64,000 nucleotides of DNA from Heloderma charlesbogerti (taxonomy: Eukaryota > Chordata > Lepidosauria > Squamata > Helodermatidae), in NCBI GenBank assembly GCA_026122225.1, contig JANEZZ010001857.1, positions 1 to 64,000 of the forward strand, read 5' to 3'. Shown piece by piece: positions 1 to 64,000 of the stretch; within the stretch, counting starts at the first letter, position 1; every line of letters starts with the position of its first letter. A program made the position numbers and the translations under genes. Under the pieces are notes generated by a model. The model saw only the letters and a program-made list of their open reading frames with translations, was not told where the DNA came from and ran no database searches.

Positions 1-121
1 ATAATCATAAACAATAACAATATATCAAGTCTAGAAGTAATAGTGTTGCCGGATAAAATGAATAAATGGAGTGATAAGAGACACAAAGTTGAATTTCTAA
101 AAGAGCTTCTATCCCAAGGGC

Positions 122-400
122 CATAAGAACAGCCCTACTGGATCAGATCCAATAGGTCCAGCTAGTTTATATTGTTATGTGTGTACCCTGCCTTGGGACT
201 GTAAAGTAAAGGGCCGGCTACAAATTCAAATAATACATCAATAAATAGTCCAGCATCCTGCTTCTCAGAGTGGCCAACCAGATGCCTCCAGGAAGTCCAC
301 AAGTAGGGCATAAAGACAGCAGCCCCCTCCACTCCCGTTGTTTGCCCACCTGGTGTTCACAGACAGACTGCCTCTGAACATGGAGGTTCTATTCTGAGCC
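122..400 (+). repeat. Dispersed repeat R1 (GGATCAG family), interrupted by a LINE-like tail
   Basis: The stretch carries the phrases CTACTGGATCAG, AGTCCAGCATCCTG and GTGGCCAACCAGATGCC, which recur at 1495, 1850, 19197, 31143 and (reversed) 47145. From about 166 to 248 the repeat is interrupted by a segment ending in CATCAATAAA that resembles a LINE 3' tail. R1 is an abundant squamate family whose class I cannot assign. Confidence 0.6.
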
Positions 401-690
401 AAATTGCAGAAGGAAAAAAAAGAAAAATCCAAACAACAAACAGCGACCTTCTCCTCCTCCTATTCTGTGACTGCTAAGTTTTCTCAGGGGTCGTTGGTGA
501 GGGTCTTTGTCAAAGTAAACAACGTCTACTGGATCACCCCTGTCCATATGTTTATTGACACTCTCAAAGAACTCTAAAAGGCTAGTCAGACAGGAATTAC
601 CTTTCCAGAAGCCATGTTGATTCTTTCTTCAGCAAGTCTTGTCCTTCTATATGCTTACTAATTTTTATCTTTAATAATGCTGTATTAATA
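401..690. other. No recognisable gene (putative SLC27A3 intron 1)
   Basis: There is no long frame, splice-flanked conserved peptide or RNA gene here. If the SLC27A3 call is right, everything left of 4391 is intronic or downstream for that gene. Confidence 0.5.
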
Positions 691-707
691 ACGTGTTTTG
701 AGTTAAT

Positions 708-844
708 AATGGTGCAATCCTCTGCATGTTTAGACAGAAAATCCTACACTTTCCAGTATCCCTCCAGGCAGATATGTTGGACTGAAGCATGCTGGGAATT
801 GTAGGACAATTTCTCTGTCTAAACATGCATAGGATTTGCACCGT
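708..844. mobile_element. Fold-back MITE, diverged copy
   Basis: The ends are imperfect inverted repeats: GGTGCAATCC and GCATGTTTAGACAGA at the left, and TCTGTCTAAACATGCATAGG followed by TTTGCACC at the right. The middle carries CATGCTGGGAATTGTAGGAC. It matches the cleaner copy at 46835-46949, so the two define one non-autonomous fold-back family. Transposase superfamily is unknown. Confidence 0.65.
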
Positions 845-849
845 GTTTT

Positions 850-1490
850 CAGTTAATATGTGGCTGAGTTTTTCTTGATGGGCTAAGAGCAAGAAAGGAC
901 AATCCACGGTGACCTCCCCAAGGCCAGGTCCCACTTTGACCTTCCTGACTGGTCAGGCATAGCCTCAAGTTGCGGCCATTTGTCCTGCATGGGAGAGATC
1001 TGTTGGCCTCCATCTCAGCCACTGGCCCAATGGTTATGACCCAGTTTGATCTCTGTCATCAACTCACCCACAAATTCAGTCAACTCATCACACACGGGAG
1101 ATGCATTAATTACCACAACGCTTTCCAGCTTGTTGGGATTTGGGGGGCCGTGCTTCAGGTTGGGGGCATTAATTAGTAGGGGAAAGCAGCCACGTCAAAT
1201 GGAGGGACACAGGTTAGGAAACCATCGACAGTCCGTGACGCTGCAGGACTAACGTGCAGGGACAACGTTTTGGCTCCAACAACGGAGGGAGTGTTTCTCT
1301 TTGTCCTCCAGAGTGTCGTTTCAGAGCCGATTCGCACTCTGGATTTTTAATTCGGGCCCAAAAAGCACCAGAGGTTAAAATAGCAATGTAGTGATGTGTT
1401 TACACAGCCAGGTTGTGCTATGCAGAAGTGGTGGATTGTGAATGGACCAGGTTCCCTTCCTGGTGTTTAATGCAGAAAATCTGACATTAG
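850..1490. other. No recognisable feature
   Basis: Only short frames occur and none resembles a protein I know. The G+C is mixed and no repeat family was recognised. Confidence 0.5.
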
Positions 1491-1494
1491 AATG

Positions 1495-1550
1495 CAAGGA
1501 GAGCCCTACTGGATCAGAACCAAAGGGTCCATCTGGACCAAGGGTGTTGA
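1495..1550 (+). repeat. R1 repeat fragment
   Basis: It contains AGAGCCCTACTGGATCAGA followed by CCAAAGGGTCCATCTGG, the 5' phrase of the R1 family. Confidence 0.5.
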
Positions 1551-1764
1551 ATCTCAGCCCTGCGGGTCAAATGACGCCTGCCTGGGGTCCCAATTTGGCC
1601 CTCTGGGATTCACCAAATGGCCCCACCCCCTTTGCCCCCCAAACCACCAATCATTTGGTGGTTAAAGTGGAAATGCCTCTGCTGAGACTTAGCTGCTGGC
1701 AGTACAAGAGCTTTAAGCCATAATATAATTTGGGGCCACCCCTTTTTCCTTACGCCCGCTCACC

Positions 1765-2040
1765 CCTGGAATGCGGCCCTCAAAAGGTTCTCTGAAATGG
1801 AGTTCGGCCCTCGAGGTGAAAGAGGTTCCCCTTTCCTGACCTGCACCAACATCGTTGTTCACACAGTGGCCAACCAGATGCTTGTTGGAAGTCCCCAAAT
1901 AGCACATGAAGTCAAGATCCCTCCCCTGTTGTTCCCCCCCCCCCGTGACATCTCTTATCCAGAAGTATACTGCCCCAGAACCTGGAGGGTCTATTTCACA
2001 AGCATGGCTAACTATCCCAGTGGCTAGGATAACCGTTATT
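1765..2040 (+). repeat. R2 fragment followed by R1 fragment
   Basis: The first part has TCTGAAATGGAGTTCGGCCC, related to the family with GAGGGCCAAATTCCATTTC seen clearly at 17655. From about 1855 the R1 phrases CACAGTGGCCAACCAGATG and GGAAGTCCCCAAATAGCA appear. Both are interspersed repeats with no coding content. Confidence 0.45.
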
Positions 2041-2044
2041 AATC

Positions 2045-3130
2045 ATCATTTTCCTTTAACAGGTGACATAGAAGATAATAGGTCCAATATTAACATGCAC
2101 ACTAAAAAAAATAGAGAAGCATTTTGCATGATGATTCTGTAATATCCCCCTTAATAATTCTTTGTTTGTTTTTTAATCTAGTTCTTATTAAAAGCTCATT
2201 CTTTAATTCGATCATTTTACCGTAGCTGGGAGATGTGAGTTCTATCACATAACCCAGAGCCCAGTCAGAAGTCTGGGGAAGCAGAGGAAGCGATAAAATT
2301 TTCCTTCTGGATGGGCAGGATGTAACCAAATCTGTTACACTGTATCCCTGAGCTTTACAGGGGAAAGGGCAAGATCGTGCCTTTTAATAGCAAACGGGTG
2401 GTGGGGTGCTGATGGCTTTGTAGCCAAAATGAGGCCACTGAGAAACAAGAATGAGGTATCAGAAGTTTTGGGGGAACTCAAAGGATTGTCTAAGTACCAA
2501 ATAAAAAACAAAAAACACACCAAGGGGGCAACACTCCCCTCCCCACACACACACACCAAAAAACTTGAGCATCCTTGAGCATGAGTGTTGTTTGGAAAAG
2601 AAAAGTAAGGAAGAGGGGGAGTATATGCCCTACTGCAAGGGAAAGGCTAGCTCAAACTCTGAACAGAAGCACTTCTGTTAGGAGTAAGGTTACGCTGTAA
2701 TATTTTGCTGCAGTCCCCACTTGTGACAATCTAATAGTGCCACGTTTGTTCAGAAGCCACTTATGTCTAATTCAGTGCGGCTTACTCCCTAGACGGCAGC
2801 CAAATCTAATTTGTCCCTCCCCCTGGTACCCTATTCTTTGATGGGTTATTCTCTCATACCGGGGAACCCTTCTGTGTTGCGAGAGAAGGAGCAGCTAGCA
2901 AAACAATTCAACAAGGAAGGATTCCTATGAGCTCACATCCAAAGATGCTGCTGCCATGTCTGCATATCACAGACCTGGCCTCACTTCCCTCTTATCAGCA
3001 TCCAATAGGGGCTAATAAACGTCTTTGTCTTTACGACTCCGTCTCTACGTTGTTTGCGCTGCAACAGAACTAACACAACTGGCCCTCCGGAATAGGCAGT
3101 TCTACCACCTCTGCACACGGGAGCAAGTTT
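2045..3130. other. No recognisable feature
   Basis: This is an AT-balanced, non-repetitive stretch. The short frames on either strand are unsupported. A short (CA) tract lies near 2545. Confidence 0.5.
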
Positions 3131-3171
3131 TTTCGTCACATCCTTGTATGGTTAGAATGTTCTGACACTCT

Positions 3172-3730
3172 CAGTGCAGAAGAATTATCCGCCATCCAAG
3201 GTGGCTTCCTGTCACATCTCTGCATGAGTCCCTGCTCTGGGTTTGTCTCCTTGCCATCAGCCTCTTCTGGGGCAAGTAATTCTGGTGCATCTTCTTAGAA
3301 CTGGAACCTTTCAACCATTCCCAGTGCAGAGACACTACAGAATTATCTGCCTTTGGGAGAGTCCACTATTATTATTATTATTATTATTATCATCATCATC
3401 ATCTATCCATAGCATCTCTGCATAAGGTTTTGTTCTGGGCTCACCTCCTCCAATCAGTCTTCAACAGGGGGAAGGGGAGTCATGCTGCTGTATCTCTGTA
3501 CGATTCAAATAGTCTAGCCTTATCAGTGCTACCAATACAAAGGATAAATGTCCACTCTGCAAGGAGGCTGCCCATCACCTCTCTGCATGGGATGCTGCTC
3601 TGGGCTCATCTCCTTCCAATCAAATTCTGCTCTGGGGTGCATAATTCTCCTTCGGGTGGGACCGCAGCACCCAATAATTCCTAACGGAGAACAATTTGGC
3701 ATGCTCTCCAAAGAGACTGCCCGTCGCACC
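3172..3730 (+). repeat. Degenerate tandem repeat, about three units of 165-200 bp
   Basis: The phrase CATCTCTGCAT... followed by TGCTCTGGG or TGTTCTGGG and CTCCTCC or TCTCCTT recurs near 3213, 3411 and 3576. Each unit also has a CAGTGC/CTACA and AATTATC-type segment. An (ATT)n(ATC)n microsatellite interrupts it at 3365-3402. Units are strongly diverged. Confidence 0.55.
3365..3402 (+). repeat. (ATT)n(ATC)n microsatellite
   Basis: Nine or so ATT units run directly into ATC units, with no other content. Confidence 0.9.
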
Positions 3731-3774
3731 TCTGGCAAAGGTAGCAGCTAGAGGCCAGATGGCCACCTCAGATG

Positions 3775-3865
3775 CTACAGTAGGGGGATTTCCTGCACTG
3801 GAGGCAGGGGGAGGTTTGGACTAGAAGACCTTTGAGGTCCCTTCCACAGACTATGATCCTATTCT
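3775..3865 (+). mobile_element. CR1 LINE 3' end fragment
   Basis: The text GGTTTGGACTAGAAGACCTT then GAGGTCCCTTCCA is the classic CR1 3'-terminal motif (GACTAGATGACCTTTGAGGTCCCTTCCAACTC type). It is a 5'-truncated copy without coding capacity. Confidence 0.7.
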
Positions 3866-3949
3866 GGGCAGTCCTCCTTCCCATCTAGAGGCAAACCCAT
3901 ATCAAACAAAATGCTGAGGGTGGCCTTATCTGAGAGCGGGTAGTGTGGC

Positions 3950-4013
3950 CACCTTGAACACCATTTTCTTGGTGGAAAAGCGGGGTACAAATCAAGCAAG
4001 CAAGCAAACAAAT
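3950..4013 (+). mobile_element. LINE 3' tail (CR1/L2-like)
   Basis: The pattern CCTTGAACACC...GGTGGAAAAGCGGGGTAC followed by (CAAG)n/(CAAA)n is a typical CR1/L2-like 3' UTR end with a short-repeat tail. Confidence 0.5.
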
Positions 4014-4027
4014 AACAGGCGTATTAC

Positions 4028-4346
4028 ACCAGCCTTCTCCAAGCTGGTGCGCCCTCCCGATGTTTCAGATGTCATTTCCCATCAGCCCCAAATTGGGGAT
4101 GATGGGAGCTACAGTCCAAAACACCTGAAGGCTGAACTAGCCATACAGATACACACTAAGTTCTCCCACCCAGCCATCAGCCCCAGTCCGTCAACAGTCA
4201 GGGCTGCTGGGGACTGTAGTCCAACTCACCTGAAGGCTGCATTAGGCAACCCCCCACACAAGTTCCCCCATTCCACCACCAGCCTTGGTCGGTCAATAGT
4301 CGGGGTGATGGGAACTGTAGTCCAAATCACCCGAAGGCTGGGTGAC
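4028..4346. mobile_element. Three adjacent R3 fold-back-type elements beside the SLC27A3 CpG island
   Basis: Three successive related units occupy about 4028-4142, 4165-4255 and 4265-4346. Each carries CATCAGCCCC-like and GGGANCTNTAGTCCAA-like halves and ends in CACCTGAAGGCT or CACCCGAAGGCT. R3 is the squamate family with TTTGGACTACAACTCCCATC and its inverse. The last unit stops about 45 bp from the SLC27A3 exon-1 donor. Confidence 0.6.
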
Positions 4347-5120
4347 GCCGCGCGCGCCGACTTCCACCCCCCCGGGCCGGGGAGACTCACCGTCGGCCAC
4401 CAGGACCGCGCGGGCCCCGCAAGCGCGCAGGCAATGGAGGAGCGCCCCTCGGCGGAGCGCGGTGCCCAGGAGCGCCGGCACGGCGCCGAGCTTGGCGAGG
4501 CCGATCCAGGCCCAGATGAAGGCGGGCTCGTTGCCCACCAAGAGCGCCACCGTCTGGCCGGGCAGGAGCGGGGGCTGGTCGCCGGGCAGCCGCAGCAGCG
4601 CGTTGGCGACGCGGTTGCTCTCGCGCTCCGCCTGGCCGTAGGTGAAGCTGCGCTCCTCGTAGCGCACGAAGACCTTCCCCCGCCGGGACCGCGCCAGGCG
4701 GCCGAAGCGCTGCGCCAAGCTGCGCGCGTCCCCTCGCAGGAGCCGGCCGGCGCAGCGCCAGGCGCGCGCCACGAAGGCCACGTCGGCCCACGCGTGGCGC
4801 CCCAGCAGCAGCCGCCCCAGCAGCAGCCCCAGCAGGGCGCTCCAGAGCACCCCGGCTGCCCACATCGCGGCGCGCCGGGCGGACGAGCGGGCGGCGGCAC
4901 CGGCAGCGCCCGAGCAACTCGGGCGGCGGCGCGGGCGGCGGAGGGCGGCCCGGCTGAAGAGGCTGCCGCCAGCCAGCCCCGCCCCTGCGAGGACGACGAG
5001 GAGCGGGGGGGCCCTCGGCCCCGCACCGTGCGCCCTCGGCGGCAGGAGGTGGAAACAGCCGGGGAAGCGACGAACAAGGGCGGGCTGGGAAGCGCCGGGC
5101 GCGTTTTCCAAAGCTTTGGA
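4335..5120. promoter_or_regulatory. CpG island over SLC27A3 exon 1
   Basis: The region is extremely G+C-rich, with many unmutated CpGs (GCGCGC, CGGCG and GGCGGCG clusters), sharply bounded by ordinary DNA. It covers the first coding exon and about 250 bp upstream. This implies a CpG-island promoter firing leftward (minus strand). No TATA box is evident. The exact start site cannot be read from sequence alone. Confidence 0.75.
4391..4865 (-). CDS. SLC27A3: Solute carrier family 27 member 3 (fatty-acid transport protein 3), first coding exon
   Basis: This exon encodes 158 complete codons plus one base, ending at a GTGAGT donor. SLC27 proteins are membrane-associated acyl-CoA synthetases that activate long and very long chain fatty acids with ATP and CoA; FATP3 acts mainly as a synthetase. 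Visible features: ATG at 4865, a hydrophobic N-terminal segment (about residues 5-20, LLGLLLGRLLLG), the family motif AERESNR about residue 80, and near the end GLAKLGAVPALLGTALRRG and LLHCLRACGARAVLVAD. The last two match FATP3 better than other SLC27 members, as I recall them. The AMP-binding exons are outside the window. The frame stays open upstream to another ATG at 5129, so an 88-residue basic N-terminal extension is possible. Its position downstream of INTS3 on the same strand matches human gene order. A paralogue (SLC27A1 or A4) is less likely. Confidence 0.82.
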
Positions 5121-5420
5121 GGCGCACATAGCGGGTAGTATCCGATGCTAGCCCTACTTGGAGTAGAGCCACTGAAATGAGGGGCACCTCTGTTAGCCCT
5201 GGCGAAGATCCATTTCTTTCAAAGGGTCTGCTCTACGTAGGACTAACACTGGATACTAAGCAGCGGATCCGTGGCCGGAGTTTCAGAAACACCCTTCTCC
5301 ATAATTCTTTATTCTTCCAACAACGACGTATTGGGGATGATAGAAAAGCACTTTCCCAGACTGTTTTTTTTGGGGGGGGGGGCGGAAGGGCTGGGAGAAT
5401 ACAACTCCCGTGATCCATGT

Positions 5421-5634
5421 TCATTTATTTATTTGTCACATTTGTATCCTGCCTTTTCCTCCAAGGAGCCCAAGGCGGCGTAGGTGGCCTTCCTCCTCTC
5501 TATTTTATCTTCGCAACAGTCCTGTGAGGTAGGTTAGTGAGAGTCAGTGCCCAATATTGCCCAGTGAGCCTCATAGCTGTGTGGGGAGTGCAACCCAGCC
5601 CTCTCCAGTCCGAAACTCTAACCACTACAGCAGC
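5421..5634 (-). mobile_element. tRNA-derived SINE (squamate type), minus orientation
   Basis: Read on the minus strand, a tRNA-like head (AGTGGTTAGAGT) is followed by a CCCAGTGAG/GGCAATATTGGGC body, TAACCTACCTCACAGG-like text, GGCTCCTTGGAGGAAAAGGC and an (AAAT)n tail. Sister copies are at 10822-11069 and 42198-42438. This is probably a squamate tRNA-SINE; exact family name not assigned. Confidence 0.7.
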
Positions 5635-5700
5635 GGTTCTTACTGCTGGGAGGTGTAGCCCAAAACATCTGGAGGGCACCAGGTTGGGGAAGGTGGGCAT
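5635..5700 (+). mobile_element. R3 half-element
   Basis: It contains GGGAGGTGTAGCCCAAAACA then CTGGAGGGCACCAGGTTGGG, the right half of the R3 fold-back family. Confidence 0.55.
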
Positions 5701-6009
5701 TGCGCTTGTTCCCCCGACCCCTAATTTTGCCGAATTCACCAGCCCGAGAAATGCCAACAGCCGCTGAATTACCTATCGCTCTTTATAAGGCGCTTTGCTG
5801 CAAAGCTACAATAAACAAAGCTGTGACACTGGTAAGTTTGGATGGCTCTGAGGCGGAAGGGGCTTCGCCTGGAGTCAGGTTGTGGAGATGGATAGATTTC
5901 CTAACAGCTCTTCTTAGCCATGAACGCTAAGAGAACCTCTGTGGCAACAGATCTTTGGTCTCATCCAGCAGGACTCTTCTTATATTCTTAATACTACTTG
6001 CCATTTTTG

Positions 6010-6110
6010 GATCTTGTGACCCTCTGGATGTTTTGGCCTCACCATCAGCTATGCTGGCTGGTGCTGATGGGAGTTATAGGCCAAAACATCTGGAGGGCCA
6101 CAAGTTGCCC
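6010..6110. mobile_element. R3 fold-back element
   Basis: The left half CCCTCTGGATGTTTTGGCC and the right half GGCCAAAACATCTGGAGGG are exact inverted repeats. They flank CCATCAGCTATGCTGGCTGG. No coding capacity. Confidence 0.7.
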
Positions 6111-6179
6111 CCCCCAAGCATTATGCAAAGTGCTTGTGTATGTAATTTCAGTTAGCCTTACACCCACCCTGTGAAGCCA

Positions 6180-6289
6180 GGGTGGGCAGAAGGTAGATCT
6201 CTCTAGCTGTTTTGGCCTTCAGTTCCCAGAAGCCCCTGCCAGCATGACCAAGTCCAAAACATCCAGAGATCTACCTTCTGCCCACCCCT
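6180..6289. mobile_element. R3-related fold-back element with about 35-bp terminal inverted repeats
   Basis: GGTGGGCAGAAGGTAGATCT at the left is inverted as AGATCTACCTTCTGCCCACC at the right. The inner text GTTTTGGCCTTCAGTTCCCA and AGTCCAAAACATC matches R3. A hairpin-forming MITE is the simplest reading. Confidence 0.7.
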
Positions 6290-6548
6290 GCTGTAAGGCA
6301 GGCTGCTGGTGGTGGTTATTTGTGCAGATAGGGGAGTAAGGCTGCAAGAGGAGAATGGTTGCCACATGCAGAAAAATTCTACGCTGGGTTCTGGTGGAAA
6401 GAAGCTCCGAATTCCCCAAAATGCATACAGCCAGCAATCCTGGCTACAGAAGCTGTTAAGAGGCAATTTGTTTTAACAAAGAGGGGAATGAGAGAGAGAG
6501 ATCTTTAGGGCATTACACAAGTCTATACTGGTTTGTTCAGCCTGCTTC

Positions 6549-6720
6549 AGGAACAAAGGAAGCTGTCTTATACTACGTTAGACCCTTGGTTCATGTAGCT
6601 CAGTGTGGTTGCGCCGACTAGTGCTGCCTCTCCGCGGTTCTAGACAGGCCTTTCCCAGTCCTTCCAGGAGATACTGGGGATTGAATCAGGGACCTTCCGC
6701 ATGCAAAGAATGGGCTGGAC
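6549..6720 (-). mobile_element. tRNA-derived SINE R4, minus orientation
   Basis: GGAAGCTGTCTTATACTACG, TTAGACCCTTGGTTCATGTA, GGGGATTGAATCAGGGACCT and TTCCGCATGCAAAG occur in order. Read in reverse, CTTTGCATGC...GGTCCCTGATTCAATCCCC resembles a tRNA box-B region. A second partial copy follows at 6796-6885. Related copies are at 32300 and 45521. Confidence 0.6.
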
Positions 6721-6795
6721 TTGTGGCTGGCCCTTTCTGCTAATAATAAAGTAAGATTCAAGTCCTCATGGTTCTGGATAAGGGCTAATATAAAT

Positions 6796-6885
6796 AGGAA
6801 GCTGTCTTATACCGAGTCAGACCACAGATCCATCTTAGCTCAGTACTGTCTCCATCAGGAGTGTCGGACCTCTTTCAGACCGAGG
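6796..6885 (-). mobile_element. R4 SINE fragment
   Basis: GGAAGCTGTCTTATACCGAG followed by TCAGACCACAGATCCATCTT repeats the start of the neighbouring R4 copy. Confidence 0.55.
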
Positions 6886-6889
6886 GCGG

Positions 6890-7915
6890 TGGCCATCTGA
6901 GATAGCCCAGAGTGCAATTCAACATCTGGGATGGGCTAACTGGTGATGAAGCAGAATATATACACGAATATCTGATAGTATAATTTTACCTGTGCTGACC
7001 AAAAACACATTAAAACAATAGGGGACGGTACAATATTATGGTGCTGTAATGATCTATAATACGAGAAGTACAAGTAAAACCAAACGCGTTTCGACACGAA
7101 GTCTTTGTCAGTGGTCTAGTCCATGAATAACGGTCGAGTTTGTAAAAGGTATATCAGGGAGTAAGAAAGCTTTTAATATGGGTTTTGAGTCTGCCCAGAG
7201 AAAACTATGCCAGGAGATATTCCTGTATATATTCTTTACCATCACCAGTTAGCTCATTCCAGTTGTTGTATTGTCATATTGTTCAGGGTTGGGACACATG
7301 TCCTCTTTTGTTTGGTGCCAAATTTGGCTCCGCCCGTCGCTGGAATACATTCCCCCAAGAGCTTCTCCAAAATGGAATTCATCGCCTGGGCTGAAAGAGG
7401 TTCTGCACTAATGCCTTAAAAGTTACCCCCCCGCCGCCCCTACTTCGTAAGGAAGCAAAAAGCAGACCTCACACACCTGGGAGCAGGGACTTTTCAGAAC
7501 AGCCTGTGAGTCACTCCCAAGCAGAGTTGGGAGTTGGTGTCTTGGAGTTTTGGGAATCGAGCCTTCTAGGATATACCCAGTGCACAGATGGAAACGGAGG
7601 CCTCGGCTATCTTTTTGGTTATGCACCACAGCAGGGATACTGCAAGGCAAACAAAGATGATCAGGGTGGGTTGTTTTATGCAAAAGTCCTGGGTGCAGAA
7701 GCAGAGGAAAGGGAATAGAGCAGCAGGCAAACTCATTGAAGGGCCAAAGTCCCCACCATTCAATGGAGCCATCCTCCACCTTGGCGTCCACAACATATTT
7801 TTTGCGGGGGGGGGGGGAATGATCTCAAACCTATTGCATTTGAAGGCATTTTGCACAGTAGCAGCAGGAAATCGTAACATCGCTTAACATCGAGAAAGTG
7901 ACTCACACGCGTGCT
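6890..7915. other. No gene; faint repeat traces
   Basis: The stretch around 7080-7115 (AAACGCGTTTCGACACGAAG) resembles a known kind of dispersed repeat but could not be classified. A G-homopolymer lies at 7807-7818. Short frames here are unsupported. Confidence 0.4.
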
Positions 7916-7917
7916 AT

Positions 7918-7990
7918 CTTGTCATATCTTACATTCTTACAGAATTGTAAGGCGGGCTAGTACTATTATCCCCATTGCGTGACAGCAGGG
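7918..7990 (-). mobile_element. MIR-like CORE-SINE relic
   Basis: On the minus strand, CAATGGGGATAATAGTACTA followed by GCCC...CTTACAATTC is reminiscent of the MIR core and tail. It is short and diverged. Confidence 0.35.
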
Positions 7991-8261
7991 AGGAGAAGCG
8001 GAGAGAGAGCGGCAGAGGCGAGATTCAAAGGTGGGGTGGGGCGCCTCTCCTCCCTCGTAGCAGCTCAGTCTTTCAAGCACTTCTCTGGCTCAGCTTCTCG
8101 GGAATCCTTGATAAAGAATGCCTTTTAAAGAGGGTAGAGGGGCTATAACTTGGTATTAGAGCAGAGAGGCCCTGCCTGCATTAAGATCATGGGTTCAATC
8201 TGTGGGATCTTCAATTCCAATGCCAAAGCAGTGGCAGGGAAACACGTGGCCCTCTCTAGAT

Positions 8262-8422
8262 CACCCGTCCCCAACCTGGAACCCTCCGGAGGTGCTGGCT
8301 GGGGACAGCTGCTCTACATGTTGTTGGATTCCAAGTCCCATCTGCTCCAGCCGGCATGACCTATGATTAGAGATGATTGGAGCCATAGTCCAATATCACC
8401 CCATTGGTTCCCCACCTCTGCC
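8262..8422. mobile_element. R3 fold-back element, diverged
   Basis: CCCCAACCTGGAACCCTCCG near the start and GGTTCCCCACC at the end are inverted counterparts. The middle contains GTTGGATTCCAAGTCCCATC and AGCCATAGTCCAATATC. Confidence 0.55.
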
Positions 8423-8424
8423 CT

Positions 8425-9000
8425 AAAGATGGTTACAGACTACAGGCTTAGATAGACCAGTGGTCTGACTCACCAGGGGGCACTTTTGTAAGCATGGGAG
8501 ATAACTTGCAATTTAATCCAGGGGACAAACTAGACCAGAGGGCACTCACTTGATTTAAAAAGCCCTGCAGGCATCTTTGAAAGTAAACAACTCCTGCACC
8601 AGTATCTTGCGTGGGGGGCTTTAACCCTCCCCCCTCCCACTGCGGTCCTGATTTGAATCCAGGCCCTCCACACCCACTATCTGCATTGAAAGAACAGCTC
8701 CCTTATGCACCAATGGAAGCTTTTCGTCCAAAACAAATCACTGAATTGGGAAGTGGAAGCAGCAGACCTGATCAGGACTGCAGCAGGGTGCTGGTCATTG
8801 ACGGTAACAATAAATGATTGATGATGACTGCAGCAGGGGTTAAAGCCCCCTAACCTTGCTCATCAGGTCCCAATCCAGATCAGTCATCTTGCACTTGCTA
8901 TTTACTTTTCTAAAAGGCCTTCACACAATCGCTAATTGTTTAGCCCTCAGTCGTAGTCAGGGGCAAGAGAATTCAACCTTTTTCATTTATTCAGGCAGGC
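8425..9000. other. No recognisable feature
   Basis: No conserved reading frame or identified repeat was found. A short ATTGATGATGA tract lies near 8818. Confidence 0.45.
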
Positions 9001-9034
9001 CTTTGGCATATGAACCGGTCTGTTGCTGGAGGGG

Positions 9035-9208
9035 TTTTTAATTGGGCAATGCTGCTTATTGCTTTTACTGCTGCGTTTTTAATTGAGTTTTTAATGTATT
9101 TGTTTTTATGTTGTTTTAACTAAGATTTTGTCCCTAATCCAGATTGTATTGTTAGCTGCCTTGAATGCCATTCTTTGGCAGAAAGGCAGGATATCAATTA
9201 AATAAATA
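9035..9208 (+). mobile_element. LINE 3' UTR/tail (CR1-like)
   Basis: T-rich 3' UTR text leads to TTGTTAGCTGCCTTGAATGC, GGCAGAAAGGCAGGATATCA and an ATTAAATAAATA tail. This is the common CR1-type 3' end. Confidence 0.55.
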
Positions 9209-9209
9209 C

Positions 9210-10340
9210 ATCATAAGAATCCCACCAGAACCAAAACCTTCCCCCCCACACACACACAACTATGCTGAGAATGTCAGTTCTCAGAGTTGTCAATTAAAGC
9301 TGTTGGTGGAGGTTTTAATCAACAGGGGTTTTGCGTTGATTAATCTATTGCTGCAGACTCCACGCCCCTAATCGTGCAGTTTCTCCTGCAAAATGTCTCA
9401 GCTTCCCAGCCCTGCGGCCTGGCTCCTGTTCGTGTTCCAGCAACCCAAACCATCCCTAACCTTTCCCCTACTTCGCCTCCCTTGGTTCTCAGTCTTCCGC
9501 CCCTGGCCAGCTCTTTCTATTACTATGAACTGCAGATGTCTAGGAAGGGAAGCAGGAGCGGCAGCAAGAAATCTCCCATTTTTTCCAGTTTTCTTTGCCT
9601 GCTCTGTTAGGTGGCTCCGGAACATTCCTCCCTCGGGGGCGGGGGGGCGGAAAAGTTTGCCAGGACTGTGCGCGACGCACACAGGCACAAATGGATCGGG
9701 TACAAGCTGGTGCTTGTTCAGAGATCAAAAACCTGAAGAGTGTCTCCCGCCAACTCTTCCTTTGACTGCAAAGTCTGAACTTCAGAACAACAACAAAAAC
9801 CCTTCTAGGTGCAGAAGCTGGGTAAGGGGAGGCAGGGATGATCCTGGGGGAAGAGTCCTTTCTAGGACTTGGGCCATGACTTGGACCTGCTTCTCTGCTC
9901 TGAGGAGATACCTCAGTGTCACGCCCCAGTCCTGGAAAGTACAGAGCACTGGAGGAGCTCATCTGAGCATGTGCAAAGTGAAGATAAAGAGAGAGAACCT
10001 GGCCAGATCAGACCAAGGATCCATCCACACCAGCACCCCAATGCCCATAGCGGCCAATCGGGTTTGCCTCTGGGCAGGGCTGGGCTTCCTGAAGCAAAGA
10101 ACAAAATAGCGCCTCCTCCTGTTCCATGTACAAAAGCCGACTGGACCGGCAGAGGAATCCGTCTTCAGTAGCGATGACGGAACAGAATCCTCTACTGAAC
10201 CCAAAGGCAGCAGGCTAGCTTAGGGGGTGCAGAGCAGGCCACCTGGCACACGGGTCTTTCTGCCGACACTTTGCTACCGCCTCCCAGCATCTGCTTCCCG
10301 AGGAGACTACTACACTCTGGCTAATGGTAGAGCTGGCCCT
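9210..10340. other. No gene recognised
   Basis: A 238-codon plus-strand frame starts at 9393 but has no recognisable domain, no compelling codon bias and competing frames on both strands. I treat it as chance. Otherwise non-repetitive intergenic DNA. Confidence 0.4.
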
Positions 10341-10344
10341 TCCC

Positions 10345-10425
10345 CCTGGGAAGTCCACAAGCGGGGTGTAAAGGAGATTTCCGTCCCATGTTCCTCACCC
10401 CCTGTAGACTGCCTCTGAACAGCTA
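10345..10425 (+). repeat. R1 repeat fragment
   Basis: TGGGAAGTCCACAAGCGGGG and CCCTGTAGACTGCCTCTGAA match the internal part of the R1 copy at 122-400. Confidence 0.5.
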
Positions 10426-10682
10426 TGGATATATTTCTCCTCAATAAGAACGAGCCGCGCATGATCAGACCAAAGGCCTGCGTAATCCAACACCCTTAAT
10501 CTGAGTTACCTGGTAATCCGAAGGATTCCACTTATGGATTCATGGAGGTCACCATGCTTTGGGCAGTCTGCAGAATCCTGAGTGCAGACCTGTTGCACAA
10601 TGAACTCTTTCAGGTGGTGCAGCCGTGCATAGGCCCCACTTAGCGCACCTCCAAATGATATCCAGGAAACAGGATGTTTAAG

Positions 10683-10821
10683 GCACCCCTCCCCAACCTG
10701 ATGCATACTAGATGTTTTGGACTACAACCACCATAATCCCCATTCTTTCGCCATGCTGTCTGAGAGTGATGGGGCTGTAGTCCTACACATCTGGATGGTA
10801 CCAGATTTGGGAAGAATGGGT
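10683..10821. mobile_element. R3 fold-back element
   Basis: CCCCAACCTGATGC and ATGTTTTGGACTACAACCAC are followed by the inverted half GGGGCTGTAGTCCTACACAT then CTGGATGGTACCAGATTTGG. A SINE lies immediately to the right. Confidence 0.65.
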
Positions 10822-11069
10822 TCATTTATTGTTATTATTTTTATTTATTTATTATATTTCTATCCCACCCTTTTTCCTCCAACCAACCCAAGGCAGCGAA
10901 TGTGATCCTCCTCTCCATTTTATCTTCACAATAACCCTGTGAGGTAGGTTAGGCTGAGGGTCAGTGACTGGCCCAAAGTCACCCAGTGAGCTTCCATGGC
11001 CGGGTAGGAACTAGAACCCAAATCTCCTAAGTCCCAGTCCAACTCTCTTAACTACCACACCACACTGGG
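10822..11069 (-). mobile_element. tRNA-derived SINE, minus orientation
   Basis: On the minus strand CACACCACACTGG-type flank leads to AGTTAAGAGAGTTGGACTGG, CCATGGAAGCTCACTGGGTG, CCTAACCTACCTCACAGGG and a TTATTT-rich tail. Same family as 5421-5634 and 42198-42438. Confidence 0.75.
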
Positions 11070-11395
11070 GTATATTGCTCTTTTGGTCAAAAAGGATAAC
11101 CCAGGAAGTTTCTAAGAGAAAACTAAAGCAAGAACAACGATTACTAAAACCATTACAACAGCAGCACACTAAACAGCAATTTTAAAGACTGGGCTAAAGA
11201 GACATGTCCCAACATCTTTTTCTGAAAGCCAAGAGAAGGCCTGGGGTTGTTGCCCCCAAGTTTTAGATAAAACTGACTCTTTGGATTCTGTTTTCACATT
11301 GCCAGTGATATAGTGGAGGCAGGGCTCGCAGGGATGCAGCCCCGACACTTTTTCATTAGCAGGGGCTCTGATGTCATCTGCCACCCCCTCAGAAT

Positions 11396-11683
11396 TCCCT
11401 GTTCCCTCTGAGCTTAGCTGCGATCTTCACAGTAGCTGTGGGGGGAATGAATTTTCCAGGCAACAATATATTGTTCCATGTTGGAATGCAAAGTATTTGG
11501 GATGACTTGGTCAGGAATGGGCAATTAAGTCCTCTTCTCTTTACTAAAGACGTGCTCCTGGTGGAGATGAAAACTCCTAGACCTGGTTTGTTGATATGGA
11601 TCAACACAGCTGCCTGAAATTTTTGGACTGCCCTTGGAGACTGTCACAATGAGCTCCTGCATTCCCAAATTTATCACTACACC

Positions 11684-11718
<35 letters not shown>
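11396..11718 (+). repeat. Unclassified repeat R5, copy A
   Basis: It shares ordered blocks with 23995-24238 and, inverted, with 15335-15665: TGTTCCCTCTGAGCTTAGCT, CAACAATATATTGTTCC, GGGCAATTAAGT, CTGCTCCTGG-like and GAGATGAAAACT. Its right end AAATTTATCACTACACCAC also recurs. A (GT)n run lies at 11689-11718. No coding frame, no visible terminal inverted repeats. Confidence 0.6.
11689..11718 (+). repeat. (GT)n microsatellite
   Basis: About 14 uninterrupted GT units. Confidence 0.9.
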
Positions 11719-12289
11719 TTCAATCCAGCTGGGTGTGTGGACATTTCTGTTGGAGGGGGGAGATAAACTGACGGAGCTTAGGGAGGGCTAAGGGGTAATG
11801 TTGGGTGCTAAGGGAGTGTGCAAGGGGGCTGTTTAAATGAGAAGGAATCTGTCCGTGAGGGCTGAGTGGAGAAGGTGAAGCTTCCATAGAGTATTGTATT
11901 TTGAAAACCTAAAATGCTTGTGAGTGAGTGAAAAAGATTTTAACACTCCTGCATTTTTTCTCAGACGTCCAATTGAAATACCCCTGCCTTACTCTCAGTT
12001 GCACTGTTTTTGGATCCCAGCTGAAGGCTATATACCTTACAAGGTTGTATAATCTTAGAAGGGGGTGTGGCTGTGAGGGGGCTTGGCTGTCGCGAAGGGA
12101 CCCTGTACTTCTGAATTTGCCACTACACTACTGTGCATTTCTGATGTTAAGTCCGAGTATGAATTACTAGGTTGTTTAGATCTTAGTATATTTTTATTAA
12201 TATGAGGTGTTTTGGACCATCTTCTTATTTTGCACAACGATCTATTTAGACTCTATTATCCTGGCAGGCCTTTCCTTTTTAGAACTCTT

Positions 12290-12419
12290 GTTCCTTTTGC
12301 TGACTTTGGTATACTGTTTTTAAGCTGTGTTGTTTTATTGTTGGATTTTTTAAAATGTTTTTAGTTCAAAGTTGTTTTTAGATATATGTTGCTTGCATAG
12401 ATTGTCCATATGCTTTTAT
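12290..12419 (+). mobile_element. LINE 3' UTR (CR1/L2 type), left part, split by a LINE insertion
   Basis: T-rich 3' UTR text (TGGTATACTGTTTTTAAGC, TTTTAGTTCAAAGTTG) continues after the insertion at 14066 with TTTGTAAACCACCCAGAG. The inserted LINE is flanked by TGCTTTTAT on both sides (12411-12419 and 14057-14065). Confidence 0.55.
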
Positions 12420-14056
12420 AAACTATCGAGGCATCTCCCTTCTAGCTACGGCAGGCAAAATCCTGCAAGGATCCTTGCAAACCGCCTTCTACCTATCTCA
12501 GAAGACATCCTCTCTGAATCCCAAAATGGCTTCCGCCCTTCCAGGGGGACAGTGGATATGATCTTCACCACACGACAGCTCCAAGAAAAATGCGGGGAGC
12601 AAAACCAACCCCTGTACATGGCGTTCATTGATCTGACTAAGGCCTTCGACACTGTAAATCGTGCTGCTCTCTGGACCATCCTTCTGAAAACTGGATGCCC
12701 TAATAAATTTGTGAACATCTTGCGGCTCCTCCATGATGGCAACAATCTTGGATAACAACAGCTCTCAAAGTGATCTATTCAAAGTGGGATCAGGGTTAAA
12801 CAGGGATGCGTCATTGCTCCAACCTTATTCGCTATCTTCATCGCTATGATTCTACACCTTGTTGAAGGGAAACTTCCCACTGGTGTAGAAATCATATATC
12901 GAACAGATGGAAAACTTCTTAATCTCAGTAGGCTGAAAGCAAAAAGTAAAGTAATTACATCCTCTGTCATAGAACTTCAATATGCTGATGATAATGTAAT
13001 CTGCGCACATTCAGAGGAAAATCTCCAAACTATCCTGAACATCTTCGCAGAAGCATATGAAAAGCACAGCCTCTCGCTTAACATAAAAAAACCCAAACTG
13101 CTTTACCAGCAAGCACAAACCAATCCCTCTGTAGCGCCATCAATCCAGCTTAACAGTGTGATGCTGGAAAATGTCAATCACTTTTCTTATCTTGGCAGCC
13201 ATCTCTCCACAAAAGCTGACATCGACGCTGAAATTCAGCATCGCCTGAGCTCCGCAACTGTAGCATTCTCCCGAATGAAGCGTAGAGTGTTCGAGGATCG
13301 GGACATTCACAGGGAGACCAAAATGCTTGTTTACAAAGCCGTTGTACTACCAACCTTACTGTATGCCTGCAAAACAAGGACCATCTATAAATGCCACTCC
13401 CAGCTTCTCGAAAAATTCCACCAACACTGCCTCCGAAAAATTCTGCAAATTACTTGGGAAGACAGACGGACTAATGTGAGCGTACTGGAAGAAGCAAAGA
13501 CCACCAGCGTTGAAACAATGATTCTCCAACATCAACTTTGCTGGACTGGCCATGTTGTTCGAATGCCTGATTATCGTCTTCCAAAGCAGTTACTCTAGTC
13601 CCAACTTATGAATGGAAAACGGAATATTGGCGGACAGCAAAAGAGATGTAAAGATGTTCTTAAGGCTAATCTAAAAAAATGTGACATAAGCATTGAGAAC
13701 TGGGAAGCTCTAACTCATGAGCGTTCCAACTGGAGGTCAGCCTACATTAAAGGCGCTATGGACTTTGAAGAAGCACGAGTACAGAGGGAAAGGGAGAAAC
13801 GAGCTCAGCAGAAGGCACGTCAAGCAGACCCTCACCGTGACCGTCTTCCACCTGGAAAACCTATGTCCTCAGTGTGGGAGGCTGCGTAGATCCAGAATCG
13901 GCCTTTACAGCCACCTGCAGACCCACTGCTAGAGATTAATGAGTTGATTGACCTGTCTTCTATTCATCTGTCTACTCATTTTAAAGAGTTATCTATATGG
14001 ACTCTGCCTTTGGAAGACAAATCTTACTCAGTCACGAGTGATCGCCATGATGATGA
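12420..14056 (+). mobile_element. 5'-truncated non-LTR retrotransposon (LINE) with C2H2-like finger end, 9-bp target-site duplication
   Basis: The element starts inside the reverse-transcriptase domain. Visible motifs are FRPSRGTVDMIF (about 12530), FIDLTKAFDTVNR (about 12626), a decayed region near 12740-12840, QYADD (about 12977-12991, the catalytic box), FSYLGSHLS, then a C-terminal part with HQLCWTGHVVRMPDYRLPK. The last coding segment (13860-13932) encodes a CxxC...HxxxH finger (CPQCGRLRRSRIGLYSHLQ). At least three frame breaks make it inactive. The 3' end is GATGATGATG. The protein is clearly not BovB; I could not place it firmly in a LINE clade. TGCTTTTAT flanks both ends. Confidence 0.8.
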
Positions 14057-14168
14057 TGCTTTTATGTAAATGGTTTTCAAACTTTGTATACTGTATTTTA
14101 ATGTTTTCACTTTTGTAAACCACCCAGAGAGCTTTGGCTGTGGAGCAGTATAGAAATGTAATTAATTA
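14057..14168 (+). mobile_element. LINE 3' end (CR1/L2 type), right part
   Basis: TTTTGTAAACCACCCAGAGA, GCTTTGGCTGTGGAGCAGTA and TAGAAATGTAATTAATTAAT make up the common squamate L2/CR1-type terminus with a (CAAA) tail. Confidence 0.65.
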
Positions 14169-14169
14169 A

Positions 14170-15330
14170 TAAACAAACAAACTTATTTAAATTGTGTTGA
14201 CATGCCCTGTAGCTGTTACTGAAATAGTGAAATGATGCGATATTACGCAAATGTTTCTGATGATGTTGTGAGCCGCTGTATGGTTTACAGTAGAAAAGTG
14301 GCAGATAAATAAACCAATGGTGACGATTCACTTCCTAGGTGGAAAAGCAAACAAACTAAGGTTGGATTCAGAAAGCTGAAATCCAAGGGTGCTACCTAAG
14401 AGTCACAAAGATGCAAGGAACCACAGGACTCTCTAACCCACCCCTCTACCTGCTGTAGAGCCCTCTGCAAGTGTCAACGGGTTGGATCATAGGATGCTGA
14501 CAAGAGAGACAGCTGATGAACTGCACCAAAAAATGCACATGGGGGACGGGCAGCTACTGACGACTTGAGCAAATTAGTCGTGCCGTGCTTCAAAGGGAAA
14601 GGCACCCCCCACACTTACCGCTGCCTGGAATCCCAGCCAGGCTAACTGCCCAACGTGACCTGGGGAATAATTCCCTTCCTCGTTCCAAGCAAAAACCATC
14701 TGCTGAAGTCACCCCAAACCCTGCGAGGAAATGTTATTGGGGCTCAACTGCCCAACAGCCTTGCTCTCTGGCTGAAAATGCAAAGAAAGTGATTTAAGAC
14801 AGTAAGGGGAAAGAACCCCCAAAGCTCAAGATTAATAGATGGGGGTGGGGGAGGGAGGAAAGGGGAATTTCTGGTCCTAATGGATGCACCAAAACCAGGG
14901 CCCCTTGGTCCAGCTGGCATGCAAAATCTCACCTCTGCCCTCTTGTTCCCACTTCTCATTTGGCACTCATCTTCTATCTTGCCTCTGGTCTGTCTATTTA
15001 TCACACTGAAAATCCACCCATCCGTTTTCAGTCATTTTGTAACACCAGGAATACAATATAAGTATTAGAAACCTCTTCCCACCCACCCCCTACTTCCAAA
15101 TAGCTTTGTCCCACCTAAACGGGATGATGTATCCATCCCCCTCATCTCCCCCGCCCACAAAAAAAACAAGTCAATTTCATTTTGATTTTGGTTCTGGTTC
15201 CTCTTCTATTACTCATATTGCTATGACTAATTAAAAAATCTTAGTAAGCTACTGATGGGAGGGAAAAACGTGGCTGAGAAGAGATTTGAACCCAAGCCCA
15301 AACCGATTCATCTCCACTGGACCACAACCC
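14170..15330. other. No recognisable feature
   Basis: No protein-like conserved peptide or known repeat was recognised. A 36-bp stretch at 15285-15320 looks like a SINE-head remnant (GATTTGAACCCAAGCCC). Confidence 0.4.
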
Positions 15331-15334
15331 CTAT

Positions 15335-15665
15335 CTGACAGAGACAGACAAAGACAGAGAGACACCCACACCCACACAGTGGTGTAATAGTAAATTTGGA
15401 AGTGCAGGCACTCATCGTGACTGTCCCCATAGCCACCCCTCCCCCCCAATCCAAACATTCAAGCAGCTGGGTCGATCAGCTCTAGAAGAATTCATTTCCA
15501 TCAGGAGCAGGTCTTATGTAAAGTGAATGGATCTTAATTGCCCATTCAAGACCAACTGGCCCGAAAATACTTTACATTACAAGGGGGAACAATCTATTGT
15601 TGCTGGCACAATTCATTTCCCTCCAGGCTTCCTGAGAATTACAGCTGAGCTGAGAGGGAACAAGG
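15335..15665 (-). repeat. Unclassified repeat R5, copy C (inverted)
   Basis: Its reverse complement has the same ordered blocks as 11396-11718: TGTTCCCTCTCAGCTCAGCT, CAACAATAGATTGTTCC, GGGCAATTAAGATCC, GACCTGCTCCTGATGG and the end phrase CCAAATTTACTATTACACCA. It is the most diverged of the three copies. Confidence 0.6.
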
Positions 15666-15669
15666 AAGT

Positions 15670-16195
15670 CTGGTGGGGGTGGCAGACCAACATATAAAGA
15701 CGCGCCAGCCCTGCCACGCATAGAGCGAGAGCTATAGCTACATCTGTTGTGAACATTGCACTGGCTTTCTACCCATCACTGGCCCTCACACCAGCAGCAA
15801 GTGATGCACTGTTCGTTATTTTATCTTTCTGACGTTATTTTTACCTTTCTAAATCTGCCCTTGTCTCTCCTTCTCTCACTCTCTCTGTCTTTCTCTTTCC
15901 TTCTCCTTTCTCCCGCCACAAAGGATGGCTGTATGACCCCATCTTAGATCAGATCCACGACCCCACCGTTTGAAGACCTGTGGGGGGGTTACAGAGGAGA
16001 CTGGAGAGGCGAACAACATTATTTAAAAAAAGACGTGATAGAGCCCAACGGATGGTTAAAAAATGGAGACCAAACTTTTTTTACCCCAAGATGGAAAGCC
16101 TGTGACCCCCACACTCTGATATCCAACCCCTGCCCCCCAGGGCCTGGTACACACAAACACGAGACAAACCAGTTGGCTTGTACAAAAACACGTCG
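15670..16195. other. Intergenic, no recognised feature
   Basis: A pyrimidine-rich patch lies at 15865-15915. Nothing else is supported. Confidence 0.45.
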
Positions 16196-16203
16196 CCAGT
16201 TTT

Positions 16204-17312
16204 TTATTGTCTCTTTTAAAAACCACTTAAAAATGATAATCTCTCAGTGGGTAGATGGGGAATTAAAAATATAACTACCATCTCCGTTTTGCTCGCCTGA
16301 TGCTATGTTGGCTGTTCTTCGCCTGCCTCCCTGCACTGCCCAGGTAAGCTCTTCCAAGGGGGTGTTGCACAAAGCAGGGCAGTCGCTTTGCAAAGCTGGC
16401 CAGGAGGAGGGCTCGGGGGGGTGTGCTCGTTCCTGTGTGTTGATAGGTAGGTTGGCGGTAGTGGGGACAGTGGCACGACTTTCTGGCCAGCATTGCATGT
16501 AGAAAGGGCAAGGAGGTGCACAGAAATCTGAGGCCCCCCCGCCCCCCAGAGGTGGGCGTGGGACAGGAAGGAGTGTTTGAGGCTTGAGCACAGTTAACTG
16601 GAATGCTCTCCACAAGGAGGAAAAGACAGCAAGGATCATCACCCCTTTTGTTTGGAAGGGGGTGGCGGGGGGAAACCTGACAGGTTTGAAAATGGTAATC
16701 GCGTGCTGCGGAGAGAAACTGGGATGCCAGGAAGAGACGGGCCTGGCAGAGCAGCCCCCCCACCCCTGAAGACAAGCCCCCTCCCCACGTTTCACCCCTC
16801 CCAACCCTGCTCCGGGCTCTCCCTCGCCAGAAGCACCAATGGAGCAGCATGCCGGGTTGACACCATTTATTTACAGTCAGGAGAGGAGTGGGAGAGGCAA
16901 ATACAGTCTCTCTCTGGCCTGCCCCCCATCACTTCTCATGGCTGCTTCCCTGGCTCAGGTGACCCGTGTTTGTTGAGAACTCCTGGGTGGACAGTCATGA
17001 CTAATCGCCTTTCTTCCCCCCTGCCGCCAGGGGAAAGCGGCCAGGGGGTGGGGGGGAGCCTGGGCAGGGGAGCGTGGCAGGCATATGCGAAGAAGGCACA
17101 GAGGCCGGGGTGGCACTGCTGCCAGGGGAAAGGACTGTCCGAGCAGCCGAGTCCTGCCAGCGCGTCCCTGGAGAACACTGTCCTTGCTGTCGATGGCATC
17201 TGTCCAGCTGCTCCGGTCCGGTCCCTCGGGGGCGCCCTGGGAGCCGCCAGCGACGAGGCAAATCAGCGGCGGGAGGGCACATGGCGCTGCTGGGGCGCCC
17301 CTGCCGCCCCCC
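16204..17312 (-). other. INTS3: INTS3 3' UTR (extent inferred)
   Basis: The sequence after the INTS3 stop codon is presumed 3' UTR. AATAAA on the minus strand occurs at 16866-16871 and again at 16204-16209, giving UTRs of about 0.45 or 1.1 kb. The stretch is G+C-rich with no repeats recognised, as expected for an exon. Which signal is used cannot be told from sequence. Confidence 0.5.
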
Positions 17313-17390
17313 TCAGTCACTGTCTGAGCCAACAGCTGAGGAACCTTTCCGCTTCCGCTTCGTTGGTTTGGGTTTGGTATCTTCCTCCTC
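17313..17390 (-). CDS. INTS3: INTS3 terminal coding exon
   Basis: The exon begins after CTCCTAG and encodes EEEDTKPKPTKRKRKG followed by SSAVGSDSD and a TGA at 17313-17315. The basic run KPTKRKRK looks like a nuclear-localisation signal at the extreme C terminus, followed by an acidic/serine tail as in other vertebrates. Confidence 0.95.
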   Translation of the reverse strand, partial: EEEDTKPKPTKRKRKGSSAVGSDSD

Positions 17391-17654
17391 CTAGGAGCGA
17401 AGAAAAATGTTTTATGCAAACAGGTGTGAAAGAGATGAGGGGGATTCCCTCTCTGGATGAAAAAAAAGATGGAGGGGAAGAATGAGAGATCAAGGATGGC
17501 CAGTTGAGGGCTGGATTTTCTTTTCTGGCTCCTGAAGAGCCTCCTTCCAGAATCATGAGGTCCCTTGGCACTGAGGATGATGAGAGTTGTAGTGAAAGAG
17601 ATCTGAGGACATCAGTTCGGGGAATGCTGCTGTAGGATAAAGCTTCATGCTCGA

Positions 17655-17768
17655 AAACAGGGGTGCGGAACCCCTTTCAGCCCGAGGGCCAAATTCCATT
17701 CCAGAGAAGCTCTCGGGAGCCACATTCCACTGGTGGGCGGGACTGAAGGCAAAAGGGGTGGGGCCTCC
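17655..17768 (+). repeat. Dispersed repeat R2
   Basis: AGCCCGAGGGCCAAATTCCA, AGAGAAGCTCTCGGGAGCCA and GGCAAAAGGGGTGGGG occur in order. Related copies lie at 20495 and 25286. It is in the INTS3 intron just downstream of the 17861-18017 exon. Class unknown. Confidence 0.6.
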
Positions 17769-17860
17769 CCCGCAAACACCCTCCCCCCGCTTCCCCGCCT
17801 TTGCTGGGGAGCCCCTTCGGAAGGCCGCAAGCCCCGCAAAGGCCCCGCCCCACGACTCAC

Positions 17861-18017
17861 TGAGGCGCTGCTGGAGGCTGACTCCTCCTCGTTGTTGGCT
17901 GGCTGGGCTGCGTTCTTGCGGCTGCGGGGGCTGGAGATGGTGGCTTTCCGACGGCTCTTGGGGGGCTTGCTGGAGGAATCTTCATACTCCTCGGCCAGGG
18001 AGAAGAGGTCGCTGAAC
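17861..18017 (-). CDS. INTS3: INTS3 exon (penultimate)
   Basis: 157 bp. It completes a lysine codon from the upstream exon, then encodes FSDLFSLAEEYEDSSSKPPK and a basic, serine-rich low-complexity segment (SRRKATISSPRSRKN, then EEESASSSAS). Donor GTGAGT. This is the disordered C-terminal region of the protein. Confidence 0.95.
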
Positions 18018-18480
18018 CTTGGGGGAAGGGTTCAGCATCAGAGATGCTCTGTGCCAGTTCCAGGGTTGCGGGCGGGGGGCAGGGCTGGGGCAAGATCATC
18101 CCCCCCTGCCGCCCTCGTTGGCCTCTCCCTCTCTGGGCCTCCTCCACACCAACGCCCAGGGGGAGAGGACAAGAAGGGAGGAGATGGCCGCTCCTCCTTG
18201 CTCCTCCCACTGCCTGCTCTGAGAGGCCAGGTGAACTGGCAGGGGCAGGGGCAGGGGCAGGAACCCCCAGGAGCAGGCAGCAGGGGTCGCCAACGCGGAG
18301 AGGACCTTGATGGGGGTTCATGACACTGCCCGGCTGAAAGCCTGCTCTGCTTCGAGTGTTCCTTGGCTGAGACCGTGCTTGCGGTCCCCCCGGTGCCCTC
18401 CTGCCCCCATGGCTTTACGCCCAGCCCCAAAGAGCGCTGGATTCCCCGATCCACGAATGCACAGAGAGCCCTGCACTTAC

Positions 18481-18553
18481 TTCATCTTGTGGGCTTCATC
18501 ACAGCTGGCCTGGACGTGCTGCAGGGCCTGAAGGATCGGGGTTTGGCTGAAAA
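18481..18553 (-). CDS. INTS3: INTS3 exon
   Basis: 73 bp, acceptor CTGGCAG, donor GTAAGT. It encodes FSQTPILQALQHVQASCDEA then HKM, preceded by the two bases that finish a phenylalanine and ending with AA of the next lysine codon. Confidence 0.95.
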
Positions 18554-18656
18554 CTGCCAGGGAAGCAAAAGGAAGTGACAGGAAGAGGGGAATGAAGCCA
18601 GAGGGAGCCCCTCAACACCACCCCTGCCAACTCCAGCTAAGCCAATCCCTTAACTC

Positions 18657-18800
18657 AGCAGCGGGGAACCCGTGCCCCCCCTCAAATTCTGTTGGACTGC
18701 AATTCCCATGAGCCTCAGCCACCATGACCAACGGTCCAGGACTATGTGAGCTGGAGTCCAACAATATCTGGAGGGCTGAAGGTTCCACACTGCCACCTCC
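18657..18800. mobile_element. R3 fold-back element in INTS3 intron
   Basis: TGTTGGACTGCAATTCCCAT and its inverted half GGAGTCCAACAATATCTGGA surround CACCATGACCAACGGTCC. Typical R3 layout. Confidence 0.6.
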
Positions 18801-18954
18801 TCAACTGCTGAAAAACGGGAGGATGCCTGGAATGCGTCACCTCAAGGGCGCCCAACGCAGCACCCGCAGGGACCTTTAATGGCACCCACAAAGCTCTCCC
18901 CTCCCTGCCCCCTCAAAAAACACTGTCTTAAGAAAAACCGTGGAAAATGTTAGG

Positions 18955-19158
18955 GCAGTCTCCTTTCTCCCCCTCCCAGCCTCGGTCTTTCTCTCCCCTC
19001 TTCCCCTTTGCCTTGCTGTTTCCCCCCTCCCAGCCTTTGCCTCTCTATTCCCCCTCCTCTTTAGCTCACTGTTTCTCCCCCTCCTGGCCTCTAGCCTTGC
19101 TCTTTCTCTACCCCTTTGCCTTGCTATTTCTCCCCCCCCAATCCCTCTTTAGCTCACT
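18955..19158 (+). repeat. Polypyrimidine minisatellite (about 60-bp units) in INTS3 intron
   Basis: Units resembling TTTCTCCCCCTCCCAGCCTC, ...TTTGCCTTGCT and ...CTTTAGCTCAC repeat three to four times with drift. The transcribed (minus) strand product is purine-rich. It lies between the 19699 and 18481 exons. Confidence 0.65.
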
Positions 19159-19196
19159 TTTGACTAGCCAGGCCCCCATGGCAGCCATTATGCGAC

Positions 19197-19362
19197 TAAG
19201 AACATGAAAACATCAGCAGAGCCTTGCTGGATCAGGCCAAGGGTCCACCTAGTCCAGCATTCTGTTCACACAGTGGCTAACCAGCTGCCCACAGGAAACC
19301 CACAAGCAGGACAGGAGTGCAACAGCACCTTCCCGCCCACGTTCCCAAGCAACTAGTGGATA
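19197..19362 (+). repeat. R1 repeat
   Basis: TAAGAACATGAAAAC, CCTTGCTGGATCAGGCCAAG, CACACAGTGGCTAACCAGCT and CACAAGCAGGACAGGAGTGC occur in the canonical R1 order. Confidence 0.7.
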
Positions 19363-19698
19363 CAGCATAAGACACGTCTGGTCTGATACAGCATAAGTCA
19401 CGTTGTGCACAGGCTGTGAGGACGAGCTCTGGCTCAGTTGCAAAGTGCACCATTTGCCCACAGAATGTCTCAGGTTCCGTCTGTGACACCTCCAGTTTCA
19501 AAGGACTGGAGAGCTGACATCCCTTGGAGTTGACAATTCTGGGCCAGACAGAGCAATGGCCCAGCTTGGTTTCTAAGGCAGCAGCGTCAAGTTCTTGTAA
19601 TATCTGCACCCTACAAGCCCATATAGTGAAATGCGTTTCTGGAAAAAGAGAGGCACAGGGGCATGCACGCAGGGCATACGGAAGGGGTGGACACGTAC

Positions 19699-19799
19699 AG
19701 TTCTGTTTGGTGTTGGTGAGGTTGAGGCGCAAGTTATCCAGGTGTTCCAGGATCTGTTCCAAGGTCAGCTGGGCAAGTTTGCTGCTGGAACTGCGTAGG
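19699..19799 (-). CDS. INTS3: INTS3 exon
   Basis: 101 bp, acceptor TGCTTTCAG, donor GTACGT. It encodes LRSSSSKLAQLTLEQILEHL then DNLRLNLTNTKQN; the first base finishes a serine and the last base opens a phenylalanine codon. The peptide matches the human protein residue for residue as I recall it. Confidence 0.96.
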
Positions 19800-20009
19800 C
19801 TGAAAGCAAAAGAGAGAGAGAGGGAGCACACAGGGAGCATTAATAGAAGGGCTCCTCAGTATTTTAAAATTCCACGTGGAATACAATGCCCGAGGGCAGA
19901 ACTTGGAACCCTGAGAATCTTTGCTTGCTTTTTCCCTTTGTGATTAAAGAAAAAAAAAGCATCTAGTCCTCATGAAGGTATAAGCTTTGAAGTTATGCAA
20001 CCATTGCAA

Positions 20010-20490
20010 AAAAGGCCCGGGACAGAGATGCAACACTGGTTTATCTGTGATTACCTGTCGTCTCTCTGCTACCTGCAGGGCACTGCTGGCTAAGAATAAA
20101 AAACAGGGTCAAACAAGACCAAGGGCCAAAAAACATGTTGCGACAGAGATGGGGCAGCTGCTGAAAAGAGCCTCTCTGAATTTCCATCCCCCTGCCACCC
20201 ATAACCAGTGGGGCAGAGCGCAGAGACAGGAAAACGTTCAGGATGCATTGTAATGCACCACAAAAATAAAGCATGCATATTAAGCCCTTCCTGGGCAAAA
20301 CATGCCAATTTGAATTTAAAGGTCTTCTGAAGACAAGCTAAGTTCTGTGGTACATCCTAACTCACAATTTAAGATGGGTTTTTTGTGGGGAGAAGGGCTG
20401 TATGTCAGCACATCATGGAGATGTGCCTCGGTTCTTCGCCTCACCCAGGACTGGAGTGATCAAGAGATCCTTCAAGGCAGGGTGGGTGGG
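20010..20490. other. INTS3 intron, no recognised feature
   Basis: Nothing coding or repetitive was recognised, apart from a (GGGT)5 tract at 20480-20500 with potential to form a G-quadruplex on the plus strand. Confidence 0.45.
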
Positions 20491-20500
20491 TGGGTGGGTG
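20480..20500 (+). repeat. (GGGT)5 tract
   Basis: Five consecutive GGGT units, enough G-runs for a quadruplex on the non-template strand of INTS3. Confidence 0.8.
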
Positions 20501-20514
20501 GATCCTCTTGCAGC

Positions 20515-20630
20515 CTGACAGCCAAATTCCATTTCAGAGAAGCCGGGCGGGGGGGGGGATTCCAGAGGTGGGTGAGGCCAAAGACCAAAAGGGGCAGGGC
20601 CAAAATAGCAGCACATTTTAGCTGAATGCT
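20515..20630 (+). repeat. R2 repeat
   Basis: GACAGCCAAATTCCATTTCA, GATTCCAGAGGTGGGTGAGG and GACCAAAAGGGGCAGGGCCA parallel the R2 copy at 17655. Confidence 0.6.
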
Positions 20631-20634
20631 CTTC

Positions 20635-21300
20635 TGCCAGTAACGAAGACACAGGAGAAGCATGTCAACCTTTTAGAATGGGGAAAAATGAATGGCAGGA
20701 AACCACCCAACATTTGGCATTCGGGGGAGAGGGGAATCCTGGAGAGATGGGTCAGGTCTCTGGGCTGAGATTCTGTACCGCTGCTCCAAAGACTCTGCTC
20801 CTCGCTCCAAGCCAGCAGACTCCTACGGGGCTTCTGCTTTCAAGGATGCAGCCCCGGCGAACCTTAAGGCAGGCCGACACTGCACCAAGCCTAAACTGGT
20901 TTAAACTGTAAAACGATCTATGCTGTAAGAAATACCTTGTGACTAAAAAAGCCATGCTGGGGCCCTGGAAGCTTCCCCTCAGTTCTTCGCATCTGCATCC
21001 AAAAAATCTGTTTTCTCCAGGCTGCAATAAAGCCTCTCTCTGGCTGAGCCCCTGCCCCATCTCAGTTGCGCTCATCTAATCAGGCCTCCGTTTCTTATTC
21101 TAAGAAGGACTTCTAAGAGCATCTAAGATGCTCTAAGAAGCAAGGACTGTCACTGCTAGAAGCAGGGCCTGGATAGGGACTGCCCCAAGGCCGCGGTGCC
21201 ATTTCCTTCCGCCCTCTGATGCGGCTCCGCCTCTTTCCTTGTTTTTAAAAAAAGGCTGCAGAAGGCACAACTCTGCCAGTTGGCTTTCGGCTATCCAGGC
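20635..21300. other. INTS3 intron, no recognised feature
   Basis: Short unsupported frames only. Confidence 0.45.
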
Positions 21301-21306
21301 TAGGCT

Positions 21307-21418
21307 TCACAGCAGCTTTCCCCAACCTGGTGCCATCCAGCTGGCTGGGGGATACTGGGAGTTGTAGTCCAATACATCAGGCAGGCACTGGGTTGGGGAA
21401 AGCTGCTCTAGAATCCAG
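21307..21418. mobile_element. R3 fold-back element
   Basis: CTTTCCCCAACCTGGTGCCA at the left and TGGGTTGGGGAAAGCTGC at the right are inverted. GGGAGTTGTAGTCCAATACA lies between. Confidence 0.7.
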
Positions 21419-22056
21419 GTAATTTGGGCAGAGAAGCATCAGTTCCATCTGCTTCTGTTACGCTTTGTTTTACGACGTTATCAATGGCTTTCGTGGCTCT
21501 TTCGTCTTCCACGCTGCTTTCGGAAAGGGCCATCAGAATGTTTCACGTCAACAGGCTTTTTAAAGAACTCTGATCCAGCCCGTTTGCTCCTGCCAGCCTC
21601 AGCCAACATTCAGAAGCTGGAGACGAGGAGAGGAGCACCACCAGAGGTCCTCCTTGTTCCGCAGACGACTAGCCCTGCTCTCTGTGGCTACCACCCTGCT
21701 GGGCTCGAATGAGAGACGGCCCACCACACATAAAAGCTCCCCCTGTGCTGAAGATTAAACTCTTTCTAAAGGGACACAACGTAGCACATCAGAGAGACCA
21801 ATGGCCCTATGGCAAGCTTGCTGCTGCTGCTGCATCTTTCATCGAAACGAGATTCTCAGGAAATGGAATTCTGCACCCAGTAGAAGATTCTGTGGCCCAG
21901 CACGCTGGCTGCAGCCTTCTGAGTATTTCACCCCACTGCTTTTTTTTATTATTCATCAGAATAAATACCGGCACCCCGGCTTTCAAACCCAGTCCCGGTC
22001 CCCGTGTCCTTCCCTCCCTTCCTCCCGTCCAAGTCTTTTCCCACAAAGCCCTCCAA

Positions 22057-22190
22057 ATCAGCTTTCCCCAGCCTCACGTGCTCTAGATGGGCTGGCCTGC
22101 AACTCCTATAATCACACAGCCGGCTGGGGATTAGCAGAGTTGTAGTCCAACACATCTGGGGGGCACCAGGTTGGAGAAGGCTTTCCAAAG
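22057..22190. mobile_element. R3 fold-back element
   Basis: CTTTCCCCAGCCTCACGTGC and the inverse GCACCAGGTTGGAGAAGGCT flank AGAGTTGTAGTCCAACACAT. Confidence 0.65.
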
Positions 22191-22194
22191 GCCT

Positions 22195-22735
22195 CAAGTG
22201 CTGCTGCTTCTCTGCATGTCTATAAGGGAAGGGAAGAAAGATTTAGATCTTTCTTATATCCTGGGGTGGTGTGATTGTTTTGGATGTTTGGGGAGGAGAG
22301 CCTCTGGGTGTGTCAAAAGGGCCAGGCACAGCCAGTTCCTGTCAGATTTTGAGTACACAGCCCCGGCTTGAAGCTGCCCAAGGAGGTCAGCTGAACACAG
22401 ACTTCGGAGCCCTCCCCACCCCACCCCGCTTACAAGCTACAGAGAGCATTGCCCCTGGAATGAACGTCTCCTTCAGACAGCATGTCGGAGTGGGGGGGCA
22501 GGGATCAAAAGGCTGTCCCTGTGAGGAGGTGGCTGGCTCACAGCTCTGGTTGACAACTGGGCCGGTCGGCGACTGCGGCAGTGAGAGGTGGCTGTGGATT
22601 CCCAAAGAGCCCCCACCCCACCCCACCCTACCCAGAACGCTTCCCCCGCCCAGCCCTGGCCATAGGAGTGCTCCAAGCAACGACTGTGTGTTCATCATGG
22701 TGCACTGGTCTCCACCCATGAAACGAATTCACACA
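22195..22735. other. INTS3 intron, no recognised feature
   Basis: A 180-codon plus-strand frame from 22271 shows no recognisable domain and is not supported. Confidence 0.4.
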
Positions 22736-22751
22736 CAGGTGTCTTCCAATC

Positions 22752-22818
22752 TAAACCCAAGACTCTATCTTTGGAAGACAATCTTACTCGGTCACGAGCG
22801 AGCGCCACGATGATGAAG
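22752..22818 (+). mobile_element. 5'-truncated 3' stub of the C2H2-tailed LINE
   Basis: ACTCTATCTTTGGAAGACAA, TCTTACTCGGTCACGAGCGA and GCGCCACGATGATG match the last 60 bp of the element at 12420-14056. This confirms that family's 3' terminus independently. Confidence 0.75.
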
Positions 22819-22819
22819 C

Positions 22820-23990
22820 AAGGAGCGGGAGAACCACCTCCAAGTAGTACAGGCAGGGTTTGGGGCTTCCCACCTCCAGCCTGGCTTGTTGCCTCTAATT
22901 GGGCTTAGCTGCCCACCTGTCAGTCACCATGTCTGTCCCCAGGGAAAATTTGCAGAGATATTCCCCTGAGTTTAAGCAACAGATGCAGTGAGGGCTGGCG
23001 GAAGAGGATCCAATTAGGAGAAGCAAAACAAGCAGCTCTCCTTTCTCCTATCTCTGACTGAGCTGGGAGGGTGGTGGGAGGGGGCAGAAGCAACTGTTGA
23101 TGGAAGGTGCAATTTTGCCTATGGGAAGGGGATGGAGGCGGCCAAGAGGGAGCTTCTGATTCCCTTCGGCTGCCCCATCTACTGCCCACGCGTCTTTTTT
23201 GTGTCTGTGCAACGGGACTTGTGGCCTTCAATTTAAAAACGAACAAACATAAAAACGGAGCAGCCTTCTAGTCCTCATGATGGTGACAAAAACCATGCAG
23301 GCTGCATTTTGGGCAAGTCTTAAAAGCAAAAGAAGGGGTCTGCAGAGGGTCTGCTAACGATCACATGCCCCCCTCCCTGGTGCACACCATCCTTGCCCCC
23401 ACTCAGCCACGAAAATGAGAAGGGCAGGCTGCAAAAATGAGAAACCGGCAAATAAACAAATGTTACTGACAATTAACCCTAACAACTCTGTAAACCTGGG
23501 TGTCATTTGGAGGATACATCAGACCCTAATTTATACATGCCACAAAAAGAAGGGATCAAACTTTTCCTGGCCTGGACCACTTCAGAGAGATGGCTTGAAT
23601 GCTCTCAAATTTTGCTTTTACACTCCTTGCATGTAGAAAAGTAGCATCTCAGCTACAAAGGTTCAGGTTACAGCCTTCTCCCTGACATGCTATTGCTCTA
23701 TCTACAAGGTAGTGTGCTTTCACTAAGTAGCATTGAAAAATAAAAACATCTGACTGCAGTCTGAAGTGGTACCAGGCCAGGAGCCATTTTGTAGTCAGGG
23801 TCTGAAGTGGGCAGGCAGTCATCGCAAAGCAGCCAGACCTAACAGTTATAAATGGTCTTTAGTTAAATAACTAATGAAGTTATTGAACTGACATATATTT
23901 TAAAAATATTAAAATTATGAACTGTTTATATAATTTTTAAAAAACTAAGGCCTTTCCACACTTGCCCATCATCCCGGTAGAGTCCTGCTC
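22820..23990. other. INTS3 intron, no recognised feature
   Basis: No conserved peptide, RNA gene or recognised repeat. An AT-rich stretch lies at 23860-23945. Confidence 0.45.
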
Positions 23991-23994
23991 ATCG

Positions 23995-24238
23995 ACCTCT
24001 GAGCTTTGCTGCAATTCTCACAGTCACTGGGGAGAGGGGGTGAGATTAATTTTCTCAACAACCATATACTGTTCCCTGCTGTAACACAAAATATTTTGGG
24101 GGTGGCCTGGTCTTGAATGGCCAATTAAGACCCATTCCCTCTACAAAAGACCTGCTCCTGGTAGAGATGAAAACTGCTAGAAGGCGGGTGTTGTTATGGA
24201 TCAACACCAAGGCCTGCATTTTGGGACTCTCCTTGGGA
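23995..24238 (+). repeat. Unclassified repeat R5, copy B
   Basis: CTCTGAGCTTTGCTGCAATT, CAACAACCATATACTGTTCC, GGTCTTGAATGGCCAATTAA, GACCTGCTCCTGGTAGAGAT and TTATGGATCAACACC line up block by block with copy A. Confidence 0.6.
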
Positions 24239-24507
24239 TGGTGGCTATCTTTTAAAAAAAATGAAATCTGAAAATCCATGGGAAGGGCTTCGAACCTTCC
24301 CAAGGGGGCTAGCCACATGCCACAACCCCACGGCTGCGGCCCGAGTGGTAAAGTCCAGGCAAGGTTTTAACAGTAGATTTGATTGTTTGCCGGACCGTAT
24401 ACACCTTAAGTAGAGGACTCCAGAGACCACAGCCTGAGCCAAACAACTCCTCCCTCTCCCTCGCTCTCTCTTTCTTCCCTGCTCATTTCCACTCCACCCA
24501 ATCTCAC

Positions 24508-24675
24508 CTTTGGCGTTTCCGGGGCAGGCTGTTGTTCTTGATCAGGAGAGACTTGATGTGCTCGGCCAACGGGTCGTCGTGCTTGATGCACCAGTGCCGA
24601 AGGATGCTGGTGGTGAACTGGTCGTCCGGGTGGCAGGGCCGGCTCAGGACCATCTTCACCATCTCCTCGCTCGGC
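24508..24675 (-). CDS. INTS3: INTS3 exon
   Basis: 168 bp, acceptor CCACAG, donor GTGAGA. It encodes PSEEMVKMVLSRPCHPDDQF then TTSILRHWCIKHDD and AEHIKSLLIKNNSLPRKRQ. One base completes a lysine from the upstream exon; AG of the next serine ends it. It contains part of the C-terminal helical-repeat region. Confidence 0.96.
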
Positions 24676-24807
24676 CTGTGGTGGAACACACGGTGTTTTA
24701 CTGAAACATGCTGCGATGGATGCCGTGAAGCTCCTGCAACTCCCGTCTGCTTTGATAGCAAGTGCGTGATCTTTTGTTTTTGAACGGTGTGTTATTTCTG
24801 ATCGTTT

Positions 24808-25110
24808 GACTATTTATTTAATTATTTATTTATTAGATTCATTAGCCACCCAACTGTCCAGCTACCCAGCCACTCTAGGTGGCGTACAATACTAATAACA
24901 ACACAAAATCCAACAAATTTACACAATCAACTGAACAACACAACGTAACAAAACAGCACTGCTCTAAAAACAAACTCTAACCCACCCCAAATGCCCGCCT
25001 GAACAGCCAGGTTTTTAAAGCCCAGCGGAGGCTCATCAAAGAAGGGGCATGGCGGAGGTCACTAGGGAAGGAATTCCAGAGTGGGGGCTGTTAGAGCTGT
25101 TTCCCCTGAT
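24808..25110 (-). mobile_element. CR1/L2-type LINE 3' fragment, minus orientation
   Basis: On the plus strand an ATTTATTTATTAGATTC tail is followed by CCACTCTAGGTGGCGTACAA, A-rich spacer, CCTGAACAGCCAGGTTTTTA and GGGAAGGAATTCCAGAGTGG. The last phrases are the reverse complement of the ORF2 C-terminal coding region. Confidence 0.65.
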
Positions 25111-25285
25111 TAAGACATCTTGATTGATCAAATGAGTTTTAATCTAGCAATCCATTCTGCACTTGCAGTTTGTATTTGTCAGCTTGGTTTCATATTTTGT
25201 CCTTTCAGCAGCTGGTCTGTGACCATAATTCAATAAAATTCAATATTCAATCCATCAATCAATCAATTCAATCTGCGTAAATCAG

Positions 25286-25440
25286 AGGTGGGGAACTTCT
25301 TTCAGCCCGAGGGCTGAATTCCATTTCAGAGATGCTCTCGGGTCTGCCTTCTGGGGTGGTGGGGGGCAAAGGGGGTGTAGCCAAAGACAAAAGGGGTGGG
25401 CCCAAAATATTTTAAAAATCAGCGTATTTTATACCTTGAA
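25286..25440 (+). repeat. R2 repeat
   Basis: CAGCCCGAGGGCTGAATTCC, AGAGATGCTCTCGGGTC and GACAAAAGGGGTGGGCCCAA match the R2 family. Confidence 0.6.
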
Positions 25441-25633
25441 GCTCTGACTGCCTGTAAACTTGGCCTTAGGAGAGGCATTTCCAAATATGGTGGTTCCCAC
25501 AAAAGCTGGGAAAGCACCAAACAATCCAGTGGCTGGGGGGGGGGTGTTAGGGAAAGGGGGGCGTGGCCATTTGGGGAGCCTTGGCGTGCTGGATTTAGCC
25601 TCCAGGCCTGAGGTTCTCTTTCTATGACTGAAA

Positions 25634-25685
25634 GAAGCCTTCCAAATCTGGTGCCCTCCAGATTTGCTGGGACTGCAAAGCCCAT
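25634..25685 (+). mobile_element. R3 half-element
   Basis: CTTCCAAATCTGGTGCCCTC followed by GCTGGGACTGCAAAGCCCAT is a left half of R3. Confidence 0.45.
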
Positions 25686-25689
25686 CCTC

Positions 25690-26065
25690 TTTTAGCCTGG
25701 AGAAGAGAAGACTAAGGGGAGATATGATAGCGTTCTTCAAATACCTGAAGGGCTGTTTCTCAGAAGGTGTAATGGACTTGCTCTCCGTTGCTTCAGAGGG
25801 CAGGACGAGAACAAATGGGCAGAAACGGCAAGGAAGCAGATTTTGACTAAACATTAGGAGAAACTTCCTAAGTGTAAAGGTCAGTCAACAGGGGAATAGC
25901 CAGCCTCGGGAGAAGATAGCTCCTTTGCTGGAGCTATTTAATCAGGGGGTGGGTGGCTGGCCGGCCATCTGCCAGGGATGCTGATGTTGCATCCTGCAAC
26001 CTGCACTGAGCAGGGGGGTGGACTAGATGACCTCTAAGGGCCCTTTCAAGTCTAATGTTCTATTG
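25690..26065 (+). mobile_element. CR1 LINE 3' portion
   Basis: AGAAGACTAAGGGGAGATAT, GGAGAAACTTCCTAAGTG, GGGGGTGGACTAGATGACCT and CTAATGTTCTATT follow the canonical order of the CR1 ORF2 end and 3' UTR. It is decayed, with no long frame. Confidence 0.75.
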
Positions 26066-26164
26066 ATGCAGATGATTGATCGATGAAAGACAGCAGTCCT
26101 GGTCTGGAGACTTCATTAACAAATGAACACAGGTTTGAGGCGCATGAGCGTCTAACAATCCTCC

Positions 26165-26215
26165 TGTATGTATTATCTAGTTATTCATTATTAGCACTGA
26201 TGTACTGCCTTATCT
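26165..26215 (-). mobile_element. CR1/L2-type LINE tail, left of a BovB insertion
   Basis: This fragment ends with ACTGCCTTATCT (26204-26215). The same 12 bases restart the LINE at 29420-29431, so it was one element split by BovB. Confidence 0.6.
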
Positions 26216-29200
26216 CCCCTTCATGGATCACTGCCTTGTTGTGGCGAAGGGGCTTGTGGAACTCAGTGAAGCCATAAGTTATGCCGTGCAGGGCCATCCA
26301 AGACGGACAGGTCATGGTGAAGAGTTCTGACAAAACGTGGTCCACTGGAGAAGGAAATGGCAACCCACTCCAGTATTCTTGCCAAGAAAATCCCATGGAA
26401 CGTATCACAAGGCTAAAAGATATGACGCCGGAAGATGAGCCCCTCAGGTCGGAAGGTGTCCAATATACTACTGGGGAAGAGCAGAGGGAATTTCCAAGTA
26501 GTGCCAGAAAGAGTGAAGCGGCTGGGCCAAAGCCGAAAGGACACTCAGCTGTGGATGCGTCCAGTGGTGAAAAGAAAGTCCAATGCTGTAAAGAGTAATA
26601 TTGCTTAGGAACCACAAATGTAAGATCAATGAATCAAGGTAAGCTGGAGGTGGTCAAACATGAGATGGCAAGATTGAACATCGACATCTTGGGAATCAGT
26701 GAAGTAAAATGGACAAGCATGGGCGAATTTAATTCAGGTGACCATCATATCTACTACTGTGGGCAAGGATCCTTTAGACAGAATGGAGTAGCACTCGTAG
26801 TCAATAAAAGGGTAGGAAAAGCAGTACTGGGGTACAATCTCAAAAACGATAGAATGATCTCAGTACGAATCCAAGGCAAACCATTCAACATCACAGTAAT
26901 TCAAGTCTATGCTCCAACCGCTGAGGCCGAAGACGCTGAGGTTGATCGGTTCTATGAAGACCTACAACACTTTCTAGAACTAACACCAAAAAAAGATGTC
27001 CTCTTCATCATAGGGGATTGGAATGCTAAAGTAGGAAGTCAAGAAATCACCGGGATAACAGCAAGCATGGCCTTGGTGTACAAAATGAAGCAGGACAAAG
27101 GCTAATAGAGTTTTGCCAAGAGAACATGCTGATCACAGCAAATACGCTTTTCCAACAGCACAAGAGGCGACTCTACACATGGACATCACCAGATGGTCAA
27201 TATTGAAATCAGACTGATTATGTCCTTTGCAGTCAAAGATGGAGAAGCTCTATACAGTCAGTAAAAACAAGACCTGGAGCTGACTGTGGCTCAGATCATG
27301 AGCTGCTTCTTGCAAAATTTCAGCTTAAATTGAAGAACGTAGGGAAAACCACTAAACCATTCAGGTATGACCTCAATCATATCCCTTATCAATATACAGT
27401 GGAGGTGACAAATAGATTTAAGGGATTAGACCTGATAGACAGAGTGCCTGAGGAACTATGGACGGAGGTCCGTAACATTGTTCAGGAGGCAGCAACGAAA
27501 TCCATCCCAAAGAAAAAGAAATGCAAGAAAGCAAAGTGGCTGTCTGATGAGGCTTTACAATTAGCTGAGGAAAGAAGCAAGCGAAAACCAAGGGAGAAAG
27601 GGGAAGATATATCCAACTGAATGCAGAGTTCCAGAGAATAACAAGGAGAGACAAGGAGGCCTTCTTAAATGAACAATGCAAAGAAATCGAGGAAAACAAT
27701 AGAATGGGAAAGACTAGAGATCTTTTCAAGAAAATCGGAGATATCAAGGGAACGTTTTGTGCAAAGATGGGCATGATAAAGGACAAAGAAGGCAGGGATC
27801 TAACAGAAGCAGATGAGATTAAGAAGAGGTGGCAAGAATACACAGAAGAACTATACAGGAAAGACCTTAATGTCCCTGACAGCCATGATAGTGTGGTCAC
27901 TGAACTTGAGCTGGACATCCTAGAGAGTGAAGTCAAGTGGGCCTTAGGAAGCATTACTAACAACAAAACTAGCGGAGATGACAGTATTCCAGCTGAGCTA
28001 TTTAAAATCCTAAAAGATGATGCTGTTAAAGTGCTGCACCCAACATGCTAACAAATTTGGAACACTCAACAGTGGCCACAAGACTGGAAAAGGTCAGTTT
28101 ACATTCCAATTCCAAAGAAGGGCAATGCCAAAGAGTGTTCAAACTACCGTACAATTGCGCTCATTTCACTTGCCAGCAAGATTATGCTCAAAATCGTACA
28201 AGCTAGGCTTCAGCAGTATGTGAACCGAGAACTACCGGAAGTACAAGCTGGGTTCCGAAGAGGCAGAGGAACTAGAGATCACATCACCAATGTTCGCTGG
28301 ATCATGGAGAAAGCAAGAGATTTCCAGAAAAACGTCTATTTCTGCTTCGTTGACTATGCTAAAGCCTTTGATTGTGTGGATCACAACAAACTGTGGCAAA
28401 TTCTGAAAGAGATGGGAGTACCAGACCACCTTACCTGTCTCCCGAGAAACCTGTACGAGGGTCAAGAAGCAACAGTAAGAACCGGACATGGAACAACCGA
28501 TTGGTTCAAAATTGGGAAAGGAGTATGACAAGGCTGTATATTGTCGCCCTCCTTATTTAACTTATATACAGAGTACATCATGAGAAACGCCGGGTTGGAT
28601 GAATCACAGGTCGGAATTAAGATTGCTGGGAGAATTATCAACAACCTCAGATACACAGACGATACTACCCTAATGGCAGAAAGTGAAGAGGATCTAAAGA
28701 GTCTCTTGTTGAGGGTGAAAGTGGAGAGTGCAAAAGCTGGTTTGAAATGCAACATGAAAAAAACGAAGATCATGGCATCTGGCCCCATCACTTCCTGGCA
28801 TATAGAAGGGGAAGAAATGGAAGCAGTGACAGTTTTTATTTTCTTGGGCTCCAAGGTCACCGCAGACGGTGACTGTAGCCATGAAATTAAAAGACGCTTG
28901 CTCCTTGGGAGGAAAGCTGTGGCAAACCTAGACAGCATAGTAAGAAGCAGAGACATCACCTTGCCGACAAAGGTCCGTCTAATCAAAGCTATGGTTTTCC
29001 CAGTAGTAATGTATGGCTGTGAGAGCTGGACTAGAAGGAAGTTTGAGCGCCGAAGAATGGATACTTTCCAACTGTGGTGCTGGAGAAGACTCTTACGAGT
29101 CCCCTGGACTGCAAGGAGGTCAAATCAGTCCATCCTAAAGGAAATCAACCCTGCCTGCTCATTGGAAGGATACTGAAGCTGAAGCTCAAATATTTTGGCC

Positions 29201-29419
29201 ACCTAATGTGAAAACTCCCTGGAAAAGACCCTGATGCTGGGAAAGACTGAAGGAAAAAGGAGAAGGGAATGGCAGAGGATGAGATGGCTAGATAGCATCA
29301 CTGATGCAATGAATATGAACTTGAGCACACTCCAGGAGAGAGCGGAGGACAGGAAGGCCTGGCGTGCTGTAGTCCATGGGGTCATGAGGAGTCGGACATG
29401 ACTTAACGACTGAACAACA
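26216..29419 (+). mobile_element. BovB (RTE clade) non-LTR retrotransposon, near full length, decayed
   Basis: About 3.2 kb, the usual BovB length, bracketed by the 12-bp target duplication ACTGCCTTATCT. The order is: 5' segment with CACTGCCTTGTTGTGGCGAA; an APE-type endonuclease starting near 26629, with DILGISEVKW, FIIGDWNAKVG and later SDHELL; then reverse transcriptase from about 28080 with FVDYAKAFDCVDHNKLW, the box RYTDD (canonical YADD mutated to YTDD) and CSHEIKRRLLLGRK; a C-terminal part ending near 29410. Stops and frameshifts occur near 27105, within 27200-27210, at 28049, 28528 and 29176, so it cannot be active. The short tail is (CAA)n. It sits in the largest INTS3 intron, antisense to the gene. 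BovB is known for horizontal transfer between squamates and ruminants. Confidence 0.93.
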
Positions 29420-29960
29420 ACTGCCTTATCTGCCAAAAAGCCATCAAGGGGGTGTAAGACAATTTAAAACAACACAACTTTGCAACAACCCCCCCCCCCC
29501 GTAAATATTAAAAGCAGTAAAAGCACTAAGATCTACACTTTATAAAAGGCTAAATGGAAAAGATGTATCTTTCCACCCTTTCTAAAGGCCAAGAGAGCAG
29601 GGGCCAATCGTAATTCCTGAGGGAGTACATTCCATAGTTGGGGGGGGGGGGCAACACAGGAGAAAGGTTTTTCATACTTGTTTGACAAATAGGCCTGTGA
29701 AAGTAACGGTGCCCTCAAAAGGGCCTCTCCAGGTACTCGGGCAGGTTCATAGTGAGATGAGCAGTCCCTTCAATAGCCAGGTTCTAAGCTGTTTAGGCCT
29801 TTAAAGGCTAAGACCAACACCTTGAACTGAACCTGGAAAGCAACTGGCAACCAGTGCAGGTCTTTCAGGACAGGTGTAATATGGTCCCGATACCGTGCAC
29901 TGGCCAGCAGTAGGGCTGACGCATTTTGCACCGATGGAAGCGTCCATTTTGCACCCGTCT
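29420..29960 (-). mobile_element. CR1/L2-type LINE, right of the BovB insertion
   Basis: The minus strand encodes decayed ORF2 C-terminal text. Phrases GAGGGAGTACATTCCATAG, AAGACCAACACCTTGAACTG and GCAACTGGCAACCAGTGCAG parallel the better-preserved copy at 51497-51926. A G-homopolymer interrupts it at 29640-29651. Confidence 0.7.
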
Positions 29961-29964
29961 AAAC

Positions 29965-31140
29965 CCGTGCTTATGCTGGTACTCCAAACCTGTTTCCTTT
30001 CGCCGCTGCAGCAGTCTGAGAGGGGAAGGGGCAGGCCGCACACAGGAGATCACCATGGACGGAGGGAGGGACAGGTGTATTGGCCCCAGGAGCATAGCCA
30101 AGTCATTTGTAGTGTTAGAGGGGCCTAGAGATCCATAATGCTTGCTGAAGTTCATTGTTGGTGCAATTCCCTTGCTGGTAAGCCTCTGAGCATGTGCAGA
30201 TGATTCAAAAGGCCAATAACAGCCTTCTCAGCGCATTCCTTGCCAATGAGGAGAAAGCCTTATCAGGCTGTGCCTGAGAAGTGGAGCGATGTGTTTACGC
30301 TGAGATACAGGCGGCTGTGCTGAGAACCTGGCGCTGTTAGTCCATGCTGGGAAGGAACACTGGGGGCGCTTGGTTGTGCTGCACTGCCTCACTGCTGACA
30401 TGTATGGTGTAAAACCCATTTGGCCCCATGGCTCGCGGTTCAGGGAAGCTGTCCGATCCAACCGCTGGGTACGCCTGTGTGCTGTAAGTTGCCCGATAAA
30501 GTCCCCTTGTGAGTAAACCTTTGGATGTGATTTATCACTCTCTCGGCACCTCTAAATTGAGAGGCCGATGCCCTCGGCCAGGGCAACACCACAGGGCATC
30601 GCTGATTCAAGACCCCAGGGCCAGTGGGCCAGGCTGCTGCACGCTGCCCTACTGGGACTGCTTCGAATGCCCCACTCCACGCGCTCCCGAGAGGGGTCCC
30701 GCCTCAAAGGAAGCCCGGACCTTCCCAGCATATCCTGCCATTCATAGTCTGGGGATTTCCCAAACTGCAGAGTGAATGCAGATGGAGGTGCCGGGCACTG
30801 GGGCGCTGCCTTCCTCTTCCCGGGGGGTTCCAGCACTGTTGCTCCTGGCTAACGGCATCGCACTTTGGGTCAAAGAGCCTGTGCCCCCCACCCCAGTCAG
30901 GCCCTTCACGAACAGACATTCGGCACTCCCTCCAAGAACCAGCATGGGCGATCAGCGGGGTGGGCCCAGGGGGCCGCCAGCTCCCTGCGGGCCAGAGTCA
31001 GGGCAGGGGAAATGCTGCCAGCATCAAAGGGCGGTCGTCGCGGGGGCTGGGAACCAGCTACTGTTCAAGGTTTGGCCGAGCATCAGGAGAGGACCGCGCA
31101 GGGCGCAGCCGGGGTAGGAAGCCACTCGCCTTGGTCTGAA
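29965..31140. other. INTS3 intron, G+C-rich, no gene recognised
   Basis: Overlapping frames exist on both strands (30624-31139 and others), but no family signature or splice logic supports any of them. Confidence 0.4.
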
Positions 31141-31142
31141 GA

Positions 31143-31325
31143 AGAACGCGGGAAAAGCCCTGCAGGATCAGACCAAAAGCCCTTCTGGTGGAGCCAGCAG
31201 CGGCCATGCAAAAGCCCCTGGGATGCCCCCCCAAGCAGGACCCCAAAGGTCGTTGCCCTCCCTCTCCATTTGCCCCCCAGAAACTAGCATTCAGAATTAC
31301 ACTGCCTCTGAGCTCAATGTGGCCA
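31143..31325 (+). repeat. R1 repeat
   Basis: AAAGCCCTGCAGGATCAGAC, CCCAAGCAGGACCCCAAAGG and ACTGCCTCTGAGCTCAATGT follow the R1 order. Confidence 0.55.
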
Positions 31326-31329
31326 CTGT

Positions 31330-32300
31330 GGCGAAGCTACTGAAGGACCCTTTTGCCCTGTCCTTTTTCAGAAAAAAGAAGGCATCTAAGCTGGTGACCC
31401 ACACCGCGTCTCGTGAGAGTCAATCCCCCAGCATTCATTACACGCTGTGGGGAGAAAAAAAAAAAGTTACCCTCCCTTCTCTTCAGCTTCTCTGCACATC
31501 TTTCACAATATCATAAAGACTTCTATCATTTAAACCTCTTCCTGGGTTGAGATGACCGGGATTTACTCATCTGTCTGTAAAAGCCACGTCCCAAAGATCT
31601 GCCAGGGCCGGCGCCAAGGGCGGGGGACCCACAGCCCAGCAGGGGCCTACTGCCGAGAGCCGCCCGGAGTTGCTCCTCCTCTTCCCCACTGCGACTTGCT
31701 GGTTCCCCTGCCTCTCGCTCCGGCCCAGGCAGCAGCGGTGGCGAGAAGGAGGAGCAGGAGATGCTGTGGCCTGCTTGCTCCCTGGCTCTCACGCAGGCAA
31801 GCAGGAGCCATGATGAGGAAAGGCGGAGGAGCTGAGCAGCTGGTGGCGATGGTGCTGAGAAGGCAGGCTCCGCGTGGGAGGGGAACCATGAGTGGGCCTG
31901 GCCCAAGGGGTCTCAGGAACCTGGCGCCGTGCTGCTCTGGGCAAATGATGAAAAGGCAGAACTCCAACCACGTGGTTTTGCAGGCGAGGGGGTGGGGATA
32001 CAGAGGCGCGATTCTCAACGGCCAGGGCGAGGGAGCGGACCAAGCACCCCTCCAAATGGGGGCTGCAGAGGGCCCCTTCCCCCTCCGACGGACATGGGTG
32101 CCAGTGCACCGCTGCGGAGACAAGCTGCGCTGACAGGAAGACCCACCCCCCCCACCTCAACACTCAGTGGCCCGGCCTCTGCCCAAAAGGGTGCCCCCGC
32201 CTGCCTGCCTGCTCTCCTCCAGGGAGGGGTCACAGCTCAGGGACAGAATGCAGCCTTGCAGTCGGGAGGTTCCAGGGGGCACAGAAAGACTCTTCCCTGT
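31330..32300. other. INTS3 intron, G+C-rich, no gene recognised
   Basis: A 193-codon frame at 31552-32133 is matched by competing antisense frames and shows no recognised domain. Confidence 0.4.
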
Positions 32301-32392
32301 GCAAGACACTGGAGAGCCACTGGCGGTTGGAATAGGCAATCACAGGCTTGGTGGAGCAATTCTCTGGCCTGGAATAAACAGCTTCTGTTATG
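32300..32392 (+). mobile_element. R4 SINE fragment
   Basis: CACTGGAGAGCCACTGGCGG followed by GGAATAGGCAATCACAGGCT matches the interior of the R4 tRNA-SINE family in the opposite orientation to the 6549 copy. Confidence 0.45.
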
Positions 32393-32395
32393 CCT

Positions 32396-32621
32396 GAGTG
32401 CATGCGTGCGTGCATGCGAGTGAGAGAGAGAGAGAAAGAGAGAGAAAGAGAGAGAATGTGTGTGTAAGAAAGAGAGTGAGAGCACATGTGAGTGTGTGTG
32501 TGTGTGAGTGAGAGAGAGAGAGAGAGAGAGAGAAGGGGAGGGGGAGAGAAAGAGGGGGAGGGGGAGAGAAAGAGGGGGAGAGAGTGTGGTGTGTGTGTGA
32601 GAGAGACAGTGCATATGTGAG

Positions 32622-32690
<69 letters not shown>

Positions 32691-32751
32691 GGGAGAGAGA
32701 GAGGGAGGGAGGGAGGGAGGGAGGGAGAGAGAGTGTGTGAGAGTGTGGGGT

Positions 32752-32797
<46 letters not shown>

Positions 32798-32976
32798 GGA
32801 GGGAGAGAGAGAGAGGAGGGAGGGAGAGAGAGTATGTGTGTGTGTGCGTGCGTGAGAGAGTGCACATGTGAGAGAGTGTGTGAGTGTGTGAGAGAGAGAG
32901 AGAGAGAGAGAGTGAGTGTGTATGGGGGGGTGAGAGAGCGAGTGAGCGAGTGAGTGATTGTGTCTGTGAGTGAGTG

Positions 32977-33013
<37 letters not shown>
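32396..33013 (+). repeat. Compound (GA)n/(GT)n/(GACA)n microsatellite block, about 620 bp
   Basis: Long runs of GAGA, GTGT and GGGA alternate almost without other bases, ending in about nine GACA units at 32979-33012. Long antisense frames of Ser-Leu and Thr-His repeats here are artefacts of the repeat. It lies in an INTS3 intron, purine-rich on the non-template strand. Confidence 0.95.
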
Positions 33014-33014
<1 letters not shown>

Positions 33015-33015
<1 letters not shown>

Positions 33016-34440
33016 AAGAAAGGAGGGGGCGGCTCTGCCAAGCCTTCACAAGTTTTTCCTGAACTAGGGGAGGGAACTGCCTTCTCTCGTTCACCTTTTG
33101 AAGTTTGGGGGAGAAACACTAATGAGTGCTCCTATGCAGACACCATTTTCTCCCCACAAAATGTCCCAGAATTATTCGACGTCATGACGTGGCGTCCTTC
33201 TGAACAACATTCTGGAGGGGAAATGCCCCTGGCCTATACGCCCCCCCCAGAGTTCTGCCCAAAATGATGCTACATCGCAACTTAGTGCCATGAGGGAGGG
33301 GAGGATTTGGGGAGGGCAAGTCGTGCCCCCCTCAAGCAGCAGTGCAGCCACTGGAGTGCTCTCCCCCCACCCTGATTCTTCACCCACCAAAAAACAGCGG
33401 AACTTCCCAAGCAACACTCCTGGGGACCAGGAAGGGGCTGCGGCAGTACGGTGACCGTTTTCGGCCCAGCACTACCACACCAACAATAATTTGGTTAGAT
33501 GCAGATCAATCTGTCAGCTGTTAATGTGCTACCGGAGTCTGGTCTCTCCCCTCAGCAAGCTGTAGCTCTCAGGGATCCACACCAGATCCAGCAGACGGAA
33601 ACGTGGCAGACCTCTTGGCGACTATGAACAACACCAGTGGCCGGAAAGGCATGGAATAGATTGGACTTGCTCTGCTTGCTGCCACCTCTGTCCCAGCAAG
33701 CTGGGCCCAAGTGGGCTTCATCTTGCTCTCACAGCCGCTCCCGCCGCACAGGAAATTGAAAGCCTGTTTAAAGGGGCCATCTCGGGTCAAGGCAGCAATT
33801 AGATAACACCTTCCCCAGCGCCAGATCACCAATTAACATTTGGGGATGGAGAGAGGGACCGTTCTGCCTCCGAAGCACGCTGGCCCCCTCCCCTCTACAG
33901 CTCATTAAGCGGCCGATCACAGCCCAAAGGGGCGCGTGCATCAAGCAGTCTTTGCCAGCACGAGGCCAAGGGGCGAAAAGAGCCACCAAGAGATGCGGGC
34001 GCGTGAAATATAGCTTTGATTTCCTGTCCTCATTGGCTGCGTGTCGACTTCAGGGCTTATTAGAGCAGTTAGGCCCCGTAACATGGTTGAAGCTGCATCA
34101 GGAGCAATAAAGGTTGATGTGCAAGTGACCAAAGCTCTGTTCCTCCCTCCCCTCCCCTGGAAAACCTCATTCAGCCACCTTGTAGCTTCTGAGAGGTCAT
34201 AACAGGCAAGTCCCACATGACTTCAAGCCTGTCTCTGCACCCATGAGGGCTAGTAACTTGTCTTTTTCTTTTTCAAGAGAAAAAGAAAACACAAAGAGGA
34301 AAGCCAGGAACTTTACAGAATGGAGAAATCTGTCCGCTGTACAAACATACTTTCCCTAGAAACGTTTTGCAAACCTGAAGCGAGCTAGCCCTGCAAGAAC
34401 AGCACTTAAGGCAAACTGGAAGGAAAATTAAAATACGTAC
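33015..34440. other. INTS3 intron, no recognised feature
   Basis: Non-repetitive, moderate G+C. No conserved peptide was recognised. Confidence 0.45.
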
Positions 34441-34489
34441 TTCTCTCGTCTCAGCTGGAGCAATAAGCAGGAAAGTGCCTCAGGGTGTT
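34441..34489 (-). CDS. INTS3: INTS3 exon (49 bp)
   Basis: This small exon is too short for an ORF scan. Acceptor TTGCAG, donor GTACGT. It encodes HPEALSCLLLQLRRE, with AA finishing a glutamate codon at its start and AA of a lysine codon at its end. Phase joins the 35411 exon to the 24508 exon exactly. Confidence 0.95.
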
Positions 34490-35410
34490 CTGCAATGGAA
34501 AGTAAGTTTTGTTAACCTGGGCTCAGCCGCTAACCAACCCCAACACAGAGCTCAGAGCCCCCAGGTACACTTTTTCCCCTATGGCATCAGAAGACAGCGG
34601 GGCGACACAGAGCGCTATTCTCTTTTGCTGAGGTGGTTAAGCCAGGGTCTGGGCTGTACCTCTGTCTCAGACAACAGGCTGGCATCCAGATGTCTGAATG
34701 CTCTTCCATAGAAAACATTAGAATTCTCCGCACACAGAAAAGTAGCACGCCCAGATGTTTAGGCTAGAACCTTTCTCTCCACAAGCAGAGTATGTGCGTA
34801 TCTGTGTGTATAAACACACACATACAAGTATATATAGAAACGTTCACACCTAATTCTTACAGAGTTGGTCAACCTTTGTCTGGGCTGTACCATTTCAGAC
34901 CCGGGGTACACGTAAGTGAAAGTTGCCCCATTAAAAAAAAAGAAAAAAAGAACACCTCTCCTTGCACATGGAAAACTAGCATGGCAAAAGGGCTAGCAAA
35001 GAACCCATCACTAGCTTTCTATGTGCAGGGAGGTTTTTATTTTCTTTTATCATGGGGCAAATATTCAGTCAACTCAGCCCGCACACAGTCTGAAATGACA
35101 CCGTCTAAGGATAGCTTTTACTGGGAACTCAGCCATGGGCTTTCAGAAATGGGATCTTGTGCAGCCAAATGTCACAGAAAAGAAACACCATGCTCCTTTG
35201 TGCTTCCTTAAGGTGCAGGTAACATGAAAGATAAGAGGTGGAGGAAACATCGGGGAGCCCCACCGGGCCTATATGTGCCTAGCTGGGCGTTCCCCCGGCT
35301 GAGCTGACAAGCAAGCACGAGAACGACGTGGACAGCGTGTTCCCCCCAGCTTCTCCCCGTATCACCCAAAATTGGAGCATTTGGTGGCCTTCCCCAGCTG
35401 GCTCGCTCAC
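34490..35410. other. INTS3 intron, no recognised feature
   Basis: Unique-looking sequence with short A-rich runs near 34928-34950. Confidence 0.45.
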
Positions 35411-35524
35411 CTTTATACTTGAGATGCTGAAGGATGGGGATGATGGTCTCCAGGGGGATGTTGTGCGCCAGGAAGAGCTGCCACGTGCAGTACTGCTCAA
35501 AGGTCTCCCACTCCAAACTCTGAA
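35411..35524 (-). CDS. INTS3: INTS3 exon
   Basis: 114 bp, acceptor CTCCCAG, donor GTGAGC. It encodes QSLEWETFEQYCTWQLFLAH then NIPLETIIPILQHLKYK. A threonine replaces the alanine I recall in the human QYCAWQ. Confidence 0.96.
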
Positions 35525-36243
35525 CTGGGAGGGGGGAAAAGAGAGGAAGCCGGCTCTCAACCACACTGTACGACGGGAGCAGGCAATGTGCTGCCCACAG
35601 GCAGCAACATGCCCCCAGACACCTTCCTTGGTGCCCACTGAGACACCTGGCTTCTCCCAACTTTTATTTTCAAACTATTTTTTGTATTTTCTTACTGGCA
35701 TCTGGGATGGCTTCAAAGCGAAGTGGGAGCCTCTAGCTGCTGCCCTCTTAATTTCTCATCAGCGCCTCTGGGCAGGTTCCTTGTCCTGTGCGACTAGCTG
35801 TGCCCACCCACGGCAGCCAGTCCATGGTTGTTTCCAGGACAGTTTCTCCAATTTCCAAATGTGCCCACAGGTCGCCTACTACGCCTGCCATACAGGAACA
35901 CGTACGACTCCCTCTCTCGAGTCACATCAGCACTGATTGCCCCGCAACTCCCCATGTTGTGCAGTAAAAGCTCCAGCTCAGGATGAAGTTTCTACAGCTG
36001 ACAGGGGTGCCTTCTGCTGAGCCAGGCCACTGGTTGATTTAGCCCAGGATGGCAGGACAGAGGCCCTCGGATTGGCAGCAGTGTCTTCAGCAGGACAGAG
36101 GTCCTTTCTTTCCCAGCCACGCTATCTGAGATCCCAGAGAACCGGAGGTAAGAGGGACTCATGAAGCAGCTGGCAAAAAGTCTCCCCCTGACCCCCACTT
36201 GACCGAGACTGTTTCTGTCCCCCACCCACCGAGCCCAACTCAC
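35525..36243. other. INTS3 intron, no recognised feature
   Basis: No repeat or peptide recognised. Confidence 0.45.
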
Positions 36244-36319
36244 TCAGAATGTTAAGGACCGAGTCCTTCCGGAACATCACCAGGTTCCCCATCATGACGT
36301 GGCACACCAGCTCCTGAAG
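36244..36319 (-). CDS. INTS3: INTS3 exon
   Basis: 76 bp, acceptor CCCAG, donor GTGAGT. It encodes LQELVCHVMMGNLVMFRKDS then VLNIL, ending with the first base of an isoleucine codon. Confidence 0.96.
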
Positions 36320-36524
36320 CTGGGAAAAGAGAGCAGGAGTCAGTAAGGCTGCTGTGAAGAGCATGTGGAAGAAAGATGGGGGAAGGGCAGTGGGAGTTAA
36401 AAAGCCACCCCAGTTATAGCCATTGTAAGGGGGTGATGGGCAATGGACCCATCTTTGATTGTTCCAAAGGAACAACTTACTATTCATTTCATTTCCGTAA
36501 CTGAGTGTGCATGTATTACTAAGC

Positions 36525-36915
36525 CATGATTTATGTTAACCATGGTTTGTTGCTTTGACCATGACTTGTCTTGCAGAGGGTCAAACAAACCACAGCTTGT
36601 TTCCCCTATTTCTGGTTTGCTTCTCTCCTGCCCATTTTGTCAGCCTTCAGAGTGGTTTTGTTTCCAGACTGTTCTTGCTGGGCGCCTTGGTTTCAGGGAG
36701 TGCAAACAAGCCAGGGATAAATCACAATTCTGGGTTCAGACATCACAATAAGCCATGGTTTAAACAAGCCAGACTTAGTACAACAAAGCATGGCTATTGG
36801 TGGTTTGTAGCTAGTTAACAAACCATGGCTTGTTTGTGAGGCTGGGTTCCCAACAACAAGCCAGATTCCAACAAACCACACCATGGCTTAGGCGTTACCC
36901 ATGAACCAGGCCTAT
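36525..36915. repeat. Unclassified repeat R6 with multiple CCATGGTTTGTT / AACAAACCATGG motifs
   Basis: AACCATGGTTTGTTGC, AAGCCATGGTTTAAACAAGC, GTTAACAAACCATGGCTTGT and CACCATGGCTTAGGCG form many mutually inverted short pairs. This layout is common in squamate non-autonomous DNA elements; class not established. Confidence 0.55.
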
Positions 36916-37067
36916 ATTACCCTTCCTCCAAAGACCTCAGGGTGCGTGAGTCCACTGTGTGTGTGTATGTTTCCACTGCCCCATTTCATCCTCACAGCAA
37001 CCCTGCTAAGTAAATCAGGCAGCATGATGTTGGCTAGGCCAGGATCCCCCACCAAAGGAAGTGAGCT

Positions 37068-37356
37068 GGGTGGCCATTAAGAAGGCCTTTTCTGCTGTGG
37101 CACCCTGGCTGTGGAATGAACTTCCCAGAGAGACTCACCTGGTGCCTACATTGTGCTCTTTTCAGCACAAGGTGAAGACCTTTTTATATTCCCAGGCTTT
37201 TTAGTTTTTCCGTTTCTGTTTTAAATCTGGTACTGTATTTTAAAACTTTGCCCTGCTGCTGGGTTCTATTTGGTTATCATTTTGATTTTTTTATACTGTC
37301 CCTGTAAACTTTCAAATGTTTATATTGTATTTTATCATCTTGTATTTTGTGGCTGT
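37068..37356 (+). mobile_element. CR1/L2-type LINE 3' end, left of a BovB insertion
   Basis: CCTGGCTGTGGAATGAACTT, CAGCACAAGGTGAAGACC and T-rich 3' UTR lead to ATTTTGTGGCTGT at 37344-37356. This 13-mer recurs with one mismatch at 39618-39630 after the BovB copy. Confidence 0.65.
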
Positions 37357-39617
37357 CCCCTTCATGGATCACTGCCTTGTTGTGGCGAAGGGGCTTGCGT
37401 AACTCAGTGAAGCCATAAGCTATGCCGTGCAGGGCCACCCAAGACGGACAGATCATGGCAGAGAGTTCTGACAAAATGTGGTCCACTGGAGAAGGAAATG
37501 GCAACCCACTCCAGTATTCTTGCCAAGAAAACCCCATGGAACGTATCACAAGGCTAAAAGATATGACGCCGGAAGATGAGACCCTCAGGTCGGAAGGTGT
37601 CCAATATGCTACCGGGGAAGAGCAGAGGGTATTTCCAAGTAGCGCCAGGATTTCCAAGAAAAAGAAATGCAAGAAAGCCAAGTGGCTGTCTGATGAGGCT
37701 TTACAAGTAGCTGAGGAAAGAAGGGAAGCGAAAAGCAAGGTAGAAAGGGGAAGATATATCCACCTGAATGCAGAGTTCCAGAGAATAGCAAGGAGAGACA
37801 AGAAGGCCTTCTTAAATGAATGATGAACAATGAACAATGCAAAGAAATTAAATGAACAATGCAAAGAAATCGAGGAAAACAACAGAATGGGAAAGACTAG
37901 AGATCTCTTCAAGAAAATTGGAGATCTCAAGGGAACGTTTTGTGCAAAGATGGGCATGATAAAGGACAAAGAAGGCAGGGACCTAACAGAAGCAGATGAG
38001 ATTAAGAAGAGGTGGCAAGAATACACAACTATACAGGAAAGATCTGAATGTCCCTGATAGCCATGATAGTGCGGTCACTGAACTTGAGCCAGACATCCTA
38101 GAGAGTGAAGTCAAGTGGGCCTTAGGAAGCATTACTAACAACAAAGCTAGCGGAGATGACAGTATTCCAGCTGAGCTATTTAAAATCCTAAAAGATGATG
38201 CTGTTAAAGTGCTGCATTCAATATGCCAACAAATCTGGAACACTCAACAGTGGCCACAAGACTGGAAAAGGTCAGTTTACATTCCAATTCCAAAGAAGGG
38301 CAACGCCAAAGAGTGTTCAAACTACCGCACAATTGCGCTCATTTCACATGCCAGCAAGGTGATGCTCAAAATCTTACAAGCTAGGCTTCAGCAGTATGCA
38401 AACCGAGAACTACCGGAAGTACAAGCTGGGTTTCGAAGAGGCAGAGGAACTAGAGATCAAATTGCCAACTTTCGCTGGATCATGGAGAAAGCAAGAGAAT
38501 TCCAGAAAAACATCTATTTCTGCTTCATTGACTACGCTAAAGCCTTTGATTGTGTGGATCACAACAAACTGTGGCAAATTCTTAAAGTGATGGGAGTACC
38601 AGACCACCTTATCTGTCTCCTGAGAAACCTGTACGAGGGTCAAGAAGCAACAGTAAGAACCAGACATGGAACAACCGAGTGGTTCAAAATTGGGAAAGGA
38701 GCACGACAAGGCTGCATATGGTCACCCTGCTTATTTAACTTATATGCAGAGTACATCATGAGAAACGCCGGGTTGGATGAATCACAGGTCGGAATTAAGA
38801 TCGCTGGGAGAATTATCAACAACCTCCGATATGCAGACGATACCACCCTAATGGCAGAAAGTGAAGAGGATCTCAAGAGCCTCTTGTTGAGGGTGAAAGA
38901 GGAGAGTGCAAAAGCTGGTTTGAAATACAACATTAAAAAAACGAAGATCATGGCATCTGGCCCCATCACTTCCTGGCATATAGAAGGGGAAGAAATGGAA
39001 GCAGTGACAGATTTTACTTTCTTGGGCTCCAAGATCACCGCAGACGGTGACTGTAGCCATGAAATTAAAAGACGCTTGCTCCTTGGGAGGAAAGCTGTGG
39101 CAAACCTAGACAGCATAGTAAGAAGCAGAGACATCACCTTGCCGACAAAGGTCCGTCTAATCAAAGCTATGGTTTTCCCAGTAGTAATGTATGGCTGTGA
39201 GAGCTGGACTATAAGGAAGGCTGAGTGCCGAAGAATTGATGCTTTCGAACTGTGGTGCTGGAGAAGACTCTTACGAGTCCCCTGGACTGCAAGGAGGTCA
39301 AATCAGTCCATCCTAAAGGAAATCAACCCTGAGTGCTCATTGGAAGGACAGATACTGAAGCTGAAGCTCAAATATTTTGGCCACCTAATGCGAAGAGAAA
39401 ACTCTCTGGAAAAGACCCTGATGCTGGGAAAGACTGAGGGCAAAAGGAGAAGGGGACGACAGAGGATGAGATGGCTAGACAGCATCACCGATGCAATGAA
39501 TATGAACTTGAGCACACTCCGGGAGAGAGCGCAGGACAGGAAGGCCTGGCGAGCTGTGGTCCATGGGGTCACGAAGAGTCGGACACGACTGAACAACTGA
39601 ACAACAACAACAACAAA
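37357..39617 (+). mobile_element. BovB retrotransposon, internally deleted (endonuclease missing), long open RT frame
   Basis: The 5' segment runs to about 37650, then jumps about 1 kb compared with the 26216 copy, losing the whole APE endonuclease. The remainder keeps a 534-codon open frame (37996-39600) with FIDYAKAFDCVDHNKLW, the intact box RYADD, FTFLGSKITADGD and the C-terminal tail. A 5-bp deletion near 38028 and a small tandem duplication near 37820-37860 break the frame upstream. A 13-bp duplication (one mismatch) flanks it. It lies in an INTS3 intron, antisense to INTS3. The left palindrome arm as seen here begins inside it (38993). Confidence 0.92.
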
Positions 39618-39695
39618 ATTTTGTGGTTGTAATTGTTGTGCACTGCCCAGAGAGCTTCAGCTATTGGGCGGTATAGAAATTTAAGAAATGAAGAC
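39618..39695 (+). mobile_element. CR1/L2-type LINE 3' terminus, right of BovB
   Basis: GCACTGCCCAGAGAGCTTCA and GCTATTGGGCGGTATAGAAA form the standard 3' end of this LINE type. Confidence 0.65.
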
Positions 39696-39731
39696 ATAGG
39701 CCCAAAGCCCCCCACAGTGAGTTTAGCACAG

Positions 39732-39862
39732 CCTTTCCCAACCGGATGCCCTCCAAACATTTTGGACTACAACTCCCATCCTCGCTAACCACTGGTCATG
39801 TTTTCTGGGGTTGATGGGACCTGTAGTCCAAAACAACTGGAAGGCACCAGGTTGGGGAGGCC
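39732..39862. mobile_element. R3 fold-back element
   Basis: CCTCCAAACATTTTGGACTA and CCTGTAGTCCAAAACAACTG are inverted halves; GCACCAGGTTGGGGAGGCC ends it. Confidence 0.7.
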
Positions 39863-39869
39863 TAGTTTA

Positions 39870-40570
39870 GTGGGTGAGGCTGAGTTCTCACTGAGGTGGG
39901 TCAACGTACCTCTGGACGGAGGGACCTCAGTTTTCAGGTGGGGACATGGAGGACTGTATGCTCCTCTGTACCACACCGACAACAACAGCCAGAGCTTTGT
40001 CTGTGCACAGAAAACTGTCATGTCAGGAAGAAGGTGAGGCTGGAAACAGTCATCCAGACATGTTAGCTTCCTATGCTGAGATAGGGATATATGGATTTTG
40101 TAAAATCCATTCTAAGATTCGCATATTGTCAGGTGCCTTTTGTTCCGTCATCCGTTCACTGATATAATCGGACTTTTTCCAGTTTCCCAAATTTGCGCAA
40201 ATTTGCACATTTCTGAAAGTGTGAAAAACCCTCCCAAATGCGCAAATCCTCCCCCTCAAATGCACATTTTCATGTATTAGAGTATGGGGGAAACGAGCAT
40301 TTTCGGCTGGTGTGGGGTTTTTTTAATGCATTTTCCTAACTTACATAAAATTCCAAAAATTAAAAAAGTTGGTCCACAAGTTGGCAGAATCCACGTGACT
40401 CAGTAAAAGCCAGTCCACTGCAGAATCTGGGGGCGGGATTCATAGAAATCCAAACTCATCTGAATCCATTACACATTTCTCTGACATCCCTACACTGGGA
40501 TATTTTTTAAATTTTGGTTTATATGAAGACATTCCCACACACACAGCAGTCTGTAGCGGTACAGCCACTT
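39870..40570. other. INTS3 intron, no recognised feature
   Basis: Unique-looking sequence; mirrored in the right arm. Confidence 0.45.
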
Positions 40571-40573
40571 TTG

Positions 40574-40645
40574 CCAGCTCACTAGGGATTTGAACCCAAG
40601 TCTCCTCAGGAGCAGTCGCATACTCTATCCACTACACCACCCTGG
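40574..40645 (-). mobile_element. tRNA-SINE head fragment
   Basis: Read in reverse, GGGTGGTGTAGTGGATAGAG and GACTTGGGTTCAAATCCCTA are tRNA-like A- and B-box regions. Confidence 0.6.
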
Positions 40646-40649
40646 GTTT

Positions 40650-41040
40650 TGTATAATGGGGCTGGGTGGAAAAATAAGACATTTTCAACATTCTAGTTTT
40701 GTATCTCTCTCTCTCTCTCCCCCCGCAACCCATCCAGGTTGGAGTATCTCAGTCTCTCAAAAGGTTTGGATGTTGAAAGTGGGCCAACAGTAGCACACTA
40801 AGCGAGGTTACTCAGAGACCCAAGAGGGCATCCTCCCTAGTAATGGTGCTCAGACCTGGACTGCAAAATTAGGCAAAGAAACTCTTATTTGGTTTAACAT
40901 GCTTCCTGACCACAGGATTTCGTCTTCCGCAGTTCAGGACTGGAAGCGGGGAGGGGGCTCAGCACGTTGGGGGCCACAGGGCAGCCCATAGTCCTGGCAA
41001 GGTCTCCAAAAACACTGAGTGCTAAAAGAAACCCCCCCTT
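40650..41040. other. INTS3 intron, no recognised feature
   Basis: Only a short (CT)n tract near 40704-40722. Confidence 0.45.
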
Positions 41041-41185
41041 TATTATTTTATTTATTTTATTGAATGATTTCATTTCTATACCGCCCAATAGCCAAAGCTC
41101 TCTGGGAGGTTCACAAACATTTAAACCAAAAAGCACACAGTAAAACAATATAAAATATAAAAACATCCCGCTGCCAATTCTCCAC
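41041..41185 (-). mobile_element. CR1/L2-type LINE 3' end, minus orientation
   Basis: ATTTCTATACCGCCCAATAG followed by CCAAAGCTCTCTGGGAGGTT is the reversed 3' terminus, with an (ATTT)n tail. Confidence 0.65.
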
Positions 41186-41189
41186 CAGC

Positions 41190-42195
41190 CACAACGCAGC
41201 CAGGAAATGAGAGGAAGCCAGGTGGGAAAGAATCACAGTGATATATGAGGGCAATCGAGGAACAGCTGGGGGAAAAACACGAGGTTTGGGGGTTTTTTTT
41301 AAGGCTGGGAACATCCAGAGTGTAGCAGGGGCCTAGCGAAGGATCAGGGCCCCCCCATGTCAGTTCAAACCTTTCCCATACATGATACCATCTGGTTGCC
41401 CTGCCAAGGAAAACCAGCCGAAGATTCAGACAGTCCCCAAACTGGCATGGGAAAAAGAGAAACTCTTTTACAACGGAACAGGGGAAAAACTGAGAGGTTT
41501 ATCCAAGGATGGGGGTGGGAGATCATCCCGTCGTCACCCCTGCGCCCCCCCTTCAGGCTCAGAAGTCTTACGCGTGGGGCCTGCGAATATATTGGCTGCT
41601 GAAGTCCCTGCCATTCTCCCCCCACCCCCCGCCTCTCCACTTTGGCTATTTTGGGGTTAGTCCACACTGGTGCCATAGCAACCTATTAGCACTGGCACCA
41701 CACAGCGGCCTTGCTCTCATGAGGCTCTTTACCCAGAACTCCACTCCAGCGCCGTTATCGTTTCTAAAATAAAACGGGGCTGGAGATCAGACTTGCCAGT
41801 AAGTCTGGACCTCTGGCCTGGCCATCAATTATTCCAACTTGGGGCGGGGGAGTTGGCTGCGGTGGCTTCCCAGGACTGAGCTCTGGGTGTCAGGAAAAGT
41901 GCCCGGAGTCCGACTCAAATTATGCCCCAGGGCCAGATGCTGGGCCAGATGTGCCAGCAGGGGGAGCCTCTCCCCAGCTCCCAGGCTGCAAAGCGACCTG
42001 GCAGATGACAAAAACTGTGCCCTGGACTGGGAAGTTTGATGGGAGGGCAGAAAGGAACCCAGTCCAATCTTCTTCCTGAAAGACAGGCCCATCCAGCCAC
42101 CAGTCTCCCAGTGGAGGTGGGGAGAAAACTGACTGTCTATCCCATCAAAAAGTTCCTATTGATGTTTTTTGTTATCAATCATTTATGTCCAACAT
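41190..42195. other. INTS3 intron, no recognised feature
   Basis: G+C-rich, non-repetitive; no supported coding frame. Confidence 0.45.
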
Positions 42196-42197
42196 GA

Positions 42198-42438
42198 AGA
42201 GAGCCAGTGTAGTGTAGTGGCTAGAGTGTTGGACTAGGGCTTGGGAAACTGGGTTTTAGTTTCCACTCGGCCAAAAAGCTCACTGGGCGCCTTTGGGACA
42301 GTCACTGGCTCTCAGCCTAACCTACCTCAAAGGGTTGTTGTGAGGATAAAATGGAGAGGAGGAGGACCACATACGCCACCTTAGGCTCCTTGGAGGAAAA
42401 GGCGGGATATAAATGTAACAAACAAACAAACAAACAAA
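42198..42438 (+). mobile_element. tRNA-derived SINE, plus orientation
   Basis: The best copy of its family in the window: GTAGTGTAGTGGCTAGAGTG (A-box region), TGGACTAGGGCTTGGG, TCAGCCTAACCTACCTCAAA, GGTTGTTGTGAGGATAAAAT, CTCCTTGGAGGAAAAGGCGG, ATATAAATGTAA and a (CAAA)n tail. Confidence 0.8.
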
Positions 42439-42489
42439 GCATTTTGAAAGTTAATTTGTTGGTGGTGTGTATGATTGTCAAAGATAGAC

Positions 42490-42745
42490 AGACTAAAAAC
42501 AGAATAATTTAAATATATATTTAGCGCTGAACATGATACTGGTGAAGGCAGAAGCTGAAATGCTTAGCACAACATATATCTTTAAATTAGTCAGTTGTTC
42601 GTCTGTCTCTTCAAAGATAGATAGACTAACAGCGGAGTAGTTTAAAATGTATTTAGTGCTAAACATGATACTGATGAAGGCGGAAGATGAAACGCTTAGC
42701 ATTAATATGTTTTAAAATTACTCCATTCTTAGTCTATCTATCTTT
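42490..42745 (+). repeat. Two-unit tandem repeat, about 125 bp each
   Basis: TTTAGCGCTGAACATGATAC with GGTGAAGGCAGAAGCTGAAA in unit one is repeated as TTTAGTGCTAAACATGATAC with TGATGAAGGCGGAAGATGAA in unit two. Each unit is followed by AGATAGAC-like text. Confidence 0.75.
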
Positions 42746-42847
42746 CTTATGTATTTTAACTGATGACTGACGGCATCCACACTGGATCCAGAGCCTCCTG
42801 GTTGCTTTTTGCTGTTGTGCCACTTTACACTCCCACCCTCTCTCTCT

Positions 42848-42849
<2 letters not shown>

Positions 42850-42879
<30 letters not shown>
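42850..42879 (+). repeat. (TG)n microsatellite
   Basis: About 15 TG units, same length as its mirror at 60114-60143. Confidence 0.9.
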
Positions 42880-42880
<1 letters not shown>

Positions 42881-43308
42881 CCACCTAAGTGTGTGTATAT
42901 GTATGTATTGTTAAATCAAATTCAGTCCTGTAAACCCCACCCACCCGTTCTTAATTTGCACTGTTAAATTCGGTCCTCGCAAACCCCACCCACCCATTTT
43001 TGCAGGCTGGGGAGGGCCCAAAGATGAAATTGAGAAAAAGCTGCACAGAGCGGAGTGGTAGTTCGCACCCAGACCCTTCCCCCTTGGGCTGCTGCTCTTT
43101 CCCCTACCCTTAGAATCACGGGACGGCTGAACCCGAGTCCCCCCATCTTGGTTTGGGTTGAGAACCCAACTCCGGTCCTGAAACAGATGGTGCATTTTGC
43201 CACATTCACGCAAACCCTGATGGGCAGACCGGCCGGCCATTGCAGGAGCCAAGAAATGCAACACGTGGATCCTGCATTCTCCCTCTTCTCCACACAGGCG
43301 GATCTTAC

Positions 43309-43377
43309 CTGAGCCGAGTCGATGACGGCCACAATCATGTTCAGCAGCTCCCCGCTCCGCAAGGTCTCGTCTGGAAA
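43309..43377 (-). CDS. INTS3: INTS3 exon, left-arm copy
   Basis: 69 bp, exactly 23 codons (FPDETLRSGELLNMIVAVID then SAQ), phase 0 on both sides, acceptor TCTCAG, donor GTAAGA. It is the last left-arm exon that is duplicated in the visible right arm. Confidence 0.96.
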
Positions 43378-43536
43378 CTGAGATGGAGAGGTAGACAAAC
43401 AAAAGATGGTAAAAGGAGACCTGTTCCCTCTTTCAAAGGCTCCTCCCACTTTCGGGGGGGGTACTACTACATTTTTGGCCTGGTTTACGTAAGCAACAGA
43501 ATCAGGTGATAGAATCCTGATGTGGTTCACTGGACT

Positions 43537-43659
43537 GGCTTCCCCAACATGGTGGCCTCCAGAAGTTTTGGACTTCAACTCCCATCAGCCCCAGCCAGTA
43601 TGGCGAACAATCAGGAATGCTGGGAGTTGTAGTCTGGAGGGCACCTGGTTGGGGAAGTC
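43537..43659. mobile_element. R3 fold-back element carrying a ZNF143/THAP11-like motif
   Basis: CTTCCCCAACATGGTGGCCT and the inverse GGCACCTGGTTGGGGAAG enclose TTTGGACTTCAACTCCCATC and AATGCTGGGAGTTGTAGTCT. The latter reads ACTACAACTCCCAGCATT in reverse, close to the ACTACAnnTCCCAGnATGC consensus I recall for ZNF143/THAP11. Confidence 0.65.
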
Positions 43660-43664
43660 TACAT

Positions 43665-45210
43665 TGGACTGTACTACTTCTGACAAGTGGGAGCATACAA
43701 TTTTTGTGAATATTCCCCTATATTTTTTTTTTACTTCCTTGCTTGTAGAAAACTAGTACATCAAGGAAAGAGGTTCTAGATCACCCTTCCCTCCTAATTT
43801 TCTATCTGCAGGGAGTGTTTATACAAGAGAGCCTTTAAAAATGGCACAGATCCCGCCCAACTGCAGTCTAAAGTAGTACAGTGCATTCTATCACCTCAGG
43901 ACTCTACCACGTCATTCTGCTGCATGGAGCAGGGTGGGGGAGAGAAGAGATAGACCCTTTGTTCTGTCTCATCCAGAATTCTGTGGAACTTCCAAGCTTG
44001 CATATTCATACTCCTAAACTGGTCTCACTAAAAGATATTTACTTAGTATATTTATATCCTAACTTCTTCCATCATGGAACTTAACGTGGGGTGTTGTTGT
44101 ACTCTCTCTCTCTCTCTCTTTTTAAGCTAACATGCAGATTCTTGTTATTCTGTTGGCAGAGTAAAGCCAAGGGCATCAGAGCTTTTTTTTTTTAAAGCCC
44201 TCTGTGCCACAAGTAACCCAAATCTGTCGCCTAAATATACGTTGAACAAATGTTGCATCATTTATTCCACTCCTTAGGGAGAGAGGTAAACCAAGGCCCT
44301 GATCCCTGGAAAACTTCCCCTACACTCCCCATCTGCCAGCTTCTTTCACCAAGCTACTGGGTTGTGGATTCAAATTCTGAAACAAAATTCTTCACACAGA
44401 AAAATTGGAAGTGGAAAGATTTGTCTCTCTCAGGCAAGTCCTCCCCATTTTTCCCTGCATGGCTGCAACTACAGCCTTGGCCCTTCCTCCTACATACAGC
44501 AGGGGGGGCCACAGGCTGTGCACAGCTGGCTAGTGAAGAGGAAAGGTACCCAGGACAGACAGCGCAGAAGCCAAATCCAATTTGTTAGTTCGCTTTTCCG
44601 TTGTCAAATATGCAGAAAAATCTGACACTTGACACGCTGTTCAAAATTAGAAATGAACTGGAGCGTGCAAAACAGCAAATAGGATTAAGAGTGGCCAACA
44701 ACCGCCCCCCCCGCCGCCCCAATTTTGTACAGAACTCGTTAGCTGTTTTGCTCCATGGAACAGCAAGTACTATTTTTGCAGTGAGATGCTTTGGGCTGCA
44801 TCGGTACAATGGAATGACAGCAGCCCCCGCCCCCCCCGCCCCAATCCAGGACTCCCACAGCCAGTTCCCAGGTGTGTTTGTTTATTGCGGGAGGGGTAAA
44901 CTGGGGAGGGGGGAGTGCTTTCTCCCCAGGGCAGGGGTGTCCAAGTCAAGCGGGTTGGAAGGCCAAATTTCCCACCCCCAGATGGTAGCACAGTACCACA
45001 ACCACATTCCCTCTCCCCCCCACCACAACCGAGTGAAATTCACAACACCAAACTAGCCATTTCAACTGACACTAAAATAGGGGGGGGGGAGGAGAGAGAG
45101 AGAGAGAGAGAGAGAATAGGACAGCCCCAGGCAGCACGGTGGGGGCCATAGCCTAATACGTCTGCACCGTTACCCTGGGGGAGTTTTTCTTAATTCGCAT
45201 GATTTTTATT
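43665..45210. other. INTS3 intron, no gene recognised
   Basis: A (CT)n tract at 44102-44119, an 11-T run near 44183 and a (GA)n tract at 45090-45115. Frames such as 44601-45056 are unsupported. Confidence 0.45.
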
Positions 45211-45216
45211 AGCATT

Positions 45217-45421
45217 AGAATCATAGAATAGTAGGGCTGGAAGGGGCCTACAAGGCCATCGAGTCCAACCCCCTGCTCGATGCAGGAATCCAAGTCAGAG
45301 CATCCCTGACAGATGGCTGTCCAGCCTCGTCTTGTACGCCTCCAGTGCGGGAGAGCCCACCACCTCCCTAGGGAATTGGTTCCGTTGTCGTATTGCTCTA
45401 ACAGTCAGGAAGTTTTTATAT
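45217..45421 (-). mobile_element. CR1 LINE 3' portion, minus orientation
   Basis: AGAATCATAGAATAGTAGGG, CTGGAAGGGGCCTACAAGGC, CATCGAGTCCAACCCCCTGC and GTTCCGTTGTCGTATTGCTC are reversed CR1 3' UTR and ORF2-end text. Confidence 0.8.
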
Positions 45422-45520
45422 TAATATTAGTATTGTTATTAGGGCCGTGTCCTCCCAAAGCAACATATATTACACGAACGGTAAGTTGCAAGGCAACAGC
45501 AGGCCGGCCATTTCAAAGGA

Positions 45521-45672
45521 AGAAAGAAAAACTGCCTTATACTGAGTCAGACCCCTGGTCCGTCTGGCCCGGTGTTGTTAACACCGGCAGCAGCGGCACT
45601 CCAGGGTTTCAGGCAGGATTCATTCCCAGGCCTACCTGGAGATGCCGCTGGGGATTGATCTCAGGACCTCGG
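45521..45672 (-). mobile_element. tRNA-derived SINE R4
   Basis: ACTGCCTTATACTGAGTCAG, CAGCGGCACTCCAGGGTTTC, CTACCTGGAGATGCCGCTGG and GGGATTGATCTCAGGACCTC follow the family order; an R2-like scrap (TCGGGCTGAAAATGGC) follows. Confidence 0.65.
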
Positions 45673-45714
45673 GCTGAAAATGGCTCCCCACCCCTGCTCC
45701 AGAGTCTCAGGAGG

Positions 45715-45874
45715 ATTAAAGAGCACAGCCAGGTCCTGCTGATGGACCAGAAACGGGGAAGGGGTCACGGGGTCCTGCGCCAACCAGCTGCTGCAGTACA
45801 TGGCACGCTACACCCAGGAAAGGCCTCCCCACAGCAAGAGGCTCACCACCCTGGCTTGTCGTCTGGCTGAATAA
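45715..45874 (+). pseudogene. Protein-like segment with one frameshift (possible retrocopy fragment)
   Basis: Read on the plus strand, IKEHSQVLLMDQ in one frame is continued, after a one-base shift near 45753, by NGEGVTGSCANQLLQYMARY then TQERPPHSKRLTTLACRLAE and a TAA at 45872-45874. The composition is protein-like rather than repeat-like, but I do not recognise the parent. It lies between an R4 SINE and a BovB stub, on the strand opposite INTS3. A chance frame is possible. Confidence 0.25.
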
Positions 45875-46189
45875 TGGAAGCAATCAAGCGTTTCATTAAA
45901 CCTAACGGCCTGGAGAACATGCAACGTAAGCCTCCGTCGAGCCCGGCCGCGTCCAGTGATGGCTCTGGGTCTGCGAGCCACATGCAATCACTCAAGAAGC
46001 ATGAGAGAAAACACTGGGGGAAGACGAAGCGGGGCGGAGGGGAGAAAAACGAGGCTCCTGGAGAGGAAAGCAAAGGGTGTGTGTGGGGGGGCTTAACGAG
46101 GGTTATTTCTCTCTCTCTGCCCCCCAATATGGCAACAATAATACCAACCTGCCATACAGGACCCTTTGAAGGAATACCAAGAAAACATG

Positions 46190-46315
46190 TTAGCATCACT
46201 GATGCAATGAATATGGACTTGAGCATGCTCCGGGAGAGAGCGCAGGACAGGAAGGCCTGGCATGCTATGGTCCATGGGGTCACGAACAGTCAGACCCGAC
46301 TGAACGACTGAACAA
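46190..46315 (+). mobile_element. 5'-truncated BovB 3' stub with 12-bp target-site duplication
   Basis: The 126 bp match the BovB C terminus (MNMDLSMLRERAQDRKAW, then a TGA) and end AACGACTGAACAA. CAAGAAAACATG occurs at 46178-46189 and again at 46316-46327, marking a precise insertion in an INTS3 intron. Confidence 0.9.
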
Positions 46316-46505
46316 CAAGAAAACATGCAAAGTGTTCCCTTAAAGTTCTACTTTCGTACCGAGCCTGCTTTGTTTCTCCTGGGCAACTGGAGGAAGACAA
46401 GGGGTCATGCAGGGCCCGGCCTGAGCGCCAAATCCTCAACCGCCACCCCCGCCACCCTGCAGAGAGGCCTGGAAAGCTCTGTCCGCTCCTCCCGCCGGGC
46501 CTGAC

Positions 46506-46659
46506 CTCGGTGTAGATGGAAGGCGTGAGGTAGCAGAGGAGCCGGATGTCGTCCTCCTGGCAAGCCTTCATGTCCATCATCAGGCACGTGTGCAGGTCGC
46601 CCAGCTGGGTGGCCTGGGCAAAGGACTCGTAGAGGTTCATCTTCCCAGCCGCCGCTTTG
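46506..46659 (-). CDS. INTS3: INTS3 exon, left-arm copy
   Basis: 154 bp, acceptor TTTTTCAG, donor GTCAGG (GT followed by a less usual CAGG). It encodes KAAAGKMNLYESFAQATQLG then DLHTCLMMDMKACQEDDIRL and LCYLTPSIYTE. Conservative changes from the human protein as I recall it are V to I (EDDIRL) and H to Y (LCYL). Confidence 0.96.
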
Positions 46660-46758
46660 CTGAAAAAGAAGGAAGGGGCGCCAGGCCAGGTAAGCGAGCG
46701 GAAGGCTGGAGCTGATCCATTAGGGATTTGCGCAAACGAGAAGCGGTACAGAACTCCT

Positions 46759-46834
46759 CCTCCTCCTAAGAAGAAGACTAATAAGAATACTAACACTGCT
46801 AAGAATACTAACAATACTGCTAAGAATCCTACTC
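46759..46834 (+). repeat. AAGAATACTAA-type minisatellite, left part
   Basis: Units such as AAGAATACTAACACTGCT repeat with small variations. The array continues at 46950-47078 after a fold-back element. Confidence 0.75.
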
Positions 46835-46949
46835 AGGGCGCATGCATGCTTAGACAAGAGAAAAGGCCTACAACTCCCAGCATTCCCCAGCCAGAATGCT
46901 GGGAGTTGTAGGCCTTTTCTCTGTCTAACCATGCATAGGATTGCGCCCT
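46835..46949. mobile_element. Fold-back MITE (115 bp) inside the minisatellite
   Basis: The ends AGGGCGCA and TGCGCCCT are inverted, as are CATGCTTAGAC/GTCTAACCATG and GAGAAAAGGCCTACAACTCC / GGAGTTGTAGGCCTTTTCTC. The core CCAGCATTCCCCAGCCAGAA is itself nearly symmetric. A diverged sister lies at 708-844. Confidence 0.8.
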
Positions 46950-47078
46950 AAGAACACTACTACTACTTCTACTACTAAGAAGAATACTAATAAGAATACT
47001 AACACTGCTAAGAATACTAAGAATACTGCTAAGAATACTACCAAGAATACTGATACTACTAAGAATACTACTAAGGGA
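46950..47078 (+). repeat. AAGAATACTAA-type minisatellite, right part
   Basis: It continues the array with AAGAATACTAATAAGAATAC and GATACTACTAAGAATACTAC units. Confidence 0.75.
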
Positions 47079-47144
47079 GCCCTGTGCAGGGGGAACTTGC
47101 GCCCCAAGCGAGGTCTCAGGTTTTTTAGGACTTCAGAACAGTGG

Positions 47145-47362
47145 GTAACCATGAGAGGAGTGTGGTCCTCCTTCCTCAGGGGCACTACACCTATGTGCCC
47201 CAGTTGCTGGGGAACGTGGGCAGGAGGGTGCTGTTGCAGTCCTGTCCTGCTTGTGGGTTTCCTGTGGGCAGCTGGTTGGCCACTGTGCGAACAGAATGCT
47301 GGAATAGGTGGACCTTTGGCCTGATCCAGCTTCAGGACTCTTCTTACGTTCTTATGTTCCCC
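47145..47362 (-). repeat. R1 repeat, minus orientation
   Basis: In reverse it reads GAACATAAGAACGTAAGAAG, GGATCAGGCCAAAGGTCCAC, CACAGTGGCCAACCAGCTGC and CACAAGCAGGACAGGACTGC, the cleanest R1 copy in the window. Confidence 0.7.
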
Positions 47363-47429
47363 AGTACAAATCTCATTCCAGCCCCTATCTCATTTGCCAA
47401 TCTTCATCAAGCCACTCACCCGCGGTCTT

Positions 47430-47520
47430 AGCACATCCCCACCTGCAAAGTGGGGATAATGCCACTGACCTCCCTTACCGGGTTGTTGTAAAGTGCTAGC
47501 ATAATGTAGGAGAAGGCCCT
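47430..47520 (+). mobile_element. MIR-like CORE-SINE relic
   Basis: GCAAAGTGGGGATAATGCCA, CTGACCTCCCTTACCGGGTT and GTTGTAAAGTGCTAGCAT follow the MIR tail pattern. Confidence 0.45.
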
Positions 47521-47554
47521 TTCAACTTCCAGAAGAGAGCACTCTATGATACGG

Positions 47555-47672
47555 CAGCCTTCCCCAAGCTGGTGCCCTCCAGATGTTTGGGACTTCAAGA
47601 CCCATCACCCCCAGAGCCAAGGGTCCAGGATGCTGGTAGTTGGAGCCCCAAACATCTAGAAGGGGAAGGCTG
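47555..47672. mobile_element. R3 fold-back element
   Basis: CCTTCCCCAAGCTGGTGCCC and CAGATGTTTGGGACTTC are inverted as AGCCCCAAACATCTAGAAGG and GGGAAGGC. Confidence 0.7.
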
Positions 47673-47794
47673 TAGTATGGAATCACAGTCATGATTCTAG
47701 CTGTGTCTGTCCCCTCTCTGGGCTGCCCTTTGAATAGGAGTCTTCCCCAAACCTCCTGTAAACTCTTTGTAGACTCACTCCTTGGCAGCCTCAC

Positions 47795-47914
47795 CTGGCT
47801 TTTAAGTAATAGAGAAGGTGGTAGCCAATCTTGGGCTGTTTCTGGTAGAGCTCAGACAAGAGATCCAGTAGCACGGAGAAGCTGCTGTTGTCCTCTTGCA
47901 TCTGGCAGAGGTTC
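47795..47914 (-). CDS. INTS3: INTS3 exon, left-arm copy
   Basis: 120 bp, acceptor CTGTTCAG, donor GTGAGG. One base completes an arginine, then NLCQMQEDNSSFSVLLDLLS and ELYQKQPKIGYHLLYYLKA, ending with AG of a serine. K replaces the R I recall in the human LLYYLRA. Confidence 0.96.
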
Positions 47915-47924
47915 CTGAACAGGG

Positions 47925-48500
47925 ATTGGGGGAGGACAGAAGGGAGATGAAAGCGGAGCTGGGTTAGGTTCAAATTCAGCACCGTGAACACGGTGTGGTG
48001 CTTCTAGTGTAGGCTAAAGGTTTGAAGGGAGCGGCCCTGTGTATGTGAGCATGCCCCCCGCCCCGCCCTGGCTAGCTGATTTCGCAGCCAGACTCGTTCC
48101 CATTGCAGTCACACACTCTCCACTGGCCGTAAAACAAGGGATCGCTAGTGTGCTACGGCCAAGAGAGCAATTATGGAGAGCAATTATGAGCCCACAACTC
48201 AGTTGGGTTGCCTCCTCTCTTGCCACAGCCCTGCCTCTAGCTCTCTTTCAAGCCTGCCCCCTAGTAGGCAATGCCGGACAGAGAGAGAGAGAGAGAGAGA
48301 GAGAACGAACAAACCAGCATCTGGACAGGGCCTGACAAACTTGTACCATCGGGGTCAAAGCCAAAGACACAAGAAGGTGGAATGAATCGGTGTGTGCAAA
48401 GGCATGCATGCATGCGTTTGTGCATACTCTGCTGTAGCCCCTCCCCACATCACAGAGCATGAGATACAGAAGAGACGGCAGAAGGTTGGAAAGCATGGGA
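47925..48500. other. INTS3 intron, no recognised feature
   Basis: A (GA)n tract at 48280-48304 is the only repeat recognised. Confidence 0.45.
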
Positions 48501-48505
48501 CATAC

Positions 48506-48550
48506 CTAAATATTAGGTAAAGCGGCTTCCCCACGGATTCCTCTAGAGAT
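48506..48550 (-). CDS. INTS3: INTS3 exon, left-arm copy, most upstream exon present
   Basis: 45 bp, acceptor TACAG, donor GTATGT. It encodes SLEESVGKPLYLIF between split codons. It is the first exon after the missing 5' part: the upstream exon (peptide ending ...PEEITE in human, from memory) cannot be found between 48551 and the palindrome centre. Confidence 0.93.
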   Translation of the reverse strand: MSRGIRGEAALPNI

Positions 48551-48674
48551 CTGTATGGAAAGGGGAGAGAGAGAAAGAGAGAGAGAGAAAATGTGTCAGG
48601 AAAACATCAGGTCAACCAACAATCCACAAAGCCAAACCCTTACGCACATCACACACACATTTCTTAACGATTCT

Positions 48675-48978
48675 ATTTTTAAATTTTATTATTTATTTAT
48701 GTATTATATTTTTAACCCACCAAATAACAAATGCTCTCTGTGTGGATTACAAAGCAAAAAAAGAAGAAGAATATAAATAGAATACAAAACAACAACAATA
48801 AACAGCACAGAAAAAAAAACCCAACAGTGTAAAACATAGAAATGCAGCAGTAAAATCTAAAATGCCTGGGAGAAGACACACGTCTTCACCTTGTGCTGAA
48901 AAGATAACAATGAAGGCACCAGGCGAGCCTTCTTGGAGAGGGTATTCTGTAAATGGGGTGCCACAATTGAGAAGTGCA
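48675..48978 (-). mobile_element. CR1/L2-type LINE 3' fragment, minus orientation
   Basis: TTATTTATTTATGTATTATA tail, CAAATGCTCTCTGTGTGGAT, A-rich 3' UTR and TCTTCACCTTGTGCTGAAAA read as the reverse of a LINE end. Confidence 0.6.
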
Positions 48979-48984
48979 AAAGGT

Positions 48985-49162
48985 TGTTCAGGCATATCTC
49001 AAAAGAGTCCTCCAGTGGTTTGACAGCCTTGACAATGTAGGGAGGGAAGTGGGGACAGACAGCCTCAAAGAAAGCTTTGCTGCCTTGACTAAAACAGCTG
49101 TGAAACTGCAGGATGTAGTGGGGGAGGCAGATGAAAAAATGAAGAGGTTGGAGAAGCAGTGA
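48985..49162 (+). pseudogene. Unidentified coding-like segment ending in TGA
   Basis: A plus-strand frame reads VQAYLKRVLQWFDSLDNVGR then EVGTDSLKESFAALTKTAVK and LQDVVGEADEKMKRLEKQ and TGA. AATAAA follows 19 bp after the stop. The peptide is amphipathic and protein-like, not a LINE motif I know. It may be a 3' fragment of a retrocopy or an unannotated exon; the parent gene was not recognised. Confidence 0.3.
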
Positions 49163-49259
49163 TTATGTAAAAGCAGCAAAATAAAAAATCATTTTGCCCC
49201 ATTAATTCCATGCTTTCCCTTCAGAAGGACATTAATTTGTGCTTAGTAGCTTGGAATAT

Positions 49260-49395
49260 GTGTGTGTTGTCTGTTTATGTTTGTATGTAGGCAATCTTTA
49301 TGTTATGTACAATATTGTATTTTTAAGGTTTTTAATCTTTGTAAACCGCCCAGAGAGCTTTGGCTATTGGGCAGAATAGAAATATAATAAATGTT
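49260..49395 (+). mobile_element. CR1/L2-type LINE 3' terminus
   Basis: TTTGTAAACCGCCCAGAGAG, CTTTGGCTATTGGGCAGAAT and AGAAATATAATAAATG are the standard terminus. Confidence 0.7.
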
Positions 49396-49608
49396 GACCT
49401 GGTGTTGAATGGGGTACGGCTACCCTTGAAAGACCAGGTCCGCAGCCTGGGGGTCATTTTGGACTCCCAGCTGTCCATGGAGGCTCAGGTGTCAGCTGTG
49501 AGCCAGATAGCTCTGTAACAACTCCATCTGATATGGAGGCTGCGCCCCTACCTTCCCGACCATCTGCTCCCATCGGTAGTACATGCCCTGGTCTCCTCTC
49601 GTTTAGAC
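49396..49608 (+). mobile_element. L2-type LINE ORF2 fragment, left of BovB
   Basis: The frame reads LNGVRLPLKDQVRSLGVILD then SQLSMEAQVSAV, with one stop, then VHALVSSRLD. The continuation is expected to be YCNALYVGLP; the last part is found after the BovB insertion at 51067. Confidence 0.75.
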
Positions 49609-51066
49609 ACTGCCTTGTTGTGGCGAAGGGGCTTGCGCAACTCAGTGAAGCCATAAGCTATGCCGTGCAGGGCCACTCAAGATGGACAGGTCATGGCAGA
49701 GAGTTCTGACAAAATCTGGTCCACTGGAGAAGGAAAAGGCATCCCACTCCAGTATTCTTGCCAAGAAAGCCCCATGGAACGTATCACAAGGCTAAAAGAT
49801 ATGACAATGGAAGATGAGACCCTCAGGTCGGAAGGTGTCCAACATACTACTGGGGAAGAGCAGGGGGTATTTCCAAGTAGCGCCAGAAAGAGTTAAGTGG
49901 CTGGGCCAAAGCCAAAAGGACACTCAGCTGTGGATGTGTCTGGTGGTGAAAAGAAAATCTGATACTGTAAAGAACAATATTGTTTAGGAACCTGGAATGT
50001 CAGATCAATGAATCAAGGTAAGCTGGAGGTGGTCAAACATGAGATGGCAAGATTGAACATCGACATCTTGGGAATCAGTGAACTGAAATGGACAAGCACG
50101 GGCGAATTTAATTCAGGTGACCATCATATCTGCTAGTGTGGGCAAGAATCCCTTAGAAGAAATGGAGTAGCACTCGTAGTCAATAAAAAGGTGGGAAAAG
50201 CAGTACTGGGGTACAATCTCAAAAATGATAGAATGATCTCAGTACGAATCCAAAGCAAACCATTCAACATCACAGTAATTCAAGTCTATGCTCCAACCAC
50301 TGAGGCCGAAGACGCTGAGGTTGATTGGTTCTATGAAGACCTACAACACCTTCTAGAACTAACACCAAAAAAAGATGTCCTCTTCATCATAGGGGATTGG
50401 AATGCCAAAGTAGGAAGTCAAGAAATCACCGGGATAACAGGTAAGCACGGCCTTGGTGTATAAAATGAAGCAGGACAAAGGCTAATAGAGTTTTGCCAAG
50501 AGAACACGCTGATCATAGCAAATACGCTTTTCCAACAGCACAAGAGGCGACTCTAAACATGGACATCACCAGATGGTCAGTATCGAAATCCGACTGATTA
50601 TGGCCTTTTCAGCCAAAGATGGAGAAGCTCTATACAGTCAGTAAAAACAAGACCTGGAGCTGACTGTGGCTCAGATCATGAGCTGCTTCTTGCAAAATTT
50701 CGGCTGAAATTGAAGAACGTAGGGAAAACCAATAAACCATTCAGGTATGACCTAAATAAGTCAATCCTAAAGAAAATCAACCCTGACTGCTCATTGGAAG
50801 GACAGATACTGAAACTGAAGCTCAAATATTTTGGCCACCTAATGCGAAGAGAAAACTCACTGGAAAAGATCCTGATGCTGGGAAAGATCGAAGGCAAAAG
50901 GAGACGGGGACAGCAGAGGATGAGATGGCTAGATAGCATCACCGATGCAGTGAATATGAATTTGAGCACGTTCCAGGAGAGAGCGGAGGACAGGAAGGCC
51001 TGGCGTGCTATGGTCCATGGGGTCACGAAGAGTCGGACACGACTTAACGACTGAACAACAACAACA
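49609..51066 (+). mobile_element. BovB retrotransposon, internally deleted (reverse transcriptase missing)
   Basis: The 5' segment and endonuclease portion are present (DILGISELKW near 50060, FIIGDWNAKVG near 50385, SDHELL near 50675). At about 50757 the text jumps from RYDLN to SILKKINPDCSLEG, removing roughly 1.75 kb that includes the whole RT catalytic core. Several stops (for example near 50136) show decay. It interrupts an L2-type ORF between RLD and CNAL codons. No clean target duplication was seen. Confidence 0.9.
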
Positions 51067-51496
51067 ATGCGCTGTACGTGGGGTTACCCTTGAAGACGGT
51101 TCGGAAGCTGCAGCTGGTACAGAACGCAGCGGCTCACCTGATTAAAGGCAGTCGCCGGCGAGATCACATCACTGCAGTGCTGAAGGAGTTGCATTGGTTA
51201 CCAGTTGTTTTCTGGGCCAAATTCAAGGTGTTGGTTTTGACCTTTAAAACCCTATATGGTTCCGACCCAGCCTATCTCAAGGAGCACCTCCAGCAGCACC
51301 AGACAGGCCGCTTAACAAGATCAGCCTTGGATGGCCTTCTCTCTGTCTCATCAGCCAGGACAGCTAGGCTGGTGAGAACGAGGGAGAGGGCCTTCTCTGT
51401 GGTGGCCCCCACTCTGTGGAACTCCCTCCTAGGGAACTCTGCCATGCCCCCTCTTTAATGAGCTCTCGCCACGCATTAAAAACGTGGTAGAGGGCT
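51067..51496 (+). mobile_element. L2-type LINE ORF2 C-terminal fragment up to the palindrome centre
   Basis: An open frame (51078-51458) reads GLPLKTVRKLQLVQNAAAHL, then HITAVLKELHWLPV and FSVVAPTLWNSL, the hallmark C-terminal block of L2/CR1-group LINEs. The palindrome turns around in its final 40 bp. Confidence 0.8.
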
Positions 51497-51926
51497 AGCC
51501 CTCTACCACGTTTTTAATGCGTGGCGAGAGCTCATTAAAGAGGGGGCATGGCAGAGTTCCCTAGGAGGGAGTTCCACAGAGTGGGGGCCACCACAGAGAA
51601 GGCCCTCTCCCTCGTTCTCACCAGCCTAGCTGTCCTGGCTGATGAGACAGAGAGAAGGCCATCCAAGGCTGATCTTGTTAAGCGGCCTGTCTGGTGCTGC
51701 TGGAGGTGCTCCTTGAGATAGGCTGGGTCGGAACCATATAGGGTTTTAAAGGTCAAAACCAACACCTTGAATTTGGCCCAGAAAACAACTGGTAACCAAT
51801 GCAACTCCTTCAGCACTGCAGTGATGTGATCTCGCCGGCGACTGCCTTTAATCAGGTGAGCCGCTGCGTTCTGTACCAGCTGCAGCTTCCGAACCGTCTT
51901 CAAGGGTAACCCCACGTACAGCGCAT
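51497..51926 (-). mobile_element. L2-type LINE ORF2 fragment, mirror copy
   Basis: Reverse complement of 51067-51496; the same 126-codon frame is at 51535-51915. Confidence 0.8.
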
Positions 51927-53384
51927 TGTTGTTGTTGTTCAGTCGTTAAGTCGTGTCCGACTCTTCGTGACCCCATGGACCATAGCACGCCAGGCCTTCC
52001 TGTCCTCCGCTCTCTCCTGGAACGTGCTCAAATTCATATTCACTGCATCGGTGATGCTATCTAGCCATCTCATCCTCTGCTGTCCCCGTCTCCTTTTGCC
52101 TTCGATCTTTCCCAGCATCAGGATCTTTTCCAGTGAGTTTTCTCTTCGCATTAGGTGGCCAAAATATTTGAGCTTCAGTTTCAGTATCTGTCCTTCCAAT
52201 GAGCAGTCAGGGTTGATTTTCTTTAGGATTGACTTATTTAGGTCATACCTGAATGGTTTATTGGTTTTCCCTACGTTCTTCAATTTCAGCCGAAATTTTG
52301 CAAGAAGCAGCTCATGATCTGAGCCACAGTCAGCTCCAGGTCTTGTTTTTACTGACTGTATAGAGCTTCTCCATCTTTGGCTGAAAAGGCCATAATCAGT
52401 CGGATTTCGATACTGACCATCTGGTGATGTCCATGTTTAGAGTCGCCTCTTGTGCTGTTGGAAAAGCGTATTTGCTATGATCAGCGTGTTCTCTTGGCAA
52501 AACTCTATTAGCCTTTGTCCTGCTTCATTTTATACACCAAGGCCGTGCTTACCTGTTATCCCGGTGATTTCTTGACTTCCTACTTTGGCATTCCAATCCC
52601 CTATGATGAAGAGGACATCTTTTTTTGGTGTTAGTTCTAGAAGGTGTTGTAGGTCTTCATAGAACCAATCAACCTCAGCGTCTTCGGCCTCAGTGGTTGG
52701 AGCATAGACTTGAATTACTGTGATGTTGAATGGTTTGCTTTGGATTCGTACTGAGATCATTCTATCATTTTTGAGATTGTACCCCAGTACTGCTTTTCCC
52801 ACCTTTTTATTGACTACGAGTGCTACTCCATTTCTTCTAAGGGATTCTTGCCCACACTAGCAGATATGATGGTCACCTGAATTAAATTCGCCCGTGCTTG
52901 TCCATTTCAGTTCACTGATTCCCAAGATGTCGATGTTCAATCTTGCCATCTCATGTTTGACCACCTCCAGCTTACCTTGATTCATTGATCTGACATTCCA
53001 GGTTCCTAAACAATATTGTTCTTTACAGTATCAGATTTTCTTTTCACCACCAGACACATCCACAGCTGAGTGTCCTTTTGGCTTTGGCCCAGCCACTTAA
53101 CTCTTTCTGGCGCTACTTGGAAATACCCCCTGCTCTTCCCCAGTAGTATGTTGGACACCTTCCGACCTGAGGGTCTCATCTTCCATTGTCATATCTTTTA
53201 GCCTTGTGATACGTTCCATGGGGCTTTCTTGGCAAGAATACTGGAGTGGGATGCCTTTTCCTTCTCCAGTGGACCAGATTTTGTCAGAACTCTCTGCCAT
53301 GACCTGTCCATCTTGAGTGGCCCTGCACGGCATAGCTTATGGCTTCACTGAGTTGCGCAAGCCCCTTCGCCACAACAAGGCAGT
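51927..53384 (-). mobile_element. BovB (RT-deleted), mirror copy
   Basis: Reverse complement of 49609-51066, with the same internal deletion and the same stops. Confidence 0.9.
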
Positions 53385-53733
53385 GTCTAAACGAGAGGAG
53401 ACCAGGGCATGTACTACCGATGGGAGCAGATGGTCGGGAAGGTAGGGGCGCAGCCTCCATATCAGATGGAGTTGTTACAGAGCTATCTGGCTCACAGCTG
53501 ACACCTGAGCCTCCATGGACAGCTGGGAGTCCAAAATGACCCCCAGGCTGCGGACCTGGTCTTTCAAGGGTAGCCGTACCCCATTCAACACCAGGTCAAC
53601 ATTTATTATATTTCTATTCTGCCCAATAGCCAAAGCTCTCTGGGCGGTTTACAAAGATTAAAAACCTTAAAAATACAATATTGTACATAACATAAAGATT
53701 GCCTACATACAAACATAAACAGACAACACACAC
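53385..53733 (-). mobile_element. L2-type LINE fragments, mirror copy
   Basis: Reverse complement of 49260-49608: ORF2 fragment (53385-53597) and a separate LINE terminus (53598-53733). Confidence 0.7.
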
Positions 53734-53830
53734 ATATTCCAAGCTACTAAGCACAAATTAATGTCCTTCTGAAGGGAAAGCATGGAATTAATGGGGCAAA
53801 ATGATTTTTTATTTTGCTGCTTTTACATAA

Positions 53831-54008
53831 TCACTGCTTCTCCAACCTCTTCATTTTTTCATCTGCCTCCCCCACTACATCCTGCAGTTTCACAGCTGTT
53901 TTAGTCAAGGCAGCAAAGCTTTCTTTGAGGCTGTCTGTCCCCACTTCCCTCCCTACATTGTCAAGGCTGTCAAACCACTGGAGGACTCTTTTGAGATATG
54001 CCTGAACA
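53831..54008 (-). pseudogene. Unidentified coding-like segment, mirror copy
   Basis: Reverse complement of 48985-49162, identical translation. Confidence 0.3.
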
Positions 54009-54014
54009 ACCTTT

Positions 54015-54318
54015 TGCACTTCTCAATTGTGGCACCCCATTTACAGAATACCCTCTCCAAGAAGGCTCGCCTGGTGCCTTCATTGTTATCTTTTCAGCAC
54101 AAGGTGAAGACGTGTGTCTTCTCCCAGGCATTTTAGATTTTACTGCTGCATTTCTATGTTTTACACTGTTGGGTTTTTTTTTCTGTGCTGTTTATTGTTG
54201 TTGTTTTGTATTCTATTTATATTCTTCTTCTTTTTTTGCTTTGTAATCCACACAGAGAGCATTTGTTATTTGGTGGGTTAAAAATATAATACATAAATAA
54301 ATAATAAAATTTAAAAAT
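54015..54318 (+). mobile_element. CR1/L2-type LINE 3' fragment, mirror copy
   Basis: Reverse complement of 48675-48978. Confidence 0.6.
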
Positions 54319-54442
54319 AGAATCGTTAAGAAATGTGTGTGTGATGTGCGTAAGGGTTTGGCTTTGTGGATTGTTGGTTGACCTGATGTTTTCCTGACAC
54401 ATTTTCTCTCTCTCTCTTTCTCTCTCTCCCCTTTCCATACAG

Positions 54443-54487
54443 ATCTCTAGAGGAATCCGTGGGGAAGCCGCTTTACCTAATATTTAG
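54443..54487 (+). CDS. INTS3: INTS3 exon, right-arm copy (SLEESVGKPLYLIF)
   Basis: Mirror of 48506-48550, with identical splice sites and codons. It is the most upstream exon on this strand; no promoter or 5' exon precedes it, because the sequence to its left is the other arm. Confidence 0.92.
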   Translation: MSRGIRGEAALPNI

Positions 54488-54499
54488 GTATGTCCCATG

Positions 54500-55070
54500 C
54501 TTTCCAACCTTCTGCCGTCTCTTCTGTATCTCATGCTCTGTGATGTGGGGAGGGGCTACAGCAGAGTATGCACAAACGCATGCATGCATGCCTTTGCACA
54601 CACCGATTCATTCCACCTTCTTGTGTCTTTGGCTTTGACCCCGATGGTACAAGTTTGTCAGGCCCTGTCCAGATGCTGGTTTGTTCGTTCTCTCTCTCTC
54701 TCTCTCTCTCTCTGTCCGGCATTGCCTACTAGGGGGCAGGCTTGAAAGAGAGCTAGAGGCAGGGCTGTGGCAAGAGAGGAGGCAACCCAACTGAGTTGTG
54801 GGCTCATAATTGCTCTCCATAATTGCTCTCTTGGCCGTAGCACACTAGCGATCCCTTGTTTTACGGCCAGTGGAGAGTGTGTGACTGCAATGGGAACGAG
54901 TCTGGCTGCGAAATCAGCTAGCCAGGGCGGGGCGGGGGGCATGCTCACATACACAGGGCCGCTCCCTTCAAACCTTTAGCCTACACTAGAAGCACCACAC
55001 CGTGTTCACGGTGCTGAATTTGAACCTAACCCAGCTCCGCTTTCATCTCCCTTCTGTCCTCCCCCAATCC
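54500..55070. other. Mirror of INTS3 intron, no recognised feature
   Basis: Reverse complement of the 47925-48490 stretch, including the (CT)n at 54689-54713. Confidence 0.6.
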
Positions 55071-55078
55071 CTGTTCAG

Positions 55079-55198
55079 GAACCTCTGCCAGATGCAAGAG
55101 GACAACAGCAGCTTCTCCGTGCTACTGGATCTCTTGTCTGAGCTCTACCAGAAACAGCCCAAGATTGGCTACCACCTTCTCTATTACTTAAAAGCCAG
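55079..55198 (+). CDS. INTS3: INTS3 exon, right-arm copy (NLCQMQEDN...)
   Basis: Mirror of 47795-47914, identical in sequence and phase. Confidence 0.95.
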
Positions 55199-55320
55199 GT
55201 GAGGCTGCCAAGGAGTGAGTCTACAAAGAGTTTACAGGAGGTTTGGGGAAGACTCCTATTCAAAGGGCAGCCCAGAGAGGGGACAGACACAGCTAGAATC
55301 ATGACTGTGATTCCATACTA

Positions 55321-55438
55321 CAGCCTTCCCCTTCTAGATGTTTGGGGCTCCAACTACCAGCATCCTGGACCCTTGGCTCTGGGGGTGATGGGTCTTGAAG
55401 TCCCAAACATCTGGAGGGCACCAGCTTGGGGAAGGCTG
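55321..55438. mobile_element. R3 fold-back element, mirror copy
   Basis: Reverse complement of 47555-47672. Confidence 0.7.
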
Positions 55439-55472
55439 CCGTATCATAGAGTGCTCTCTTCTGGAAGTTGAA

Positions 55473-55563
55473 AGGGCCTTCTCCTACATTATGCTAGCAC
55501 TTTACAACAACCCGGTAAGGGAGGTCAGTGGCATTATCCCCACTTTGCAGGTGGGGATGTGCT
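55473..55563 (-). mobile_element. MIR-like relic, mirror copy
   Basis: Reverse complement of 47430-47520. Confidence 0.45.
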
Positions 55564-55630
55564 AAGACCGCGGGTGAGTGGCTTGATGAAGATTGGCAAA
55601 TGAGATAGGGGCTGGAATGAGATTTGTACT

Positions 55631-55848
55631 GGGGAACATAAGAACGTAAGAAGAGTCCTGAAGCTGGATCAGGCCAAAGGTCCACCTATTCCAGCATTCT
55701 GTTCGCACAGTGGCCAACCAGCTGCCCACAGGAAACCCACAAGCAGGACAGGACTGCAACAGCACCCTCCTGCCCACGTTCCCCAGCAACTGGGGCACAT
55801 AGGTGTAGTGCCCCTGAGGAAGGAGGACCACACTCCTCTCATGGTTAC
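55631..55848 (+). repeat. R1 repeat, mirror copy
   Basis: Reverse complement of 47145-47362; here the canonical R1 orientation is on the plus strand. Confidence 0.7.
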
Positions 55849-55914
55849 CCACTGTTCTGAAGTCCTAAAAAACCTGAGACCTCGCTTGGGGCGCAAGTTC
55901 CCCCTGCACAGGGC

Positions 55915-56234
55915 TCCCTTAGTAGTATTCTTAGTAGTATCAGTATTCTTGGTAGTATTCTTAGCAGTATTCTTAGTATTCTTAGCAGTGTTAGTATTCT
56001 TATTAGTATTCTTCTTAGTAGTAGAAGTAGTAGTAGTGTTCTTAGGGCGCAATCCTATGCATGGTTAGACAGAGAAAAGGCCTACAACTCCCAGCATTCT
56101 GGCTGGGGAATGCTGGGAGTTGTAGGCCTTTTCTCTTGTCTAAGCATGCATGCGCCCTGAGTAGGATTCTTAGCAGTATTGTTAGTATTCTTAGCAGTGT
56201 TAGTATTCTTATTAGTCTTCTTCTTAGGAGGAGG
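55915..56234 (-). repeat. Minisatellite with nested fold-back MITE (56044-56158), mirror copy
   Basis: Reverse complement of 46759-47078, same unit number and same MITE. Confidence 0.75.
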
Positions 56235-56333
56235 AGGAGTTCTGTACCGCTTCTCGTTTGCGCAAATCCCTAATGGATCAGCTCCAGCCTTCCGCTCGCT
56301 TACCTGGCCTGGCGCCCCTTCCTTCTTTTTCAG

Positions 56334-56487
56334 CAAAGCGGCGGCTGGGAAGATGAACCTCTACGAGTCCTTTGCCCAGGCCACCCAGCTGGGCGACCTG
56401 CACACGTGCCTGATGATGGACATGAAGGCTTGCCAGGAGGACGACATCCGGCTCCTCTGCTACCTCACGCCTTCCATCTACACCGAG
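56334..56487 (+). CDS. INTS3: INTS3 exon, right-arm copy (KAAAGKMNLYESF...)
   Basis: Mirror of 46506-46659, identical including the I and Y substitutions. Confidence 0.95.
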
Positions 56488-56677
56488 GTCAGGCCCGGCG
56501 GGAGGAGCGGACAGAGCTTTCCAGGCCTCTCTGCAGGGTGGCGGGGGTGGCGGTTGAGGATTTGGCGCTCAGGCCGGGCCCTGCATGACCCCTTGTCTTC
56601 CTCCAGTTGCCCAGGAGAAACAAAGCAGGCTCGGTACGAAAGTAGAACTTTAAGGGAACACTTTGCATGTTTTCTTG

Positions 56678-56803
56678 TTGTTCAGTCGTTCAGTCGGGTC
56701 TGACTGTTCGTGACCCCATGGACCATAGCATGCCAGGCCTTCCTGTCCTGCGCTCTCTCCCGGAGCATGCTCAAGTCCATATTCATTGCATCAGTGATGC
56801 TAA
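56678..56803 (-). mobile_element. BovB 3' stub, mirror copy
   Basis: Reverse complement of 46190-46315. The same 12-bp target duplication lies at 56666-56677 and 56804-56815. Confidence 0.9.
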
Positions 56804-57118
56804 CATGTTTTCTTGGTATTCCTTCAAAGGGTCCTGTATGGCAGGTTGGTATTATTGTTGCCATATTGGGGGGCAGAGAGAGAGAAATAACCCTCGTTAA
56901 GCCCCCCCACACACACCCTTTGCTTTCCTCTCCAGGAGCCTCGTTTTTCTCCCCTCCGCCCCGCTTCGTCTTCCCCCAGTGTTTTCTCTCATGCTTCTTG
57001 AGTGATTGCATGTGGCTCGCAGACCCAGAGCCATCACTGGACGCGGCCGGGCTCGACGGAGGCTTACGTTGCATGTTCTCCAGGCCGTTAGGTTTAATGA
57101 AACGCTTGATTGCTTCCA

Positions 57119-57278
57119 TTATTCAGCCAGACGACAAGCCAGGGTGGTGAGCCTCTTGCTGTGGGGAGGCCTTTCCTGGGTGTAGCGTGCCATGTACTGC
57201 AGCAGCTGGTTGGCGCAGGACCCCGTGACCCCTTCCCCGTTTCTGGTCCATCAGCAGGACCTGGCTGTGCTCTTTAAT
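57119..57278 (-). pseudogene. Frameshifted protein-like segment, mirror copy
   Basis: Reverse complement of 45715-45874 with the same frameshift. Confidence 0.25.
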
Positions 57279-57320
57279 CCTCCTGAGACTCTGGAGCAGG
57301 GGTGGGGAGCCATTTTCAGC

Positions 57321-57472
57321 CCGAGGTCCTGAGATCAATCCCCAGCGGCATCTCCAGGTAGGCCTGGGAATGAATCCTGCCTGAAACCCTGGAGTGCCGC
57401 TGCTGCCGGTGTTAACAACACCGGGCCAGACGGACCAGGGGTCTGACTCAGTATAAGGCAGTTTTTCTTTCT
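57321..57472 (+). mobile_element. R4 SINE, mirror copy
   Basis: Reverse complement of 45521-45672. Confidence 0.65.
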
Positions 57473-57571
57473 TCCTTTGAAATGGCCGGCCTGCTGTTGC
57501 CTTGCAACTTACCGTTCGTGTAATATATGTTGCTTTGGGAGGACACGGCCCTAATAACAATACTAATATTA

Positions 57572-57776
57572 ATATAAAAACTTCCTGACTGTTAGAGCAA
57601 TACGACAACGGAACCAATTCCCTAGGGAGGTGGTGGGCTCTCCCGCACTGGAGGCGTACAAGACGAGGCTGGACAGCCATCTGTCAGGGATGCTCTGACT
57701 TGGATTCCTGCATCGAGCAGGGGGTTGGACTCGATGGCCTTGTAGGCCCCTTCCAGCCCTACTATTCTATGATTCT
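57572..57776 (+). mobile_element. CR1 LINE 3' portion, mirror copy
   Basis: Reverse complement of 45217-45421; CR1 reads forward here and ends near AGCCCTACTATTCTATGATT. Confidence 0.8.
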
Positions 57777-57779
57777 AAT

Positions 57780-59330
57780 GCTAATAAAAATCATGCGAAT
57801 TAAGAAAAACTCCCCCAGGGTAACGGTGCAGACGTATTAGGCTATGGCCCCCACCGTGCTGCCTGGGGCTGTCCTATTCTCTCTCTCTCTCTCTCTCTCT
57901 CCTCCCCCCCCCCTATTTTAGTGTCAGTTGAAATGGCTAGTTTGGTGTTGTGAATTTCACTCGGTTGTGGTGGGGGGGAGAGGGAATGTGGTTGTGGTAC
58001 TGTGCTACCATCTGGGGGTGGGAAATTTGGCCTTCCAACCCGCTTGACTTGGACACCCCTGCCCTGGGGAGAAAGCACTCCCCCCTCCCCAGTTTACCCC
58101 TCCCGCAATAAACAAACACACCTGGGAACTGGCTGTGGGAGTCCTGGATTGGGGCGGGGGGGGCGGGGGCTGCTGTCATTCCATTGTACCGATGCAGCCC
58201 AAAGCATCTCACTGCAAAAATAGTACTTGCTGTTCCATGGAGCAAAACAGCTAACGAGTTCTGTACAAAATTGGGGCGGCGGGGGGGGCGGTTGTTGGCC
58301 ACTCTTAATCCTATTTGCTGTTTTGCACGCTCCAGTTCATTTCTAATTTTGAACAGCGTGTCAAGTGTCAGATTTTTCTGCATATTTGACAACGGAAAAG
58401 CGAACTAACAAATTGGATTTGGCTTCTGCGCTGTCTGTCCTGGGTACCTTTCCTCTTCACTAGCCAGCTGTGCACAGCCTGTGGCCCCCCCTGCTGTATG
58501 TAGGAGGAAGGGCCAAGGCTGTAGTTGCAGCCATGCAGGGAAAAATGGGGAGGACTTGCCTGAGAGAGACAAATCTTTCCACTTCCAATTTTTCTGTGTG
58601 AAGAATTTTGTTTCAGAATTTGAATCCACAACCCAGTAGCTTGGTGAAAGAAGCTGGCAGATGGGGAGTGTAGGGGAAGTTTTCCAGGGATCAGGGCCTT
58701 GGTTTACCTCTCTCCCTAAGGAGTGGAATAAATGATGCAACATTTGTTCAACGTATATTTAGGCGACAGATTTGGGTTACTTGTGGCACAGAGGGCTTTA
58801 AAAAAAAAAAGCTCTGATGCCCTTGGCTTTACTCTGCCAACAGAATAACAAGAATCTGCATGTTAGCTTAAAAAGAGAGAGAGAGAGAGAGTACAACAAC
58901 ACCCCACGTTAAGTTCCATGATGGAAGAAGTTAGGATATAAATATACTAAGTAAATATCTTTTAGTGAGACCAGTTTAGGAGTATGAATATGCAAGCTTG
59001 GAAGTTCCACAGAATTCTGGATGAGACAGAACAAAGGGTCTATCTCTTCTCTCCCCCACCCTGCTCCATGCAGCAGAATGACGTGGTAGAGTCCTGAGGT
59101 GATAGAATGCACTGTACTACTTTAGACTGCAGTTGGGCGGGATCTGTGCCATTTTTAAAGGCTCTCTTGTATAAACACTCCCTGCAGATAGAAAATTAGG
59201 AGGGAAGGGTGATCTAGAACCTCTTTCCTTGATGTACTAGTTTTCTACAAGCAAGGAAGTAAAAAAAAAATATAGGGGAATATTCACAAAAATTGTATGC
59301 TCCCACTTGTCAGAAGTAGTACAGTCCAAT
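57780..59330. other. Mirror of INTS3 intron, no gene recognised
   Basis: Reverse complement of about 43663-45213, with matching microsatellites. Confidence 0.6.
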
Positions 59331-59333
59331 GTA

Positions 59334-59456
59334 GACTTCCCCAACCAGGTGCCCTCCAGACTACAACTCCCAGCATTCCTGATTGTTCGCCATACTGGCT
59401 GGGGCTGATGGGAGTTGAAGTCCAAAACTTCTGGAGGCCACCATGTTGGGGAAGCC
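59334..59456. mobile_element. R3 fold-back element, mirror copy
   Basis: Reverse complement of 43537-43659; ACTACAACTCCCAGCATTCC is here on the plus strand. Confidence 0.65.
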
Positions 59457-59615
59457 AGTCCAGTGAACCACATCAGGATTCTATCACCTGATTCTGTTGC
59501 TTACGTAAACCAGGCCAAAAATGTAGTAGTACCCCCCCCGAAAGTGGGAGGAGCCTTTGAAAGAGGGAACAGGTCTCCTTTTACCATCTTTTGTTTGTCT
59601 ACCTCTCCATCTCAG

Positions 59616-59684
59616 TTTCCAGACGAGACCTTGCGGAGCGGGGAGCTGCTGAACATGATTGTGGCCGTCATCGACTCGGCTCAG
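59616..59684 (+). CDS. INTS3: INTS3 exon, right-arm copy (FPDETLRSGELL...)
   Basis: Mirror of 43309-43377. The next exon in order would lie beyond 64000, at about 66674 if the symmetry continues. Confidence 0.95.
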
Positions 59685-60112
59685 GTAAGATCCGCCTGTG
59701 TGGAGAAGAGGGAGAATGCAGGATCCACGTGTTGCATTTCTTGGCTCCTGCAATGGCCGGCCGGTCTGCCCATCAGGGTTTGCGTGAATGTGGCAAAATG
59801 CACCATCTGTTTCAGGACCGGAGTTGGGTTCTCAACCCAAACCAAGATGGGGGGACTCGGGTTCAGCCGTCCCGTGATTCTAAGGGTAGGGGAAAGAGCA
59901 GCAGCCCAAGGGGGAAGGGTCTGGGTGCGAACTACCACTCCGCTCTGTGCAGCTTTTTCTCAATTTCATCTTTGGGCCCTCCCCAGCCTGCAAAAATGGG
60001 TGGGTGGGGTTTGCGAGGACCGAATTTAACAGTGCAAATTAAGAACGGGTGGGTGGGGTTTACAGGACTGAATTTGATTTAACAATACATACATATACAC
60101 ACACTTAGGTGG

Positions 60113-60113
<1 letters not shown>

Positions 60114-60143
<30 letters not shown>
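60114..60143 (+). repeat. (CA)n microsatellite, mirror copy
   Basis: Same length as its partner at 42850-42879. Confidence 0.9.
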
Positions 60144-60145
<2 letters not shown>

Positions 60146-60247
60146 AGAGAGAGAGGGTGGGAGTGTAAAGTGGCACAACAGCAAAAAGCAACCAGGAGGC
60201 TCTGGATCCAGTGTGGATGCCGTCAGTCATCAGTTAAAATACATAAG

Positions 60248-60503
60248 AAAGATAGATAGACTAAGAATGGAGTAATTTTAAAACATATTAATGCTAAGCG
60301 TTTCATCTTCCGCCTTCATCAGTATCATGTTTAGCACTAAATACATTTTAAACTACTCCGCTGTTAGTCTATCTATCTTTGAAGAGACAGACGAACAACT
60401 GACTAATTTAAAGATATATGTTGTGCTAAGCATTTCAGCTTCTGCCTTCACCAGTATCATGTTCAGCGCTAAATATATATTTAAATTATTCTGTTTTTAG
60501 TCT
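60248..60503 (-). repeat. Two-unit tandem repeat, mirror copy
   Basis: Reverse complement of 42490-42745. Confidence 0.75.
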
Positions 60504-60554
60504 GTCTATCTTTGACAATCATACACACCACCAACAAATTAACTTTCAAAATGC

Positions 60555-60795
60555 TTTGTTTGTTTGTTTGTTTGTTACATTTATATCCCGCCTTTTCCTC
60601 CAAGGAGCCTAAGGTGGCGTATGTGGTCCTCCTCCTCTCCATTTTATCCTCACAACAACCCTTTGAGGTAGGTTAGGCTGAGAGCCAGTGACTGTCCCAA
60701 AGGCGCCCAGTGAGCTTTTTGGCCGAGTGGAAACTAAAACCCAGTTTCCCAAGCCCTAGTCCAACACTCTAGCCACTACACTACACTGGCTCTCT
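60555..60795 (-). mobile_element. tRNA-derived SINE, mirror copy
   Basis: Reverse complement of 42198-42438. Confidence 0.8.
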
Positions 60796-60799
60796 TCAT

Positions 60800-61805
60800 G
60801 TTGGACATAAATGATTGATAACAAAAAACATCAATAGGAACTTTTTGATGGGATAGACAGTCAGTTTTCTCCCCACCTCCACTGGGAGACTGGTGGCTGG
60901 ATGGGCCTGTCTTTCAGGAAGAAGATTGGACTGGGTTCCTTTCTGCCCTCCCATCAAACTTCCCAGTCCAGGGCACAGTTTTTGTCATCTGCCAGGTCGC
61001 TTTGCAGCCTGGGAGCTGGGGAGAGGCTCCCCCTGCTGGCACATCTGGCCCAGCATCTGGCCCTGGGGCATAATTTGAGTCGGACTCCGGGCACTTTTCC
61101 TGACACCCAGAGCTCAGTCCTGGGAAGCCACCGCAGCCAACTCCCCCGCCCCAAGTTGGAATAATTGATGGCCAGGCCAGAGGTCCAGACTTACTGGCAA
61201 GTCTGATCTCCAGCCCCGTTTTATTTTAGAAACGATAACGGCGCTGGAGTGGAGTTCTGGGTAAAGAGCCTCATGAGAGCAAGGCCGCTGTGTGGTGCCA
61301 GTGCTAATAGGTTGCTATGGCACCAGTGTGGACTAACCCCAAAATAGCCAAAGTGGAGAGGCGGGGGGTGGGGGGAGAATGGCAGGGACTTCAGCAGCCA
61401 ATATATTCGCAGGCCCCACGCGTAAGACTTCTGAGCCTGAAGGGGGGGCGCAGGGGTGACGACGGGATGATCTCCCACCCCCATCCTTGGATAAACCTCT
61501 CAGTTTTTCCCCTGTTCCGTTGTAAAAGAGTTTCTCTTTTTCCCATGCCAGTTTGGGGACTGTCTGAATCTTCGGCTGGTTTTCCTTGGCAGGGCAACCA
61601 GATGGTATCATGTATGGGAAAGGTTTGAACTGACATGGGGGGGCCCTGATCCTTCGCTAGGCCCCTGCTACACTCTGGATGTTCCCAGCCTTAAAAAAAA
61701 CCCCCAAACCTCGTGTTTTTCCCCCAGCTGTTCCTCGATTGCCCTCATATATCACTGTGATTCTTTCCCACCTGGCTTCCTCTCATTTCCTGGCTGCGTT
61801 GTGGC
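60800..61805. other. Mirror of INTS3 intron, no recognised feature
   Basis: Reverse complement of 41188-42193. Confidence 0.6.
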
Positions 61806-61807
61806 TG

Positions 61808-61952
61808 GTGGAGAATTGGCAGCGGGATGTTTTTATATTTTATATTGTTTTACTGTGTGCTTTTTGGTTTAAATGTTTGTGAACCTCCCAGAGAGCTTTG
61901 GCTATTGGGCGGTATAGAAATGAAATCATTCAATAAAATAAATAAAATAATA
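61808..61952 (+). mobile_element. CR1/L2-type LINE 3' end, mirror copy
   Basis: Reverse complement of 41041-41185; GAGAGCTTTGGCTATTGGGC reads forward here. Confidence 0.65.
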
Positions 61953-62347
61953 AAGGGGGGGTTTCTTTTAGCACTCAGTGTTTTTGGAGACCTTGCCAGG
62001 ACTATGGGCTGCCCTGTGGCCCCCAACGTGCTGAGCCCCCTCCCCGCTTCCAGTCCTGAACTGCGGAAGACGAAATCCTGTGGTCAGGAAGCATGTTAAA
62101 CCAAATAAGAGTTTCTTTGCCTAATTTTGCAGTCCAGGTCTGAGCACCATTACTAGGGAGGATGCCCTCTTGGGTCTCTGAGTAACCTCGCTTAGTGTGC
62201 TACTGTTGGCCCACTTTCAACATCCAAACCTTTTGAGAGACTGAGATACTCCAACCTGGATGGGTTGCGGGGGGAGAGAGAGAGAGAGATACAAAACTAG
62301 AATGTTGAAAATGTCTTATTTTTCCACCCAGCCCCATTATACAAAAC

Positions 62348-62419
62348 CCAGGGTGGTGTAGTGGATAGAGTATGCGACTGCTCCTGAGGAGACTTGGGTT
62401 CAAATCCCTAGTGAGCTGG
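62348..62419 (+). mobile_element. tRNA-SINE head fragment, mirror copy
   Basis: Reverse complement of 40574-40645. Confidence 0.6.
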
Positions 62420-62422
62420 CAA

Positions 62423-63123
62423 AAGTGGCTGTACCGCTACAGACTGCTGTGTGTGTGGGAATGTCTTCATATAAACCAAAATTTAAAAAATATCCCAGTG
62501 TAGGGATGTCAGAGAAATGTGTAATGGATTCAGATGAGTTTGGATTTCTATGAATCCCGCCCCCAGATTCTGCAGTGGACTGGCTTTTACTGAGTCACGT
62601 GGATTCTGCCAACTTGTGGACCAACTTTTTTAATTTTTGGAATTTTATGTAAGTTAGGAAAATGCATTAAAAAAACCCCACACCAGCCGAAAATGCTCGT
62701 TTCCCCCATACTCTAATACATGAAAATGTGCATTTGAGGGGGAGGATTTGCGCATTTGGGAGGGTTTTTCACACTTTCAGAAATGTGCAAATTTGCGCAA
62801 ATTTGGGAAACTGGAAAAAGTCCGATTATATCAGTGAACGGATGACGGAACAAAAGGCACCTGACAATATGCGAATCTTAGAATGGATTTTACAAAATCC
62901 ATATATCCCTATCTCAGCATAGGAAGCTAACATGTCTGGATGACTGTTTCCAGCCTCACCTTCTTCCTGACATGACAGTTTTCTGTGCACAGACAAAGCT
63001 CTGGCTGTTGTTGTCGGTGTGGTACAGAGGAGCATACAGTCCTCCATGTCCCCACCTGAAAACTGAGGTCCCTCCGTCCAGAGGTACGTTGACCCACCTC
63101 AGTGAGAACTCAGCCTCACCCAC
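62423..63123. other. Mirror of INTS3 intron, no recognised feature
   Basis: Reverse complement of 39870-40570. Confidence 0.6.
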
Positions 63124-63130
63124 TAAACTA

Positions 63131-63261
63131 GGCCTCCCCAACCTGGTGCCTTCCAGTTGTTTTGGACTACAGGTCCCATCAACCCCAGAAAACATGACCA
63201 GTGGTTAGCGAGGATGGGAGTTGTAGTCCAAAATGTTTGGAGGGCATCCGGTTGGGAAAGG
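63131..63261. mobile_element. R3 fold-back element, mirror copy
   Basis: Reverse complement of 39732-39862. Confidence 0.7.
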
Positions 63262-63297
63262 CTGTGCTAAACTCACTGTGGGGGGCTTTGGGCCTAT

Positions 63298-63375
63298 GTC
63301 TTCATTTCTTAAATTTCTATACCGCCCAATAGCTGAAGCTCTCTGGGCAGTGCACAACAATTACAACCACAAAAT
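63298..63375 (-). mobile_element. CR1/L2-type LINE terminus, mirror copy
   Basis: Reverse complement of 39618-39695; the BovB target duplication is at 63363-63375. Confidence 0.65.
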
Positions 63376-64000
63376 TTTGTTGTTGTTGTTGTTCAGTTGT
63401 TCAGTCGTGTCCGACTCTTCGTGACCCCATGGACCACAGCTCGCCAGGCCTTCCTGTCCTGCGCTCTCTCCCGGAGTGTGCTCAAGTTCATATTCATTGC
63501 ATCGGTGATGCTGTCTAGCCATCTCATCCTCTGTCGTCCCCTTCTCCTTTTGCCCTCAGTCTTTCCCAGCATCAGGGTCTTTTCCAGAGAGTTTTCTCTT
63601 CGCATTAGGTGGCCAAAATATTTGAGCTTCAGCTTCAGTATCTGTCCTTCCAATGAGCACTCAGGGTTGATTTCCTTTAGGATGGACTGATTTGACCTCC
63701 TTGCAGTCCAGGGGACTCGTAAGAGTCTTCTCCAGCACCACAGTTCGAAAGCATCAATTCTTCGGCACTCAGCCTTCCTTATAGTCCAGCTCTCACAGCC
63801 ATACATTACTACTGGGAAAACCATAGCTTTGATTAGACGGACCTTTGTCGGCAAGGTGATGTCTCTGCTTCTTACTATGCTGTCTAGGTTTGCCACAGCT
63901 TTCCTCCCAAGGAGCAAGCGTCTTTTAATTTCATGGCTACAGTCACCGTCTGCGGTGATCTTGGAGCCCAAGAAAGTAAAATCTGTCACTGCTTCCATTT
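63376..64000 (-). mobile_element. BovB (RT-bearing copy), mirror copy, cut by window end
   Basis: Reverse complement of 38993-39617; the last 201 codons of the open RT frame are at 63393-63998. It continues past the window. Confidence 0.92.

Follow-up and report, generated by a model that had tools for sequence, protein, structure and literature searches.

The 64,000-nucleotide stretch of Heloderma charlesbogerti DNA analysed here (the window) contains an exact palindrome of at least 25 kb which, judging from its sequence, is very probably a technical sequencing or assembly fold-back at the INTS3 locus and no biological feature. The locus runs in its normal arrangement from the left up to position 51496, and from there the window continues as the locus's own exact reverse complement. 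A fold-back artefact is indicated by the lack of any difference between the arms, homopolymers and dinucleotide arrays included, by the missing spacer and by an axis that lies within a gene. The axis probably also falls inside a repeat copy, since a LINE paralogue continues past the corresponding point. The features on which this interpretation is based are listed in Table 1.

Table 1. Positions of the palindrome, the INTS3 exons and neighbouring elements in the window.
Feature	Position	Strand	Basis or remark
ORF with AMP-binding domain	4296..5147	-	PF00501, E 6.6e-16
Rest of INTS3, codons 770-1042	17316..36325	-	tblastn; left-flank sequence in single copy, 8 of the 12 segments
Left arm	38993..51496	+	Joins the single-copy left flank; contains, on the - strand, the INTS3 exons of codons 643-773
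INTS3 exon, codons about 749-773 (tblastn segment 747-773)	43303..43383	-	tblastn, 85% identity
INTS3 exon, codons 697-748	46506..46661	-	tblastn, 96% identity; Pfam PF24566 HEAT_Ints3_C
INTS3 exon, codons 655-696	47797..47922	-	tblastn, 93% identity
INTS3 exon, codons 643-657	48505..48549	-	tblastn, 100% of 15 residues; nearest exon to the axis on its left
BovB/RTE LINE copy, middle deleted, just inside the axis	49608..51067	+	self-blastn; family from homologues of the sister copy 37987-39597
LINE fragment, probably cut short at the axis	51063..51487	+	Paralogue comparison
Axis region	51487..51506		LINE-paralogue similarity stops at 51487, 9 bases short of the axis
Right arm	51497..64000	-	Reverse complement of the left arm without a mismatch; truncated by the window edge
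Mirrored four INTS3 exons, headless	54444-54488, 55071-55196, 56332-56487, 59610-59690	+	tblastn

According to the original prediction, each position p pairs with position 102993-p around the centre GGGCT/AGCCC at 51496/51497. When 38993-51496 was compared base by base with the reverse complement of 51497-64000, this was borne out: the 12,504 pairs contained 0 mismatches. The axis was thus placed between 51496 and 51497, and the claim that the arms abut without a spacer, without a shift in offset and without any difference between them held at every base. Chance cannot be the source of a match over 12,504 pairs, and the 95% upper bound on arm divergence that follows from it is 2.4e-4. Furthermore, the simple repeats proved to be equal in both arms, as had been predicted: each arm carries 8 homopolymers of at least 8 bases and 6 dinucleotide arrays of at least 6 units. 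The 11-T run at 44183 was present, the (GT)15 array at 42850 is mirrored by (AC)15 at 60114, and a minisatellite of the AAGAATACT type spans 46782-47075, with its counterpart at 55918-56211. At the axis itself, neither a non-palindromic insert nor adaptor sequence was found. In addition, two short segments, 46842-46936 (~89%) and 711-842 (~77%), match their own reverse complement and represent small natural inverted repeats.

The interval 38993..64000 had been given as the extent of the palindrome. Its symmetry was confirmed, but its coordinates did not stand as true ends, because 64000 is the edge of the window and 38993 is merely the mirror position of that edge. The length of 25,008 bp is therefore a minimum, with both ends set by the window. 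Indeed, self-blastn showed that a BovB copy, aligned over 37848-39608, crosses 38993 uninterrupted.

The gene at this locus was identified as vertebrate INTS3 (Integrator complex subunit 3) on the minus strand by a tblastn search of the window with human INTS3, a query that matches PDB 8rbz chain c end to end. Codons 643-1042 were recovered without a gap in 12 minus-strand segments, which succeed one another with decreasing coordinates from 48549 to 17316 and some of which extend a few residues into an intron at their ends. By contrast with these, codons 1-642 gave no credible match on either strand of the window, the best score being 26.9 bits. The best matches to this part of the protein were alanine/glycine-rich stretches and weak partial alignments, for example one of 33% identity with an internal stop, and when the search was relaxed to an E value of 10000 nothing better appeared among the best 12 matches and those near the axis. 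A loss of sensitivity is argued against by the recovery of the whole of codons 643-1042, down to an exon of only 15 residues. The four exons within the arm are flanked by AG acceptors and GT donors, as read by eye, and therefore look like a gene and not like a decayed copy. The axis is located ~2.9 kb upstream of the codon-643 exon, inside the intron between codons 642 and 643, and the right arm holds only the four internal exons for codons 643-773, reversed and headless. Compared with human INTS3 (PDB 8rbz chain c), the window thus shares codons 643-1042, with 85-100% identity for each arm exon. It differs from vertebrate INTS3 in that codons 1-642 were not found in it and in that four exons are mirrored.

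With the 3′ part of INTS3, its splice signals and the AMP-binding ORF downstream, the left side of the window looks like an ordinary gene locus. The AMP-binding ORF at 4296-5147 is presumably exon 1 of SLC27A3, which we take to be a neighbour of INTS3. A tandem repeat with a 105-bp unit in 2.4 copies (4096-4340) touches the downstream end of this ORF. An imperfect purine tract of ~600 bp, consisting of (GA)n with GAGT and AGAC sub-repeats, occupies 32418-33013 in an INTS3 intron. No RNA family matched the window at the Rfam gathering thresholds, and ARAGORN found no tRNA or tmRNA genes in it.

The repeat copies next to the axis gave a second view of the same breakpoint. The LINE fragment at 51063-51487, which we assume to be of the CR1/L2 type, was aligned with a paralogue at 25088-25007 on the minus strand. 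The paralogue matches 51405-51487 and then continues, whereas in the window 9 non-matching bases separate 51487 from the axis. The axis thus probably truncates a LINE copy, with the continuation past the matching point seen in one paralogue and two further compared copies falling short of this point. The 9 unmatched bases may represent ordinary divergence of the LINE copy or its true end. Three BovB/RTE copies (26215-29421, 37356-39613 and 49608-51067) share one orientation, lie in introns of INTS3 and are 89-95% alike in their aligned pieces. The second of these contains a 537-codon open frame (37987-39597) that matches RVT_1. Among the 120 homologues listed for this frame, the top-ranked ones were 83% identical, with 98% of the query covered, and the highest identity, 86%, was reached over 77% of the query (Varanus); the named sources among these 120 included Podarcis, Varanus, Anolis, Bos, further ruminants and a small number of bacterial and Babesia records. 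BovB proteins recorded under the names Staphylococcus aureus, Mycoplasmopsis arginini and Babesia ovata, on contigs of ~2.2-3.4 kb, look like contamination with host DNA. Another LINE, with a second and different reverse-transcriptase ORF (RVT_1, E 2.2e-11), was detected at 12774-13598.

Taken together, exact reverse-complement symmetry about a single point, halves with nothing between them and an arbitrary axis that interrupts an INTS3 intron and, as far as one paralogue indicates, a LINE copy are what a fold-back would produce. The original prediction had favoured two sources, a fold-back chimera and a contig that was joined to its reverse complement, while leaving a recent duplication open. 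This preference gained support from an axis in an INTS3 intron and from the absence of codons 1-642 from the window, and it also agrees with the probable LINE truncation, drawn from one paralogue, with the missing spacer and with the lack of GC elevation in the arm. Probably, the locus was joined to itself at 51496/51497, either by a fold-back read or amplified molecule, in which the template is followed by its complement, or by an assembler that walked from the end of a contig into its own reverse complement. Because all reads from the locus would fit the mirrored arm too, extension and polishing would then have left the two arms identical to the letter. The true sequence to the right of 51496 would be the remaining intron, probably with the rest of the LINE, followed by the 5′ exons of INTS3. 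Codons 1-642 could also sit to the right of 64000 on the minus strand, with the mirrored arm inside an intron. In that case the arm would have been inserted there in inverted orientation, and INTS3 need not be broken. As a further candidate, snap-back priming at a short inverted repeat near the axis was considered: exact words of 8-14 bases taken from the terminal 60 bp of the arm were searched for as reverse complements in its last 2 kb. The longest word had 10 bases (51437 and 49692) and places no axis at 51496, and this candidate was rejected as unsupported.

Artefacts of this kind have been documented in long-read sequencing. As described in the accessible part of one report, fold-back reads occur, some of them without intervening sequence, they make up ~0.55-0.6% of ONT genomic reads, and they can tangle assembly graphs when not removed (PMC12870357). 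Like these reads, the palindrome consists of a sequence that passes directly into its reverse complement; in the reads, the two halves are often separated by few bases or none. It differs from them in that the fold-backs treated in that part of the report are single and near-perfect reads, whereas here an assembled window is fully identical over at least 25 kb (PMC12870357). The same text finds virtually no fold-backs in PacBio HiFi data, which would make a read-level route less likely if the assembly is HiFi-based (PMC12870357). In the portion consulted of a second report, whole-genome amplification led to palindromic reads at 45.8% and 11.8% in two sets, and a non-amplified PacBio set contained 0.5%, ascribed to false positives and to missed or missing adaptors (PMC6218980). 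There, an earlier gorilla Y assembly had numerous inverted duplications and an assembly of corrected reads had none (PMC6218980). The palindrome has in common with such amplification products and missed-SMRTbell-adaptor reads, as this source presents them, an inverted duplication about one axis that hampers or enters assemblies; it differs from missed-SMRTbell-adaptor reads by an axis free of adaptor sequence (PMC6218980). As the axis carries no non-palindromic insert, the missed-adaptor route draws no support from an adaptor remnant. The excerpt of the tegu genome paper at hand mentions missed adapters only as a read artefact (PMC6304105).

A biological origin would most simply take the form of a real and very recent inverted duplication, generated by fold-back replication or repair in the germline, in somatic cells or in cultured cells, and possibly heterozygous. 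We consider this unlikely. A duplication a few generations old would likewise show zero divergence, but it must be too young for any substitution or microsatellite change in arms of 12.5 kb, and its axis falls inside INTS3, which is presumed to be single-copy and essential. Moreover, a perfect palindrome without a spacer is expected to be unstable, which also counts against a recent duplication. On the other side, a spacerless fold-back could arise biologically via hairpin-capped ends, according to a model in the available section of PMC10766183. The chance is nevertheless small that the window holds a real, spacerless inverted duplication of at least 25 kb, either situated in an intron of INTS3 or standing in place of the gene's 5′ half, with arms too young to have diverged. 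If real, it would have to be tolerated in spite of its cruciform instability and of a pre-mRNA that could pair into a duplex of >12 kb.

An old palindrome whose arms are held identical by arm-to-arm gene conversion, as on the mammalian X and Y, would share with the present case large inverted repeats and near-identical arms. In the part of the primate study that we could draw on, the arms of 12 conserved X palindromes were GC-richer than their flanks, with medians of ~45-46% versus 41% (PMC8981503). According to the same part, mammalian sex-chromosome palindromes have unique spacers and, in these 12 primate X cases, GC-rich arms; the window shows neither (PMC8981503). The GC content of the arm (0.487, the mean of five 2-kb bins over 40001-50000) was not above that of the left flank, the only flank in view (0.501, nineteen bins over 1-38000), both values being averaged by hand. 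Furthermore, identity is complete over 12.5 kb, and the duplication, as far as it is seen, comprises a headless segment from the interior of a gene. Long-lived gene conversion was therefore rejected as very improbable on account of the missing spacer, the missing arm difference and the missing GC elevation. In the rattlesnake W paper, to the extent that its main text was available, the word stem 'palindrome' occurs once (PMC9447483). A cloning or ligation chimera, in which two copies of one restriction fragment end were joined head to head, could be read from the central hexamer GCT/AGC, which is a restriction site. We take GCTAGC to be an NheI/BfaI-type site. However, the centre of every even palindrome is self-complementary and most self-complementary tetramers are sites of some enzyme, so that a restriction site at the axis carries almost no weight. 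Ligation at GCTAGC was therefore set aside as uninformative; such a chimera is exceedingly improbable, and it would in any case be a sub-type of the artefact.

If the technical fold-back that we favour were left uncorrected, it would lead to false gene models, with two headless INTS3 pieces, and to a false segmental duplication, and a giant perfect palindrome might be claimed wrongly. Judging a palindrome by whether the codons of a gene stop at the axis while a repeat copy continues elsewhere would be usable on other windows for which no reads are at hand.
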